From an uncultured Sphingomonas sp. (GTDB lineage: Bacteria; Pseudomonadota; Alphaproteobacteria; Sphingomonadales; Sphingomonadaceae): a DNA stretch of 49,242 nucleotides. Shown here one piece after another: positions 1-49,242 of the stretch; within the stretch, counting starts at the first letter, position 1, and every line of letters begins with the position of its first letter. The stretch lies in contig NZ_CALMAW010000009.1 in the NCBI RefSeq assembly GCF_937859915.1, positions 1 through 49,242 of the forward strand. The letters run 5' to 3'. The notes beneath the pieces were generated by a model. The model saw only the letters and a program-made list of their open reading frames with translations, did no database searches and was not told the origin of the DNA. A program made the position numbers and the translations under genes.

Positions 1-2
1 GG

Positions 3-82
3 CCGGGGCCCAGGCCCCACGTCTGCGGTCGCGCGCGGCGTCCGCCACGGGCAGCGGGCCTGGGCCCCGGCGTTCGCCGGGG
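3..82. repeat. GC-rich inverted repeats downstream of the pirin gene
   Basis: A perfect 15-bp inverted repeat pairs bases 3-17 with 56-70. Beside it lies a second hairpin, CCCCGGCG (65-72) with CGCCGGGG (75-82) around a TT loop. Both sit just beyond the 3' end of the leftward pirin gene, so they could act as a transcription barrier. Neither is followed by a T-run, so a classical intrinsic terminator is not supported. Confidence 0.5.
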
Positions 83-104
83 AACGCCGCGCCGCGGACG
101 AAGG

Positions 105-803
105 TCAGGCGGCGTCGACCAGCACCAGTTCGCTGTCCTCGAGCGCGGTGACGCGCAGCGTGTCGAGGTCGCTGATCGCGGCGCCGTCGCGGGCGTTGAC
201 CCGCACCCCCTCGATCTCGACCGCGCCGGTCGCCGGGACGAGATAGGCGCGGCGATCCTTGCCGAGCGGATAGTCCGCGGTCTCGCCCGCCTTGAGCGTC
301 GCGCCGACGACGCGCGCGTCGGTGCGGATCGGCAGCGCGTCGTCGTCATTGGCGAAGCCCGAGGCCAGCGTCACGAACCGCCCCGAGCGCTCGCCCTTGG
401 GGAAGGGCCGCGCGCCCCAGCCCGGCTTCTCGCCACCTCGCGTGGGAATGATCCAGATCTGGAAGAGCGTGGTCGGCACGTCCTCCTGGTTTATCTCGGC
501 ATGGGTGATGCCCGTGCCCGCCGACATCACCTGGACGTCGCCCGCGCCCGTGCGGCCCTCGTTGCCGAGGCTGTCGCGGTGGGTGATCGCGCCGCTGCGG
601 ACATAGGTGATGATCTCCATGTCGCGGTGCGGATGCGGCGGGAAGCCCGATTTGGGCGCGATCACGTCGTCGTTCCAGACGCGCAGATTGCCCCAGTTCA
701 TGCGCTTGGGGTCCTGATAGTTGGCGAAGGAAAAATGATGCTTGGCGTCGAGCCAGCCGTGGTTCTCGCCGCCGAGGGTCGCGAAGGGGCGCAGGTCGAT
801 CAT
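105..803 (-). CDS. Pirin family protein (YhhW-like bicupin)
   Basis: This 232-residue protein is a pirin/quercetin-dioxygenase-type bicupin. The N-terminal cupin carries the metal-ligand pattern HPHRDME (His57, His59) and GITHAE (His101, Glu103). The segment FATLGGENHGWLDAKHHFSF is typical of the YhhW branch. Length matches the family (about 230). Family members are cytosolic metal-binding proteins; some degrade quercetin in vitro and others act as regulators, so the physiological role is open. It stands alone on the minus strand, divergent from the CorA gene. Confidence 0.93.
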   Translation of the reverse strand: MIDLRPFATLGGENHGWLDAKHHFSFANYQDPKRMNWGNLRVWNDDVIAPKSGFPPHPHRDMEIITYVRSGAITHRDSLGNEGRTGAGDVQVMSAGTGITHAEINQEDVPTTLFQIWIIPTRGGEKPGWGARPFPKGERSGRFVTLASGFANDDDALPIRTDARVVGATLKAGETADYPLGKDRRAYLVPATGAVEIEGVRVNARDGAAISDLDTLRVTALEDSELVLVDAA

Positions 804-1009
804 CGTGGGTCTCCCGATGCGGCCGGGCGCTATCGGACGCCCGCCGTTGGAGCGAGAGATAGGCGCCGTCCGTCATCCGCGACAGTGGGATAAGATCGCG
901 CTGATCGTTCGATGATCTTGAATAAGGGCCGATGCATTGCGACGCCGCAATTGTCGTGCCGCCGAAAGCTCGTATGGCCGGCGCGGCGAATCGGACGCGG
1001 GGAGGGCAT

Positions 1010-1990
1010 ATGCTGAGGAAGGTCGACAAGGCAGGCGCCACGATCGAGGACGATGGCGCCGACGGCGGCGCGCTCGACCGCGCGATCTGGATCGACCTGT
1101 GCAGCCCGACCGACGCCGAGATCGAACGCGTCGAGCAGGCGTTCGACGTCCGCATCCCCAATCGCGAGCATCTCGCCGAGATCGAGGCGTCGAGCCGGCT
1201 GCGCGCCGATCGCGGGCGGCTGATCATGAGCGCGCCGCTGATCGCGCGGCAGGGCGAACTCGGCATGTTGTCGCCGACCGGCTTCCTGCTGCTCGAGACC
1301 ACGCTGGTGACGGTGCGCTTCATGGAAATGGCGGCGTTCGACGCGGTCCACGACGCGGTCGCCAAGACCGACCGGCCGGAAAGCGGGCGCGACGTGTTCG
1401 TCCGCCTGCTCGAGGACATCGTCGACCGCTCCGCCGACCGGCTCGAGCGCGTCGCCGAGGAGCTGACCAAGGCGAGCCACGAGATCTTCGCCGAGCCCGA
1501 GAAGGACAGCAAGAAGCACCGGCTCGCGCACGAGACCAAGCGGCTGCGCGCGCTGATGATCAGCATCGGCCGGCAGAGCGAGCAGATGGTCAAGGTCCGC
1601 CACGCCTTCCTCGCGATCGGACGGATCGCGAGCTTCGTCACCGATCGCTGCGAGCCCAAGATCGAGGCCGAGCTGCGCGAGCGGCTCGCCTCGATCCGCC
1701 ACGACATCGAATCGCTCGACGAGTTCGAGAGCTCGCTGACCGGGCGGGTGCAGCTGCTGCTCGACGCCGCCACCGGCTTCATCTCGATCGAGCAGAATGA
1801 GGTGGTCAAGGTGCTGACCGTGGTCTCGGTGGCGGGCGTGCCGCCGGTGCTGATCGCGGGGGTCTACGGGATGAACTTCCAGCACATGCCCGAACTGGCG
1901 TGGCGCTGGGGCTATCCGTACGCGATCGCCGCGATGGTGGCCTCGACCGTGCTGCCCGTACTGTGGTTCAAGTGGCGCGACTGGCTGTAG
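1010..1990 (+). CDS. CorA-family magnesium/divalent cation transporter
   Basis: The 326-residue protein has the CorA architecture: a long acidic and helical cytosolic domain (about residues 1-265), then two C-terminal membrane helices. The pore signature YGMNF, with MPE shortly after it, lies at about 286-295, and the protein ends in a short positively charged tail (WFKWRDWL). Members are homopentameric Mg2+/Co2+ channels of the inner membrane. An upstream ATG at 932 is in frame, but the ATG at 1010 is preceded by GGGGAGGG at good spacing and gives the normal N-terminus, so it was chosen. Confidence 0.93.
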   Translation: MLRKVDKAGATIEDDGADGGALDRAIWIDLCSPTDAEIERVEQAFDVRIPNREHLAEIEASSRLRADRGRLIMSAPLIARQGELGMLSPTGFLLLETTLVTVRFMEMAAFDAVHDAVAKTDRPESGRDVFVRLLEDIVDRSADRLERVAEELTKASHEIFAEPEKDSKKHRLAHETKRLRALMISIGRQSEQMVKVRHAFLAIGRIASFVTDRCEPKIEAELRERLASIRHDIESLDEFESSLTGRVQLLLDAATGFISIEQNEVVKVLTVVSVAGVPPVLIAGVYGMNFQHMPELAWRWGYPYAIAAMVASTVLPVLWFKWRDWL

Positions 1991-2099
1991 CCGCGGCCGA
2001 CGCGAGACGCGGCAATCGGATGCGATCGCCCGGCTAGCCGCTTGACAGCGATGGTCGTCCTCGCGCTTCTTCTCGGCATAACAAGCTGGGAGGATTAGG

Positions 2100-2705
2100 A
2101 TGCCGGACACCATCGTCACCGCCACGCCCGCCGTGCCCGCCAATCCGGCTGCACTCGGCCTCGTCGGCTTCGGGCTGACCACCGTGCTGCTCAGCCTGGT
2201 CAACGCGGGGGTGCTCCCCGCGGGCGGTGAAGGCGTCGTCGTGCCGCTGGCGCTGGCCTATGGCGGTCTGATCCAGATCGTCGCGGGGCTGCTCGAATTC
2301 CGCGTCGCCAACACCTTCGGGATGACCGCCTTCCTCAGCTACGGCGCCTTCTGGTGGTGGTTCGCCCTGCTGCTGATCTTCGCGCACACCGGCGTGATCG
2401 ACATCGCGCAGGCCGGGCCGACGGTCGGCGTCGCGCTGCTGCTGTGGGGCGTGCTCACGCTCTATCTGTGGATCAGCACCTTCCGCCTGCCGCGCATCCT
2501 GTTCGCGGTGTTCCTGACGCTGTGGCCGACCTTCTTCCTGCTCGGTCTGGGCGGCGCGATGGGCGCGCCCGCGCTGACCCATCTCGGCGGCTGGCTGGGC
2601 CTGCTCTGCGGCACGCTTGCGATGTACGGCAGCTTCGCCTTCGTCACCAACGCGACCTGGGGACGGACCGTGATCCCGGTCGGCGCGCCGCTGCTGGTCG
2701 GCTGA
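2100..2705 (+). CDS. GPR1/FUN34/YaaH (SatP) family acetate/succinate transporter
   Basis: This 201-residue integral membrane protein has six predicted hydrophobic helices. It begins with the family hallmark NPAALGL (usually NPAPLGL) at about residues 16-22, followed by G-rich helices such as LAYGGLIQIVAGLLEF and GMTAFLSYGAFWWWF. Characterised family members (E. coli SatP, yeast Ato) import acetate and succinate with protons. AGGATTAGG just upstream supports the ATG start. A role in uptake of short acids produced by the neighbouring catabolic region is possible but only inferred from proximity. Confidence 0.93.
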   Translation: MPDTIVTATPAVPANPAALGLVGFGLTTVLLSLVNAGVLPAGGEGVVVPLALAYGGLIQIVAGLLEFRVANTFGMTAFLSYGAFWWWFALLLIFAHTGVIDIAQAGPTVGVALLLWGVLTLYLWISTFRLPRILFAVFLTLWPTFFLLGLGGAMGAPALTHLGGWLGLLCGTLAMYGSFAFVTNATWGRTVIPVGAPLLVG

Positions 2706-2794
2706 GGCGGGCGCGGCGGCGCGGCGTCGATGCCGACGGTCGTCGGCGGTGACGAGCGGACCGGACGCGGTGGAGCGCCGCCAGTCCTCGTCGT

Positions 2795-2887
2795 CGTCAT
2801 CGCGGACCCGATCCGGGATCCATAGACGCGGCGTTCGCTCTTCGAGGCGCGGCGCGTATGGATTGCCGCCTCCGCGGGACTGACGGG
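2795..2887. repeat. Palindromic intergenic repeat, copy 1
   Basis: The left arm starts CGTCATCGCGGACCCGATCC and the right arm ends with GCGGGACTGACGGG; inner parts (CATAGACG and CGTATGG) also pair. Each arm contains its own small hairpin, so the whole element folds as a bimodular palindrome. It is the most diverged of the three full copies in this window. Confidence 0.8.
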
Positions 2888-2917
2888 GCGTGGTGGAGAG
2901 CGGCCATTCCTCTTGTT

Positions 2918-3010
2918 CGTCATCCCGGACTTGATCCGGGATCCATAGACGCAGCGTTCGCAATCAAGGCGCTGCGCGTATGGATTCCCGCCTTCGCGGG
3001 AATGACGGGA
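2918..3010. repeat. Palindromic intergenic repeat, copy 2
   Basis: The left arm starts CGTCATCCCGGACTTGATCC; the right arm contains ATTCCCGCCTTCGCGGGAAT and ends in GACGGG. It is a near-twin of the copy at 18422-18511. Such elements are scattered between genes in sphingomonads and other alphaproteobacteria and resemble REP sequences. No RAYT-type transposase is visible in this window. Confidence 0.85.
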
Positions 3011-3095
3011 TGTGGTGGAGAGCCGCCATTCCGGTTCGGAAGACTTGTCGGGCGGAAGCGGTCATACGACGTGCGGCAACTGAACAGCCTGAAGA

Positions 3096-3626
3096 CTACT
3101 TCCTTTTGCTTGGGTATAACGAAGGTTCACGCATGAGTTGATCAAGATTTTGCAAGAGCGGATATACCGTGTTTATGTAATCATTTCGCTTTTTGTTTGT
3201 TGCTTGATCAAGGCTGGACAAGTCCCATGTGTTTGCACTTCCGAAGCGAAATGCGAACCGCTGAGCCGCCCATTTATCCACATCGGTGTCTAGCCAATTG
3301 AACGTGTCCCAATACCATCGATCAGCCTGCGCAAACACTACTGCATACTCGTCGGAGGTTAGGCTCTCATTTTGCAGACGCTGGTAAATTTGGGCGCCCT
3401 CCGTAAATCTTTGCTTGAACTCATTCAGAAGTGGTCCTCGCACCACGGTCGGCAAAACGTAGTTCTGCTCCAGATGCTGAATAACGCCCGCTGTCGCACC
3501 CCCACTGGCGTTGTGTGAATTAACAGAGCCAATAGAAGGTATCGGCTTTGATATGGGCGACTTATCGTTTGCCATGCTAGGTCCGGCAGCGAGAAGCGCA
3601 GATATCGCTAGAATCCTCGGCGTCAT
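3096..3626 (-). CDS. Hypothetical secreted protein with SHNxSGGxTAG motif
   Basis: The predicted protein has 176 residues and a short signal peptide (hydrophobic ILAISALLAAG followed by PSMANDK at about 4-22). The mature part starts with a low-complexity segment containing SHNASGGATAG at about 37-47, followed by a helical, Trp/Tyr-rich region (WYWDTFNWLD). It has no enzyme signature I recognise. Its start overlaps the stop of the upstream gene by ATGA, so the two are translationally coupled. Base composition is clearly lower in GC than the flanks, which suggests horizontal acquisition. Confidence 0.7.
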   Translation of the reverse strand: MTPRILAISALLAAGPSMANDKSPISKPIPSIGSVNSHNASGGATAGVIQHLEQNYVLPTVVRGPLLNEFKQRFTEGAQIYQRLQNESLTSDEYAVVFAQADRWYWDTFNWLDTDVDKWAAQRFAFRFGSANTWDLSSLDQATNKKRNDYINTVYPLLQNLDQLMREPSLYPSKRK

Positions 3627-3946
3627 TTTTGATCCACATGACCGATACTCCCGGCAGTGACGCCGCCCGACTGATTGTGGCTACTGACACTCTCAATCCT
3701 CACCGGTGGCGCCTTGTTGGTTTCCGCCTCTGCATCGCTCGCTCCTTTCGGCAGGTCCAATGCAGGGGCACGCGGGGGCCTTGTGAAAGAGGAAAGGCGA
3801 TCCGTAGCTTTGGAATGAGGCTGCCACATCACTAGCAAAATGATAAACGCAATCCCAACCACGACGAACGTGGCGACGATTTTTGGGATTAGGGGCAGCG
3901 CACTGAGGAACCCGACGAAGCCTTCCATTTTCTCCATATCTTCCAT
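3623..3946 (-). CDS. Small single-pass membrane protein with SHNxSGGxTAG motif
   Basis: This 107-residue protein has an N-terminal amphipathic segment, one strong membrane helix (about residues 20-41, IVATFVVVGIAFIILLVMW) and a Pro/Ala-rich linker. Its C-terminal tail holds SHNQSGGVTAGSIGH, the motif also found near the N-terminus of the mature downstream protein. AGGAG precedes the ATG. Tails of the type SHNQSGG-TAG recur in short proteins of unknown function, as far as I recall. A joint envelope function with the next gene is inferred from the ATGA overlap and shared motif. Confidence 0.7.
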   Translation of the reverse strand: MEDMEKMEGFVGFLSALPLIPKIVATFVVVGIAFIILLVMWQPHSKATDRLSSFTRPPRAPALDLPKGASDAEAETNKAPPVRIESVSSHNQSGGVTAGSIGHVDQK

Positions 3947-4036
3947 CTCGCGGCTCCTGCCTCAAATGACGGCTATCGGGATTGGTCAGATATGACCGGA
4001 ATGGCAAGGTCTGGGCGAAAGCAGCCATAGTCTGCT

Positions 4037-4097
4037 CGTCATTGTGAGGCGCGGAGCGCCGTGGCGATCCGGAGATCGGCGCTGGATTGCTCCTCAG
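4037..4097. repeat. Degenerate palindromic intergenic repeat (CGTCATTG... type)
   Basis: The segment begins CGTCATTGTGAGGCGCGGAG, followed by GGCGATCCGGAG and then CTGGATTGCTCCTCA. This resembles the widespread proteobacterial intergenic element with arms of the form CGTCATTGCGAG...GCAATCC and GGATTGC. The hairpin GGCGC-GGA-GCGCC is part of it. Confidence 0.5.
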
Positions 4098-4109
4098 GCC
4101 GAGCCCGGC

Positions 4110-4480
4110 GTCGTGCCGACGAACCGAAACCGAAGCGTCCTGTACGACATGCAGACACACCTCTCCCGCAAGATCAGGACAGGGGGAGGTCAACGGCCGG
4201 CGCGTCTCTTGCCAAGGGGCACCCGGTGCTGGACGGCTTGGGGTAAGCCAAGTGCGGTTGGTAACCAAAACAGCCGCGTCCAGACTTTGTACTTGGGGAC
4301 CAAGGCCCCTGCCCACGGTTGGCCTGGCAGGGTGTGACGTCGGTCCACGGTTACGTTCTCAGCGAAGCTTCGGCTTGGAAAACCGGATGACTCCGCGCCG
4401 GCCGCCCGATCGATGCCAGCGTGACGCTCGCCGCGATCGGTTCCCGTCCCTCGCACCCTTGCGCTTCGGGGTAAAAGGAC
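4110..4480 (-). ncRNA. Candidate structured non-coding RNA or long 5' leader (unknown family)
   Basis: Downstream of the promoter at 4488-4516, the minus strand contains several nested complementary segments. 4307-4313 pairs with 4326-4332 (7 bp) and is enclosed by 4297-4301 with 4342-4346. 4229-4237 pairs with 4273-4283 (GTCCAG and GCC blocks). 4137-4142 pairs with 4175-4180. I looked for hallmarks of RNase P RNA, tmRNA, SRP RNA and 6S RNA and did not find them. It could be an independent RNA or the leader of the two small genes downstream. The 5' end is inferred from the promoter; the 3' end is a guess. Confidence 0.4.
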
Positions 4481-4487
4481 GCGTCGG

Positions 4488-4516
4488 TATATAACCCAAA
4501 TGGTTCGCCTTGTCAA
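4488..4516 (-). promoter_or_regulatory. Near-consensus sigma70 promoter (TTGACA-17-TATATA)
   Basis: On the minus strand TTGACA (4516-4511) and TATATA (4493-4488) are separated by exactly 17 bases. This is the strongest promoter-like sequence I found in the window. It begins five bases beyond the galM stop codon and points away from galM, so it serves the stretch to its left and not galM. Confidence 0.75.
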
Positions 4517-4520
4517 GCGC

Positions 4521-5666
4521 TCAGTGGGCGGGGGCGATCGAGAAGCGGAAGACGATGCGGTTGGCGTAGGTCTGGCCGGGAGCGAGCCGCACCGAGCCGA
4601 ATTCGGGGTGATTGGGGGTGTCGGGGAACATCTGCGGCTCGAGCACGATCGCGTCGCCTTCGCGGTACAGATGGCCCGCCTTGCCGACGATCGTGCCGTC
4701 GAGAAAATTGCCCGAATAGAATTGGATGCCGGGCTGGTCGGACAGGATTTCGAGGACGCGGCCCGATGCCGGATCCTCGACGCGCGCCATCAGTCGCGGC
4801 GCCGCCGTGCGGGTGCGGCTGACCACCCAATTATGGTCGTAGCCGCGGCCGTAGCGGAGCTGCGGGTCGGTGGCGTCGCGGACCCGGTCGCCGATGACGC
4901 GGGGGGTGCGGAAGTCGAAGGCGGTGCCCGCGACCGCGCGGAATTCGCCGGTCGGGATCGCGGTGGCGTCGGTCGGCGAATAGGCCTCGGCGGGGATGGT
5001 GAGCCGCTCGCCCATCGCGCCGTTGGCGGACCCCTCGCCGGACAGGTTCCAATAGGTGTGGTTGGAGAGATTGACGATGGTCGGCCGGTCGGTGGTCGCG
5101 CGATAGTCGACCGAGAGCGCGCCGGCCTCGTCGAGCGCATAGGTGGCGGTGGTGGTGAGAATGCCCGGATAGCCCTGGTCGCCGTCGGGGCTGACATAGC
5201 GCAGCACGACCGTCGCGGTCGGCCCGGCGGCGGTCGAGACCAGCTGCCAGGCGACCTTGTCGAACCCCTTGGTACCGCCGTGCAGCGAATTGGGGCCGTC
5301 GCTGAGCGGCACCGCATAGCTCTTGCCGTCGAGCGTGAAGCGCCCCTTGGCGATGCGGTTGGCGACACGGCCGACGGTGGCGCCGAAGAAATTGGGCTTG
5401 GCGACATAGCCGGCAATGTCGGGATAGCCGAGCGCGACGTCGGCGAAATGGCCGGCGCGGTCGGGCACGATCACCGACTGGACGCTCGCCCCCAGGGTGA
5501 GGATCGTGACCCGCATGCCGGCTGTATTGGTGAGCGTGACCGCGGCGATCGCGGTGCCGTCGGGGAGCTGTCCGAAGCGGCGCTGCGCCACCGTCGTCGC
5601 ATGCGCCGCGGCGGTGGCGGCCACCGTCGCCAATAGTGCCGCGATCCTGCTTGCCGTCCGGGTCAT
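4521..5666 (-). CDS. galM: Secreted aldose 1-epimerase (mutarotase)
   Basis: This 381-residue galactose mutarotase interconverts alpha and beta anomers of aldohexoses. Family signatures are present: [15 protein letters not shown], the catalytic-His segment [19 protein letters not shown] and the catalytic-Glu segment [15 protein letters not shown] near the end. It begins with an Ala-rich signal peptide (about residues 1-23, ending AAAHA), so it is probably periplasmic. The ATG at 5666 has CCTCCC (read GGGAGG) seven bases upstream, better than the in-frame ATG at 5693. No sugar-utilisation genes are adjacent. Confidence 0.93.
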
Positions 5667-5831
5667 CGATCCGCCTCCCACAATTTCGCGCATTTTTGTC
5701 GGACACGTCCGGCAAAGTCCAGATCGGCGGCGGGCGGCGGCGGCCTGTCCGCCCTACGATCATGTTGGCCGCCGATCTCGACGCCGCGTCGCGCGCGCCT
5801 ATCTACGCCGCACAACCGGGAGAGGACGACC

Positions 5832-7235
5832 GTGGCGCGCACGCTGTACGACAGACTGTGGGATGCGCACGTCGTCGTCTCCGAGGCCGACGGGCGCAGC
5901 TTGCTCTATATCGACCGGCATCTGCTTCACGAGGTGAGCACGCCGCAATCCTTCGCGGCGCTGCGCGAGGGCGGGCATGTCGTGCATCGCCCCGCGACCC
6001 AGCTCGCGGTCGCCGACCATGCCGTGCCGACGCACGACCGCGACCGGCCGATCGCCGATCCGCTGGCGCGCGCGCAGGTCGGGCTGCTCGAGCGCAACTG
6101 CGCCGATTTCGGGATCGACTATCTGCGGCTCGACGGCCCCGACCAGGGCATCGTCCACGTCATCGGCCCCGAACAGGGGTTCACGCTGCCGGGGATGACG
6201 CTGGTCTGCGGCGACAGCCATACCGCGACGCACGGCGCCTTCGGGGCGCTCGCCTTCGGGATCGGCGCCAGCGAATGCGGCACCGCGATGGCGACGCAGG
6301 CGCTGTGGCAGACCAAGGCCCGGCGGATGCGCGTCACCTTCGCCGGCGCGCTGGCGCCGGGCGTCACCCCCAAGGACATGGCGCTCGCGCTGATCGGCCG
6401 GATCGGCGCGGCGGGGGCCTCCGGCCATGCGATCGAATTCGCCGGCGAGGCGGTGCGCGCGCTGTCGATGGAGGGGCGGATGACGCTCTGCAACATGGCG
6501 ATCGAGGCGGGATCGCGCACCGGCCTCGTCGCCCCCGACGCGACCACCTTCGCCTATCTCGAGGGCCGGCCGCGGGCGCCGGCGAGCGCATCATGGGACG
6601 CGGCGCTGGCGGCGTGGCAGGATCTCGCCAGCGACCCGGACGCCGTGTTCGACCGCGAGATCGAGATCGACGCCGCGACGCTCGCCCCGCAGGCGACCTT
6701 CGGCACCAGCCCCGACCAGGTGATCGCGGTCGACGGCGCGCTGCCCGATCCCGCGACGCTGGCGGACGGCGCGGCGCGCGCCAAGCTCGAAAAGGCGCTG
6801 GCCTATATGGATCTGGCGCCGGGCCAGCGGCTCGCCGGGCTGGCGGTCGACCATGTCTTCATCGGCAGCTGCACCAACGGCCGGCTCGACGATCTGCGCG
6901 CCGCCGCGGCGACGATCCGCGGCCGCCGCGTCGCCGCCGGCGTGACCGCGCTGGTCGTCCCCGGCTCGGGCGCGGTCAAGCGCCAGGCCGAGGCGGAGGG
7001 GCTCGACCGGCTGTTCGTCGCGGCGGGCTTCCAGTGGCGCGAGGCGGGCTGTTCGCTGTGCGTCGCGATGAACGACGACCGGCTGCCGGCGGGCGCGCGC
7101 TGCGCTTCGACCTCGAACCGCAATTTCGAGGGCCGCCAGGGCGCCGGCGCGCGCACCCATTTGATGAGCCCGGCGATGGCCGCCGCCGCCGCGATCGCCG
7201 GGCATATCGTCGACATTCGCGAGGACGCCGCATGA
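5832..7235 (+). CDS. leuC: Isopropylmalate dehydratase large subunit-type hydratase (LeuC1)
   Basis: The 467-residue protein is the large subunit of an aconitase-superfamily [4Fe-4S] hydratase. The three cluster cysteines sit at 347 (GSCTNGR), 407 and 410 (GCSLC), the same positions as in canonical LeuC, and the following AMNDDR and [11 protein letters not shown] blocks are also canonical. The start is GTG with GGGAGAGGA upstream. It overlaps leuD1 by ATGA and continues into a lyase and an alcohol dehydrogenase. No leuA or leuB is nearby. A catabolic substrate (citraconate, dimethylmaleate or similar) is therefore as plausible as isopropylmalate, although the protein itself looks conventional. 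Confidence 0.9.
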
Positions 7236-7840
7236 TCCCGCTCCGCCAGGTCGAGGGCCGCGCGATCTCGCTGCCCGATGCCGACATCGACACCGACATC
7301 ATCTATCCCGCGCGCTTCCTGCTGATCACCGAGAAGCGCGGGCTCGGCCGCTACGCCTTCCACGATCGCCGCGGCGCACCCGGCTTCCCGTTCGATGCGC
7401 CCGACGCGAAAGAGGCGACGATCCTGATCGCGGGGGCCAATTTCGGCTGCGGATCGAGCCGCGAACAGGCGCCGTGGGCGCTCGCCGATCTCGGGCTGCG
7501 CGTGATCGTCGCGCCAAGCTTCGGCGAGATCTTCTTCTCGAACTGCTTCAAGAACGGGCTGCTCGCGATCACGCTGCCCGCCGAGCAGGTCGGGGCGCTG
7601 CACGGCGCGGCGACCGCGGGCGCGACGATCGCGGTCGATCTCGAGGCCGGCACGATCGCCGCGCCCGGGGTCACGACGATCCCGTTCGCGGTCGACGCCG
7701 ACAGCCGCGAGTCGCTGCTCAACGGCTGGGACGAGACCGCGCGCATCCGCGCGCGGCACAGCGCCGACATCACCCGTTTCGAGGCCGCCCAGCGGCGCGC
7801 CTCCCCCTGGCTTTGGACGAAGGACGACATCGATGCTTGA
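7232..7840 (+). CDS. leuD: Isopropylmalate dehydratase small subunit-type hydratase (LeuD1)
   Basis: This 202-residue swivel-domain partner of LeuC1 has the typical DIDTDIIYP opening, [17 protein letters not shown] (the substrate-binding GSSRE loop) and the following [19 protein letters not shown] block. It overlaps leuC1 by four bases (ATGA). Its own stop lies inside the start of the downstream lyase gene (8-base overlap), which indicates strict co-translation. The loop after TDIIYP ([11 protein letters not shown]) is longer and different from LeuD2, so the two hydratases in the window probably prefer different substrates. Confidence 0.9.
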
Positions 7841-8693
7841 CCCCCGGCTGCGCAGCAAACTCGCGAGCGGCACATTCTTCGTGGTGCCCGGCGTCCACGA
7901 CATGATCGCCGCCGTCGTCGCCGACCGCGTCGGCTTCGACATCGTCTATGGCACCGGCTATTGGCTGACCGCATCGGCCTACGGCCTGCCCGACGCCGGC
8001 ATCGCCACCTATTCACAGATGGTCGACCGCATGGCGACGGTGAAGCGGACCAGCAAAGCGGCGCTGATCGCGGATGCCGACACCGGCTTCGGCGGGCTGC
8101 TCAACGTCCATCACACGGTCAGGGGCTATGAGGCGGCGGGCGTCTCGGCGATCCAGATCGAGGACCAGGAATTTCCCAAGAAGTGCGGCCACACGCCGTT
8201 CAAGCGGCTGGTGCCGATCGCCGACATGGTCGAGAAGATCAAGGTCGCGGTCGATACGCGCGAGGAAATGCTGGTGATCGCGCGGACCGACGCGCGCCAG
8301 TCCGAAGGGCTCGACGGCACGCTGCGCCGGCTTGAGGCCTATGCCAAGGCGGGCGCCGACATCCTCTTCCCCGAGGCGCTGACCAGCGAGGCGGAGATGC
8401 GCACCGCCTGCGCGAGCTTCGAGCAGCCGGTGATGGCGAACATGGCCAATGGCGGCCTGACCCCCATGCTCAAGGGCGACGTGCTGGCGGACATCGGCTA
8501 TGCCTTCGCCATCTATCCGTCGCTGACCAGCCTGATCGCGGCCTCCGCGATGGAGACCGCGCTGGTCAAGCTGCGCGACGGGGGCGATGGTGAGCCGGCC
8601 GACATGCCGATGTTCGACTTCAAGACCTTCTGCGGCATGATCGGGTTCGAGGACGTATGGGCATTCGAGAAGAAATGGTCGCAGGACAAATGA
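7833..8693 (+). CDS. Isocitrate lyase/PEP mutase family C-C lyase
   Basis: This 286-residue TIM-barrel enzyme belongs to the ICL/PEP-mutase superfamily, whose members cleave 2-hydroxy di- and tricarboxylates to pyruvate or glyoxylate plus an acid. Visible motifs are DADTGFGG (81-88, Mg2+ site) and EDQEFPKKCGH (110-120) with the catalytic Cys118, as in methylisocitrate lyase, 2,3-dimethylmalate lyase and related enzymes. Directly following a LeuCD-type hydratase, it fits a hydrate-then-cleave pair such as dimethylmaleate to dimethylmalate to pyruvate plus propionate. That substrate is inferred only. Confidence 0.88.
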   Translation: MLDPRLRSKLASGTFFVVPGVHDMIAAVVADRVGFDIVYGTGYWLTASAYGLPDAGIATYSQMVDRMATVKRTSKAALIADADTGFGGLLNVHHTVRGYEAAGVSAIQIEDQEFPKKCGHTPFKRLVPIADMVEKIKVAVDTREEMLVIARTDARQSEGLDGTLRRLEAYAKAGADILFPEALTSEAEMRTACASFEQPVMANMANGGLTPMLKGDVLADIGYAFAIYPSLTSLIAASAMETALVKLRDGGDGEPADMPMFDFKTFCGMIGFEDVWAFEKKWSQDK

Positions 8694-9820
8694 CGACGAT
8701 CACCGCCGCGGTGCTCGCGCGCAGCGGCGACCAGCCGCGGCCCTATGCGGAATCGCGGCCGCTGACGCTTGCGACGCTGACGCTCGATCCGCCGCGGCCG
8801 GGCGAACTGCTGATCCGCATCGATGCGGCGGGGCTGTGCCATTCCGATCTCTCGGTGGTCAACGGCGACCGGCCGCGGCCGATGCCGATGGCGATCGGCC
8901 ATGAGGCGACCGGGATCGTCGCGGCGCTGGGCAGCGCCGACGACACCGGCTTCGCGGTCGGCGACCGCGTGGTCCTGGCGTTCCTGCCGTCCTGCGGCGA
9001 ATGCGTGCGCTGCCGCTCGGGCGAGGCCTATATGTGCGCGGTCGGCGCCGCGGCGAATGGCGAGGGCCGGCTGCTTCAGGGCGGGTGCCGGCTGCACGAT
9101 GCCGATGGCGGCGACGTCCGCCACCATCTCGGCGTCTCGGCCTTCGCGACACATGCGGTGGTCGACCGGCGCTCGGCGGTCAAAGTCGACCGCGACCTGC
9201 CGCCCGAGATCGCCGCGCTGTTCGGCTGCGCGGTGCTGACCGGGGTCGGCGCGGTGATGAACTCGGCCGCGGTGCGCCCCGGCGAGAGCGTGATCGTCTA
9301 CGGGCTCGGCGGCGTCGGCCTGTCCGCGCTGCTCGGCGCGCGGGCGAGCGGCGCCGCGCCGATCCTCGCGATCGATCCGTTCGCCGACAAGCGCGCGATC
9401 GCCCAGGACCTGGGCGCGGTCGCGGTCGGCCCCGAGGACGCCGCCGAGGCGATCGCGCGGCTGTTCTCCGAGGGCGGCGCGGACGTCGTCGTCGAGACGG
9501 TCGGCAAGGCGGCGGTGCTGCGCGACGCCTATCGCGCCGCGCGCCGCGGCGGCCGGATCGTCACCGTCGGCCTGCCCAATCCGGCCGAGCCGCTCGACAT
9601 TCCCGCGGTGTCGCTGGTCGCCGAGGGCAAGACGCTGATCGGTTCCTATATGGGCTCGTCGATCCCCGCGCGCGACATCCCGCGCTATATCGCGCTGTGG
9701 AAGGCGGGACGGCTGCCGGTCGAGCGGCTGCTGAGCTCGGTGCATCCGCTCGCCGACATCAACAGCCTGCTCGACGCGCTCGCCGACGGCCGCGCGATCC
9801 GACAGATCGTGACACCGTAG
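8690..9820 (+). CDS. Zinc-dependent alcohol dehydrogenase (MDR superfamily)
   Basis: This 376-residue medium-chain dehydrogenase has a catalytic zinc site at Cys50 and His71-Glu72 (GHEATG). The structural zinc cysteines are at 102, 105, 108 and 116. The nucleotide-binding GLGGVG is followed by an acidic residue in AIDPF, indicating NAD(H). The ATG at 8690 overlaps the lyase stop (ATGA) and was preferred to the upstream in-frame start at 8657. It is the last gene of the leuC1-leuD1-lyase operon and probably oxidises an alcohol group of the substrate or reduces an aldehyde product. Substrate unknown. Confidence 0.92.
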   Translation: MTTITAAVLARSGDQPRPYAESRPLTLATLTLDPPRPGELLIRIDAAGLCHSDLSVVNGDRPRPMPMAIGHEATGIVAALGSADDTGFAVGDRVVLAFLPSCGECVRCRSGEAYMCAVGAAANGEGRLLQGGCRLHDADGGDVRHHLGVSAFATHAVVDRRSAVKVDRDLPPEIAALFGCAVLTGVGAVMNSAAVRPGESVIVYGLGGVGLSALLGARASGAAPILAIDPFADKRAIAQDLGAVAVGPEDAAEAIARLFSEGGADVVVETVGKAAVLRDAYRAARRGGRIVTVGLPNPAEPLDIPAVSLVAEGKTLIGSYMGSSIPARDIPRYIALWKAGRLPVERLLSSVHPLADINSLLDALADGRAIRQIVTP

Positions 9821-9933
9821 CCGAGGCGCGCGGCTTGGCGGCGGTCATCCGACTGTCGGCCGAAGTCGGAAAGCGGATCGCAGGGCAAGCCGGCGCTTGC
9901 CATGCCGGGGTTTCCCCGTCGAAGGAGCCGATC

Positions 9934-10743
9934 ATGATCCCCCGCCGCGCCTATGCCGATGGTCCCTTCGGGCAAGTCCATTTCCAGCATCAGGGCGAGG
10001 GCCACCCGCTGGTGCTGCTCCATCAGGCGCCGATGACCTCGGCGCAGTTCGACTGGGTCTATGCGCCGCTCGCCGCGCGCGGGATCCAGGCGATCGGGAT
10101 CGACATGCCGGGCTTCGGCCAGTCGGACCCGACGCCGTTCGTGCCGGGCGTGCCCGATTATGCCGCGATCGTCCCGCCGGTGCTCGACGCGCTCGGCCTC
10201 GCCAGCGCCTCGGTGCTCGGCCACCATACCGGCGCGCTGGTCGCGACCGAGGTGGCGATCCAGTTCGCCGACCGGGTCGAGGCGCTGATCCTCAACGGGC
10301 CGCTGCCGCTGACCGAGGCGGAGCGTGCGGCCTATCTTGCCGGCGGCCACCAATGGGAGCTCGGCTTCACCGCGCAGCCGCACGCCGGCCACATGCGCGA
10401 GCTGTTCGACATTCGCGCGGGCTTTGCCGACGGCAGCGTGCCGCTGACCCGGATCAGCGACTATGTCGTCCAGGCGCTGGTCGGGCGCGGCACCTTCTGG
10501 CACGGCCATCACGCTGCCTTCCAATATCGCCAGGACGAGACGCTGCCGCGGATCACCCAGCCGACGCTGATCCTCACCAACAGTGGCGACTCGATCTTCG
10601 ACCATGCGGTGCGGGCGCATGCGATCCGCCCCGACTTCGCCTTCGTCGCGCTCGACGGCGGCGGCGTCGACATCGTCGACCAGCAGCCCGAGGCCTGGGC
10701 GGACGCGGTCGCGGCGTTCCTGCAGGCACAGGGCAGGCTGTAG
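9934..10743 (+). CDS. Alpha/beta-hydrolase fold protein with altered catalytic triad
   Basis: The 269-residue protein has the complete alpha/beta-hydrolase outline: an HQAP oxyanion segment, DMPGFGQSD, the nucleophile elbow and a C-terminal GGG region. The elbow reads G-H-H-T-G, placing His where the nucleophilic Ser should be. The usual catalytic-His segment reads GGGVDIVDQQP, with no His. GAAGGAG precedes the ATG. The context suggests a counterpart of N-formylmaleamate deformylase, but the missing Ser and His argue for a different mechanism or a non-hydrolytic role. It follows the ADH gene by 113 bases. Confidence 0.85.
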   Translation: MIPRRAYADGPFGQVHFQHQGEGHPLVLLHQAPMTSAQFDWVYAPLAARGIQAIGIDMPGFGQSDPTPFVPGVPDYAAIVPPVLDALGLASASVLGHHTGALVATEVAIQFADRVEALILNGPLPLTEAERAAYLAGGHQWELGFTAQPHAGHMRELFDIRAGFADGSVPLTRISDYVVQALVGRGTFWHGHHAAFQYRQDETLPRITQPTLILTNSGDSIFDHAVRAHAIRPDFAFVALDGGGVDIVDQQPEAWADAVAAFLQAQGRL

Positions 10744-10840
10744 AGGGGGGCGCCTTACCGCACGCGCGGCCTTGCGAGCCCAGGCGTGTCCCGCCGCTTC
10801 GCGCCGCGGCTTTACGATGCAGATGACGCGCCCGCTTCGC

Positions 10841-11440
10841 TCAGGCGTCGAAATAGACCCACGGGTTCGCCGCGCGGTGCGCCGCCCGAAACGCGGCGAT
10901 CGCGTCGCGGCGGCGCAGCGTCAGGTCGATCGCGTCGAGCCCGCCGACCAGCATCGCCTTCGACTCCGCGTCGATCGCGAAGGTCGCGAAATTGCCCGCG
11001 GCGTCGGTGACGGTCTGCGCGGGCAGGTCGATCGCGAGCGGCTGGGGTGCCCCCGCGAACGCATGCGGGTCGAGTTCGATCGGCACGATGCCGTTGCGCA
11101 CGCAATTGCCGCGGAAGATCGGGTTGAAGCTCGGCGCGATGACGACGCGAAAACCATATTCGGCAAGCGCCCAGGCGGCATGTTCGCGCGACGAGCCGCA
11201 GCCGAAATTGGCGCCGCCGAGCAGGATCGCGGCCCTGGCATAGCCGGGATCGTTGAGCACGAAGCCGGGTTCGGGCACGCGGCCGCCGACCTCGGTGTAG
11301 CGCCAGCCCGCGAACAGCCCGTCCGCCAGGCCGGTCTTGCCGACCGTCTTCATCTCGCGCGAGGGGATGATCGCGTCGGTGTCGATATTGTCGCGGATCA
11401 GCGGCATCGCGATCGAGACGAGCGTGGTGAAGGGAGTCAT
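10841..11440 (-). CDS. leuD: Isopropylmalate dehydratase small subunit-type hydratase (LeuD2)
   Basis: This 199-residue partner of LeuC2 contains [30 protein letters not shown] and VVIAPSFNPIFRGNCVRNG, all diagnostic of the LeuD swivel domain. It overlaps leuC2 by ATGA and is the last gene of a two-gene leftward operon. The substrate-loop segment (KTVGKTGLADGLFAGWRY) differs from LeuD1. Enzymes of this type can hydrate citraconate and maleate as well as isopropylmaleate, which suits the neighbouring CoA-transferase and lyase genes. Confidence 0.9.
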   Translation of the reverse strand: MTPFTTLVSIAMPLIRDNIDTDAIIPSREMKTVGKTGLADGLFAGWRYTEVGGRVPEPGFVLNDPGYARAAILLGGANFGCGSSREHAAWALAEYGFRVVIAPSFNPIFRGNCVRNGIVPIELDPHAFAGAPQPLAIDLPAQTVTDAAGNFATFAIDAESKAMLVGGLDAIDLTLRRRDAIAAFRAAHRAANPWVYFDA

Positions 11441-12864
11441 GCCCCGGGCTCCGCGGCCGCTGTGTCCAGCGCGGCGGGCGCCACGATCCGGCCGGCGATC
11501 GCCGACGCCGCGACCGTCTCGGGCGAGGCGAGGTGCGAGCGCGTGCCGGGCCCCTGGCGGCTCTCGAAATTGCGGTTGGTCGAGCTGATCACGCGCTGCT
11601 GCGCGCCGAAGCTCTCGCCGCCCGCGAAGAAGCACATCGAACAGCCGGGTTCGCGCCACTCGAAGCCGGCGTCGAGGAAGATGCGGTCGAGCCCCTCGGC
11701 TTCGGCGGCCGCCTTGACCGCGCCCGATCCCGGTACGCAGATCGCGCGGACGCCGGGGGCGACATGGCGCCCGTCGAGGATCGCGGCGGCGCGGCGCAGG
11801 TCGGACAGGCGCGCGTTGGTGCACGAGCCGATGAAGGCCGCGTCGATCGCCGCGCCGGCCAGCGCCTCGCCCGCGGCCAGCCCCATATAGTCGAGCGCCC
11901 GCCCGTGAGCCTCGGCGGTGTCGCGATCCGAGACGTCGGCGAAGGCGGGCACCGCGCCGCCGAGCGGCACCGCCTGCTGCGGGCTGGTTCCCCAGGTCAC
12001 CATCGGCACGACATCGGCGGCGTCGACGCGGTGCTCGGTATCGAAGACCGCGTCGGCGTCCGAGGTGAGCGTCCGCCAGTCGGCGACCGCGCGGTCCCAT
12101 AGCGCGCCCTTGGGCGCATAGGGCCGGCCCTCGAGATAGGCGAAGACGGTGTCGTCGGGCGCGATGATCGCCGAGAAGGCGGCGCATTCGGTCGCCATGT
12201 TGCACAAGGTCAGCCGGCCCTCGACGTCGAGCGCGCGGACCGCGGTGCCGGCATATTCGAGGACGTGGCCCCTGGCGCCCGCCGAGCCGAAGCGCGCGAG
12301 CAGGTGCAGCGCGAGATCCTTGGCGGTGACGCCCGCGGCGAGCACGCCGTCGATCGTGATCCGCATCGTCTTGGGCCGGGTGACGCGCAGCGTCGTGGTG
12401 GCGAGCGCATGTTCCGCCTCGCTCGATCCGATTCCCCAGGCGAGCGCGCCGAGCGCGCCCTGCGAGCAGGTGTGGCTGTCGGGGCAGACGAGGGTGAGGC
12501 CGGGCAGGACGATCGCCTGCTCGGGCGAGATGACATGGACGATGCCCTGGCGTGGATCGCCGAGATCGAACAGCGTGATCCCCGCCGCCTTGGCGGCGTC
12601 GCGGGTCGCGGTGATGAAGGCGGTGCCGGTCGGCATGATCGTGCGGTCGGTGCGGCCGGGCAGCGTGTCGACGACATGATCCATCGTCGCGAACACCTGC
12701 GCGGGGGAGGCCACCGCGCGGCCCGCCGCCGCAAGACTCTCCAGCGCGACCCCGCCGGTGCGCTCGTGGAGCAGCACGCGGTCGATCAGCACCAGCCCGG
12801 TGCCCCCGCCGAGGTCCTCGACGACATGGCGATCCCAGATCTTGGCGAAAAGAGTCTGGCCCAT
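11437..12864 (-). CDS. leuC: Isopropylmalate dehydratase large subunit-type hydratase (LeuC2)
   Basis: This 475-residue aconitase-superfamily subunit has cluster cysteines at 348 (GSCTNAR), 408 and 411 (GCSMC). After GCSMC the usual AMN-D block is replaced by FFAGGES, and [11 protein letters not shown] becomes STNRNFESRQG, so it belongs to a divergent LeuC subfamily. The ATG at 12864 matches the LeuC1 N-terminus (MGQTLFAKIWDRHVV) and was chosen over the ATG at 12927. It is divergent from a GntR regulator 61 bases away, which probably controls it. Confidence 0.9.
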   Translation of the reverse strand: MGQTLFAKIWDRHVVEDLGGGTGLVLIDRVLLHERTGGVALESLAAAGRAVASPAQVFATMDHVVDTLPGRTDRTIMPTGTAFITATRDAAKAAGITLFDLGDPRQGIVHVISPEQAIVLPGLTLVCPDSHTCSQGALGALAWGIGSSEAEHALATTTLRVTRPKTMRITIDGVLAAGVTAKDLALHLLARFGSAGARGHVLEYAGTAVRALDVEGRLTLCNMATECAAFSAIIAPDDTVFAYLEGRPYAPKGALWDRAVADWRTLTSDADAVFDTEHRVDAADVVPMVTWGTSPQQAVPLGGAVPAFADVSDRDTAEAHGRALDYMGLAAGEALAGAAIDAAFIGSCTNARLSDLRRAAAILDGRHVAPGVRAICVPGSGAVKAAAEAEGLDRIFLDAGFEWREPGCSMCFFAGGESFGAQQRVISSTNRNFESRQGPGTRSHLASPETVAASAIAGRIVAPAALDTAAAEPGA

Positions 12865-12888
12865 ATCAGGCGCTCCGGCTGTGGGGGG

Positions 12889-12922
12889 CTTGGCGGCGCG
12901 CGCGGAAAGCGGCATCGCCAAG
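12889..12922. promoter_or_regulatory. Inverted repeat between leuC2 and gntR
   Basis: CTTGGCG (12889-12895) and its complement CGCCAAG (12916-12922) lie in the 61-base divergent intergenic region. They are placed where a regulator could cover both promoters. The arms are short and the spacing of 20 bases is long, so this is only a weak operator candidate. Confidence 0.3.
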
Positions 12923-12925
12923 TCC

Positions 12926-13699
12926 ATGGCAACACACGCGATGCGGGATGCGATTCCGCTCTATCATCAGATCTATCTCGCCTTGCGCGACGAGATATTG
13001 TCGGGCGAGCGCGGTTTCGGCGCCGCGGTGCCGACCGAGCAGGAACTGGGCGCGATCCACGGCGTGTCGCGGATCACCGCGCGCCGCGCGCTCGACGAGC
13101 TGGCGAGCCACGGTCTGGTCGAGCGCAAGCGCCGCGTCGGCACGCGCGTCTGCTTCCGCGCGCCGACCGCGCCGATCGAGGGGCATATCGACCAGGCGGT
13201 CGACTCGCTGATCGCCTTCGGGCGCGACACGCAGGTCCGCGTGATCGAATATGGCGAGGTGCCGGCGACCGCGACCGTCGCCGACCGGCTCGGCATCGCG
13301 GTCGGCGCGCCGGTGATCCATGCGCTGCGGCTGCGCTCGGCCGACGAGGCGCCGCTCGGCGCGATCGAGAGCTTCGTGCCGGCGGCGATCGGGGCGGGGC
13401 TCAGCCGCGCCGCGCTGGCGACGCAACCGATGCTCGAGCTGATCCGCGCCGCCGGCCATGCGATCGGGGCGGGGTCGCAGATCATCTCCGCGGTGCCGGC
13501 CGACCCGGCGCTCGCCGCCTTGCTCGAGACCGAGGCGCGCGCGCCGATCATCCGCGTCGATCGCGTCGTGCGCGACACCGACGGACGTCCGCTGCTGTTC
13601 ACCAGCGCACGCTATCGCGGCGATCGCTATCGGCTCAGCCTCGATCTGCATGGCGGTGGTCAGCAGGCGATCGCGGCGGCGATGGCGTCGTCGCCATAA
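12926..13699 (+). CDS. GntR family (HutC-type) transcriptional regulator
   Basis: This 257-residue regulator has an N-terminal winged helix (about residues 9-77, PLYHQIYLALRDEILSG... and VSRITARRALDELASHGLV). A UTRA ligand-binding domain follows (about 90-245). HutC-type members usually sense a small metabolite of the pathway they control. It is divergent from leuC2-leuD2 and converges tail-to-tail with the CoA-transferase gene, overlapping it by 40 bases. The likely regulon is leuCD2, the CoA-transferase and the HMG-CoA-lyase-like operon. The start at 12926 is favoured; 12941 is an alternative. Confidence 0.9.
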   Translation: MATHAMRDAIPLYHQIYLALRDEILSGERGFGAAVPTEQELGAIHGVSRITARRALDELASHGLVERKRRVGTRVCFRAPTAPIEGHIDQAVDSLIAFGRDTQVRVIEYGEVPATATVADRLGIAVGAPVIHALRLRSADEAPLGAIESFVPAAIGAGLSRAALATQPMLELIRAAGHAIGAGSQIISAVPADPALAALLETEARAPIIRVDRVVRDTDGRPLLFTSARYRGDRYRLSLDLHGGGQQAIAAAMASSP

Positions 13700-14829
13700 C
13701 CGATCTCGCGCAGGATCGCGGCGCCATCGCGACCCGCATGCGGGATGTCGTGACGCAGCGGCACGCGCGCGCCGTCGAACTCGATCGGCAGGCCGGGCAG
13801 GCGGGTCGCGTCGCCGCCGGGGATGGTGACGTCGACGAGGCCGCCATGGTTGAGATGCGGATCGTCGAACAGATCCTCGGGGCGCGCGATCGGCGCGAAG
13901 GGCAGGCCGATCGTCTCGACCTTGGCGACCAGTTCGGCGCGGGTCATGCCCGCGAACAACGCGCGGATCTGCGGCACGATCGCGTCGCGCGCCAGCACGC
14001 GCTGGTTGTTCTTCGCGAACTCTGGGTTGGCGCCAAGGTCGTCGAGCCCGAAGGCGGCGCAGAACGCCGTCCATTGCGCATCGCTGACCACGCCGACGAA
14101 CAATTGCTCGCCGGGCTCCAGCGTCTCGAACACGTCGTAGATCGCCCAGGCCGAGATGCGGTTGGGCATCGGCTGCGCCGCCTGACCGGTGACCGCCATC
14201 TGCGCCATATGCTGGCCGACCAGGAAGGCGGTGGTCTCGTACAGCGCGCATTTGACCTCGCCGCCGAGGCCGGTGCGGTGGCGGCGTTCGAGCGCCGCCA
14301 GGATGCCGATCACACCGAACATGCCGCCGGTAATGTCGATCACCGAGGCGCCCGCGCGCAACGGACGACCGGGCGGCCCGGTCATATAGGCGAGCCCGCC
14401 CATCATCTGCGTCACCTCGTCGAGCGCGGTGCGATGCTCGTAGGGGCCGGCGAGGAAGCCCTTGGCGGCACAGTGGATCAGCCCGGGATTGGCGTCCTTG
14501 AGCGCCTGATAGCCGAGCCCGAGCCGGTCGAGCGTGCCCGGGCGGAAATTCTCGACGACGACGTCGGCGCCCTCGCACAGCGCGCGGGCTGCGGCGAGCC
14601 CGGCCTCGCTCTTGAGATCGAGGCAGATCGAGCGCTTGTTGCGGTTGAACATCGGGAAATAGCCAGCGCCCGAGCCGAGCAGCTTGCGCGTCTGGTCGCC
14701 GCCCAGCGGTTCGACCTTGATCACGTCGGCGCCGAGATCGGCGAGGATGACGCCGGTCGACGGCCCCATCACCATGTGCGTGAACTCGATCACCTTGATG
14801 CCTGCCAGCGGCAATGCGTCGTCCTGCAC
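13660..14829 (-). CDS. Family III CoA-transferase (CaiB/BaiF)
   Basis: This 389-residue CoA-transferase opens with AGIKVIEFTHMVMGPSTG, has the CoA-binding VENFRPG segment and a catalytic Asp165 in ASVIDITGG. Family III enzymes move CoA from an acyl-CoA donor (often succinyl-CoA) to a carboxylic acid. Next to LeuCD2 and an HMG-CoA-lyase-like enzyme, the best-fitting acceptor is citramalate or a related hydroxy acid; this is inference. The start codon is GTG at 14829. Its 3' end overlaps gntR by 40 bases in the convergent orientation. Confidence 0.92.
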   Translation of the reverse strand: MQDDALPLAGIKVIEFTHMVMGPSTGVILADLGADVIKVEPLGGDQTRKLLGSGAGYFPMFNRNKRSICLDLKSEAGLAAARALCEGADVVVENFRPGTLDRLGLGYQALKDANPGLIHCAAKGFLAGPYEHRTALDEVTQMMGGLAYMTGPPGRPLRAGASVIDITGGMFGVIGILAALERRHRTGLGGEVKCALYETTAFLVGQHMAQMAVTGQAAQPMPNRISAWAIYDVFETLEPGEQLFVGVVSDAQWTAFCAAFGLDDLGANPEFAKNNQRVLARDAIVPQIRALFAGMTRAELVAKVETIGLPFAPIARPEDLFDDPHLNHGGLVDVTIPGGDATRLPGLPIEFDGARVPLRHDIPHAGRDGAAILREIGYGDDAIAAAIAC

Positions 14830-14864
14830 GTTCGATATCCCCGCTCGACAGCCCCGCGCTATTT

Positions 14865-14885
14865 GTTATAGATATATGTCATAAC
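14865..14885. promoter_or_regulatory. AT-rich dyad between CoA-transferase and HMG-CoA-lyase-like genes
   Basis: In the 75-base divergent intergenic region, GTTAT (14865-14869) and ATAAC (14881-14885) form an inverted repeat around an AT-rich core (GATATATG). The AT-rich core stands out in GC-rich DNA. The GT...AC dyad resembles GntR-type half-sites and also provides -10-like sequences in both directions. It may be the promoter/operator shared by both genes. Confidence 0.45.
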
Positions 14886-14904
14886 TTCCAAGCGGGAGAT
14901 TGCC

Positions 14905-15855
14905 GTGACCGACCAGCGAACAGACGTGCTGATCAGCGAGGTCGGCCCGCGCGACGGGCTGCAGAGCATCGGCACGATCATGCCGCTGGCCGCCAAGAAG
15001 GCGTGGATCGCGGCCGAGGCCGCGGCCGGCGTCACCGAGATCGAGGTCGGCAGCTTCGTGCCGCCCAAGCTCCTGCCGCAGCTCGCCGACACCGCCGAGG
15101 TGGTCGCCTTCGCCAAGACGATCCCCGGCCTCACCGTCGCGGTGCTCGTCCCCAATGCGCGCGGCGCCGAGGCGGCGATCGCGGCGGGGGCGGACAAGAT
15201 CACGCTGCCGCTGTCGGTGTCCGAGACGCACAGCCTCGCCAACCTCCGCCGCACCCATGCGCAGGTGATCGACGAGGCGCGCACGATCGCGGCGCTGATC
15301 GCGGCGCTGCCCGCCGACCGGCGCCCGCATTTCGAGGGCAGCCTCTCGACCGCCTTCGGCTGCACGCTCGAAGGCGCGATCCCCGACGCGCAGATCGCGC
15401 GGCTCGCGGAAAGCCTGATGACGGCGGGCTGCGACGAGGTCGGGCTGTCCGACACGACGGGGTTCGCCGATCCGTCCGCGGTGCGCCGGCTGATCCGGCT
15501 GGTCCGCGGCGTGGCGGGGGATGCGGCGCTGACCGGCATCCATCTCCACAACACGCGGGGACTGGGGCTCGCCAATGTGCTCGCCGCGCTCGATTGCGGG
15601 CTGACCACCTTCGACGCGTCGCTCGGCGGGCTCGGCGGCTGCCCGTTCGCGCCGGGCGCTTCGGGCAACATCGTCACCGAAGACCTCGCCTTCATGCTTG
15701 AGGCGATGGGGCTGCGCACCGGCATCGACCTCGACCGGCTGACCGCTGTTCGGACAATCGTCGCGGATGCGCTGCCCGGCGAACCGCTTTATGGTTTCCT
15801 GCCCGATGCCGGACTGCCGCTCGGCTTCCGCCCGGCGACGTCTTTGGCCGCCTGA
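14905..15855 (+). CDS. Hydroxymethylglutaryl-CoA lyase-like aldolase
   Basis: The 316-residue TIM-barrel lyase has the HMG-CoA lyase hallmarks: EVGPRDGLQ near the N-terminus, LHNTRGLGLANV (metal-binding His pair) and the catalytic-Cys signature GGLGGCPFAPGASGN with TED. The start is GTG at 14905, with GGGAG upstream. True HMG-CoA lyase acts in leucine degradation, but no other leucine-catabolic genes are present. A homologue cleaving (R)-citramalyl-CoA to acetyl-CoA and pyruvate is known in the 3-hydroxypropionate bicycle of Chloroflexus. With a CoA-transferase and LeuCD beside it, that reaction is the favoured reading. Confidence 0.88.
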   Translation: MTDQRTDVLISEVGPRDGLQSIGTIMPLAAKKAWIAAEAAAGVTEIEVGSFVPPKLLPQLADTAEVVAFAKTIPGLTVAVLVPNARGAEAAIAAGADKITLPLSVSETHSLANLRRTHAQVIDEARTIAALIAALPADRRPHFEGSLSTAFGCTLEGAIPDAQIARLAESLMTAGCDEVGLSDTTGFADPSAVRRLIRLVRGVAGDAALTGIHLHNTRGLGLANVLAALDCGLTTFDASLGGLGGCPFAPGASGNIVTEDLAFMLEAMGLRTGIDLDRLTAVRTIVADALPGEPLYGFLPDAGLPLGFRPATSLAA

Positions 15856-15869
15856 GGAGTAAACAGCGT

Positions 15870-16553
15870 ATGACGATCGTCGGCACCCGGATGGTCTCGG
15901 ACGGCAAGACCGCCAGGCAGATCTTCGACGAGGTGATGGCCAATCCGGCGCGCACCAAATTCGGCTTCGGCAGCAAGCTCGCGATCGTCAATATCGACTT
16001 CCAGAACGCCTATACCCGGATCGATCGCTACAAGACCGCCTACGAGGCCGACCCGCGCCAGATCGAGCACGTCAACACGCTCTCCGCGCTCGCCCGCGCC
16101 AAGGGCATGCCGGTGATCTGGACGCATGTCGCCTATATGGACGACGCCAGCGACGCCGGCGTCTGGGGCACGCGCACCGACACGCCGGACTCGCTCCAGA
16201 ACATCAAATACGACTCCGACCGCCACGCCTTCGACGAGCGCTGCCAGATCGATGCGACGGTCGATGCGGTCTACACTAAGCGGATGCCGTCGCCCTTCTT
16301 CGAGACGCCGCTGCAGAGCCTGCTGGTCTGGCACAAGGTCGACACGGTGGTGATCACCGGCGGCTCGACCTCGGGCTGCGTCCGCGCCGCGGCGGTGGAC
16401 TCGCTGTCGCGCGGCTATCGCACGATCGTCCCGCTCGAGACCTGCGCGGACAAGCATGAGAGCTATCATTACGCCAACCTCACGGACCTCCAGCTCAAAT
16501 ATGCCGACGTCGAGCCGGTGCAGAGCGTGATCGACTGGCTGGAGGCGCGCTGA
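15870..16553 (+). CDS. Isochorismatase-fold amidohydrolase 1
   Basis: This 227-residue cysteine hydrolase has a visible Asp-Lys-Cys triad: Asp43 (VNIDFQNAY), Lys137 (YTKRMPSPF) and Cys170 (GGSTSGCVRA). Relatives include N-carbamoylsarcosine amidase, maleamate amidohydrolase (NicF) and ureidoacrylate hydrolase, so hydrolysis of an amide, releasing ammonia, is the likely reaction. Its ribosome-binding site (GAGGAG) overlaps the stop of the HMG-CoA-lyase-like gene. Its own stop overlaps the start of the next gene by one base, so all belong to one operon. Confidence 0.9.
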   Translation: MTIVGTRMVSDGKTARQIFDEVMANPARTKFGFGSKLAIVNIDFQNAYTRIDRYKTAYEADPRQIEHVNTLSALARAKGMPVIWTHVAYMDDASDAGVWGTRTDTPDSLQNIKYDSDRHAFDERCQIDATVDAVYTKRMPSPFFETPLQSLLVWHKVDTVVITGGSTSGCVRAAAVDSLSRGYRTIVPLETCADKHESYHYANLTDLQLKYADVEPVQSVIDWLEAR

Positions 16554-17476
16554 TGCGCGAGGGTGCGGCCGATCCCGGCCTCTATGATTTCCGCCCCTAT
16601 CGCGATCGCGCCAGGATCGCCTGGCCCGAGGGCAAGACCGTCGCGGTGTGGGTGTCGCCCAATCTCGAATATTATGAGATCGACCCCGCCGCCAATCCGC
16701 ACCGCAAGAGCTGGGCGAAGCCGCATCCCGACGTCGTCGGCTATGCGCATCGCGACTATGCCAATCGCGTCGGCCATTGGCGGATGGCCGAGGTGATGAG
16801 CAAGCACGGCTTCCCCGGCTCGGTCAGCCTGTCGGTGGCGCTGTGCGATCACATTCCCGAGGTCGTGCTCGATGCCAATGCGCGCGGCTGGGAATTCTTC
16901 AGCCACGGCATCTACAACACGCGCTATTCCTACGGCATGGACGAGCGCCAAGAGCGCGCGATCATCGAGGATTCGATCCGCACCGTCCGCGATCTCACCG
17001 GCCAGACGATCAAGGGCTGGCTCGCCCCCGCGCTCACCCACACGCCGCGCACGCTCGACCTGATCGCAGAATACGGCCTGACCTACACCTGCGACCTCTA
17101 TCATGACGACCAGCCGGGCCCGGTGCATGTCGCCGACGGCCGGCTGATCTCGATGCCCTACAGCCTCGAGGTCAACGACCATTATGGCTTCTTCGTCTAC
17201 AATATGAGCCCGCGCGACTATGCCGACACGCTGATCCGCCAGTTCGACCGCTTGGCGGCGGAAGGCGAGCGATCGGGCACGGTGATGTGCATCCCGCTCC
17301 ATTCCTATCTCATCGGCCAGCCGCACCGCATCGGCGCGTTCGAGGAGGTGCTGCGCCACATCGCGGCGGACGGTCGCGCCTGGATCACCCGCTCGGGCGA
17401 CATCGCCGACCATTTCCTCGCCAACGACTATGACGCCGCCGTCGCCGACGCCGCGCGCTACGCAAGGGCCGTCTGA
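16553..17476 (+). CDS. PuuE/NodB-type hydrolase 1 (cyclic amide/imide or allantoinase-like)
   Basis: The 307-residue protein is annotated by family as polysaccharide deacetylase, but it resembles the allantoinase (PuuE) and cyclic-imide-hydrolase branch. It has an early NLEYY segment, GWEFFSHGIYN with the metal-binding His, an E-R-rich helix (DERQERAIIEDSI) and LHSYLIGQPHRIGAF near the end. There is no signal peptide, so it is cytosolic and unlikely to act on polysaccharide. It is coupled (TGATG) to an amidase upstream and a paralogue downstream, consistent with opening a ring whose amide product the amidase then cleaves. Confidence 0.88.
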   Translation: MREGAADPGLYDFRPYRDRARIAWPEGKTVAVWVSPNLEYYEIDPAANPHRKSWAKPHPDVVGYAHRDYANRVGHWRMAEVMSKHGFPGSVSLSVALCDHIPEVVLDANARGWEFFSHGIYNTRYSYGMDERQERAIIEDSIRTVRDLTGQTIKGWLAPALTHTPRTLDLIAEYGLTYTCDLYHDDQPGPVHVADGRLISMPYSLEVNDHYGFFVYNMSPRDYADTLIRQFDRLAAEGERSGTVMCIPLHSYLIGQPHRIGAFEEVLRHIAADGRAWITRSGDIADHFLANDYDAAVADAARYARAV

Positions 17477-18399
17477 TGGCGCTCGATCCCGCCTATCTCG
17501 AATACCCGCGCCGCGCGCGCGGGATGGATCACGACCTCTACGGTTACTCCAACCTGTTCGAGCGGCCGCCGGTCGTCTGGGCCGGCGGCAAGACGGTCGC
17601 GGTGCCGATCGTGGTCAGCCTCGAATGGTTTCCGATCGTGCCGGAGGACAAGCCGTTCCGCGCCCCCGGGCACATGCAGACCGCCTATCCCGACTATCGC
17701 CACTATACCTCGCGCGAATATGGCACGCGAGTCGGCTTCTACCGGCTGCTCGACGCCTTCGCCAAGGTCGGCGCGCGCGTTTCGGTCGCGACCAACGCCG
17801 CGATCGCGGAGCGCTACCCCTCGGTGATCCGCGAAATCGTCGCCGCCGGCCACGAGATCGTCGCGCATTCGACCGACATGAACGGCACGATCGCGACCGG
17901 GCTCGACGAGGCCGACGAGCGCGCGCTGATCGCGGCGTCGCTCGACACGCTCGAGCGCGTCGCGGGCGTCCGCCCGACCGCCTGGGCGTCGATCGCGCGC
18001 TCGCAGAGCTGGAACACGCCGCGGCTGCTCGCCGAGGCCGGGGTCCGCACGATGCTCGACTGGGTCAATGACGATCTGCCCTATCGGATGGACACGCCAA
18101 GCGGCGGCATCGTCAACCTGCCGCTCAACCACGAACTGTCCGACCGGCAGATCATCACCGTCCAGCAGCAGTCCGCCGAAAGCTATGCCGAGCAGATCCG
18201 CGACGCCTTTGGCTGGCTCGACGGCGAGGCGCAGCGCTATGGCGGGCGGATGCTGCCGCTGCACGTCACCCCCTATGTGATGGGGCTGCCCTACCGCATC
18301 GGCGCGTTCGAGGCGCTGCTGGCGTGGCTCGCGGCACAGCCGGGCGCGGCGTTCGAGACGGTGACGGCGGTGACCGAGGCGGTGTTTCCGGCCATTTGA
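17476..18399 (+). CDS. PuuE/NodB-type hydrolase 2, diverged paralogue
   Basis: This 307-residue paralogue is of the same length as the gene before it and is coupled to it by TGATG. It keeps the SLEWFP and HEIVAHSTDMNG segments. The C-terminal signature reads LHVTPYVMGLPYRIGAF, so the His of P-H-R-I is replaced by Tyr and the HPH/HSY element is altered. It may have a shifted specificity or be a non-catalytic partner of hydrolase 1, since allantoinase-like enzymes are oligomeric. It ends the operon; a palindromic repeat follows. Confidence 0.87.
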   Translation: MALDPAYLEYPRRARGMDHDLYGYSNLFERPPVVWAGGKTVAVPIVVSLEWFPIVPEDKPFRAPGHMQTAYPDYRHYTSREYGTRVGFYRLLDAFAKVGARVSVATNAAIAERYPSVIREIVAAGHEIVAHSTDMNGTIATGLDEADERALIAASLDTLERVAGVRPTAWASIARSQSWNTPRLLAEAGVRTMLDWVNDDLPYRMDTPSGGIVNLPLNHELSDRQIITVQQQSAESYAEQIRDAFGWLDGEAQRYGGRMLPLHVTPYVMGLPYRIGAFEALLAWLAAQPGAAFETVTAVTEAVFPAI

Positions 18400-18421
18400 A
18401 ACGGCGTCTTCCGTCTCTATC

Positions 18422-18511
18422 CGTCATCCCGGACTTGATCCGGGATCCATAGACGCGGCGCGCAATATCCGGGCGCCGCGTCTATGGATTCCCGCCTTCG
18501 CGGGAATGACG
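18422..18511. repeat. Palindromic intergenic repeat, copy 3
   Basis: The left arm CGTCATCCCGGACTTGATCC...CATAGACGCGGCG and the right arm CGCCGCGTCTATGG...GCGGGAATGACG pair along nearly the whole length. This is the best-preserved palindrome in the window. It lies between two convergent operons (ending at 18399 and 18536), where it may also act as a bidirectional transcription barrier. Confidence 0.85.
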
Positions 18512-18535
18512 CGGAAGGGTGGCTAGGCGCGGCCC

Positions 18536-19699
18536 TCAGACCGCGACCGTCCCCGCGTCATAGGCGAACAGGCCCAGCGTCTCTTCGTTGCGCAGCTTGG
18601 ACATGCCGAACAGGTCGGCGTCGTCGCCCTGCATGCGGTCGGCGTTGTCGTTGGACTCCTTCTGGATCATGCTGGTGCGCGCGATCCGCGCCGCCTCGTA
18701 GCGGGTCAGCGCCTCGGGCAGCGTGTCGGCCGCGTCGATCGCGCGCGCGAGCACGAGCGCATCCTCGATCGCGCTCGAGGCGCCCTGGCCGAGGAACGGC
18801 GTCATCGCGTGCGCGGCGTCGCCGAGCAGCGTGATCCGGCCGTCGATCGACCAGCTCTTCAGCGGGGTCCGCGCGTTGATCGCCCATTTGTAGAGGTTGG
18901 TCTCGTCGGCCGCCGCGATCAGCTGCTGGACGGGCGCGCACCAGCCCGCAAACAGCGTCTCGAGCTCGGACCGCTTGGCGGGGATCGTCCAGCCGTCGTC
19001 GCTCCAGCCGGGCTGGCGGCCGAAGAAGACGAGGTTGAGCAGCGTGCCGCCGCGTAAGGGGTAGAAGACCGCGAGCCGGCCCGGGCCGATGAAATTGCCC
19101 GGATTGTCCGCCAGTTCGCGCAATTCGGGCGTCACCGGTACCAGCGAGCGGAAGGCGATGTGGCCGGTGAAGTGCGCGGGCGCCGGCTCCTGCAGCAATC
19201 GCACCACCGACTTGAGGCCGTCCGCGCCGACGACGAGATCGCCCGTCGCCACGGTGCCGTCGGCCAACGTCAGATGCGCGCCGTGCGTGTCGGCCGAGAC
19301 CGCGGTCACCGGCGACGAGAGATGCAGCCTGCCGCCCAGCGCCTCGACCGCCGCGACCAGGATCACGTGCAGGTCGGCGCGGTGCGCATAGACATAGGGG
19401 GCGTGATAGAGGTCGCGCATCCGCGTGCCGCGATCGAGCGCCATCAGCACGCGCCCGTCCTGCCAGTGGCGGACCTGCTGGCGCACCGGCTCGACCGATG
19501 TCGCCTCGATCTGATCGGCGATGCCGAGATGCTGCATCACGCGCATCGCGTTGGGCGCGAGCGTGACGCCCGCGCCGATATCCGCCCACGCCCTGGCCGA
19601 CTCGAACACGTCGACGGCGAAGCCGCGCTGGAGCAGCGCCAGCGCAGCGGTGAGACCGCCGATGCCGCCGCCGGCGATCAGGACGTGCGCGGGCTTCAT
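18536..19699 (-). CDS. FAD-dependent aromatic monooxygenase (NicC/salicylate-hydroxylase type)
   Basis: This 387-residue class A flavoprotein monooxygenase shows the FAD motif AGGGIGGLTAALAL, the DG motif VVGADGLKSVVR and the GD motif LLGDAAHAMTPFLGQGA. Length and motifs match 6-hydroxynicotinate 3-monooxygenase, salicylate hydroxylase and 3-hydroxybenzoate hydroxylases. It probably hydroxylates an aromatic or heteroaromatic acid using NAD(P)H and O2. The start at 19699 overlaps the stop of hydrolase 3 (ATGA). The in-frame upstream extension lacks family resemblance and was dropped. It is the last gene of a three-gene leftward operon. Confidence 0.92.
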   Translation of the reverse strand: MKPAHVLIAGGGIGGLTAALALLQRGFAVDVFESARAWADIGAGVTLAPNAMRVMQHLGIADQIEATSVEPVRQQVRHWQDGRVLMALDRGTRMRDLYHAPYVYAHRADLHVILVAAVEALGGRLHLSSPVTAVSADTHGAHLTLADGTVATGDLVVGADGLKSVVRLLQEPAPAHFTGHIAFRSLVPVTPELRELADNPGNFIGPGRLAVFYPLRGGTLLNLVFFGRQPGWSDDGWTIPAKRSELETLFAGWCAPVQQLIAAADETNLYKWAINARTPLKSWSIDGRITLLGDAAHAMTPFLGQGASSAIEDALVLARAIDAADTLPEALTRYEAARIARTSMIQKESNDNADRMQGDDADLFGMSKLRNEETLGLFAYDAGTVAV

Positions 19700-20625
19700 G
19701 CCTGCGGCTGACCGTCGAGCTGGCCGGGGATGTGGCTCTCGTGATTCTGGAGATACCAGTTGGCGATCTCCTCGCGCGTCGCCCACCAGACGCCCGGCAG
19801 CGACTTGGCATGGTCGATGAATTCGCGCAGCGCACGGATGCGGTGCGCGCGGCCCGAGACGTGCGGGTGGAGGCCGACATTCATGATCCGGCCGGTCTTG
19901 GCGCCCTCGGCATAGAGCACGTCGAGCTCCTCGATCAGCGCCTGTGAAAATTGATCGGTGGTGAAATTCTTGCGGGTGATGAAGGTGAAGTCGTTGATCT
20001 CGTTCGAATAGGGCACCGATACGATCGGGCCGTGCGGGGTCTTCAGCAGATAGGGCTGATCATCGTTCATGATGTCGCAGTAGAAGGTCGCGCCATATTC
20101 GGCGAGGATGTCGGCGGTCTGCAGCGTGCCGCGCAGCGACGACGACAGCCAGCCCTTCGACTTGCGGCCGGTGAACTTCTCGAACTGGTCGAGCGTGCGC
20201 ATCACGATCTCGCGCTCCTTGGCGGGATCGCCCGCGAAGTTGGTGAGCAGCTCGCCCTGCTCCCAATTGTGCGTGAGCAGCTCCCAGCCGCGCTCCAGCA
20301 CCGCGTCGGTCATCGCCTTGCGGCGGTCGAAGGTGACCGCATTGGTGGTGCACGACGCCTTGACGCCGAGCTCGTCGAACAGCTCGAACAGTCGCCAGAT
20401 GCCGACCCGCTGGCCATATTCGCGCCAGCTGTAATTGGGGAAATCGGGGGTGTTGCCGGGCAGGATGTCGGGCAGGATCGACGGGCCGCCGGCATAATAG
20501 GGCTTGTCGGTATCCTTGACGAGATCCCAGGTCTCGAGATTGAAGGTCAGGATCAGCGCGACCCGCGCCCCGTTCGGCCAGATCAGCGGCTGGCGGGCGG
20601 GAAGGGGGATATAGTCATAGTCCAT
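19696..20625 (-). CDS. PuuE/NodB-type hydrolase 3
   Basis: This 309-residue paralogue of the two hydrolases at 16.5-18.4 kb is in a different operon. It has NLETWDL, GWELLTHNWEQGEL and the complete C-terminal signature LHPHVSGRAHRIRAL, the most canonical of the three. The PuuE/cyclic-imide-hydrolase branch contains cytosolic C-N hydrolases. It lies between the maleate-isomerase-like gene (23 bases upstream) and the flavin monooxygenase (ATGA overlap downstream). The ATG at 20625 begins MDYDYIPLPARQP and has AAGGA upstream. Confidence 0.88.
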   Translation of the reverse strand: MDYDYIPLPARQPLIWPNGARVALILTFNLETWDLVKDTDKPYYAGGPSILPDILPGNTPDFPNYSWREYGQRVGIWRLFELFDELGVKASCTTNAVTFDRRKAMTDAVLERGWELLTHNWEQGELLTNFAGDPAKEREIVMRTLDQFEKFTGRKSKGWLSSSLRGTLQTADILAEYGATFYCDIMNDDQPYLLKTPHGPIVSVPYSNEINDFTFITRKNFTTDQFSQALIEELDVLYAEGAKTGRIMNVGLHPHVSGRAHRIRALREFIDHAKSLPGVWWATREEIANWYLQNHESHIPGQLDGQPQA

Positions 20626-20648
20626 GGGATCGTCCTTCGCGGGTCGGA

Positions 20649-21407
20649 TCAGAAGTCGGCGAGCAGGCGGCCGAAGCCGTCGCGCTGGTCGGTGATGCCC
20701 ATCGTGCGCAGGGCGTGCCAATAGGTCGCGGTGTTGATAGCGATCACCGGCTTGTCGAGCCAGAACTCGGCGATCGCGGCGACCTCGGCGAAGGCGAGGT
20801 TGGTGCCGGCTTGGATCACCGCGTCGACGCCTTCCGACACCGCGATCGCGGCGCGCTTGAGGGTCTGCTTGCTCTCGTGCGCGATCAGCATCGGGGAGGG
20901 CGATTTGAGGCCGACGAGGTTGACCACCTCATAGCCCTGATCCTCGAAGAATTTCTGCACGTTGCGGTCGCCGACCGGCATGTAGGGGGTGATGATGCCG
21001 ATCTTCCGGATCGGCTTGCCGTCGCTCTCATAGGCCTTGATCGCGGCGTCGACCGCGGTCGATCCCATGATAACCGGCACGCCGCCGGTGCGCTCGAGCA
21101 TCTTCTTGTGGAGCCGGTCGGCGCCCTCGGCACCATCCCAGAAGGTCTCGGCGGACATGCCCATGATCACGCAGCCGGGCGCCATCGACATCGACACGTC
21201 GACCGCCTCGAAGGTCGAGTCGCGGATCGTGTTGAGCATCACCATGAAGCTGTCGTCGTCGGTCACCTTGGTGTCGGGGATCGCGATGCGGCTGAAATGG
21301 TTGGTGACGCCGCGCGGCTGCATCGCGGCATATTCGGGCTCGACGCTGGTGTTGGTGGAGGGTGCCACCACCGCGAACTTCATGCGAGATCCCAATGAGT
21401 CGGTCAT
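20649..21407 (-). CDS. Maleate isomerase/arylmalonate decarboxylase family protein
   Basis: This 252-residue protein belongs to the Asp/Glu racemase superfamily branch with maleate cis-trans isomerase (NicE) and arylmalonate decarboxylase. Family segments include PSTNTSVEPEY, MSAETFWDG, TPYMPVGDRNVQKFFEDQGY and AINTATYWHALRTMGI. One candidate catalytic cysteine is present (Cys79, MAPGCVIMG). The second position, normally within a C-T-N segment, reads QAGTNL, so the two-cysteine isomerase pair is incomplete. It is the first gene of the leftward operon with hydrolase 3 and the monooxygenase. The start at 21407 is favoured; 21383 is possible. Confidence 0.85.
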   Translation of the reverse strand: MTDSLGSRMKFAVVAPSTNTSVEPEYAAMQPRGVTNHFSRIAIPDTKVTDDDSFMVMLNTIRDSTFEAVDVSMSMAPGCVIMGMSAETFWDGAEGADRLHKKMLERTGGVPVIMGSTAVDAAIKAYESDGKPIRKIGIITPYMPVGDRNVQKFFEDQGYEVVNLVGLKSPSPMLIAHESKQTLKRAAIAVSEGVDAVIQAGTNLAFAEVAAIAEFWLDKPVIAINTATYWHALRTMGITDQRDGFGRLLADF

Positions 21408-21647
21408 CGGCGCGGTCCCTTGACGGAAGAGGGCTGGCGGTGCGGCCAGCGACAATGGCCGGACTTTCGGGCCAAAGCCGCGTGCGGCAAAGGTGCGCCG
21501 CTCGTCTCACCGCCTGGCGGAGAGGGGCGCGCAGGCGCGAAGAAGCAGCCCCGGTCATCCGACAGACGGCCATGCCGGCCCGGACGATGGCCGATCGCCG
21601 CACACGGCGTACGGTCGCGGCCACAGCCCCGCGGAGAGGACGACCCG

Positions 21648-22334
21648 ATGATCGCTACACCGGCCCTGACGGCGCTGACCGCGGGCAAGATCCTCTATCG
21701 CGGCGGCTCCGGCGCGGTGATCGGGCGCGAGCGGTTCGAGATCGCGCACCATGCCGGCGGCCATACGCTGCGCGCGCTGTGCGAGATGGACGACATCGCC
21801 CTGCTGCGCGACGTGACGGTGTCGCTCGACCCGGCCTGGCGTCCGCTCGACGCCTTTTGCCGGATCAGCCGTGCGGGCGTCGTCGAGGCGACGACCTGGT
21901 TCGGCGTCGAGGACGATGCGGTGCGCGTCGAGGGCTTGGTCGCCGGCAAGCGGATCGGCCAGTCGCTGCCGACCGACGCCCGCTGTGCCTATCTCGGGCT
22001 GCACCCGCTCCAGGGCGACGCGCTGATCGTGACCCAGCGCGCCGAGGACGCGCCCGGCGCCTTCCGCACGGTGCAGGGGATCACCAACTCGATCTCGCCC
22101 AATGGCGACGTCGGGCTCGACGGGGTGCCGGTCGCGATCGACGTGGCGTTCGTCGGCCATGAGCCGATCGTCGTCGCCGCCGGCCGCTTCGAGGCGCGCC
22201 GCTATGCGCTGCGCTGGAGCCCCGAATGGCCGCCCGCCGACGTCTGGGTGCGCGCGCACGACTGCGTCTTCCTCAAGATGCAGTGGAGCCTGATCGACAA
22301 TTGGTACGAGCTCGCCGAGCTCGACGAACGCTGA
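21648..22334 (+). CDS. Conserved protein of unknown function (228 residues)
   Basis: I do not recognise this protein. It looks like a soluble, mainly beta-strand protein without signal peptide, rich in Trp near the end (WSPEWPPADVWVRAHDC and MQWSLIDNWYEL). The ATG at 21648 follows GGAGAGGA. It is divergent from the maleate-isomerase-like operon (240 bases away) and is followed after 14 bases by a VOC-family gene. The pair may act together on a pathway intermediate. Nothing visible indicates a catalytic role. Confidence 0.75.
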   Translation: MIATPALTALTAGKILYRGGSGAVIGRERFEIAHHAGGHTLRALCEMDDIALLRDVTVSLDPAWRPLDAFCRISRAGVVEATTWFGVEDDAVRVEGLVAGKRIGQSLPTDARCAYLGLHPLQGDALIVTQRAEDAPGAFRTVQGITNSISPNGDVGLDGVPVAIDVAFVGHEPIVVAAGRFEARRYALRWSPEWPPADVWVRAHDCVFLKMQWSLIDNWYELAELDER

Positions 22335-22348
22335 CCGAAGGACCTGCC

Positions 22349-22852
22349 ATGACCGACCGCATCTCCGCGCTGATCCGCGGCACCATCTTCGTCCGCGACC
22401 TCGACCGGGCGACCGCCTTCTATCGGGCGTTGGGGCTGACCGAGACCTATTATGAGGGCGTGCTCGAAGACGCCTCGGCGAGCGGGATCATCGGCTATGC
22501 CGAGCCGCTGCCGCTGGCGGTGCGGATCGTCAAGCGGCCGGGCCCCAATTACGGGATGATCGGGCTGTTCAAGATGGACGACGGCCTCCATCCGGAGACG
22601 GTGCCGCTGGCGACCGGCCCGGCGCGCGTCGGCGAGGTCGCGCTGGTCTTCTATGTCGGCTCGATGGCCGATGCGATGGCGGCGGCACGTGCCAATGGCG
22701 CGACCTATGCGCCCGAGCCCGGGATCTTCGTGATGGCGCACCGCCAGCAGGCCGAGGTGTGCATCCGCGACTGCGACGGCGTGCTGCTCAACCTGGTCGA
22801 GACCGACCCCGCGCAGCAGGAGCGGACGCGCCCGGAGCTGGACTATAGCTGA
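22349..22852 (+). CDS. VOC (glyoxalase/bleomycin-resistance) family protein
   Basis: The 167-residue protein has the paired beta-alpha-beta-beta-beta fold signature of the vicinal oxygen chelate superfamily. It starts with GTIFVRDLDRATAFYRALGL and ends with a second module closing in CIRDCDGVLLNLVE, where the Glu is a typical metal ligand. Possible roles include an extradiol dioxygenase-like, isomerase or glyoxalase reaction; the family does not allow a choice. It follows the unknown 228-residue protein by 14 bases, so both are probably co-transcribed. Confidence 0.88.
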   Translation: MTDRISALIRGTIFVRDLDRATAFYRALGLTETYYEGVLEDASASGIIGYAEPLPLAVRIVKRPGPNYGMIGLFKMDDGLHPETVPLATGPARVGEVALVFYVGSMADAMAAARANGATYAPEPGIFVMAHRQQAEVCIRDCDGVLLNLVETDPAQQERTRPELDYS

Positions 22853-22888
22853 TCATCATGCGCCCCCGCTGCGCGCGGCAGGAGGTGT

Positions 22889-24465
22889 CTACAGCCCGAG
22901 CCCGCCCGGCGACAGTCGCCCGTCGGGATCGGTCTGCGCCTTGATCGCGCGGACCAGCGCCAGCGGCGCCTCGCCCAGCCGGGAGGCATAGGGATAGGCC
23001 TTGCCGAGCTGGAAGTTGGTCGCGCCATGGGCGACGAACAGCGCGATCATGTCCGCCTTGAACTGGTGAACATAGGCGCGGGCCTCGGGATTGTCGGGGT
23101 AGGTCGGCAGCCCGGACAGATAGTCGGCCGGTACCACAGCCTGGTGATAGGGCTGCTGGACGTCGGGCCAGTAGATCGCGATCTCGTAGAGGAAGCCGCT
23201 CGATCCGATCGTCGCGAACATCCCCCCGGTCCACACCCCCAGCGCCTTCATCGTCTCCGCACGCGCGGCGTAGAAGGCGTCGAGCGCGGCATGGAAGGCC
23301 TGGACGTTGGCGTGCGGCAGGATGCCGTGCAGCGGCACCCAGCGCTCGCCGGCGGGGCCGAGCGTGTTGAAGAAGGGCGCGAACGGCATGCCGCGCACCA
23401 CCGCCGCCACGGTCGCGGGGATCTCGCGACCGTGGCGGCGAGCAGTTCGCGGATCCGGTGCAGCCGCGCGCGCGCCTCGGCATCGTCGAAGCCTTCGACG
23501 ATATAGTGCACCATATAGGCAGAACCCGAGATTGCCTTGCGCGCGGAGACTGCGGCGCGCGCGACCTGCCGGAGGCCCGCGACCAGCGAGGGCGAGCTCT
23601 TGATGATCGACAGCGCGATGCCGAGCGCGGCGCCGGCGCGATCCTGCCGGGCGATCTGGCCCTGCGACAGCGCGGCATCGAGCGCGAAGTGCGAATCCTC
23701 GATCCGCTCCTGCGACACGCGGCGCATCGCTTCGTGCATCGTTGCGAAATCGGGGAAGGCGAAGGAGATCGGCCGGTGCGCCGCACGGCTCCTGAGCAGC
23801 GGCAGCGTGATCCGCGCCTTGATGCCGAGCGTCCCGCAGTCGCCGGTGAACAGCCCGGTCAGATCGGGGCCGAAATGGCGGGTGAAGGGGAGGTTGCCGG
23901 TGGCGGCGGCCGCGCCCGTGCTGAGCAGCGACCCGTCGGCGGTGACGATGTCGAACGACAGCGCCGATTCCGCCGAGATGCCGTAGGCGCCCGAGCCGTG
24001 GCTCACCGAATTCTGCGACATCGATCCGCCGACGGTCGCCTTGAGCCCCGAGAAGGGACCCCAGAACGGCGTGCGCAGCCCGTGCCTGGCGAGTTCGTCG
24101 CGCAGATGCGCCCAGGTGACGCCGGCCTCGACCGTCACATAGCCGGCCTTCGGATCGATCGTGACGATGCTGTCGAGGCCGCCCAGGTCGAGCAGGACAT
24201 GGCCCTCCTCGCGCGGCAGATAGCCGTCGGTATAGGAGGCGCCGCCGCCGCGGATCGACAGCGGCGTCTGGGTCGCGGCGGTCGCGCGGACCACCGCCTG
24301 CAGTTGCTCGACCGATCCCGGCCGCACCACCGCGAGCGGGGCGGCGAGCTTGCGGTACACGTCCTCGGCGTAGGGCTGCATCGCCGCGCCGGTCAGCACG
24401 TTGGCGGCGCCGACGATCTCGGTCAGCGCGTGCAGCAGGTCGGGACGGTCGAGCGTGATCGTCAT
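22889..24465 (-). pseudogene. FAD-linked oxidase (VAO/4-cresol-dehydrogenase type), interrupted by a frameshift
   Basis: Two reading frames together make one complete FAD-binding oxidase. The N-terminal part (24465 down to about 23430) carries the FAD domain (RGGGASYTDGY, GPFSGLKATVGGSMSQNS). The C-terminal part, in another frame (about 23420 down to 22889), carries the substrate domain and the family ending (T-DPDGRLSPGGLGL). Adding one base near 23,420-23,430 would give a 525-residue protein, the usual family size. The break lies inside a perfect 16-bp hairpin (23402-23440), so a sequencing or assembly error is possible. Relatives oxidise p-cresols, vanillyl alcohols or 6-hydroxynicotine-type substrates. 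Confidence 0.85.
23402..23440. repeat. Perfect 16-bp hairpin at the oxidase frameshift
   Basis: Bases 23402-23417 are exactly complementary to 23425-23440, with the 7-base loop GGGATCT. The reading-frame break of the FAD-linked oxidase lies in or next to this loop. The arms are part of the coding sequence (Ala-Ala-Thr-Val-Ala and Ala-Thr-Val-Ala-Ala on the minus strand). Confidence 0.9.
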
Positions 24466-24809
24466 CCGACCGCGATCTCGGCGATCACCGAGGAATAGCC
24501 TTCGCCGGTCTCGGCGGCGGCGGCCTCAGCGGCCTCCTTGCGCATCAGGTAGAACATCCGGTCGAGCATCGCCTGGCGGCGCGCTTCGCGCGTCTCGAGG
24601 GCGGTCTGGTCGAGCACCAGCGCGGCGATGCCGGCGCGCAGGTCGAGGCCGTTGGTCGCGGCGACGCGCTCGATCGAGTCGACATGGTCGGCGAGCACCG
24701 AGACCTCGCTCGCCAGCACCATGATCATCGACATCATCTGGTCGAGCGCGGGCGTCTCGTAGAAATGCGGGCGCTTACCCTTTGCGTTGCGGTTCATCGT
24801 CTCGGTCAT
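24462..24809 (-). CDS. Small helical protein coupled to FAD oxidase and methyltransferase
   Basis: The 115-residue protein is predicted to be almost entirely helical, with a Met-rich segment (LDQMMSMIMVLASEVSVLADHVDSIER) and an Ala/Glu-rich tail. There is no signal peptide, heme motif or metal site. ATGA overlaps join it to the methyltransferase upstream and the FAD oxidase downstream, giving a 1:1:1 translational unit. It may be a small subunit or adaptor of one of these enzymes; that is inference from coupling alone. I do not recognise the family. Confidence 0.8.
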   Translation of the reverse strand: MTETMNRNAKGKRPHFYETPALDQMMSMIMVLASEVSVLADHVDSIERVAATNGLDLRAGIAALVLDQTALETREARRQAMLDRMFYLMRKEAAEAAAAETGEGYSSVIAEIAVG

Positions 24810-26026
24810 GCGGCGGCCTTCTGTGCGATCAGGACTTCCCAGCCGCCGCCCGGCGCGAACTCGCCCGCGGTGAACTCACGGTCGGCGACCGCGTCGGCGG
24901 CTTCCTGGCTGTAGCCCGAGGCTTGCTGGGCGGCGAATTCCATCACCGCCATCGGCGCGGTGTCGAAGCGGATCGTCTCCGGCGGAAAGCCGGCGTCGGT
25001 CGCGAGCTTGACCTGGTCGAGATCGCGCATCGCGCCCCAGAAGGGTTCGTTGTTATAATAGGTCTCGTTGTCGAGAATGAACTGGGTGAACGGGTCCATC
25101 AGGTCGAACGGCGGCAGATCGGCGTGGATCATGTAGCCGCCGGGTGCCAGCAGCCGGTGGCATTCGGCGAACACCTTGGGCATCGCCTTGCCGCTGGTCT
25201 CGTGCAGCATGATGTGGCTGACGATCAGGTCGAAATAGCCGTCCTCGAACGCGGTCTGCTCAGCGTTCATCTGCGCGAAATTGACGTCGAGCCCGAACGC
25301 GCCGGCGCGGCCGTGCGCATAGCGGATCTGCGGCGCGGCGACGTCGATCCCCCAGATCTCGGCGTCGGGAAACAGCTCCTTGTAGGGCAGCGTCGAATGG
25401 CCGACGGTGCAGCCCATGTCGAGGATGCGCTTGGGGGTCCAGCCGCCGAGCTTGCGCTTGATATAGTTGCAGACCGACCGGCCCATGTCGTCATTGTCGG
25501 GGCCGGTGTATCCCATCGAATAGAGATAGACGCCGCGATCGTAGAGCGCGCCGAGCCTGACCCCGTCGGTGTCCGCGCCGCGGCCGTTATAGCCGCCGGG
25601 CATGCAGTGGATGTCGAGCGCCGAGACGTAGCGCGGCACCTCGAAATCGGCGGGGATGCGCAGCTCGCCCTTGTTCTTCGCCGAACCCGCCTTGGCCTGC
25701 GCGTCGACCGCATCGGCATCGCGGTCGATGCTGTCGATCACGCTGTCCCACAGCAACTCCTGACTGATCCGGTTCACCGCGGCATAGTGCTGGAAATAGG
25801 GATCGGGGGTCATCGCCTTGCGGATGTCGTGGCGATCGGCGGGCGCGCGGCCGGTCTCGCGCTCGAACCTCGCGGTGGCGCGTGCCTTGTAGACGGGGCC
25901 CAGGCCCGGCAGGATGCCCTGCTGCACGAACTGCTTGAGGCTTTTCGCGAATTCCTGGCGCGCGGCCTCGTCGGGCGTCGCCGACGGCAGCGCGTCGTGG
26001 AAATGCTGTTGGAAGGTGTTGAGCAT
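24806..26026 (-). CDS. Class I SAM-dependent methyltransferase
   Basis: This 406-residue protein has a roughly 180-residue N-terminal extension and then a Rossmann methyltransferase domain. Motif I reads ILDMGCTVGHST, followed by the acidic strand end WGIDVAAP, the FDLIVSHIMLHET segment and ECHRLLAPGGYMI. It probably methylates a small hydroxylated substrate or intermediate; the acceptor is unknown. The ATG at 26026 follows GGAGGAC. It leads the three-gene unit with the 115-residue protein and the FAD-linked oxidase, suggesting that methylation and oxidation act on one compound. Confidence 0.9.
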   Translation of the reverse strand: MLNTFQQHFHDALPSATPDEAARQEFAKSLKQFVQQGILPGLGPVYKARATARFERETGRAPADRHDIRKAMTPDPYFQHYAAVNRISQELLWDSVIDSIDRDADAVDAQAKAGSAKNKGELRIPADFEVPRYVSALDIHCMPGGYNGRGADTDGVRLGALYDRGVYLYSMGYTGPDNDDMGRSVCNYIKRKLGGWTPKRILDMGCTVGHSTLPYKELFPDAEIWGIDVAAPQIRYAHGRAGAFGLDVNFAQMNAEQTAFEDGYFDLIVSHIMLHETSGKAMPKVFAECHRLLAPGGYMIHADLPPFDLMDPFTQFILDNETYYNNEPFWGAMRDLDQVKLATDAGFPPETIRFDTAPMAVMEFAAQQASGYSQEAADAVADREFTAGEFAPGGGWEVLIAQKAAA

Positions 26027-26177
26027 GGTCCGTCCTCCGTCTCGATCGGCGCCGCCCGCGCGCCCGGCGGGGCGGTACGCGTTCCGGTCCTGATCGCCGC
26101 TGCAGCATAGGCTAGCGGAGCGCTCGCCGCCATCGCGCGCGCTGTCGCGCTTCCCCGCCTGGCGGATAGATCGGCGG

Positions 26178-27689
26178 TCAGAGCACCGCGCAGACGGTCT
26201 TCCACTCGAGATAATTGTCGAGCGCGGCGACGCCGCTGTCGCGGCCATAGCCCGATTGCTTGACGCCGCCGATCGGCAGGCTGGCGTCGTACATCAGGTG
26301 GCAGTTGATCCACACCGTGCCGGCCTGGATGCGCCGCGACAGCCGATGCGCGGACGACAGCGATTCGGTCCAGACGCTGGCGGCGAGCCCATAGACGCTG
26401 TCGTTGGCGGCCGCGACCACCTGGTCGAGATCGTCGTAGCGCTGGACGACCAGCACCGGCCCGAAAATCTCCTCGCGCACGACGTCCATGTCGGGCGAGA
26501 CGTCGGCGATCACGGTCGGGCGGATGAAGGTGCCGGCATCGCCGCTACGCTCCCCACCGGTCATGACCGAGGCACCGGCCGTCCGGGCGCCGGCGACGAA
26601 GTCGGCGACGCGCTCGGCCTGGCGTGCCGAGACCAGCGGCCCCATCTGCGTCGCGGGATTGAGGCCGTGGCCGAGCTGCAGACCGTCGGCATAGGATGAC
26701 AGGCCCTCGATCACCCTGTCGTAGATGCTGGCGTGGACGAAGGCGCGCGAGCCCGCGACGCAGACCTGCCCGCCGTTGAAGAAGATCGCATTGGCCGCGC
26801 CGGGGATGGCGAGGTCGAGATCGGCGTCGGGCAGCACGATCACCGGCGACTTGCCGCCGAGTTCGAGCGTGACGCGCTTGAGATTGCCCTTCGAGGCGTC
26901 GAGGATCGCGCGGCCGGTCGCGGTCGAGCCGGTGAAGGCGACCTTGTCGACGCCGTGATGCGCGGCCAGCGCCGCGCCCGATCGCGCGCCGCGCCCGGTG
27001 ACGACGTTGAGCACGCCCGCGGGGAGCCCCGCCTCGACCATCAGTTCGGCCAGCCGAAGCGCGGTCAGCGAGGTGTCCTCGGCGGGTTTGAGCACGAGCG
27101 TGCAGCCGGCGGCGAGCGCGGGCGCCAGCTTCATCGCGGTCAGCACCAGCGGCGAATTCCACGGCACGATCGCGGCGACCACGCCGACCGGCTCGCGCAG
27201 CGTCCAGGCATGGACCTGCTTGCCGGCGGGCTGGTAGGTGATCGACGGCGTGATCGTGCGCCCCTCGATCGCCGTCGCCTGGCCCGCGAAGAAGCGGAAC
27301 TGGCCGGCGGCGCCGGGGATCTCCGCCCAGCGGCCGACGTAGAGCGGCTTGCCCTGGTCGAGCGTTTCCATCTCGGCGAGCTCGTCGATGTTGGCGTCGA
27401 TCAGGTCGGCGATGCGCCACAGGATCGCGGCGCGCTCGGCGGGGGGCGTCTGCGACCAAGAGTCGAACGCGGCACGCGCGGCGCGGACCGCGCGGTCGAT
27501 GTCGTGGGGGGTGGCGTCGGGGATGTGGCCGATCACCGCGCCGGTCGCGGGGTCGATCGAGGGCAGCGTCGCGCCGTCGCTGGCGCCGACCCAGTCGCCG
27601 CCGATCAGCATGCGCGCGTCCTGCGGCGCATCGAGCAACGCCTGTGCGCGGGCGGAGGCGGGCCGAACCGCGGTCAGGATGCTCGTCAT
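26178..27689 (-). CDS. Aldehyde dehydrogenase 1 (NAD(P)+-dependent)
   Basis: This 503-residue ALDH-superfamily enzyme has PWNSP (177-181), a GSTATGR nucleotide loop, Glu276 in LELGGKSP and the catalytic Cys310 in FFNGGQVCVAGSR. It is close in type to betaine-aldehyde or 2-hydroxymuconic-semialdehyde dehydrogenases, but specificity cannot be read off. The ATG at 27689 follows GGGAGA. It is divergent from the DUF1330-monooxygenase operon. The 209-base gap between them contains a candidate IclR operator (27750-27765). Confidence 0.93.
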   Translation of the reverse strand: MTSILTAVRPASARAQALLDAPQDARMLIGGDWVGASDGATLPSIDPATGAVIGHIPDATPHDIDRAVRAARAAFDSWSQTPPAERAAILWRIADLIDANIDELAEMETLDQGKPLYVGRWAEIPGAAGQFRFFAGQATAIEGRTITPSITYQPAGKQVHAWTLREPVGVVAAIVPWNSPLVLTAMKLAPALAAGCTLVLKPAEDTSLTALRLAELMVEAGLPAGVLNVVTGRGARSGAALAAHHGVDKVAFTGSTATGRAILDASKGNLKRVTLELGGKSPVIVLPDADLDLAIPGAANAIFFNGGQVCVAGSRAFVHASIYDRVIEGLSSYADGLQLGHGLNPATQMGPLVSARQAERVADFVAGARTAGASVMTGGERSGDAGTFIRPTVIADVSPDMDVVREEIFGPVLVVQRYDDLDQVVAAANDSVYGLAASVWTESLSSAHRLSRRIQAGTVWINCHLMYDASLPIGGVKQSGYGRDSGVAALDNYLEWKTVCAVL

Positions 27690-27749
27690 TGCTGGGTCTC
27701 CCATAGGTCGGCCGCCTATAGCCCTTCGCGCCGCATCGGTCCGGGCATT

Positions 27750-27765
27750 GCCGGATTTATCCGCA
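27750..27765. promoter_or_regulatory. Candidate IclR operator, site 1
   Basis: The 16-base sequence GCCGGATTTATCCGCA, with dyad CGGAT-TT-ATCCG, lies between the divergent ALDH 1 and DUF1330 genes. An identical 16-mer is found upstream of the iclR gene at 30277-30292. Exact identity at two relevant intergenic positions suggests a shared regulator-binding site. Confidence 0.6.
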
Positions 27766-27898
27766 TGGCAGGGAAACCCGCAGTCAAGTCAGCGAGATGC
27801 GGCGCCGGCCTGTCCACTTGTCGGGGAAAGTTGGCGTCGCGGCATCGATTCCCCGTGCCGCTGCCTAAGCACGATCCTTCAATCCAGGGGAGGATGCG

Positions 27899-28186
27899 AT
27901 GCCTGCTTTCATCGTCGCGACGGTTACGATTCACGACCCGGCCCGCTTTGCCGAATATGGCAAGCTCGTCGCGGGCCTCAGCGAGCGCTTCGGCGGTGAG
28001 TCCGTCATGAAGGGTGCGGTCTCGGACGCGCTCGAAGGCGATGTCACGATCGGCGAACGCGTCGTGGTCACGCGCTTTGCGGATGCCGATGCCGCCCGCG
28101 CCTATATCGCATCGCCCGACTATCAGGCCGCGCGGGCCACGCGTGGGGACGCGGCGACGGTGACGATGCGGTTGATCGCGCTGTGA
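27899..28186 (+). CDS. DUF1330 family small protein
   Basis: This 95-residue ferredoxin-like alpha/beta barrel protein of the DUF1330 family starts AFIVATVTIHDPARFAEYGK and keeps the typical central block (ERVVVTRFADADAARAYIASPDYQ). The function of the family is unsettled, but members often neighbour oxidoreductases of aromatic catabolism. AGGGGAGGA precedes the ATG. It overlaps the following flavin monooxygenase by GTGA, so it is probably an accessory protein of that enzyme or pathway step. Confidence 0.9.
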   Translation: MPAFIVATVTIHDPARFAEYGKLVAGLSERFGGESVMKGAVSDALEGDVTIGERVVVTRFADADAARAYIASPDYQAARATRGDAATVTMRLIAL

Positions 28187-29403
28187 GCGACGCGAACGGG
28201 CGCACCGCGTCGGAGGAGTATACGCAGATCCTGGTGGCGGGCGGCGGCCCGGTCGGCTTCGTGCTCGCCTATGCGCTGGCCAAGCGCGGCATTTCGGTGC
28301 GCGTGCTCGAGGCCGCGAGCCACTGCCTCGAGGACATGCGCGCCTCGACCTTCCATCCGCCGACGCTGGAGATGATGGCCGAACTCGGCATCATCGACGA
28401 GCTCGAGGCGCAGGGCCTGCGCGCGCCGATCTATCAATATTGCAACCGGGAGACGGGCGCGGCCTATGCGCTCGATCTCGGCGAGATCGCCGACCTGACG
28501 CGCTACCCCTATCGGCTGCAGTGCGAGCAGTTCAAGCTCGCGCGGCTGCTCGCCGCCCGGCTCGAGGCGATGCCCAATGCCCATGTCGAATTCTCGCGCC
28601 GGATCATCCACTTCGACCAGGACGCCGCCGGCGTGTCGGCGATCGCCGAAGGCCCGATCGACGTCAAACATTATCGGGCGGACTATCTGGTCGGCGCGGA
28701 CGGCGCCAATTCGCTGGTCCGCAAGCTGCTCGGCGTCGAGTTCGACGGCTTCACCTATCCCGAGAGCTTCCTGACGCTGTCGACCGCCTATCCGATCGAG
28801 CAGCATCTGCCCTGGGTCGCCGACGTCAACTACGTCGCCGATCCGCCCGAATGGTGCGTGCTGCTGCGCGTGCCGACGCTGTGGCGCGTGCTCGTGCCGC
28901 AATCGGCCGAGACGGGCGACCCCGACATACTCGGCGACGCGCGCAAGGATGCGGTGTTCCGGCAGCTGCTCGGGCCCGACGCGCCGACGATCACGACCGA
29001 GCACCGCACGGTCTATCGGGTCCACCAGCGCGTCGCCAAGACGTTCCGCGTCGGGCGCGTGCTGCTGATCGGCGATTCCGCGCACCTCAACAATCCGCTC
29101 GGCGGCTATGGCATGAACTCGGGCATTCACGACGCCTGGAACCTGATCGACAAGCTGTCGAAGGTGCTGCTCGAGCAGGCCGATCCCGACCGGCAGCTCG
29201 ATCTGTTCGATCGCCAGCGCCGGACGATCACCCACGACTTCGTCCAGACCCAGACGATCGCCAACAAGGCCGGAATCGGTGCGGGCTTCGCCGCGCGCGA
29301 GGCGCTGCTGCGCGACCTCCAGGGCAATGCCGCCGCGCGCCGCGACTATCTGCAGACCACCTCGATGCTCAAGAGCATCACGGACGAAGCGGTGATCGTG
29401 TGA
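28183..29403 (+). CDS. FAD-dependent monooxygenase (MhpA/TfdB-like, short form)
   Basis: This 406-residue class A flavoprotein has the FAD motif AGGGPVGFVLAYALAKRG, the DG motif LVGADGANSLVRKLL and the GD motif LLIGDSAHLNNPLGGYGMN. The closest families (3-(3-hydroxyphenyl)propionate and 2,4-dichlorophenol hydroxylases) normally have a further C-terminal thioredoxin-like domain that is absent here. It starts with GTG inside the stop of the DUF1330 gene. It probably hydroxylates a phenolic or hydroxypyridine-like substrate; this is the second such enzyme in the region. Confidence 0.9.
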   Translation: MSDANGRTASEEYTQILVAGGGPVGFVLAYALAKRGISVRVLEAASHCLEDMRASTFHPPTLEMMAELGIIDELEAQGLRAPIYQYCNRETGAAYALDLGEIADLTRYPYRLQCEQFKLARLLAARLEAMPNAHVEFSRRIIHFDQDAAGVSAIAEGPIDVKHYRADYLVGADGANSLVRKLLGVEFDGFTYPESFLTLSTAYPIEQHLPWVADVNYVADPPEWCVLLRVPTLWRVLVPQSAETGDPDILGDARKDAVFRQLLGPDAPTITTEHRTVYRVHQRVAKTFRVGRVLLIGDSAHLNNPLGGYGMNSGIHDAWNLIDKLSKVLLEQADPDRQLDLFDRQRRTITHDFVQTQTIANKAGIGAGFAAREALLRDLQGNAAARRDYLQTTSMLKSITDEAVIV

Positions 29404-29448
29404 CGGCCGGGGAAGGGGCGGCCCGATGGGCGACCCTTCCCCCGCGGC

Positions 29449-30231
29449 TTAGCTGGCCTTGTCGCTGAGCAGGCCGCTGATCAGCAGCGCGGTGCGTTGC
29501 AGCGCGCCGAGATGTTCGGACACCGCCTGCACCTGCTTCATCGCCGCGGCGAAGTAGATCATCGTCAGCGCGGCGTGGAACTGGCCGTTGCGGAAGATCG
29601 GCACCGCGATCGTCGAAGTCTTGCCCGGGGTCAGATTGTGCTGGCCCCAATCCTGCGCGGCATAGCCGTCGGTGCGAATCCTGTTGAGCGTGGTGTCGAA
29701 GTCGAACAGCGGCCGCGGCTTGCCGGCGCCCTCGTCGGTCACCGCCAGCCAGCGCATCACGTTCTCAAGCTCGTCGGGGTGCATCTGCGCGAGGCAGACG
29801 CGTCCCGATGCGGTGTCGAGCAAGGGCAGCGTATAGCCCGGATAATAGCGCTCGAAGGTCAGTGCGGTCTCGGCATGGGTCGAATCGCGCACCACCATGT
29901 GCGTGCCGACGCGCACCGTGATCGACACCGGCCAGCCGATCGCCTTGGTGAGCTCGCGGATCGGCTGCTGCGCGACGTCGACCAACAGGCTGTCGGACCG
30001 GTAGCCATGCGCGAGCGACTGGACGAGCGCGGTCGGGCGATAATGTTTGCGCGACGGCTCCTGCTCGATCAGCCCCTCGACGATCAGCGTCTGCACGATC
30101 CGGCACGCGGTCGGGTAGGGCACCTCGCCCTGGCGGGAGATCGCCATCATCGACAGCGAGCCATGTTTGTTCAACGCCTGCAGCACCGAGATGCACCGGC
30201 TGATCGAGCGGATAGGGACGCCTTTTTCCAC
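29449..30231 (-). CDS. IclR family transcriptional regulator
   Basis: This 260-residue regulator has an N-terminal winged helix (about residues 8-68, SRCISVLQALNKHGSLSMMAISRQ) and a C-terminal IclR effector domain (about 80-255, with RVGTHMVVRDSTHAETAL). No ATG fits. A GTG at 30231 with AGGAG six bases upstream gives the normal family length and was chosen over a longer frame. It faces tail-to-tail with the monooxygenase gene. Identical 16-bp candidate operators lie upstream of itself and between ALDH 1 and DUF1330. Confidence 0.9.
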   Translation of the reverse strand: MEKGVPIRSISRCISVLQALNKHGSLSMMAISRQGEVPYPTACRIVQTLIVEGLIEQEPSRKHYRPTALVQSLAHGYRSDSLLVDVAQQPIRELTKAIGWPVSITVRVGTHMVVRDSTHAETALTFERYYPGYTLPLLDTASGRVCLAQMHPDELENVMRWLAVTDEGAGKPRPLFDFDTTLNRIRTDGYAAQDWGQHNLTPGKTSTIAVPIFRNGQFHAALTMIYFAAAMKQVQAVSEHLGALQRTALLISGLLSDKAS

Positions 30232-30276
30232 GAAGAACTCCTGCGACTCGGTGAACTTCGTGAAGCTTATGTTGCA

Positions 30277-30292
30277 GCCGGATTTATCCGCA
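30277..30292. promoter_or_regulatory. Candidate IclR operator, site 2 (autoregulation)
   Basis: This 16-mer is identical to site 1 at 27750-27765 and lies about 46 bases upstream of the iclR start codon, a position suited to autoregulation. Confidence 0.6.
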
Positions 30293-30305
30293 AGACGGTT
30301 AGAAA

Positions 30306-30324
30306 CTATCCGCCTGTCGGATAG
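30306..30324. promoter_or_regulatory. Inverted repeat CTATCCG-N5-CGGATAG upstream of iclR
   Basis: A perfect 7-bp dyad with a 5-base spacer shares the CGGAT/ATCCG half-sites with the 16-bp candidate operators nearby. It may be a second binding site. A related CCGCCTGGCGGATAG sequence lies at 26155-26169, upstream of the methyltransferase operon. Confidence 0.4.
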
Positions 30325-30409
30325 GCGCCGCGGAACGTTTCGCGTCGCTCGCAGCGCGGCATCGGTGGTGTTCCGTGAGAGAGGGGGCTGTCGGCCAGGC
30401 AAACCCCGT

Positions 30410-30440
30410 CGTCATGCCGGGCATGATCCGGCATCCAGCG
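30410..30440. repeat. Single arm of a palindromic intergenic repeat
   Basis: The sequence starts CGTCATGCCGGGCATGATCC and continues GGCATCCAGCG. It is a variant of the left arm of the repeats at 2795, 2918 and 18422. The matching right arm is missing, so this is a remnant. Confidence 0.6.
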
Positions 30441-30556
30441 ACGGTTGACGAGCGCGGTTGAAGCCGCGGATCCCGATCGAAGCCAAGGCAACGAGAGGCA
30501 CCGAGCCGCCGCGACGAATAGGCGCGACGCCCGCGCGGATCGCCAGACGCAGGCGG

Positions 30557-31186
30557 TCAGGTCCGACCGGACAGCAGCCCGATCGCGATCTTCTCGGAGA
30601 CGACCTCGGCATATTTGGCCTGCAGATCGAACAGATTGGCGCCGTGGGGCCGGGGGTCGCGATCACCACAGGCGTCGGCCACCACGAACGGCACGAAGCC
30701 GCTCTGCAGCGCGTCGAGCGCGGTCGCGCGGACGCAGCCCGAGGTCGAGAAGCCGGTGACGAAGACGGTGTCGACCCGCATCGCATTCAGCGTCGAGGCG
30801 AGCGAGCTGCCGAAGAAGGCCGAGGCATATTGTTTGGTGACGACGACGTCGCCCGCGACCGGCGTCAGCTCGGGATGAAAGTCGCCGAGCGGCGAGCCCG
30901 GCAGGAACGCCTTCAGCGCCGGCACCTTGCGGTAGAACAGCCCGCCGTCGGCGCCGCCCGGCCCGTAGGCGACGCGCGTGAAGATCACCGGCACGCCCGA
31001 TGCGCGCGCGGCCGCGACCAAGCGGATGTTCGAGGCGAGCGCGCTCTCGACGCCGGCGTAGAGCGGCGAGCCGGGATCGAGATAGGCCATGCAGACATCG
31101 ACGATCAGCAGCGCCGGTCTTTCCCCGATGCCGAGGCGGCCACCGAAGCCGGCTTTGGCGTAATCGTCGTCGAGCGCGTCATCCAT
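30557..31186 (-). CDS. Isochorismatase-fold amidohydrolase 2
   Basis: This 209-residue cysteine hydrolase has the triad Asp30 (LLIVDVCMAY), Lys118 (VVTKQYASAFF) and Cys151 (FSTSGCVRA). The KQYASAFF segment is typical of N-carbamoylsarcosine amidase and maleamate amidohydrolase-like enzymes. It probably releases ammonia from an amide or carbamoyl intermediate. It follows hyuB by only six bases and is the last gene of the hyuA-hyuB operon, so it likely acts on the product of the hydantoinase-type step. Overall it differs from amidohydrolase 1, so the two are not recent duplicates. Confidence 0.9.
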   Translation of the reverse strand: MDDALDDDYAKAGFGGRLGIGERPALLIVDVCMAYLDPGSPLYAGVESALASNIRLVAAARASGVPVIFTRVAYGPGGADGGLFYRKVPALKAFLPGSPLGDFHPELTPVAGDVVVTKQYASAFFGSSLASTLNAMRVDTVFVTGFSTSGCVRATALDALQSGFVPFVVADACGDRDPRPHGANLFDLQAKYAEVVSEKIAIGLLSGRT

Positions 31187-31192
31187 CGCGTC

Positions 31193-33079
31193 TTACTCCG
31201 CTGCAACCGCAAGCGCGGGAACATGCCATTTGGGCTGGATCGGGCCGGGCAGGCCGGTCTCGGCCAGGCAATTGGCGCGCTTCGCCTCGATGTCGGCACC
31301 ATGGTTGAACAGCGGCAGCGTCTCGGGACGCGCCGCGCGGAGCTGCGTGCGCAGCGCCTCGGTCGCCGCGGCATCGACGGTGCCGTCCGCACCGATCACC
31401 ACACCGTACGCCTTGGCGCCCGCGACGGTGACCAGACCCTGGCCGATCTCCATCGCGACCAGCGCGGGATCGCGCGCCAGCGGGTCGCCCCAGCCGCCGC
31501 CGCCCCAGGTGATGAAGTGGAGGATGTCGTCGGCCTCGACCGCGAGATCCTCGACCTTGTTGCCGACCACGGTCTGCGTGCCGTCGGGCTTTTCGAGGAT
31601 CTTCTTCGCGCGGGCGCCAGGCTCGCCGCCATTGACGCCCCAGGGCGAGACGAACCAGCGGTCGTCGTGGATCGCGATCATGCCCGGTTCGAGGAAGCGA
31701 TAGCTCATCAGGATGCCGTTGCCGCCGCGGTGCAGCCCGGCGCCGCCCGAATCCGCCACCGTCTCATAGCGTTCGATCACCAGCGGGAAGTAGCGCTCGA
31801 GAAACTCGTTGGGCACGTTGGTGAAGTTGGGCCACAGCGAATGGCCGTCGGGGCCGTCGCCGAGCGGGCGGCCGGGGATGCCGCCGAAGCCGATCTGGAA
31901 CAGCTGGAACCACTCGCCGCTCTTGTCGGTGCCCGAATAGAAGAGATGCGGCGAGGAGGAGAAGCCCGCGGCGTTGAGGAATTCGGGGGTCTTCTGGCCG
32001 AGCAGGCCGCCGAGGATGTCGAAGATCCGGCCGAGCGCGTGGGTGCGGCCCGACAGCGCCGCCGGGAATTTCGGCTTGAGCAGCGAGCCTTCGGGGATGC
32101 GGACGTCGATCAGATCGTAGAAGCCGTCGTTGAACAGGATCTGCGGGTCGAACACCATGATCATGTAGATGCCGAAGAACATGCGGAACATGTTTTCGTT
32201 GAGGAAGAAGTTGATCGACGCCTGGCTTTGCGGATCGGTGCCGTCGAAATCGAGCACGACGCGGCCCTTCTCCTTCCACATCGTGCAGCGGATCTTGTAC
32301 GGGCCGTAGCCCATGCCGTCGTCGCAGATATAGTCCTCGAAGCTGACCGGCTCGTCGCCGACCGCGGTCTCGATCAGGCTCGCCATCGCGCGGTGGTTGC
32401 GCGCGAGCAGCTCCTCGCAGGCCGAGACGAATACGTCGTCGCCGAACCGCTCGGCCATCTCGACGACGCGGCGCGCGGCGACCCGGCACGAGGCGACCAG
32501 CGCGTTCAGATCCGCCTTGCACCATTCGGGGGTGCGGACCTGGTGCATGATCAGCGCGACGAGGTCGGCGTTGTAGAGGCCCTGTTTCCAGATCTTGACC
32601 GGCGGGATGCGCACCCCCTCCTGGAAGATCGAGGTGGCGTCGATCGGCATCGAGCCCGCGACCTTGCCGCCGATGTCCGACATGTGGCCGAACATCGAGG
32701 TGTAGGCGATCAGCCGGCCGTCCTTGAACACCGGGAGCAGCACCAGCCAGTCGTTGGAGTGGCTGATCGCGCCGTCGACCGAATAGGGATCGGACAGCAT
32801 GATCATGTCGCCCTCCTCGACGGTGCCGGCATAGCCTTCGAGGAACGGGCCGATATAGGAGCCGAATTGGCCGACGATCATCCGGCCCTTGTGATCGGCG
32901 ATCAGCGGGAAGCTGTCGCCCTGCTCGGGGATGCCGGGAGACATCGCGGTGCGGACCAGCGTCGCGTCCATCTCGTTGCGCGCGTTGCGCAGCGCATTCT
33001 CGATGATGTCGAGCGTGACCGGGTCGATCTCGACGGGGCTGAAGGGGGTGGCGTTGGACTGGACGATGCGGGCGCTCAT
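31193..33079 (-). CDS. hyuB: Hydantoinase B/oxoprolinase family protein
   Basis: This 628-residue HyuB-type subunit begins with DPVTLDIIENALRNARNEMD, and the GDSFPLIADHKGRMIVGQFG and MIMLSDPYSVDGAISHSND blocks are family-typical. HyuA and HyuB together form ATP-dependent amidases that open hydantoins, 5-oxoproline and related lactams; acetone carboxylase subunits are distant relatives. The ATG at 33079 gives the normal N-terminus, and the longer upstream frame was dropped. It lies 29 bases after hyuA and six bases before amidohydrolase 2. Confidence 0.93.
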   Translation of the reverse strand: MSARIVQSNATPFSPVEIDPVTLDIIENALRNARNEMDATLVRTAMSPGIPEQGDSFPLIADHKGRMIVGQFGSYIGPFLEGYAGTVEEGDMIMLSDPYSVDGAISHSNDWLVLLPVFKDGRLIAYTSMFGHMSDIGGKVAGSMPIDATSIFQEGVRIPPVKIWKQGLYNADLVALIMHQVRTPEWCKADLNALVASCRVAARRVVEMAERFGDDVFVSACEELLARNHRAMASLIETAVGDEPVSFEDYICDDGMGYGPYKIRCTMWKEKGRVVLDFDGTDPQSQASINFFLNENMFRMFFGIYMIMVFDPQILFNDGFYDLIDVRIPEGSLLKPKFPAALSGRTHALGRIFDILGGLLGQKTPEFLNAAGFSSSPHLFYSGTDKSGEWFQLFQIGFGGIPGRPLGDGPDGHSLWPNFTNVPNEFLERYFPLVIERYETVADSGGAGLHRGGNGILMSYRFLEPGMIAIHDDRWFVSPWGVNGGEPGARAKKILEKPDGTQTVVGNKVEDLAVEADDILHFITWGGGGWGDPLARDPALVAMEIGQGLVTVAGAKAYGVVIGADGTVDAAATEALRTQLRAARPETLPLFNHGADIEAKRANCLAETGLPGPIQPKWHVPALAVAAE

Positions 33080-33108
33080 GGCGAATACCTTGTCTGGTCT
33101 GCTGTCGG

Positions 33109-35160
33109 TCAGGCGGCGGGCGTGATGAGGATGTTGCCGATCGCGTCGACGGTGCCGATGTGCGCGGTCTCGATCAGCGTGGTCGAGTCCATCTCGACGA
33201 CGATCGCCGGACCCTGGATGACGTCGCCACCCTTGAGCAGCGCGCGGTCGTAGATCGCGCCCGCCTGCGATGCGCCGTCCATCCACAGCTCGTGGTCGCG
33301 CAGCTTGGCGGCGTGCGGATTGCCGTCGCCCTTGGGCAGTTCGAGCGCGGGCAATTCGAGCGCGCGGCCCATCGCGACCGCGCGCAGGTTCACGAACTCA
33401 TGCTCGCTGTCCATGTTGAAGGTGAACAGCCGGCGATGCTCGTCGTCGAAGCGCTTGGCGAGGCCGTCGAGCCCGGTCGCCTCGAGCTCGGCGAACCGCA
33501 CGGTCATCGGCACCTCGAAGGCCTGGCCTGCATAGCGGACGTCGACCTCGAAGGCGGTGATCACGTCGGCGTCGGCGACACCCTCGGCGGCGAGCGTGGT
33601 GCGGACCTGCACCTCCATCTCCTGGAGCAGTCCGAGAATCTCGGCGCCGCTGGTCGCCGAGCGCAGCTTGGAGTGCGAGCGCGCGGCCTCGGTGCGCATC
33701 CGCGTGGTCGCGTCGCCCAGCGCGCACAACACGCCGGGGCTGACCGGCGATACCGCGGGATAGCTGCCCATCAGCCGCGCGACCGCATTGACGTGGAGCG
33801 GACCCGCGCCGCCGAAGCCCATCAGCGCGAACTCGCGCGGATCATAGCCCTGCTGCACCGAGATCATCCGCAGCGCGCCGAACATATTCTCGTTGACGAT
33901 ATCGATGATGCCGCGCGCGGCCTTGTAGAGATCGATGCCGAGCGCGTCGGCGATCGTCTGCACCGCCGCCTTGGCGCCGGCGCGATCGAGCTTGAACGCG
34001 CCGCCGAGCAGGTTCTCGGGGAGATAGCCCAGCACGACATTGGCGTCGGTGACGGTCGGCAGCGTGCCGCCCTTGCCGTAGGCGGCGGGGCCGGGGACGG
34101 CGCCCGCCGACTGCGGCCCGACCCGCAGCGCCTTGGTGAGCTGCGGCACATAGGCGATCGAGCCGCCGCCCGCGCCCACCGTCTTCACGTCGAGCGAGGA
34201 GGCGCGCACCGAGAGATGGCCGACCTCGGTGGTGCGGACGCGGCGCGGCTCGCCATTCTCGATCAGCGCGACGTCGGTCGAGGTGCCCCCGACGTCGAGC
34301 GTCAGGATATTCTTGAGGCCGGCATGTTTCGCCACCCACAGCGCGCCGGTGACGCCGCCCGCGGGCCCCGACATCAGCAGTGCGACCGGCTGCTCCTCGG
34401 ATTTTTCCGACGACATCAGCCCGCCGTCCGAGCGCAGCAGCGCGAGCCGGCCCTTCATCTCGATCTGCTCGAGCTTGCCGCGCAGGTTGCGGACGTAGCG
34501 GCCGACGACGGGGCGCACCGCGGCATTGGCGACCGTGGTCAGCGTGCGCTCATATTCCTGCATCTCGGGCAGAACCTCGTGGCTGAGCGAGATCGGCACG
34601 TCGGGCAGGATCTCGGCCGCCAGCTTGGCCACCGCCAGCTCGTGCGCGCCGTTGAGATAGGCGTTGATCAAAGAGACGGTCAGCGCCTCGACGCCCTTGG
34701 CTTTCAGCGCCTCGAGCTGGGCGCGGATGTCGGCCTCGTCGATCGGGCGCAGTTCCTTGCCGCGGGCGTCCATCCGGCCCTTGATCTCGACCGTGTCCTC
34801 GAGCCGGGCGAGCGGCTCGGGCTTGGGCCAGACGATCCAGCCGGCGAGACCGCCGGGGACGAAGCTGCGCGCGATCTGCATGATCTGGCGATAGCCCTCG
34901 GTCGTCACCAGCCCGACGCGCGCGCCCTTGCCCTCCAGCATCGCATTGGTCGCGACCGTGGTGCCGTGGAGGAAGTAGACGATCTCCTTGGCCGTGATCC
35001 CCGCCTTGGCGCACACCGCCTCGACGCCGGTGAGGATGCCCTCCGAACTGTCGTGCGGCGTCGACGGCGTCTTGTGGCGCCAGAAGTCGCCGCTGGCCTC
35101 GTTGAACAGCAGCAGATCGGTGAACGTGCCGCCGACATCGACACCCAGGCGGTAGGACAT
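33109..35160 (-). CDS. hyuA: Hydantoinase A/oxoprolinase family ATPase subunit
   Basis: This 683-residue HyuA-type subunit has an N-terminal hydantoinase domain with the phosphate-binding RLGVDVGGTFTDLLLF. LHGTTVATNAMLEGKGARVGL follows, then a second actin-like nucleotide site (ILTLDVGGTSTDVALI), AGGGSIAY and GPAAYGKGG. It uses ATP to activate a cyclic amide for hydrolysis together with HyuB. It leads the operon hyuA-hyuB-amidohydrolase 2, and GAGGG precedes the ATG. Substrate class (hydantoin, lactam or imide) cannot be decided from the sequence. Confidence 0.93.
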   Translation of the reverse strand: MSYRLGVDVGGTFTDLLLFNEASGDFWRHKTPSTPHDSSEGILTGVEAVCAKAGITAKEIVYFLHGTTVATNAMLEGKGARVGLVTTEGYRQIMQIARSFVPGGLAGWIVWPKPEPLARLEDTVEIKGRMDARGKELRPIDEADIRAQLEALKAKGVEALTVSLINAYLNGAHELAVAKLAAEILPDVPISLSHEVLPEMQEYERTLTTVANAAVRPVVGRYVRNLRGKLEQIEMKGRLALLRSDGGLMSSEKSEEQPVALLMSGPAGGVTGALWVAKHAGLKNILTLDVGGTSTDVALIENGEPRRVRTTEVGHLSVRASSLDVKTVGAGGGSIAYVPQLTKALRVGPQSAGAVPGPAAYGKGGTLPTVTDANVVLGYLPENLLGGAFKLDRAGAKAAVQTIADALGIDLYKAARGIIDIVNENMFGALRMISVQQGYDPREFALMGFGGAGPLHVNAVARLMGSYPAVSPVSPGVLCALGDATTRMRTEAARSHSKLRSATSGAEILGLLQEMEVQVRTTLAAEGVADADVITAFEVDVRYAGQAFEVPMTVRFAELEATGLDGLAKRFDDEHRRLFTFNMDSEHEFVNLRAVAMGRALELPALELPKGDGNPHAAKLRDHELWMDGASQAGAIYDRALLKGGDVIQGPAIVVEMDSTTLIETAHIGTVDAIGNILITPAA

Positions 35161-35298
35161 GCTGGAGACCCTCGGAAAAAGACTGTGCCGCGCCTCGCGG
35201 GCGCAGCGTTCGATCCGTGATGGCCAGCGCGATCGGGCGGTGCAACGCCGGCGGCACGGCTGTTCGTCCAGCGGTTAAGCGGCGCCGATCGCGCCGCC

Positions 35299-36810
35299 TT
35301 AGAGCCGCGCCGTGATCGCCTTGGTCTCGAGATAGAGGTCGAGCCCCTCCTTGCCGAACTCGCGGCCCCAACCCGATTGCTTGTAGCCGCCGAACGGGAT
35401 GTTGGCGGCGACCGCGCCGTGGCAGTTGATCGAGACATGGCCAGATCGGATGCGCGCCGCCATGCGGTGCGCGGTCGACAGGTCGCGCGTCCAGACGCTG
35501 CCCGACAGGCCGTAGACGCTGTCGTTGGCGCGCTTGGCGACCGCGTCGAGGTCCTCGTCGCCGAAGCGCTCGATCGCCATCACCGGCCCGAAAATCTCCT
35601 CGCGCACGATCGCCATGTCGGGGGTGCAGTCGGCGAAGATGGTCGGCTCGATGAAATTGCCCGGACCCTCGGGCGTCGTCCCGCCGACCAGCACGCGCGC
35701 GCCCGCGGCGATCCCGCTCTCGACATAGGCGGCGACGCGGTCACGATGTCCCTGCGAGATCAGCGGGCCGATCTGCGTCGCCGGATCGAGGCCATGGCCG
35801 ATGCGATAGGTCGCGACGTGCGCGGCGAGCCGGGCGACGAAATCGTCGTGGATCGCCTCGTGGACGAAGATCCGCGTGCCGGCCATGCAGTTCTGGCCCT
35901 GCAGGAAGAAGGTCGCCATCGCGACGCCGGGGACGGCGATATCGAGATCGGCGTCGGCGAAGACGACAACGGGGGATTTGCCGCCGAGCTCGAGCGAGAC
36001 CTTCTTCATCGTCTCGACCGCGCTGCGCACGATCAGCTTGCCGACCTCGGTCGATCCGGTGAAGGCGATCTTGTCGACGTCCGGATGCGCGACCAGCGCG
36101 GCGCCCGCGACCTCGCCGATCCCGCAGATGATGTTGACGACGCCGTCGGGAAAGCCCGCCTCGCTGATCAGGCGGCCCAGGATGATCGCCGAGAGCGGAG
36201 TCTCCTCGGACGATTTGAGCACGACCGTGCACCCCGCCGCCAGCGCGGGGGCGAGCTTGAGGATCGCCATCGACAGCGGCACGTTCCACGGCACGATCTG
36301 CCCGATCACCCCGACCGCCTCACGCACCGTATAGGTCAGTGCCTCGCCGAACATGGTGAGATGCGCGGGCGGCGCGGTGGTCGTCCCCTCGATCCGTGTC
36401 GCCCAGCCGGCATAATAATCGAGCATCTCGACCGCGCCGCCGACGATCATCTGCGCGAGCCCGATCGGCATGCCATTGTCGAGCACCTCGACCTCGGCGA
36501 GCAGGTCCGCATCGCGCTCGACCAGCGCGGCAAGCTTGCGGATCAGCCGCGCGCGGTCGGCGCCGCGGCTCCTGCCCCAGCCGCCCTCGAACGCGGCGCG
36601 TGCGGCGATCACCGCGGCATCGACGTCCTGCGCATCGGCGATCGCGACGTCGGCGAGATGCGCGCCGGTCGCCGGATCGAAGGTCGCGAGCGTCTCGCCC
36701 GCGACGCCTGGGCGCGACACGCCGGCGATCAGCAACGGGAAGGGACCTTGGAGAAAGGCGCGGGTCGTCGCCGAAAGCGGAAGATCGGTCGCGGGCGGGA
36801 CGAACGGCAT
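35299..36810 (-). CDS. Aldehyde dehydrogenase 2 (NAD(P)+-dependent)
   Basis: This 503-residue ALDH-superfamily enzyme has PWNVP (174-178), GSTEVGK, Glu274 in LELGGKSP and the catalytic Cys308 in FFLQGQNCMAGTR. It has the same length as ALDH 1 but differs across much of the sequence, so it is a paralogue with probably different substrate choice. The ATG at 36810 follows AGGAG; the longer upstream frame is not supported. It lies 138 bases before hyuA on the same strand and may be co-transcribed. Confidence 0.93.
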   Translation of the reverse strand: MPFVPPATDLPLSATTRAFLQGPFPLLIAGVSRPGVAGETLATFDPATGAHLADVAIADAQDVDAAVIAARAAFEGGWGRSRGADRARLIRKLAALVERDADLLAEVEVLDNGMPIGLAQMIVGGAVEMLDYYAGWATRIEGTTTAPPAHLTMFGEALTYTVREAVGVIGQIVPWNVPLSMAILKLAPALAAGCTVVLKSSEETPLSAIILGRLISEAGFPDGVVNIICGIGEVAGAALVAHPDVDKIAFTGSTEVGKLIVRSAVETMKKVSLELGGKSPVVVFADADLDIAVPGVAMATFFLQGQNCMAGTRIFVHEAIHDDFVARLAAHVATYRIGHGLDPATQIGPLISQGHRDRVAAYVESGIAAGARVLVGGTTPEGPGNFIEPTIFADCTPDMAIVREEIFGPVMAIERFGDEDLDAVAKRANDSVYGLSGSVWTRDLSTAHRMAARIRSGHVSINCHGAVAANIPFGGYKQSGWGREFGKEGLDLYLETKAITARL

Positions 36811-37169
36811 CACGGAAGACTCCTGGTCTGCGAAGGCGGCCGACGCTTGGCCGGCCGGTGCGGACCCCAGCCTAGCGCAGCGCGGCGACGGCAAGCCCAT
36901 CTCGCCAAGACCTATCCGGCACGCGGGGAGTGCCGAGACGACGGGCGGGCGGCGGGTCCGAGCGCGACCAGGCGATTTCGCCATGGGCGTCGGCCGGACA
37001 TCGCGCGGCCGACATGACCCACATGCCGTCACGCCCTCGTCTTGGTCGGCGGATCACAGTCTAGGCATGGTCCGCGGGGTTGCTCGACACGCGGCCAAGC
37101 CGGCCAAACGCGAAGAAGAATAGCCTCAACAGATAGGATGGACGCTAGCCGAACATCCTTCGGCCGGCA
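36811..37169. other. Intergenic stretch at the right edge of the catabolic region
   Basis: No gene, RNA or clear repeat is visible. It presumably contains the promoter of ALDH 2. It marks the change from the catabolic genes to a degraded glycosyltransferase. Confidence 0.5.
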
Positions 37170-37688
37170 TCACGCGAAAAGCTGTTCGGCGACGCGATCC
37201 CAGGTCGGCGCATTCTGCATGACCGGAACGCGCGCCGTACCCAGCGCTGCCCTGGTCGCCGCGATCGCGCTCGCGCCGTTCCCCGCGGTATAGCCATGCC
37301 GGAGCGGATCGTCGCCGACCGCGAAATGCGGGCAGATGGACGGTATCCCGTAGAAGGAGGCCTGGAGCAGCTTGAGGCTGGTTTCAGCGAGATAGGAAGA
37401 CGCCGTGGATTCGCGATAGGGCGCGACGACCGCGTCGCTGAAGCGGACATAGGGCAGCGTCGCGTCGAACGTCATCTCGTCGAGCAGTTTGACGTTCCCG
37501 CCAAGATCGCCCTTGTAGCCTGAGCCGATGATGTAGAAATCGACGTCGTCGAACAGCGGGGCGACCGCAAAGGCAAGCGGCGTAAGCCGAAGGTTTGTCG
37601 GCTTGGCGATCGTCCGGAGTCCATGCTGCGCGACTAAAGTATAGACGGGTCGCCTGGGCTGGTTTCGTGGCGCGGCGATCGGTGCGGA
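37170..37688 (-). pseudogene. Remnant of a GumK-like glycosyltransferase (C-terminal part)
   Basis: An open frame of about 172 codons without a start, bounded upstream by TAG at 37689-37691, encodes the C-terminal half of a family glycosyltransferase. It reads FYIIGSGYKGD, then LPYVRFSDAVVAPYR, then YLAETSLKLLQASFYGIPSICPHF. This is the pattern of GumK-type glucuronosyltransferases used in exopolysaccharide synthesis. The N-terminal acceptor domain is missing. An ATG at 37475 exists inside the frame but would start in mid-domain. It abuts the RND outer-membrane factor gene, so a deletion or recombination at this junction is likely. Confidence 0.75.
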
Positions 37689-37733
37689 CTATTCTCTTGC
37701 CGGCCGCTTTGGATCGGCGTCCGCATTTTCGGA

Positions 37734-39191
37734 CTACGCGCCACCGCCGCTGGGTGTAGCGGCAGTCCATCCGCCGCCGAGCGACCGGAACGACGCGACG
37801 GCGGCGCGCGCGGTCTCGGTCCTTGCCTGTGCCAGTGCGTCGCGTGTCTCCAGGAGGCGCGTGTCGGCGTCGAGCACCTCGATCAGGCTGACGACGCCGC
37901 CCTTGTACGCCGCCATCGAAGATTGCTGCGCGCGGGTCAGCGCCTTGGCGCCGTCCGCCAGCGTGCGCCGTTGCTGCTCGCGGTTGACCAGTGCCGAGAA
38001 CGCATCCTCGACATCCTCCGACGCGCGCAGCGCCGAGAGGCGATAGGCCGCCAGCGCTTCGGCGTTGCGGCCGCGCGCGGCCTTGATCTCGGCGTCGACG
38101 CGGCCGAAGTCGAACAGCCGCCAGCGTAGCCCGAACACGCCCTGCGCCTGCGTCGCCCCGCCGGTGAGCAGGCTTGCCGGCCCCGTCGCCGCGGTGCCGA
38201 TCAGGCCGCTCAGCGAGATTTTGGGATAATATTCGGCGATCGCCGACCCGATCTGCGCATTCGAGGCGGCCAGCTTGCGCTCCGCGACGATCAGGTCGGG
38301 GCGGCGCTGGAGCAGATCGGCGGGGCTGCCGATGGCGGTGATGGCGGGTGCCATGGGGATGGCGCCGGGTGCGGACAGCCGCGCGCGCTCGGTACCCGGC
38401 TGTTCGCCCATCAGCACGTCGAGCGCATTGAGCGCGCCGTCGAGCGCGACCTGGAGCACGGGCACGGTTCCGCGGACCTGCGCCAGCGCTCCCTCGGACT
38501 GGCGCAACTGGAGTTCGGCGGCGATCCCCTTGCGATATTGCAGGCCGATCGTGTCGACGAGCCGCTGCTGCGTTCCGACCTGCGCGTCGGCGACCGCCAG
38601 GCGCTCCTGCAGTCCGCGGATCGTGATATAGCTGTCGGCGACCTGCGCCGCGACCGAGAGCCGGGCCGCCGCGACATCGGCGCGCGCGCCCTGATACGCG
38701 TCCAGGGCCGCCTCGCGATCGCGCCGCAGCCCGCCGAACAGATCGATCTCCCAGCTGGCACCGAGATCGGCTTCATAGGCCTCGGTGTTGCGACCGATCC
38801 CGAATGCAGCGAGCTGGCGTCCCTGCAGCGTGTCCTCGGAAAGCCGCTGCGCGGCTGCCGACGCCGACACGGTCCCCGACGGGAGCAGCGCTGCGGTCGC
38901 CTCGTGCAGCCCGGCGCGCGCCTGGGAGACACGCGCCACGGCCTGCGCGACGTCGAGATTTTGCCCCAGCGCCCGATCGACGAGCGCGGTCAGCATCGGA
39001 TCGCCGAAGCTCGACCACCAGCGCGTGTCTTCGGGGCCGGGCATCGCCGGCACCGATCGCGACTGGACGGCCGCGCTGCCCATGAACGCCGCGGGCGCGG
39101 CCATGGCCGGCCGATGATAGTCCGGTCCGACGGCACAGCCGGCGAGCAGGCTCGCGGCAAACAAGGCGGTCGCCAAAGGAAAATTGCGCAT
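37734..39191 (-). CDS. RND efflux outer-membrane factor lipoprotein (NodT family)
   Basis: This 485-residue TolC-like outer-membrane factor has a lipoprotein signal (LLAGC, lipidated Cys19) followed by the classical VGPDYHRPA segment. It has two repeated helical/barrel halves with RPDLIVAERKLAASNAQIG and the GALNALDVLMGEQPG block. It forms the exit duct for the adaptor and pump encoded at 40.0-44.2 kb. It is divergent from the TetR gene and has its own near-consensus promoter at 39221-39248, overlapped by a candidate TetR operator. Confidence 0.95.
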   Translation of the reverse strand: MRNFPLATALFAASLLAGCAVGPDYHRPAMAAPAAFMGSAAVQSRSVPAMPGPEDTRWWSSFGDPMLTALVDRALGQNLDVAQAVARVSQARAGLHEATAALLPSGTVSASAAAQRLSEDTLQGRQLAAFGIGRNTEAYEADLGASWEIDLFGGLRRDREAALDAYQGARADVAAARLSVAAQVADSYITIRGLQERLAVADAQVGTQQRLVDTIGLQYRKGIAAELQLRQSEGALAQVRGTVPVLQVALDGALNALDVLMGEQPGTERARLSAPGAIPMAPAITAIGSPADLLQRRPDLIVAERKLAASNAQIGSAIAEYYPKISLSGLIGTAATGPASLLTGGATQAQGVFGLRWRLFDFGRVDAEIKAARGRNAEALAAYRLSALRASEDVEDAFSALVNREQQRRTLADGAKALTRAQQSSMAAYKGGVVSLIEVLDADTRLLETRDALAQARTETARAAVASFRSLGGGWTAATPSGGGA

Positions 39192-39212
39192 TGCGGCCTC
39201 GGTCTGAGCGGT

Positions 39213-39240
39213 GAGTGACTATTATATGTTGTGGTCACTC
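39213..39240. promoter_or_regulatory. Candidate TetR operator 1 (GTGAC-N14-GTCAC)
   Basis: GAGTGAC (39213-39219) and GTCACTC (39234-39240) form a perfect 7-bp dyad with a 14-base spacer. It covers the -10 element and most of the spacer of the outer-membrane-factor promoter. It lies between that gene and the divergent TetR gene. Confidence 0.75.
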
Positions 39241-39248
39241 GTTGTCAA
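39221..39248 (-). promoter_or_regulatory. Sigma70 promoter of the outer-membrane-factor gene
   Basis: On the minus strand TTGACA (39248-39243) and TATAAT (39226-39221) match both consensus hexamers exactly, with a 16-base spacer. The predicted start of transcription is about 20 bases before the ATG at 39191. Confidence 0.75.
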
Positions 39249-39276
39249 TATTTCCCGCAGACGCTATGTGATCGCG

Positions 39277-39897
39277 ATGAGCGACCTCCAAGCCAGCACC
39301 GCGGCCGGGCAACGCGGCCCCGCAGATCATAGCATCCGCGACCAGATCATCGACGCCGCCGACGACCATTTCGGCCGCTATGGCTATGGCAAGACGACCG
39401 TGGCCGATCTGGCCAAGGCGATCGGCTTTTCGAAGGCCTATATCTACAAATTCTTCACCTCGAAGCAGGCGATCGGCGAGGCGATCTGCAGCCGTTGCCT
39501 CGGCACGGTCACCGCGGCGGTCCATCAATCGCTATCGGAGGGCAGGTCGGCCACCGACAAATTGCGCCGGCTGTTCCGAACGATTACCGTGACGACCGCG
39601 GACATCGCCTTTCGGGATCGCAAGATCTACGAAATCGCCGCCTATTCCTGCGCCGAGAAATGGCCGTCCGCGATGGCCTATCTCGACGAGATCGGCGGGA
39701 TCCTCACCGCCATCATCCAGGAGGGCCGCCAGGCGGGCGAGTTCGAGCGCAAGACGCCGATCGACGAGGCCGTGCGCGCGATCATGCTGGTCTATCAGCC
39801 GTTCATGAACCCGGTGATGCTGCAATATAATCTCGACGCCATTCCCGACGGCGCCAACGAGGTGGCGAGCCTCGTCCTCCGGAGCCTTGCCCCGTAG
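39277..39897 (+). CDS. TetR/AcrR family transcriptional regulator
   Basis: This 206-residue repressor has a canonical N-terminal helix-turn-helix (about residues 23-66, IIDAADDHFGRYGYGKTTVADLAKAIGFSKAYIYKFF) and a C-terminal TetR ligand domain. It is divergent from the outer-membrane factor and followed by the adaptor and pump genes. It is therefore the local repressor of the efflux system, probably released by a pump substrate. Two identical-geometry dyads at 39213-39240 and 39919-39942 are its likely operators. The ATG at 39277 is preferred, but the ribosome-binding site is weak and GTG 39268 is an alternative. Confidence 0.92.
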   Translation: MSDLQASTAAGQRGPADHSIRDQIIDAADDHFGRYGYGKTTVADLAKAIGFSKAYIYKFFTSKQAIGEAICSRCLGTVTAAVHQSLSEGRSATDKLRRLFRTITVTTADIAFRDRKIYEIAAYSCAEKWPSAMAYLDEIGGILTAIIQEGRQAGEFERKTPIDEAVRAIMLVYQPFMNPVMLQYNLDAIPDGANEVASLVLRSLAP

Positions 39898-39918
39898 CAC
39901 CGACGGGAAAGACCGCCG

Positions 39919-39942
39919 GTGACGTATTGACAATATGGTCAC
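39919..39942. promoter_or_regulatory. Candidate TetR operator 2 with -35 element upstream of the adaptor gene
   Basis: GTGAC (39919-39923) and GTCAC (39938-39942) are separated by 14 bases, the same geometry as operator 1. A TTGACA (39927-39932) lies inside the site. The following -10 is weak by eye. It is placed 41 bases before the adaptor start. Confidence 0.7.
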
Positions 39943-39982
39943 ACGTCGACAGATGAGCGCGGCCCAATGTGGGGAGCGCGCC

Positions 39983-41071
39983 ATGCTACGTCTCGAGAAT
40001 TCCGGCTCGATGATCCTCAGCGGCGCGCTGGCGTTGGCGCTGGTCGCCTGTTCCAAGGCGCCGGCCGACCCGCGCGTCGGCCCGCCGCTGGTGCGGGTCG
40101 CGACCGTGGGGGCCGCCGGTCAGTCGAGGCGCACGTTCACCGGCATCGTCTCGGCGCGGGTGCAGAGCGATCTCGGGTTCCGCGTGCCTGGAAAGATCGT
40201 CGAACGGCTGGTCGACACGGGGCAGGTCGTCCGCCGCGGACAGCCGCTGATGCGGATCGACCGCACCGATCTCGCGCTTGCCACGGTCGCGCAGGCGGGC
40301 TCCGTCGCCGCGGCGCGCGCCAAGGCGCTGCAGACCGCGGCGGACGAGGCGCGCTACCGCGATCTCGTCTCGGCGGGTGCCGTCTCGGCATCGGCCTACG
40401 ACCAAGCGAAGGCGGCGGCGGACGCGGCCAGGGCGCAGCTCGACGCCGCGCAGGCGCAGGCCGGCGTCGCGCGTAACGAAGCCGGTTATTCGGTGCTCGT
40501 GGCGGATGCGGACGGCGTCGTCGTCGAGACGCTCGCCGAGCCGGGCCAGGTGGTGAGCGCTGGGCAGACGGTGGTGCGGCTGGCGCATGCCGGGCCGCGC
40601 GAGGCGACGGTCAGCCTGCCCGAGACGATCCGCCCCGCGATCGGGTCGACCGCGTCCGCCGCGATCTTCAACGCCGCCGCATCGGGCTCGGCCCGGCTTC
40701 GCCAGCTCTCCAGCGCCGCCGACCCGATGACCCGCACCTTCGACGCGCGCTACGTGCTCGAGGGCGCGGCGGCCAACGCGCCGCTCGGCGCGACCGTGAC
40801 GATCGCGCTGACGGACGCGAAGGCGGCCGGCGCGATGGAGGTGCCGCTGTCGGCGCTCTTCGACAATGGCCACGGGCCGGGCGTGTGGATCGTCGCCGGG
40901 TCGCCGCTTCAGGTCACCTGGCGTCCCGTCCGGCTCGCCGGCCTCGGCGACGAGACCGCGACGATCGCCGATGGGGTGAAGTCGGGCGAGCATTTCGTCG
41001 CGCTCGGCGCGCATCTGCTCCACCAGGGCGAGGCGGTCCGCATCGCCCCCGACGCGGTCGCGGCGCGATGA
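39983..41071 (+). CDS. RND efflux periplasmic adaptor (membrane-fusion) lipoprotein
   Basis: This 362-residue HlyD/AcrA-type adaptor has a lipoprotein signal (ALALVAC, Cys23) and a lipoyl half-motif (GFRVPGKIVERLVDTGQVVRRGQPLMRID). An alpha-hairpin rich in Ala and Gln and a second lipoyl/barrel part (GVVVETLAEPGQVVSAGQTVVRL) follow. It bridges pump and outer-membrane factor. GGGGAG precedes the ATG at 39983, and the upstream in-frame ATG at 39935 lies in the operator and was rejected. It overlaps the pump gene by ATGA. Confidence 0.95.
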   Translation: MLRLENSGSMILSGALALALVACSKAPADPRVGPPLVRVATVGAAGQSRRTFTGIVSARVQSDLGFRVPGKIVERLVDTGQVVRRGQPLMRIDRTDLALATVAQAGSVAAARAKALQTAADEARYRDLVSAGAVSASAYDQAKAAADAARAQLDAAQAQAGVARNEAGYSVLVADADGVVVETLAEPGQVVSAGQTVVRLAHAGPREATVSLPETIRPAIGSTASAAIFNAAASGSARLRQLSSAADPMTRTFDARYVLEGAAANAPLGATVTIALTDAKAAGAMEVPLSALFDNGHGPGVWIVAGSPLQVTWRPVRLAGLGDETATIADGVKSGEHFVALGAHLLHQGEAVRIAPDAVAAR

Positions 41072-44000
41072 GCGGCTTCAACCTCTCCGCGCTGGCGGTC
41101 CGCGAGCGCGCGGTCACGCTGTTCCTGATCCTCGCGATTTCGGTGGCCGGGCTGTTCGCCTTCTTTCATCTCGGGCGCGCCGAGGACCCGACCTTTACGA
41201 TCAAGTCGATGACCTTCGTCACGACGTGGCCCGGCGCCACCGCGCAGGAGATGCAGGATCAGGTCGCCGAGCCGCTCGAGAAGCGGATGCAGGAGCTCAA
41301 ATGGTATGATCGCGCCGAGACGTTTACGCGTCCGGGTCTTGCCTTCACGACGGTGACGCTCAAGGATCCGACACCGCCTGCCGAAGTGCCCGAGGAATTC
41401 TACCAGGCGCGCAAGAAGCTCGGAGACGAGGCGCTCAAACTGCCCACCGGCGTCGCCGGCCCCTTCATCAACGACGAATATGGCGACGTGACCTTCGCGC
41501 TCTACGCGCTGAAAGCACGCGGCGAGCCGCAGCGGCTGCTCGTCCGCCAGGCCGAGGCGCTGCGCCAGCGGCTGCTCCACGTCGCGGGCGTCAAGAAGGT
41601 CAACATCATCGGCGAGCGGCCCGAGAAGATCTACGTCGAATTCTCCTATGCCCGCCTCGCCAATCTCGGCGTCTCCGCGCGCGACGTGTTCGCCGCGCTC
41701 GCCAACCAGAATCTCGTCACCCCCGCCGGGTCGATCGACACCGACGGTCCCCAGGTCCAGGTCCGGCTCGATGGCGCGCTCGACGATGTCCAGAAGATCA
41801 AGGACACGCCGATCGTCGCGGGCGGCAAGACGCTCAAGCTCTCCGACATCGCCGACGTCAGGCGCGGCTACGAGGATCCCGCCACCTTCCTGATCCGCAA
41901 CCAGGGCGAGCCCGCGCTCGAACTCGGCGTGGTGATGAAGGAACGCTACAACGGCCTCCAGCTCGGCAAGGATCTCGACGCCGAGGCGAAGGCGATCTCC
42001 GCCGACATGCCGCTCGGCCTCTCCTTCACCAAGGTCACCGACCAGGCGGTGAACATCAAGGAGGCGTACGGTGAGTTCATGCTGAAGTTCTTCGTCGCGC
42101 TGGCGGTGGTGATCGCGGTCAGCCTGATCAGCCTCGGCTGGCGTGTCGGCATCGTCGTCGCGCTGGCGGTGCCGCTGACGCTCGCCGGGGTGTTCGTGAT
42201 CATGCTGGCGACGGGCCGCGACTTCGACCGGATCACGCTCGGCGCGCTCATCCTCTCGCTCGGCCTGCTGGTCGACGACGCGATCATCATCATCGAGACG
42301 ATCGTGGTGAAGATGGAGGAGGGCCACGACCGCATCACCGCCGCCACCTACGCCTGGGGCCATACCGCGGCGCCGATGCTGGCCGGCACGCTGGTCACCA
42401 CGATCGGGCTGATGCCCGTCGGCTTCGCCAAGTCGAGCGCGGGCGAATATGCCGGCAACATCTTCTGGGTGGTCGGCTTCGCCTTGCTGACCTCGTGGGT
42501 CGTGGCGGTGGTGTTCACCCCCTATCTCGGCGTCAAGCTGCTCCCCGACATCAAGGCGATCGAGGGCGGCCATGCCGCGATCTACGGTACGCCGCGCTAT
42601 AATCGGTTGCGCGCGCTGATCTCCTGGACGGTCGACAACAAGAAGAAGGTGGCGCTGACCGTCGTCGCGCTGTTCTTCGTCGCGGTGTTCTTCATGGGCT
42701 TCGTCAAGCAGCAGTTCTTCCCGATCTCGGATCGGCCCGAAGTACTCGTCGAGGTGCAGATGCCCGAAGGCAGCAGCATCGAGACGACCAGCGCCGCCAC
42801 CGCGAAGATGGAGGCGTGGCTGCGCAAGCAGCCCGAGGCGAAGATCGTCACGAGCTACGTCGGGCAGGGGGCGCCGCGCTTCTTCCTCGCGATGTCGCCC
42901 GAGCTGCCCGATCCGTCCTTCGCCAAGATCGTCGTGCTGACGCCGAGCAAGGAGGATCGCGAGACGCTCAAGCTGCGCGTCCGCCAGGTCGCGGCACAGG
43001 GCCTTGTCCCCGGCGCGCGCATCCGTGCGACGCAGATCGTGTTCGGGCCCTATTCGCCTTTCCCGGTCGCGTTCCGCGTGATGGGGCCGGAGGAGGACAA
43101 GGTCCGCGCGATCGCCGAACAGGTCCGCCAGGCCATGCTCAAGAACGGATCGATGCGGCAGGTCAACACCGACTGGGGCGAGCGCGTGCCGACCGTCCAC
43201 GTCGTGCTCGACCAGGATCGGCTGCGCGCGATCGGCCTCTCCTCGCATGATGCCGCGCAGCAGCTCCAGTTTCTGTTGACCGGCACGCCGGTCACGCAGA
43301 TCCGCGAGGATATCCGGTCCGTCGAGGTGATCGCGCGCAGCGCCGGCCCCGACCGCCTCGACCCCGCCAAGCTCGACGCGTTCACGCTCACCGGCAGCGC
43401 CGGGCAGCGCGTCCCGCTCGGCCAGATCGGCAAGGCCGAGATCCGCATGGAGGATCCGATCCTGCGCCGTCGCGACCGCTATACGACGATCACCGTGCGC
43501 GGCGACATCGGCGAACAATATCAGCCGCCGGACATCTCGCTCGCGGTGATCAAGCAGATCAAGCCGATCGTCGATGCGCTCCCGCCGGGCTACAAGATCG
43601 AAACCGCCGCCGCGCTCGAGGAGGCCGGCAAGGCGAACGTCGCGCTGGCCGCGGTCTTCCCGCTGATGATCATCCTGATGATGGTGGTGATCATCTTCCA
43701 GGTCCGCTCGATGTCGGCGATGGCGATGGTGCTGCTGACCGCGCCGTTGGCGTTGGTCGGGGTCGTGCCGACATTGCTGCTGTTCAACCAGCCATTCGGG
43801 TTCAACGCGATCCTGGCATTGATCGCGCTCGCCGGGATCATCATGCGCAACACGCTGATCCTGATCGGACAGATCCACCAGAATGAGGCCGACGGGCTCG
43901 ATCCCTATCATGCCGTCGTCGAGGCGACGGTGCAGCGCGCGCGACCGGTGGTGCTGACCGCGCTCGCCGCGGTGTTCGCCTTCATCCCGCTGACCTTCTC

Positions 44001-44172
44001 GGTGTTCTGGGGCTCGCTCGCCTTCACGCTGATCGGGGGGACGATCGGGGGCACGGCGCTGACGCTGGTGTTCCTGCCGGCGCTCTATGCGATCTGGTAT
44101 CGGATCAGGCCGGCACGCGAGACCGCGCCGAACCGGATGCCGTCGCATCGCACGGCGCCTTCTGCGGGCTAG
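41068..44172 (+). CDS. RND efflux pump permease
   Basis: This 1034-residue inner-membrane proton antiporter of the AcrB/HAE-1 class has the N-terminal helix (AVTLFLILAISVAGLFAFFHLGRAEDP) and two duplicated halves with large periplasmic loops. The proton-relay Asp pair is at 403-404 (LLVDDAIIII), matching AcrB Asp407/408. It exports hydrophobic or amphiphilic compounds together with the adaptor upstream and the divergently encoded outer-membrane factor. Substrates are not predictable, but detoxification of aromatic intermediates from the adjacent catabolic region is conceivable. Confidence 0.95.
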   Translation: MSGFNLSALAVRERAVTLFLILAISVAGLFAFFHLGRAEDPTFTIKSMTFVTTWPGATAQEMQDQVAEPLEKRMQELKWYDRAETFTRPGLAFTTVTLKDPTPPAEVPEEFYQARKKLGDEALKLPTGVAGPFINDEYGDVTFALYALKARGEPQRLLVRQAEALRQRLLHVAGVKKVNIIGERPEKIYVEFSYARLANLGVSARDVFAALANQNLVTPAGSIDTDGPQVQVRLDGALDDVQKIKDTPIVAGGKTLKLSDIADVRRGYEDPATFLIRNQGEPALELGVVMKERYNGLQLGKDLDAEAKAISADMPLGLSFTKVTDQAVNIKEAYGEFMLKFFVALAVVIAVSLISLGWRVGIVVALAVPLTLAGVFVIMLATGRDFDRITLGALILSLGLLVDDAIIIIETIVVKMEEGHDRITAATYAWGHTAAPMLAGTLVTTIGLMPVGFAKSSAGEYAGNIFWVVGFALLTSWVVAVVFTPYLGVKLLPDIKAIEGGHAAIYGTPRYNRLRALISWTVDNKKKVALTVVALFFVAVFFMGFVKQQFFPISDRPEVLVEVQMPEGSSIETTSAATAKMEAWLRKQPEAKIVTSYVGQGAPRFFLAMSPELPDPSFAKIVVLTPSKEDRETLKLRVRQVAAQGLVPGARIRATQIVFGPYSPFPVAFRVMGPEEDKVRAIAEQVRQAMLKNGSMRQVNTDWGERVPTVHVVLDQDRLRAIGLSSHDAAQQLQFLLTGTPVTQIREDIRSVEVIARSAGPDRLDPAKLDAFTLTGSAGQRVPLGQIGKAEIRMEDPILRRRDRYTTITVRGDIGEQYQPPDISLAVIKQIKPIVDALPPGYKIETAAALEEAGKANVALAAVFPLMIILMMVVIIFQVRSMSAMAMVLLTAPLALVGVVPTLLLFNQPFGFNAILALIALAGIIMRNTLILIGQIHQNEADGLDPYHAVVEATVQRARPVVLTALAAVFAFIPLTFSVFWGSLAFTLIGGTIGGTALTLVFLPALYAIWYRIRPARETAPNRMPSHRTAPSAG

Positions 44173-44376
44173 CAGGCGGGCACGGGCGAACGGCTGACCT
44201 CTCGCCGGGGCGTCGCCGGGGTTGAGGAGATCTTTGCGCCTGTGCGGCGTCGCGATCCCGCCGCGTCCGGCGCCGGTTATGGCACGCGGGCAAAGTCGTC
44301 GCATATGGCACGATGCCGATCGAGCCGTCTGCCGGGCCACGGACGAAGCGCGCGGCATGATATCGTTAAAGAAAAA

Positions 44377-44453
44377 TGGTCGGGGAGAGAGGATTCGAAC
44401 CTCCGGCCCCTGCCTCCCGAAGACAGTGCTCTACCAGGCTGAGCTACTCCCCG
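44377..44453 (-). tRNA. tRNA-Pro (anticodon CGG)
   Basis: This 77-base tRNA folds completely. The acceptor is CGGGGAG/CTCCCCG with discriminator A and an encoded CCA. The D arm is AGCTC...GAGC, the anticodon stem CTGTC/GGCAG with loop TTCGGGA, and the T arm has GGTTCGAATCC. The anticodon CGG reads CCG proline codons, which are frequent in this GC-rich genome. It is antisense-oriented to lepA and sits 247 bases from it. Confidence 0.95.
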
Positions 44454-44583
44454 ACGGAGCACCGGTCGTTTTTATCACTCGGGAGCCGACCGGCGGTGCC
44501 AAGCGGGGTGGCCTATAGGCAGGCCCGACGGGCTCGGCAAGCGTCTCTTTTGCGCCGGGCGCCGATTTCGCGACCACCCCCGT

Positions 44584-44619
44584 CGTCCGCCCCCGCCGTC
44601 CGCCCCCGCCGTCCGCCTC
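44584..44619. repeat. Short 13-bp tandem repeat between tRNA-Pro and lepA
   Basis: The unit CGTCCGCCCCCGC occurs at 44584 and 44597, and partially at 44610. It lies about 80-115 bases upstream of the lepA start. It may be simple-sequence slippage; no function is indicated. Confidence 0.6.
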
Positions 44620-44699
44620 AACGGACGCGCCGCTTGGGCAATGCGGCGTGCGGTGCTATCGGGCGCGCACGCTTTCCCGCCCGAGGACGATTTCCCACC

Positions 44700-46511
<1,812 letters not shown>

Positions 46512-46522
46512 GCCCCGAGCGC

Positions 46523-46608
46523 CGTCCTTGCGACCCCGGGCTAGAGCCGGGGCAAGCAATCCGGGTCCGGCCCGTGGACCGCTATGGCGCTTCGCACTCG
46601 CCATGACG
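46523..46608. repeat. Palindromic intergenic repeat after lepA
   Basis: The sequence runs from CGTCCTTGCGACCCCGGGCT through AGCAATCCGGG to CACTCGCCATGACGG. It matches the outline CGTC-TTGCGA...GCAATCC...TCGCAATGACGG of a common proteobacterial intergenic element. It includes the hairpin CCCCGG-N7-CCGGGG, which could assist lepA termination, though no T-run follows. Confidence 0.5.
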
Positions 46609-46779
46609 GCAGCGAGGGCGGCAAGCGCCCGACAACTATGTTGATGGCAGGACTTCGCCGTTCTGGAAAGCAGACGGGCGAGAACCTCAATATTCGGCGT
46701 GTCCGAACCGCTTTGCGATGGGGAACCCGGCTGTTACGAAATGAGTTTCGCCGAAAGACTGTTCGGAGAGGTTGCGATC

Positions 46780-47118
46780 ATGACGCTAGCTCGATCCCTT
46801 ACCTTCGTAGCGCTTGCCATTGGACTGGCCACCCCCGGCCTTGCGCAGATCTATGGTCCCTATGCCAGTAACCGCATAAGGGGATCGTCTTCGGTGCAAG
46901 ACTATCGTCGCAACATTGCCGACTATAAGCGCCTTGTCGCGAAGAAAAGACGCGAGGACGGCGGATCGTTGACGTTTCACGATCAAGACATGCTGGATCG
47001 ACGCTTGAAACAGATCGTTTCCGAAGAGACGGTAAAGCGTCATCCTCTTTGGTCCACAGATCGGGTGGACGCATTTGACGCCAAGCTGATTGCGAGCCAT
47101 CCCAATTGGACCAACTAA
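46780..47118 (+). CDS. Small hypothetical secreted protein
   Basis: This 112-residue protein has a clear signal peptide (LTFVALAIGLATPGLAQ, cleavage after about residue 23) and a charged, mainly helical mature part (DYRRNIADYKRLVAKKRRED, LDRRLKQIV). GGAGAGG precedes the ATG at 46780, which was preferred over the upstream ATG at 46699. Base composition is less GC-rich than the flanks. I do not recognise the family; it is probably periplasmic. Confidence 0.7.
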   Translation: MTLARSLTFVALAIGLATPGLAQIYGPYASNRIRGSSSVQDYRRNIADYKRLVAKKRREDGGSLTFHDQDMLDRRLKQIVSEETVKRHPLWSTDRVDAFDAKLIASHPNWTN

Positions 47119-47264
47119 GGCGGCTCGATAGTCCAAGGTCGCGCGATAGTCGTTTTTGGCCCGGCTGGTCGTTGCTCTGATCGGCTTTCCGCCGGCAGGT
47201 AGGCGACGGTTGATCCAGCGGGTCTAAAGCGGGCCAAGTACAGACCATCAAAGCGCGCCATTCC

Positions 47265-47302
47265 CGTCATCGCGAGGAGCGTCGCGGCGAAGCAATCGAG
47301 CC
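47265..47302. repeat. Half of a palindromic intergenic repeat (CGTCATCGCGAGGAGCG type)
   Basis: CGTCATCGCGAGGAGCGTCG followed by CGGCGAAGCAATCGAGCC is one arm of the widespread CGTCATTGCGAGGAGCG...GAAGCAATCC element. The complementary arm is not evident. Confidence 0.55.
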
Positions 47303-47360
47303 TGGGGCTCGTGGCTCTCGATTTCTGTGCCGCGCGCGCGACGACGGCGTTGTCCGCAGG

Positions 47361-47663
47361 CTAGGGGCCCCGACAGCGTCGCTTGCGCGTGTGCCCGCGA
47401 CCGGTCACGCTTGACGGGATGACGAGCGCCGCGGCGGCCCGGCGCACGCAGCCATGTTCGCCAAGCAGCTTGAAGACGGCGCGCTGGGGCGCGGGCGTCC
47501 AGCCGTCGTAGCGGCTGTGCTCGCGCGGGACGGGCGCGAAATCGGGCGCGTCCTCGAGCATCGCCGCCGCCGCCGCGACGGCGCGCCTTCGTGCGGGTGC
47601 GGGGGGGTGCGGGTAGGGGTGTCCGTCCGGCGCGTGCCGACCGAAGACCGCGTCATAATGCAT
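47361..47663 (-). pseudogene. Short reading frame resembling a truncated sphingomonad hypothetical protein
   Basis: The 100-codon frame has an Arg/Ala/Pro-rich start and then SRYDGWTPAPQRAVFKLLGEHGCVRRAAAALV. From memory, RHDGWT...RQ...F...L...GCV is the opening of a putative HTH-containing protein family common in sphingomonads that is normally about twice as long. The frame then runs into an unrelated basic tail (GRGHTRKRRCRGP). It is probably a truncated remnant; expression is doubtful. Confidence 0.45.
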
Positions 47664-47833
47664 CGATCTTCGCTTTGACGCAGGCGGCATTGCTAATAGA
47701 CCGGTCCGGCCAGCAAGCATGGCGCTCGTAAAACAGTGTCTCACGACCCGCTGCGCGCAAGACGGGTCCTGTCGATAGTGCGTCGATATTCCTGTGCGTT
47801 CGCGGTTGTTCGATGTCGTCAGACGGGAGCTCC

Positions 47834-48841
47834 ATGATGGACTTGAAGGCCAATTTCTCCTTTACGCCGCTGCCCGCGATCGCGCAGCCGGTGCATCTGC
47901 CCTTTCCCGCCATCCTCGATCCGCTGGGGCCGCTCAAGGATCTGCCGGGGACCTGGTCGGGCACCGGCTTCAACACGATCTGGCGCCCCTTCTTCGCCAA
48001 GCCGCCGGCGAAGGAAGACGAGTTCCTCGAGCTCAACCTGACCACCGAGACGCTCGAATTCACCGCGATCAGCGGGCAGATCCCCAATCGCGGCTTCTTC
48101 CAGCCCGACATCAACATGTTCGGCCTGACCTATCTCCAGCAGATTAGCGATTCCGTGGTCGGGGCGGGCCTGCATATCGAGCCCGGAATCTGGGCGACGG
48201 TGCCGCAGACCAGCAGCCCGGCCGAGCCGCCGACGGTGGTGCGCATGGCCTCGATCCCGCACGGCACGACGATCCTCGCGCAGGGCCAGGCGCATGCCGG
48301 GCAGGGCGCGCCGATGTTTCCCGCGATCAACATCAATCCGATCCCGCCGCGCGGGCCGGCGGTGCCGTTCGAGCAGCAGAATCTGTCGCATTCGACGCCG
48401 TTCCGCTCGCCGCCCGCCAACATCGTCGGCATCACCCAGGCGATGGTCGACAATCCCAATTCGGTGCTGGCCGCGGCGATCCACGGGCAGACGATCACCG
48501 CGGTCACCATCCTCGAGGTCTCGACCGCGGCCCCCGCGCCGATCACCGGCGGCGGTACGAGCAACACCTCCTTCCTCGTCGGCGGCGCCCAGGGTCCCAA
48601 TGCGGATGCGACCAAGGTGACCTCGACCTTCTGGATCGAGACGGTCAAGGGGACGGGCGGCGCGCCCGACTTTCAGCAGCTGCAATATTCGCAGACCGTG
48701 ATGCTCAAGTTCGACGACGGCATCCTATGGCCGCACGTCACGGTCGGCACGCTGCGCAAGCATGTCCAGGTGGCGGTGCCGCCGACCTTCGTCGATCCGC
48801 ATATTCCGGTCGACGTGCTGGCCAGGATCCGCGCGGGCTAG
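47834..48841 (+). CDS. Conserved nitrobindin-like/heme-binding-type protein
   Basis: The 335-residue protein has a GTWSGTGFNTIWRP segment near residues 39-52, reminiscent of the G-T-W-x-G-x-G signature of nitrobindin/FABP-like beta-barrels. Beta-rich, Pro- and Asn-rich sequence follows, and it ends in QYSQTVMLKFDDGILWPHVTVGTL. There is no signal peptide or membrane helix. Similar bacterial proteins are often labelled heme-binding; I cannot point to a heme ligand. GGGAG precedes the ATG at 47834; 47813 and 47837 are alternative starts. Confidence 0.7.
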   Translation: MMDLKANFSFTPLPAIAQPVHLPFPAILDPLGPLKDLPGTWSGTGFNTIWRPFFAKPPAKEDEFLELNLTTETLEFTAISGQIPNRGFFQPDINMFGLTYLQQISDSVVGAGLHIEPGIWATVPQTSSPAEPPTVVRMASIPHGTTILAQGQAHAGQGAPMFPAININPIPPRGPAVPFEQQNLSHSTPFRSPPANIVGITQAMVDNPNSVLAAAIHGQTITAVTILEVSTAAPAPITGGGTSNTSFLVGGAQGPNADATKVTSTFWIETVKGTGGAPDFQQLQYSQTVMLKFDDGILWPHVTVGTLRKHVQVAVPPTFVDPHIPVDVLARIRAG

Positions 48842-49242
48842 GGCGCGCCGCAGGGCTCGGCGCGGCGCCTCGGCCGCGGTGCGTGCGCATCGGGCGGCGA
48901 GGCTGTCGCCGCAGAGCCGAGGCTCATGCTGCGCCAGGGGCCGACGAGGATCGCCGGGCGGACGCCGCAGCCCGGCTCTCGTCTCGAACCCGCAGGCCGA
49001 TCGTAGGTCGCGCGCGTCACTGCCGGGAATGGAGACCGTCTCGGCGAAAGGCGCGGATATCCGATGGCGTCGGCTGCCTACGGATCAACGGTCGCGTCGG
49101 TCGCAACATACGTCGGAGGTCGCAACATACGTCTGAGGTCGCAAGATGCGTCTGAGGTCGCAAGATACGTCTGACCGGGCGTCGCATCCTGACCGGCGTC
49201 GCGCGCCTGGCCAGGGGCGCCGGCGGCGGCGCGGGCCTGGGC
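48842..49242. other. Terminal intergenic stretch with tandem repeat
   Basis: No credible gene is present; reading frames are short and Arg/Ala-rich shadows. The stretch contains the 19-bp tandem repeat at 49099-49174. It ends in a GCGGGCCTGGGC sequence that also occurs near the beginning of the window (54-65). Confidence 0.55.
49099..49174. repeat. Four tandem copies of a 19-bp unit
   Basis: The unit GGTCGCAASATRCGTCKGA (S = C or G, R = A or G, K = G or T) is repeated head-to-tail at 49099, 49118, 49137 and 49156 without spacer. Copies 1 and 2 have AACATACG; copies 3 and 4 have AAGATGCG or AAGATACG. The unit contains CGTC/GACG-like half-sites. Position near the window edge prevents assignment to a gene. 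Confidence 0.85.

Follow-up and report, generated by a model that had tools for sequence, protein, structure and literature searches.

A catabolic gene set of sphingomonads with two putative lower arms for cyclic imides

Which compound would the tightly packed operons at positions 5832–36810 of the window (the whole 49,242-nucleotide stretch of Sphingomonas sp. DNA analysed here) degrade, and in what order of steps? The reading we prefer, on sequence evidence and with about even confidence, is that they could encode a sphingomonad catabolic system whose two lower arms run in parallel and take in cyclic imides, substituted maleimides being the likeliest. Pfam and NCBIfam scans of 5832–36810 recovered the catabolic families listed in the first-pass annotation: two aconitase/LeuC large subunits, one PrpB/ICL-type protein, a Zn alcohol dehydrogenase, a CaiB-type CoA-transferase, an HMGL-type lyase, two isochorismatases, three PuuE-type proteins, two FAD_binding_3 monooxygenases, an Amdase/EutA-type protein, HyuA, HyuB and two ALDHs. 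The LeuD partners were recognised by reading frame, and genes were called with a simple codon-score script. That annotation had omitted the SAM-methyltransferase and its 115-residue partner, a split VAO/GlcD-type oxidase, the protein u228, glyoxalase-like, alpha/beta-hydrolase-like and DUF1330 proteins, and the GntR- and IclR-type regulators.

The neighbourhood of PuuE-A recurs widely. PuuE-A is present in 47 of 296 sampled Sphingomonadales genomes, about one in six (E<=1e-100, a cut-off set after viewing the distribution table of these genomes), and in other proteobacterial families too. Loci were picked by similarity to PuuE-A, with 18 of 125 dropped before counting as shorter than 15 kb; among 102 dereplicated loci, PuuE-B is found in 101, iso1 in 99, HMGL in 78, CaiB in 74 and LeuC2 in 72. 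An extra LeuC hydratase adjoins the core isochorismatase–PuuE–PuuE in 76 of the 102, and a complete C–C lyase route, either CaiB plus HMGL type or ICL type, accompanies 74 of these 76 LeuC-bearing loci versus 3 of the 26 LeuC-free ones. The ICL route stands alone in five loci (L057, L153, L190, L191 and L192) from at least three families, and in Burkholderia plantarii the hydratase, too, belongs to a different LeuC/HacA subfamily. That the core lacks LeuC at 26 of the 102 loci counts against our main reading. Relatives of PuuE, isochorismatase, LeuC, HMGL, CaiB and ICL were found in none of 20 arbitrary 20-kb control regions, placed at round coordinates in the relatives' genomes; judged by these, the gene clustering exceeds chance. 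The first-pass annotation would have given up its reading had homologous genes never co-occurred elsewhere, and the gene set does recur.

The region is best described as a co-inherited catabolic gene set, as the counts support, and it consists of at least two separable modules with no single linear pathway. Module A comprises LeuCD2–CaiB–HMGL–iso1–PuuE-A–PuuE-B, and module B joins PuuE-C with FMO, Amd, HyuAB, iso2, ICL and ALDH parts. The two lie ~445–520 kb apart in three other genomes (G254, G203 and G233) and on separate contigs in a fourth (G105). Of the single pathway proposed at first pass, the co-inherited set is retained, but the one linear route is not. Cultured carriers include Parasphingopyxis lamellibrachiae DSM 26725 with module A and Novosphingobium capsulatum HAMBI 103 with a PuuE-C set. 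Co-occurrence was counted over 292 genomes, the same handle being taken as the same genome and PuuE-A presence being called at the cut-off given above. PuuE-C occurs in 16 of them, own genome counted, and 13 of the other 15 also hold PuuE-A (Fisher 6e-10); because the genomes are related, Fisher p-values overstate their independence. Across the 292 Sphingomonadales genomes, own genome excluded and scoring confined to the few best candidates in each, the core was carried by 42 of 51 genomes with the VAO-type oxidase and 39 of 41 with the odd SAM-methyltransferase family, the strongest genome-wide partners among those tested. One genome (G239) combines PuuE-C with the oxidase and the methyltransferase yet lacks PuuE-A, which we count against the main reading.

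We tentatively propose the following scheme. It builds on what was observed, namely the families, the overlaps between genes, the conservation of neighbourhoods, co-occurrence across genomes and the alternative lyase routes; from these we infer every reaction, their order and the substrate. Both the families and the linkage counts agree with the order suggested at first pass, in which ring opening is followed by deamidation, hydration and C–C cleavage. In arm A, PuuE-A (16553–17476, +) and PuuE-B (17476–18399, +; NCBIfam) would open the imide to a half-amide. A 14-row profile of PuuE-A matches the PuuE structure 3cl6 (E 3e-37), and a profile of seven PuuE-C rows with PuuE-A and PuuE-B of the window matches 1z7a (E 4e-49) and 3cl6 (E 1e-47); by such matches the three proteins can be assigned to the PuuE/NodB-type superfamily. 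They score 117.3, 89.7 and 147.3 bits with the PuuE allantoinase equivalog TIGR03212, far below its cut-off of 424.6, which counts against the main reading. So does the HxxxH motif, which we take to be how HpPgdA, of all structures the nearest to known imidases, holds its metal: it appears to be absent from all three proteins, judged for PuuE-C by the profile alignment and for the other two by the window sequences, which makes imidase activity less direct. The superfamily has been tied to the cyclic imide hydrolase of P. putida and the fungal imidase HxnM in an excerpt of one report (PMC9304392).

The half-amide would then lose ammonia through iso1 (15870–16553, +), an isochorismatase-fold amidase candidate found by Pfam (solved relatives 4l07, N-carbamoylsarcosine amidohydrolase), giving a substituted maleate. 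LeuCD2, formed by leuC2 (11437–12864, −; Pfam, NCBIfam) and leuD2 (10841–11440, −; recognised from frame and product, 57–62% to plasmid genes annotated leuD), may hydrate this to a substituted malate, to which the CaiB-type class III CoA-transferase (13660–14829, −; Pfam 363.7 bits, no equivalog cut-off reached) would attach CoA. Cleavage, yielding a 2-oxo acid together with an acyl-CoA, could fall to the HMG-CoA-lyase-type protein (14905–15855, +), which clears the HMG-CoA-lyase subfamily NF004283 with 277.9 bits (cut-off 246). A GntR-type regulator (12926–13699, +; frame and product, 57% to an annotated GntR of an Acidiphilium plasmid) lies within this stretch. The CaiB of Burkholderia plantarii was tried as a succinate–glutarate CoA-transferase, an identity that would have made glutarate the product, and was rejected at 542 bits against a cut-off of 750.

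Arm B may repeat the opening and deamidation chemistry of arm A with PuuE-C (19696–20625, −; NCBIfam and the profile match to PuuE structures) and the amidase candidate iso2 (30557–31186, −). Hydration would be carried out by LeuCD1, that is, leuC1 (5832–7235, +; NCBIfam LeuC 702 bits, SCTN/GCSLC motifs) and leuD1 (7232–7840, +; frame and product, 65% to annotated leuD of two plasmids), which overlap by 4 bp. Both window LeuC proteins carry the SCTN and GCS.C motifs, and with three Fe–S cysteines and a large and a small subunit each pair qualifies as a predicted LeuCD-type hydratase. The genome holds leuC1 and leuC2 on top of a third, better-scoring LeuC on contig C17, to which leuC1 is 60% identical. 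The ICL/PrpB-type protein (7833–8693, +; Pfam PEP_mutase/ICL) would then cleave without CoA, so that the arms would end in a 2-oxo acid and an acid or acyl-CoA. A KKCGH-type loop is catalytic in the ICL superfamily, and the KKCGH of this protein aligns with KKCGH of 4iqd and, in methylisocitrate lyases, with KRCGH, by which it qualifies as a putative C–C lyase of that superfamily. Its solved relatives include PrpB and 2,3-dimethylmalate lyase; with the PrpB methylisocitrate lyase equivalog TIGR02317 it scores 243.6 bits (cut-off 354.4), a shortfall that also weighs against the main reading. Downstream lie the Zn alcohol dehydrogenase (8690–9820, +; Pfam) and the alpha/beta-hydrolase-like protein (9934–10743, +; frame and product, tblastn relatives in other loci).

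HyuA (33109–35160, −; Pfam) and HyuB (31193–33079, −; Pfam 482.6 bits, start picked from the translation) adjoin iso2 and would couple ATP to the hydrolysis of a lactam or hydantoin; with the caprolactamase beta subunit model NF050157 the score is 211.7 bits, against a cut-off of 1000. A larger nitrogen-containing substrate could be converted to the imide by the flavin monooxygenases FMO1 (18536–19699, −; kin of 6-hydroxynicotinate 3-monooxygenase and salicylate hydroxylases) and FMO2 (28183–29403, +; PnpA/HspB-type by Pfam and structure-relative match), ALDH1 (26178–27704, −; Pfam), ALDH2 (35299–36810, −; Pfam, start picked from the translation), the VAO/GlcD-type FAD oxidase (22889–24465, −) and the SAM-methyltransferase with u115. 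In the assembled sequence a single frameshift near 23430 cuts the oxidase into two pieces, which align to residues 1–346 and 343–524 of an intact relative. The class I SAM-dependent methyltransferase (24806–26026, −; family scans) has an unassigned N-terminal helical region and a model with an ordinary class I fold, whose best structure matches (TM ~0.4 by query length) give no clue to the substrate. The 115-residue u115 (24462–24809, −) has no Pfam match, overlaps each neighbour by 4 bp and has relatives that adjoin methyltransferases. That the methyltransferase and u115 have no place among the steps of the proposed scheme counts against it. Elsewhere in the region, u228 (21648–22334, +) is modelled as a beta-barrel (pLDDT 91) with DUF1849 6ntr as nearest fold (TMq 0.61), from which we draw no activity, and a relative of it matches DUF3108 weakly, below the cut-off; a glyoxalase-superfamily protein (22349–22852, +), a DUF1330 protein (27899–28186, +) and an IclR regulator (29449–30402, −) were found by Pfam.

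A route for hydantoins or carbamoyl compounds, in which the PuuE-type proteins and HyuAB would open hydantoin-like rings, the isochorismatases act as N-carbamoyl amidases and the LeuCD proteins and lyases process the deaminated skeleton, appears improbable to us, though it is the most serious of the rivals. Both isochorismatases carry an SGC motif, and both score better with the carbamoyl amidase than with the maleamate one, which weighs against our main reading: iso1 gives 94 bits with N-carbamoylsarcosine amidohydrolase versus 70 with 3uao, presumably the maleamate amidase NicF, and iso2 gives 158.6 bits with the N-carbamoylsarcosine amidohydrolase 26st versus 136.8 with 3ot4/3uao, a homology that cannot tell these specificities apart. 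PuuE, a hydantoin-ring opener, is among the best solved relatives, and the HyuA–HyuB–iso2 adjacency resembles the creatinine-pathway enzymes, in which a HyuA/HyuB hydantoinase occurs with carbamoylsarcosine amidase. However, the scanned representatives of recurring gene clusters contain no transaminase and one amine oxidase family, at 8 loci, and a maleate accounts more easily for the linkage of LeuC to PuuE than an amino acid would. A chemistry free of nitrogen, in which the PuuE- and isochorismatase-fold proteins would attack an aromatic or terpenoid compound in the form of its anhydrides, lactones or esters, seems unlikely; the strongest partners, the VAO-type oxidase and the methyltransferase, and the alpha/beta hydrolases are not nitrogen-specific, but HyuAB, the two SGC-motif isochorismatases and a nitrilase-family protein (19 of 80 loci) indicate C–N bonds. 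We give an equally low probability to unrelated operons sharing one contig by accident: the regulators of modules A and B differ (GntR and IclR types) and PuuE-C is absent from 33 of 46 PuuE-A genomes (own genome excluded), yet most of the other PuuE-C genomes (13 of 15) hold PuuE-A, even with the modules hundreds of kilobases apart or on different contigs.

The least probable alternative, in our view very unlikely, is a variant nicotinate/2,5-dihydroxypyridine (nic or VPP) pathway, whose lower part runs from N-formylmaleamate and maleamate to fumarate. The likeness lies in NicC/HspB-related monooxygenases (FMO1 matches 6-hydroxynicotinate 3-monooxygenase with 168 bits, FMO2 HspB with 171), the 3uao-related amidase iso2 and a member of the maleate isomerase superfamily. 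Against it, the M29 family (PF02073), to which we take the 2,5-dihydroxypyridine dioxygenase NicX to belong, has no match in the whole assembly, which is 80% complete, while 4 of 14 controls match, in line with the first-pass remark that no such dioxygenase was visible. Maleate isomerase uses two catalytic cysteines. In Amd (20649–21407, −; Pfam, NCBIfam) an invariant Gly (GTNL) takes the second position in 23 of 23 aligned rows, among which are the window's own protein and duplicates from some genomes; the first Cys, which the window protein has, occurs in no more than 9 of the 23 rows. A classical maleate isomerase step is therefore rejected, a point that we also count against the main reading, and of the earlier label 'maleate-isomerase-type' the Amdase/EutA superfamily membership survives. 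Nor does the nicotinate route need the LeuCD hydratases, HMGL and ICL, which are added here and would be superfluous there.

As to the origin of the imides, the first-pass suggestion of maleimides from tetrapyrrole breakdown, extended here to lactams from chlorophyll or bilin breakdown, strikes us as a long shot. The two imide arms would correspond to two kinds of pyrrole ring and HyuAB to the lactam ends, with VAO- or OYE-type flavoenzymes handling the bridge carbons and a catabolic SAM-methyltransferase family taking part in some other way. Heme oxygenase (PF01126) shows no association with PuuE-A (2 of 19 genomes with it versus 44 of 272 without; Fisher p 0.75), which leaves the idea without positive support. 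An OYE-type protein was rejected as bilirubin reductase (254.7 bits, cut-off 750). Were the substrate nonetheless a tetrapyrrole product, the system would be relevant to the bacterial disposal of chlorophyll and heme remains. For cyclic imides in general, co-occurrence implies a lower route to central metabolites with two alternative C–C lyase routes, encoded by a widespread sphingomonad gene set that now comes with a short, testable gene list; the methyltransferase family is almost exclusive to this set within the order sampled. No description of the cluster was found in open-licence PMC text, and the main text of a tomatine paper covering strain TomTYG65 lacks four core enzyme names.

The preferred imide reading has parallels in several known systems. 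The fungal hxn pathway likewise uses a NodB/PuuE-superfamily imidase (HxnM) followed by an amidase (HxnN); however, its six-ring imide ends in hydroxyglutarate, and the excerpt of that report mentions neither LeuCD nor a lyase (PMC9304392). HyuA and HyuB adjoin a carbamoylsarcosine-amidase relative as in the creatinine/N-methylhydantoin route, but here an ALDH adjoins them and they are linked to monooxygenases and PuuE-C. A further parallel is the 2,3-dimethylmaleate branch of nicotinate fermentation, with dimethylmaleate hydratase and 2,3-dimethylmalate lyase. In both systems an aconitase-type two-subunit hydratase would precede an ICL-superfamily lyase, the Eubacterium enzymes being likened by description, whereas entry here would proceed through imidase- and amidase-type proteins and flavin monooxygenases, often with CaiB and HMGL replacing the ICL-type lyase for the cleavage.

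Coupling of hydratase to lyase provides the best evidence for a route in which PuuE and isochorismatase steps would be followed by hydration and then by C-C cleavage. Of 125 loci carrying PuuE-A relatives, the 107 that reach 15 kb or more were pooled, and dereplication left 102. Seventy-six of these contain LeuC, and 74 of the 76 carry a complete lyase route, either HMGL with CaiB or an ICL-type lyase, whereas just 3 of the 26 LeuC-free loci do so (Fisher 2e-17); HMGL or ICL, at least one, occurs in all 76 compared with 7 of the 26. The hydratases and lyases that the first-pass annotation had joined in one pathway thus do co-occur elsewhere. HMGL and CaiB form the only route in 60 LeuC loci, nine have both routes, five have ICL only and in two neither is complete. 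The ICL-only loci span at least three families (L057, the window's family; L153, from Burkholderia plantarii; L190 and L191, of one family; L192, of another), and L192 also has an HMGL relative, with the sequence examined stopping close by. The hydratase of Burkholderia plantarii belongs to a different LeuC/HacA subfamily; both hydratase and lyase therefore differ there, with the pairing kept. Twenty 20-kb control regions contained no relatives of PuuE, isochorismatase, LeuC, HMGL, CaiB or ICL, and yielded only one ADH, one ALDH and two relatives of flanking genes.

A flavocytochrome-c/TcuA-like FAD dehydrogenase, which could perhaps oxidise substituted succinates to maleates, is found in loci L153 (9372-10727), L151 (18866-20254) and L181 (11831-13237), and adjoins LeuCD in L153 and L151. 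HyuA and/or HyuB adjoin a second, divergent HMGL-CaiB pair in L058, L059, L060, L151 and L167, a recurring lactam-type module that is apart from PuuE-A.

Among the 296 genomes searched within the order, 55 had a match to the window PuuE-A (16553-17476) at E<=1e-40, some of these matches being to other PuuE types, with 47 reaching 1e-100; at the level of the phylum, 10 of 398 genomes matched at E<=1e-70. The gene set is patchy in occurrence, since G290, the sole further member of the genus in the sample, had no match to PuuE-A, PuuE-C, the oxidase or the methyltransferase at the limits used. Scanning named genome contigs with PuuE-A, we kept the best 80 of at least 557 confirmed relatives; judged by their titles, the 80 come mainly from sphingomonads, plus two Steroidobacter-type genomes, and these 80 loci carry iso1 (80), PuuE-B (79), HMGL (62), CaiB (61), LeuC2 (61), LeuD2 (60) and a methyltransferase relative (47). 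PuuE-A is also matched by 58 plasmid records, and the module is present on all four plasmids examined, from Acidiphilium, Sphingomonas JE1, Sphingobium TomTYG65 and Burkholderia plantarii, the last a more distant relative without HMGL. The Comamonas and Salipiger loci (L156 and L157) contain the core (isochorismatase-PuuE-PuuE) but neither LeuC nor a lyase route. A search of the literature with open-licence PMC text found no description of the gene set.

The window is the entire contig C9 (49,242 bases) of a 3.68-Mb genome in 137 contigs, 80% complete, and gene calling with family scans recovered the gene families of the first-pass annotation where it had placed them. Genes overlap by 1-8 bases, and so are probably operons, in leuC1-leuD1-icl-adh, leuC2-leuD2, iso1-PuuE-A-PuuE-B, FMO1-PuuE-C, VAO-u115-methyltransferase and DUF1330-FMO2, where FMO1 and FMO2 are flavin monooxygenases and u115 is a 115-aa protein; regulator genes of GntR and IclR type point to two or more regulatory units. 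The flanks (105-5693 and 37734-41071) are ordinary, with pirin, CorA, a YaaH-type transporter, aldose epimerase, an outer membrane efflux protein and an HlyD-type protein, and tRNA-Pro lies at 44377-44453.

Sixteen of 292 genomes, the window's own counted, have PuuE-C, which most PuuE-A genomes lack. The 16 inspected PuuE-C loci, some partial, contain Amd (11), FMO2 (11), IclR (9), methyltransferase (9), FMO1, ICL and VAO (8 each), and more rarely ALDH2 (7), iso2 (5), HyuB (5) and LeuC1 (3). With the own genome excluded, PuuE-A is present in 13 of 15 PuuE-C genomes versus 33 of 276 others (Fisher 6e-10), the exceptions being G214 and G239, even though the two genes lie 445-520 kb apart in G254, G203 and G233 and on separate contigs in G105. 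The modules are therefore separable by position and linked by occurrence: the linked gene set of the earlier single-pathway picture stands, but not its unity as one block.

The VAO-type oxidase of the window (22889-24465) is split into two pieces by one frameshift near 23430 in the assembled sequence, and has intact relatives in other genomes. One of these, from L067, served as the VAO/GlcD-type query and matched 52 of 292 genomes. Excluding the own genome, PuuE-A is found in 42 of 51 oxidase genomes and the oxidase in 42 of 46 PuuE-A genomes (Fisher 4e-37); oxidase without PuuE-A occurs in G179, G239 and seven genomes of genus g69, most incomplete. G122 and G144 have PuuE-A and, in the oxidase's stead, an Old-Yellow-Enzyme-type protein (L031, L032), which suggests that alternative upstream modules feed one common lower route; no substitute was found in the other two oxidase-free PuuE-A genomes, G047 and G091. 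This variant upstream set, an OYE-type 661-aa flavoprotein with an SDR and a glyoxalase-like protein, is seen in ten loci, eight being L031, L032, L078, L079, L081, L084, L090 and L092, where L031/L084 and L032/L090 are each the same place.

The SAM-methyltransferase (24806-26026) has an N-terminal helical region beyond its assigned part, and across the 292 genomes its family is nearly confined to those with the PuuE-A module. It occurs in 42 of them, with a maximum of six matches in one genome, six being the number scored per genome; PuuE-A is present in 39 of 41 methyltransferase genomes (own genome excluded, Fisher 1e-38), and 7 of 46 PuuE-A genomes are missing the methyltransferase.

From gene families and linkage we infer a scheme in which flavoenzymes would prepare an imide ahead of two arms, each leading from imide to acid, with alternative C-C lyases. 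Both window LeuC copies carry SCTN and GCS.C motifs; a third LeuC, on contig C17, has the top score to the LeuC model, and the window copies are 60% and 52% identical to it. The ICL-type protein keeps KKCGH, and its solved relatives include PrpB and 2,3-dimethylmalate lyase. Amd, an AMDase/EutA-superfamily protein that the first-pass annotation had termed maleate-isomerase-type, is unlikely to be a classical two-cysteine isomerase, because the second Cys position is an invariant Gly in 23 of 23 aligned rows and the first Cys, present in the window protein, is found in 9 of 23. A tetrapyrrole-derived substrate is possible, and heme oxygenase counts gave no positive evidence for it (PuuE-A in 2 of 19 heme oxygenase genomes versus 44 of 272 heme-oxygenase-free).

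The SGC region is retained in both candidate amidases, iso1 and iso2, which are similar to N-carbamoylsarcosine amidohydrolase and to 3uao, which we take to be NicF. As their scores to carbamoylsarcosine amidohydrolase are the higher, and PuuE itself is a hydantoin-ring opener, a hydantoin/carbamoyl route is the main rival to the imide scheme. PuuE structures are matched by the PuuE-A and PuuE-C profiles and, for the proposed imide opening, a study of fungal nicotinate breakdown ties the PuuE superfamily to cyclic imidases (PMC9304392).
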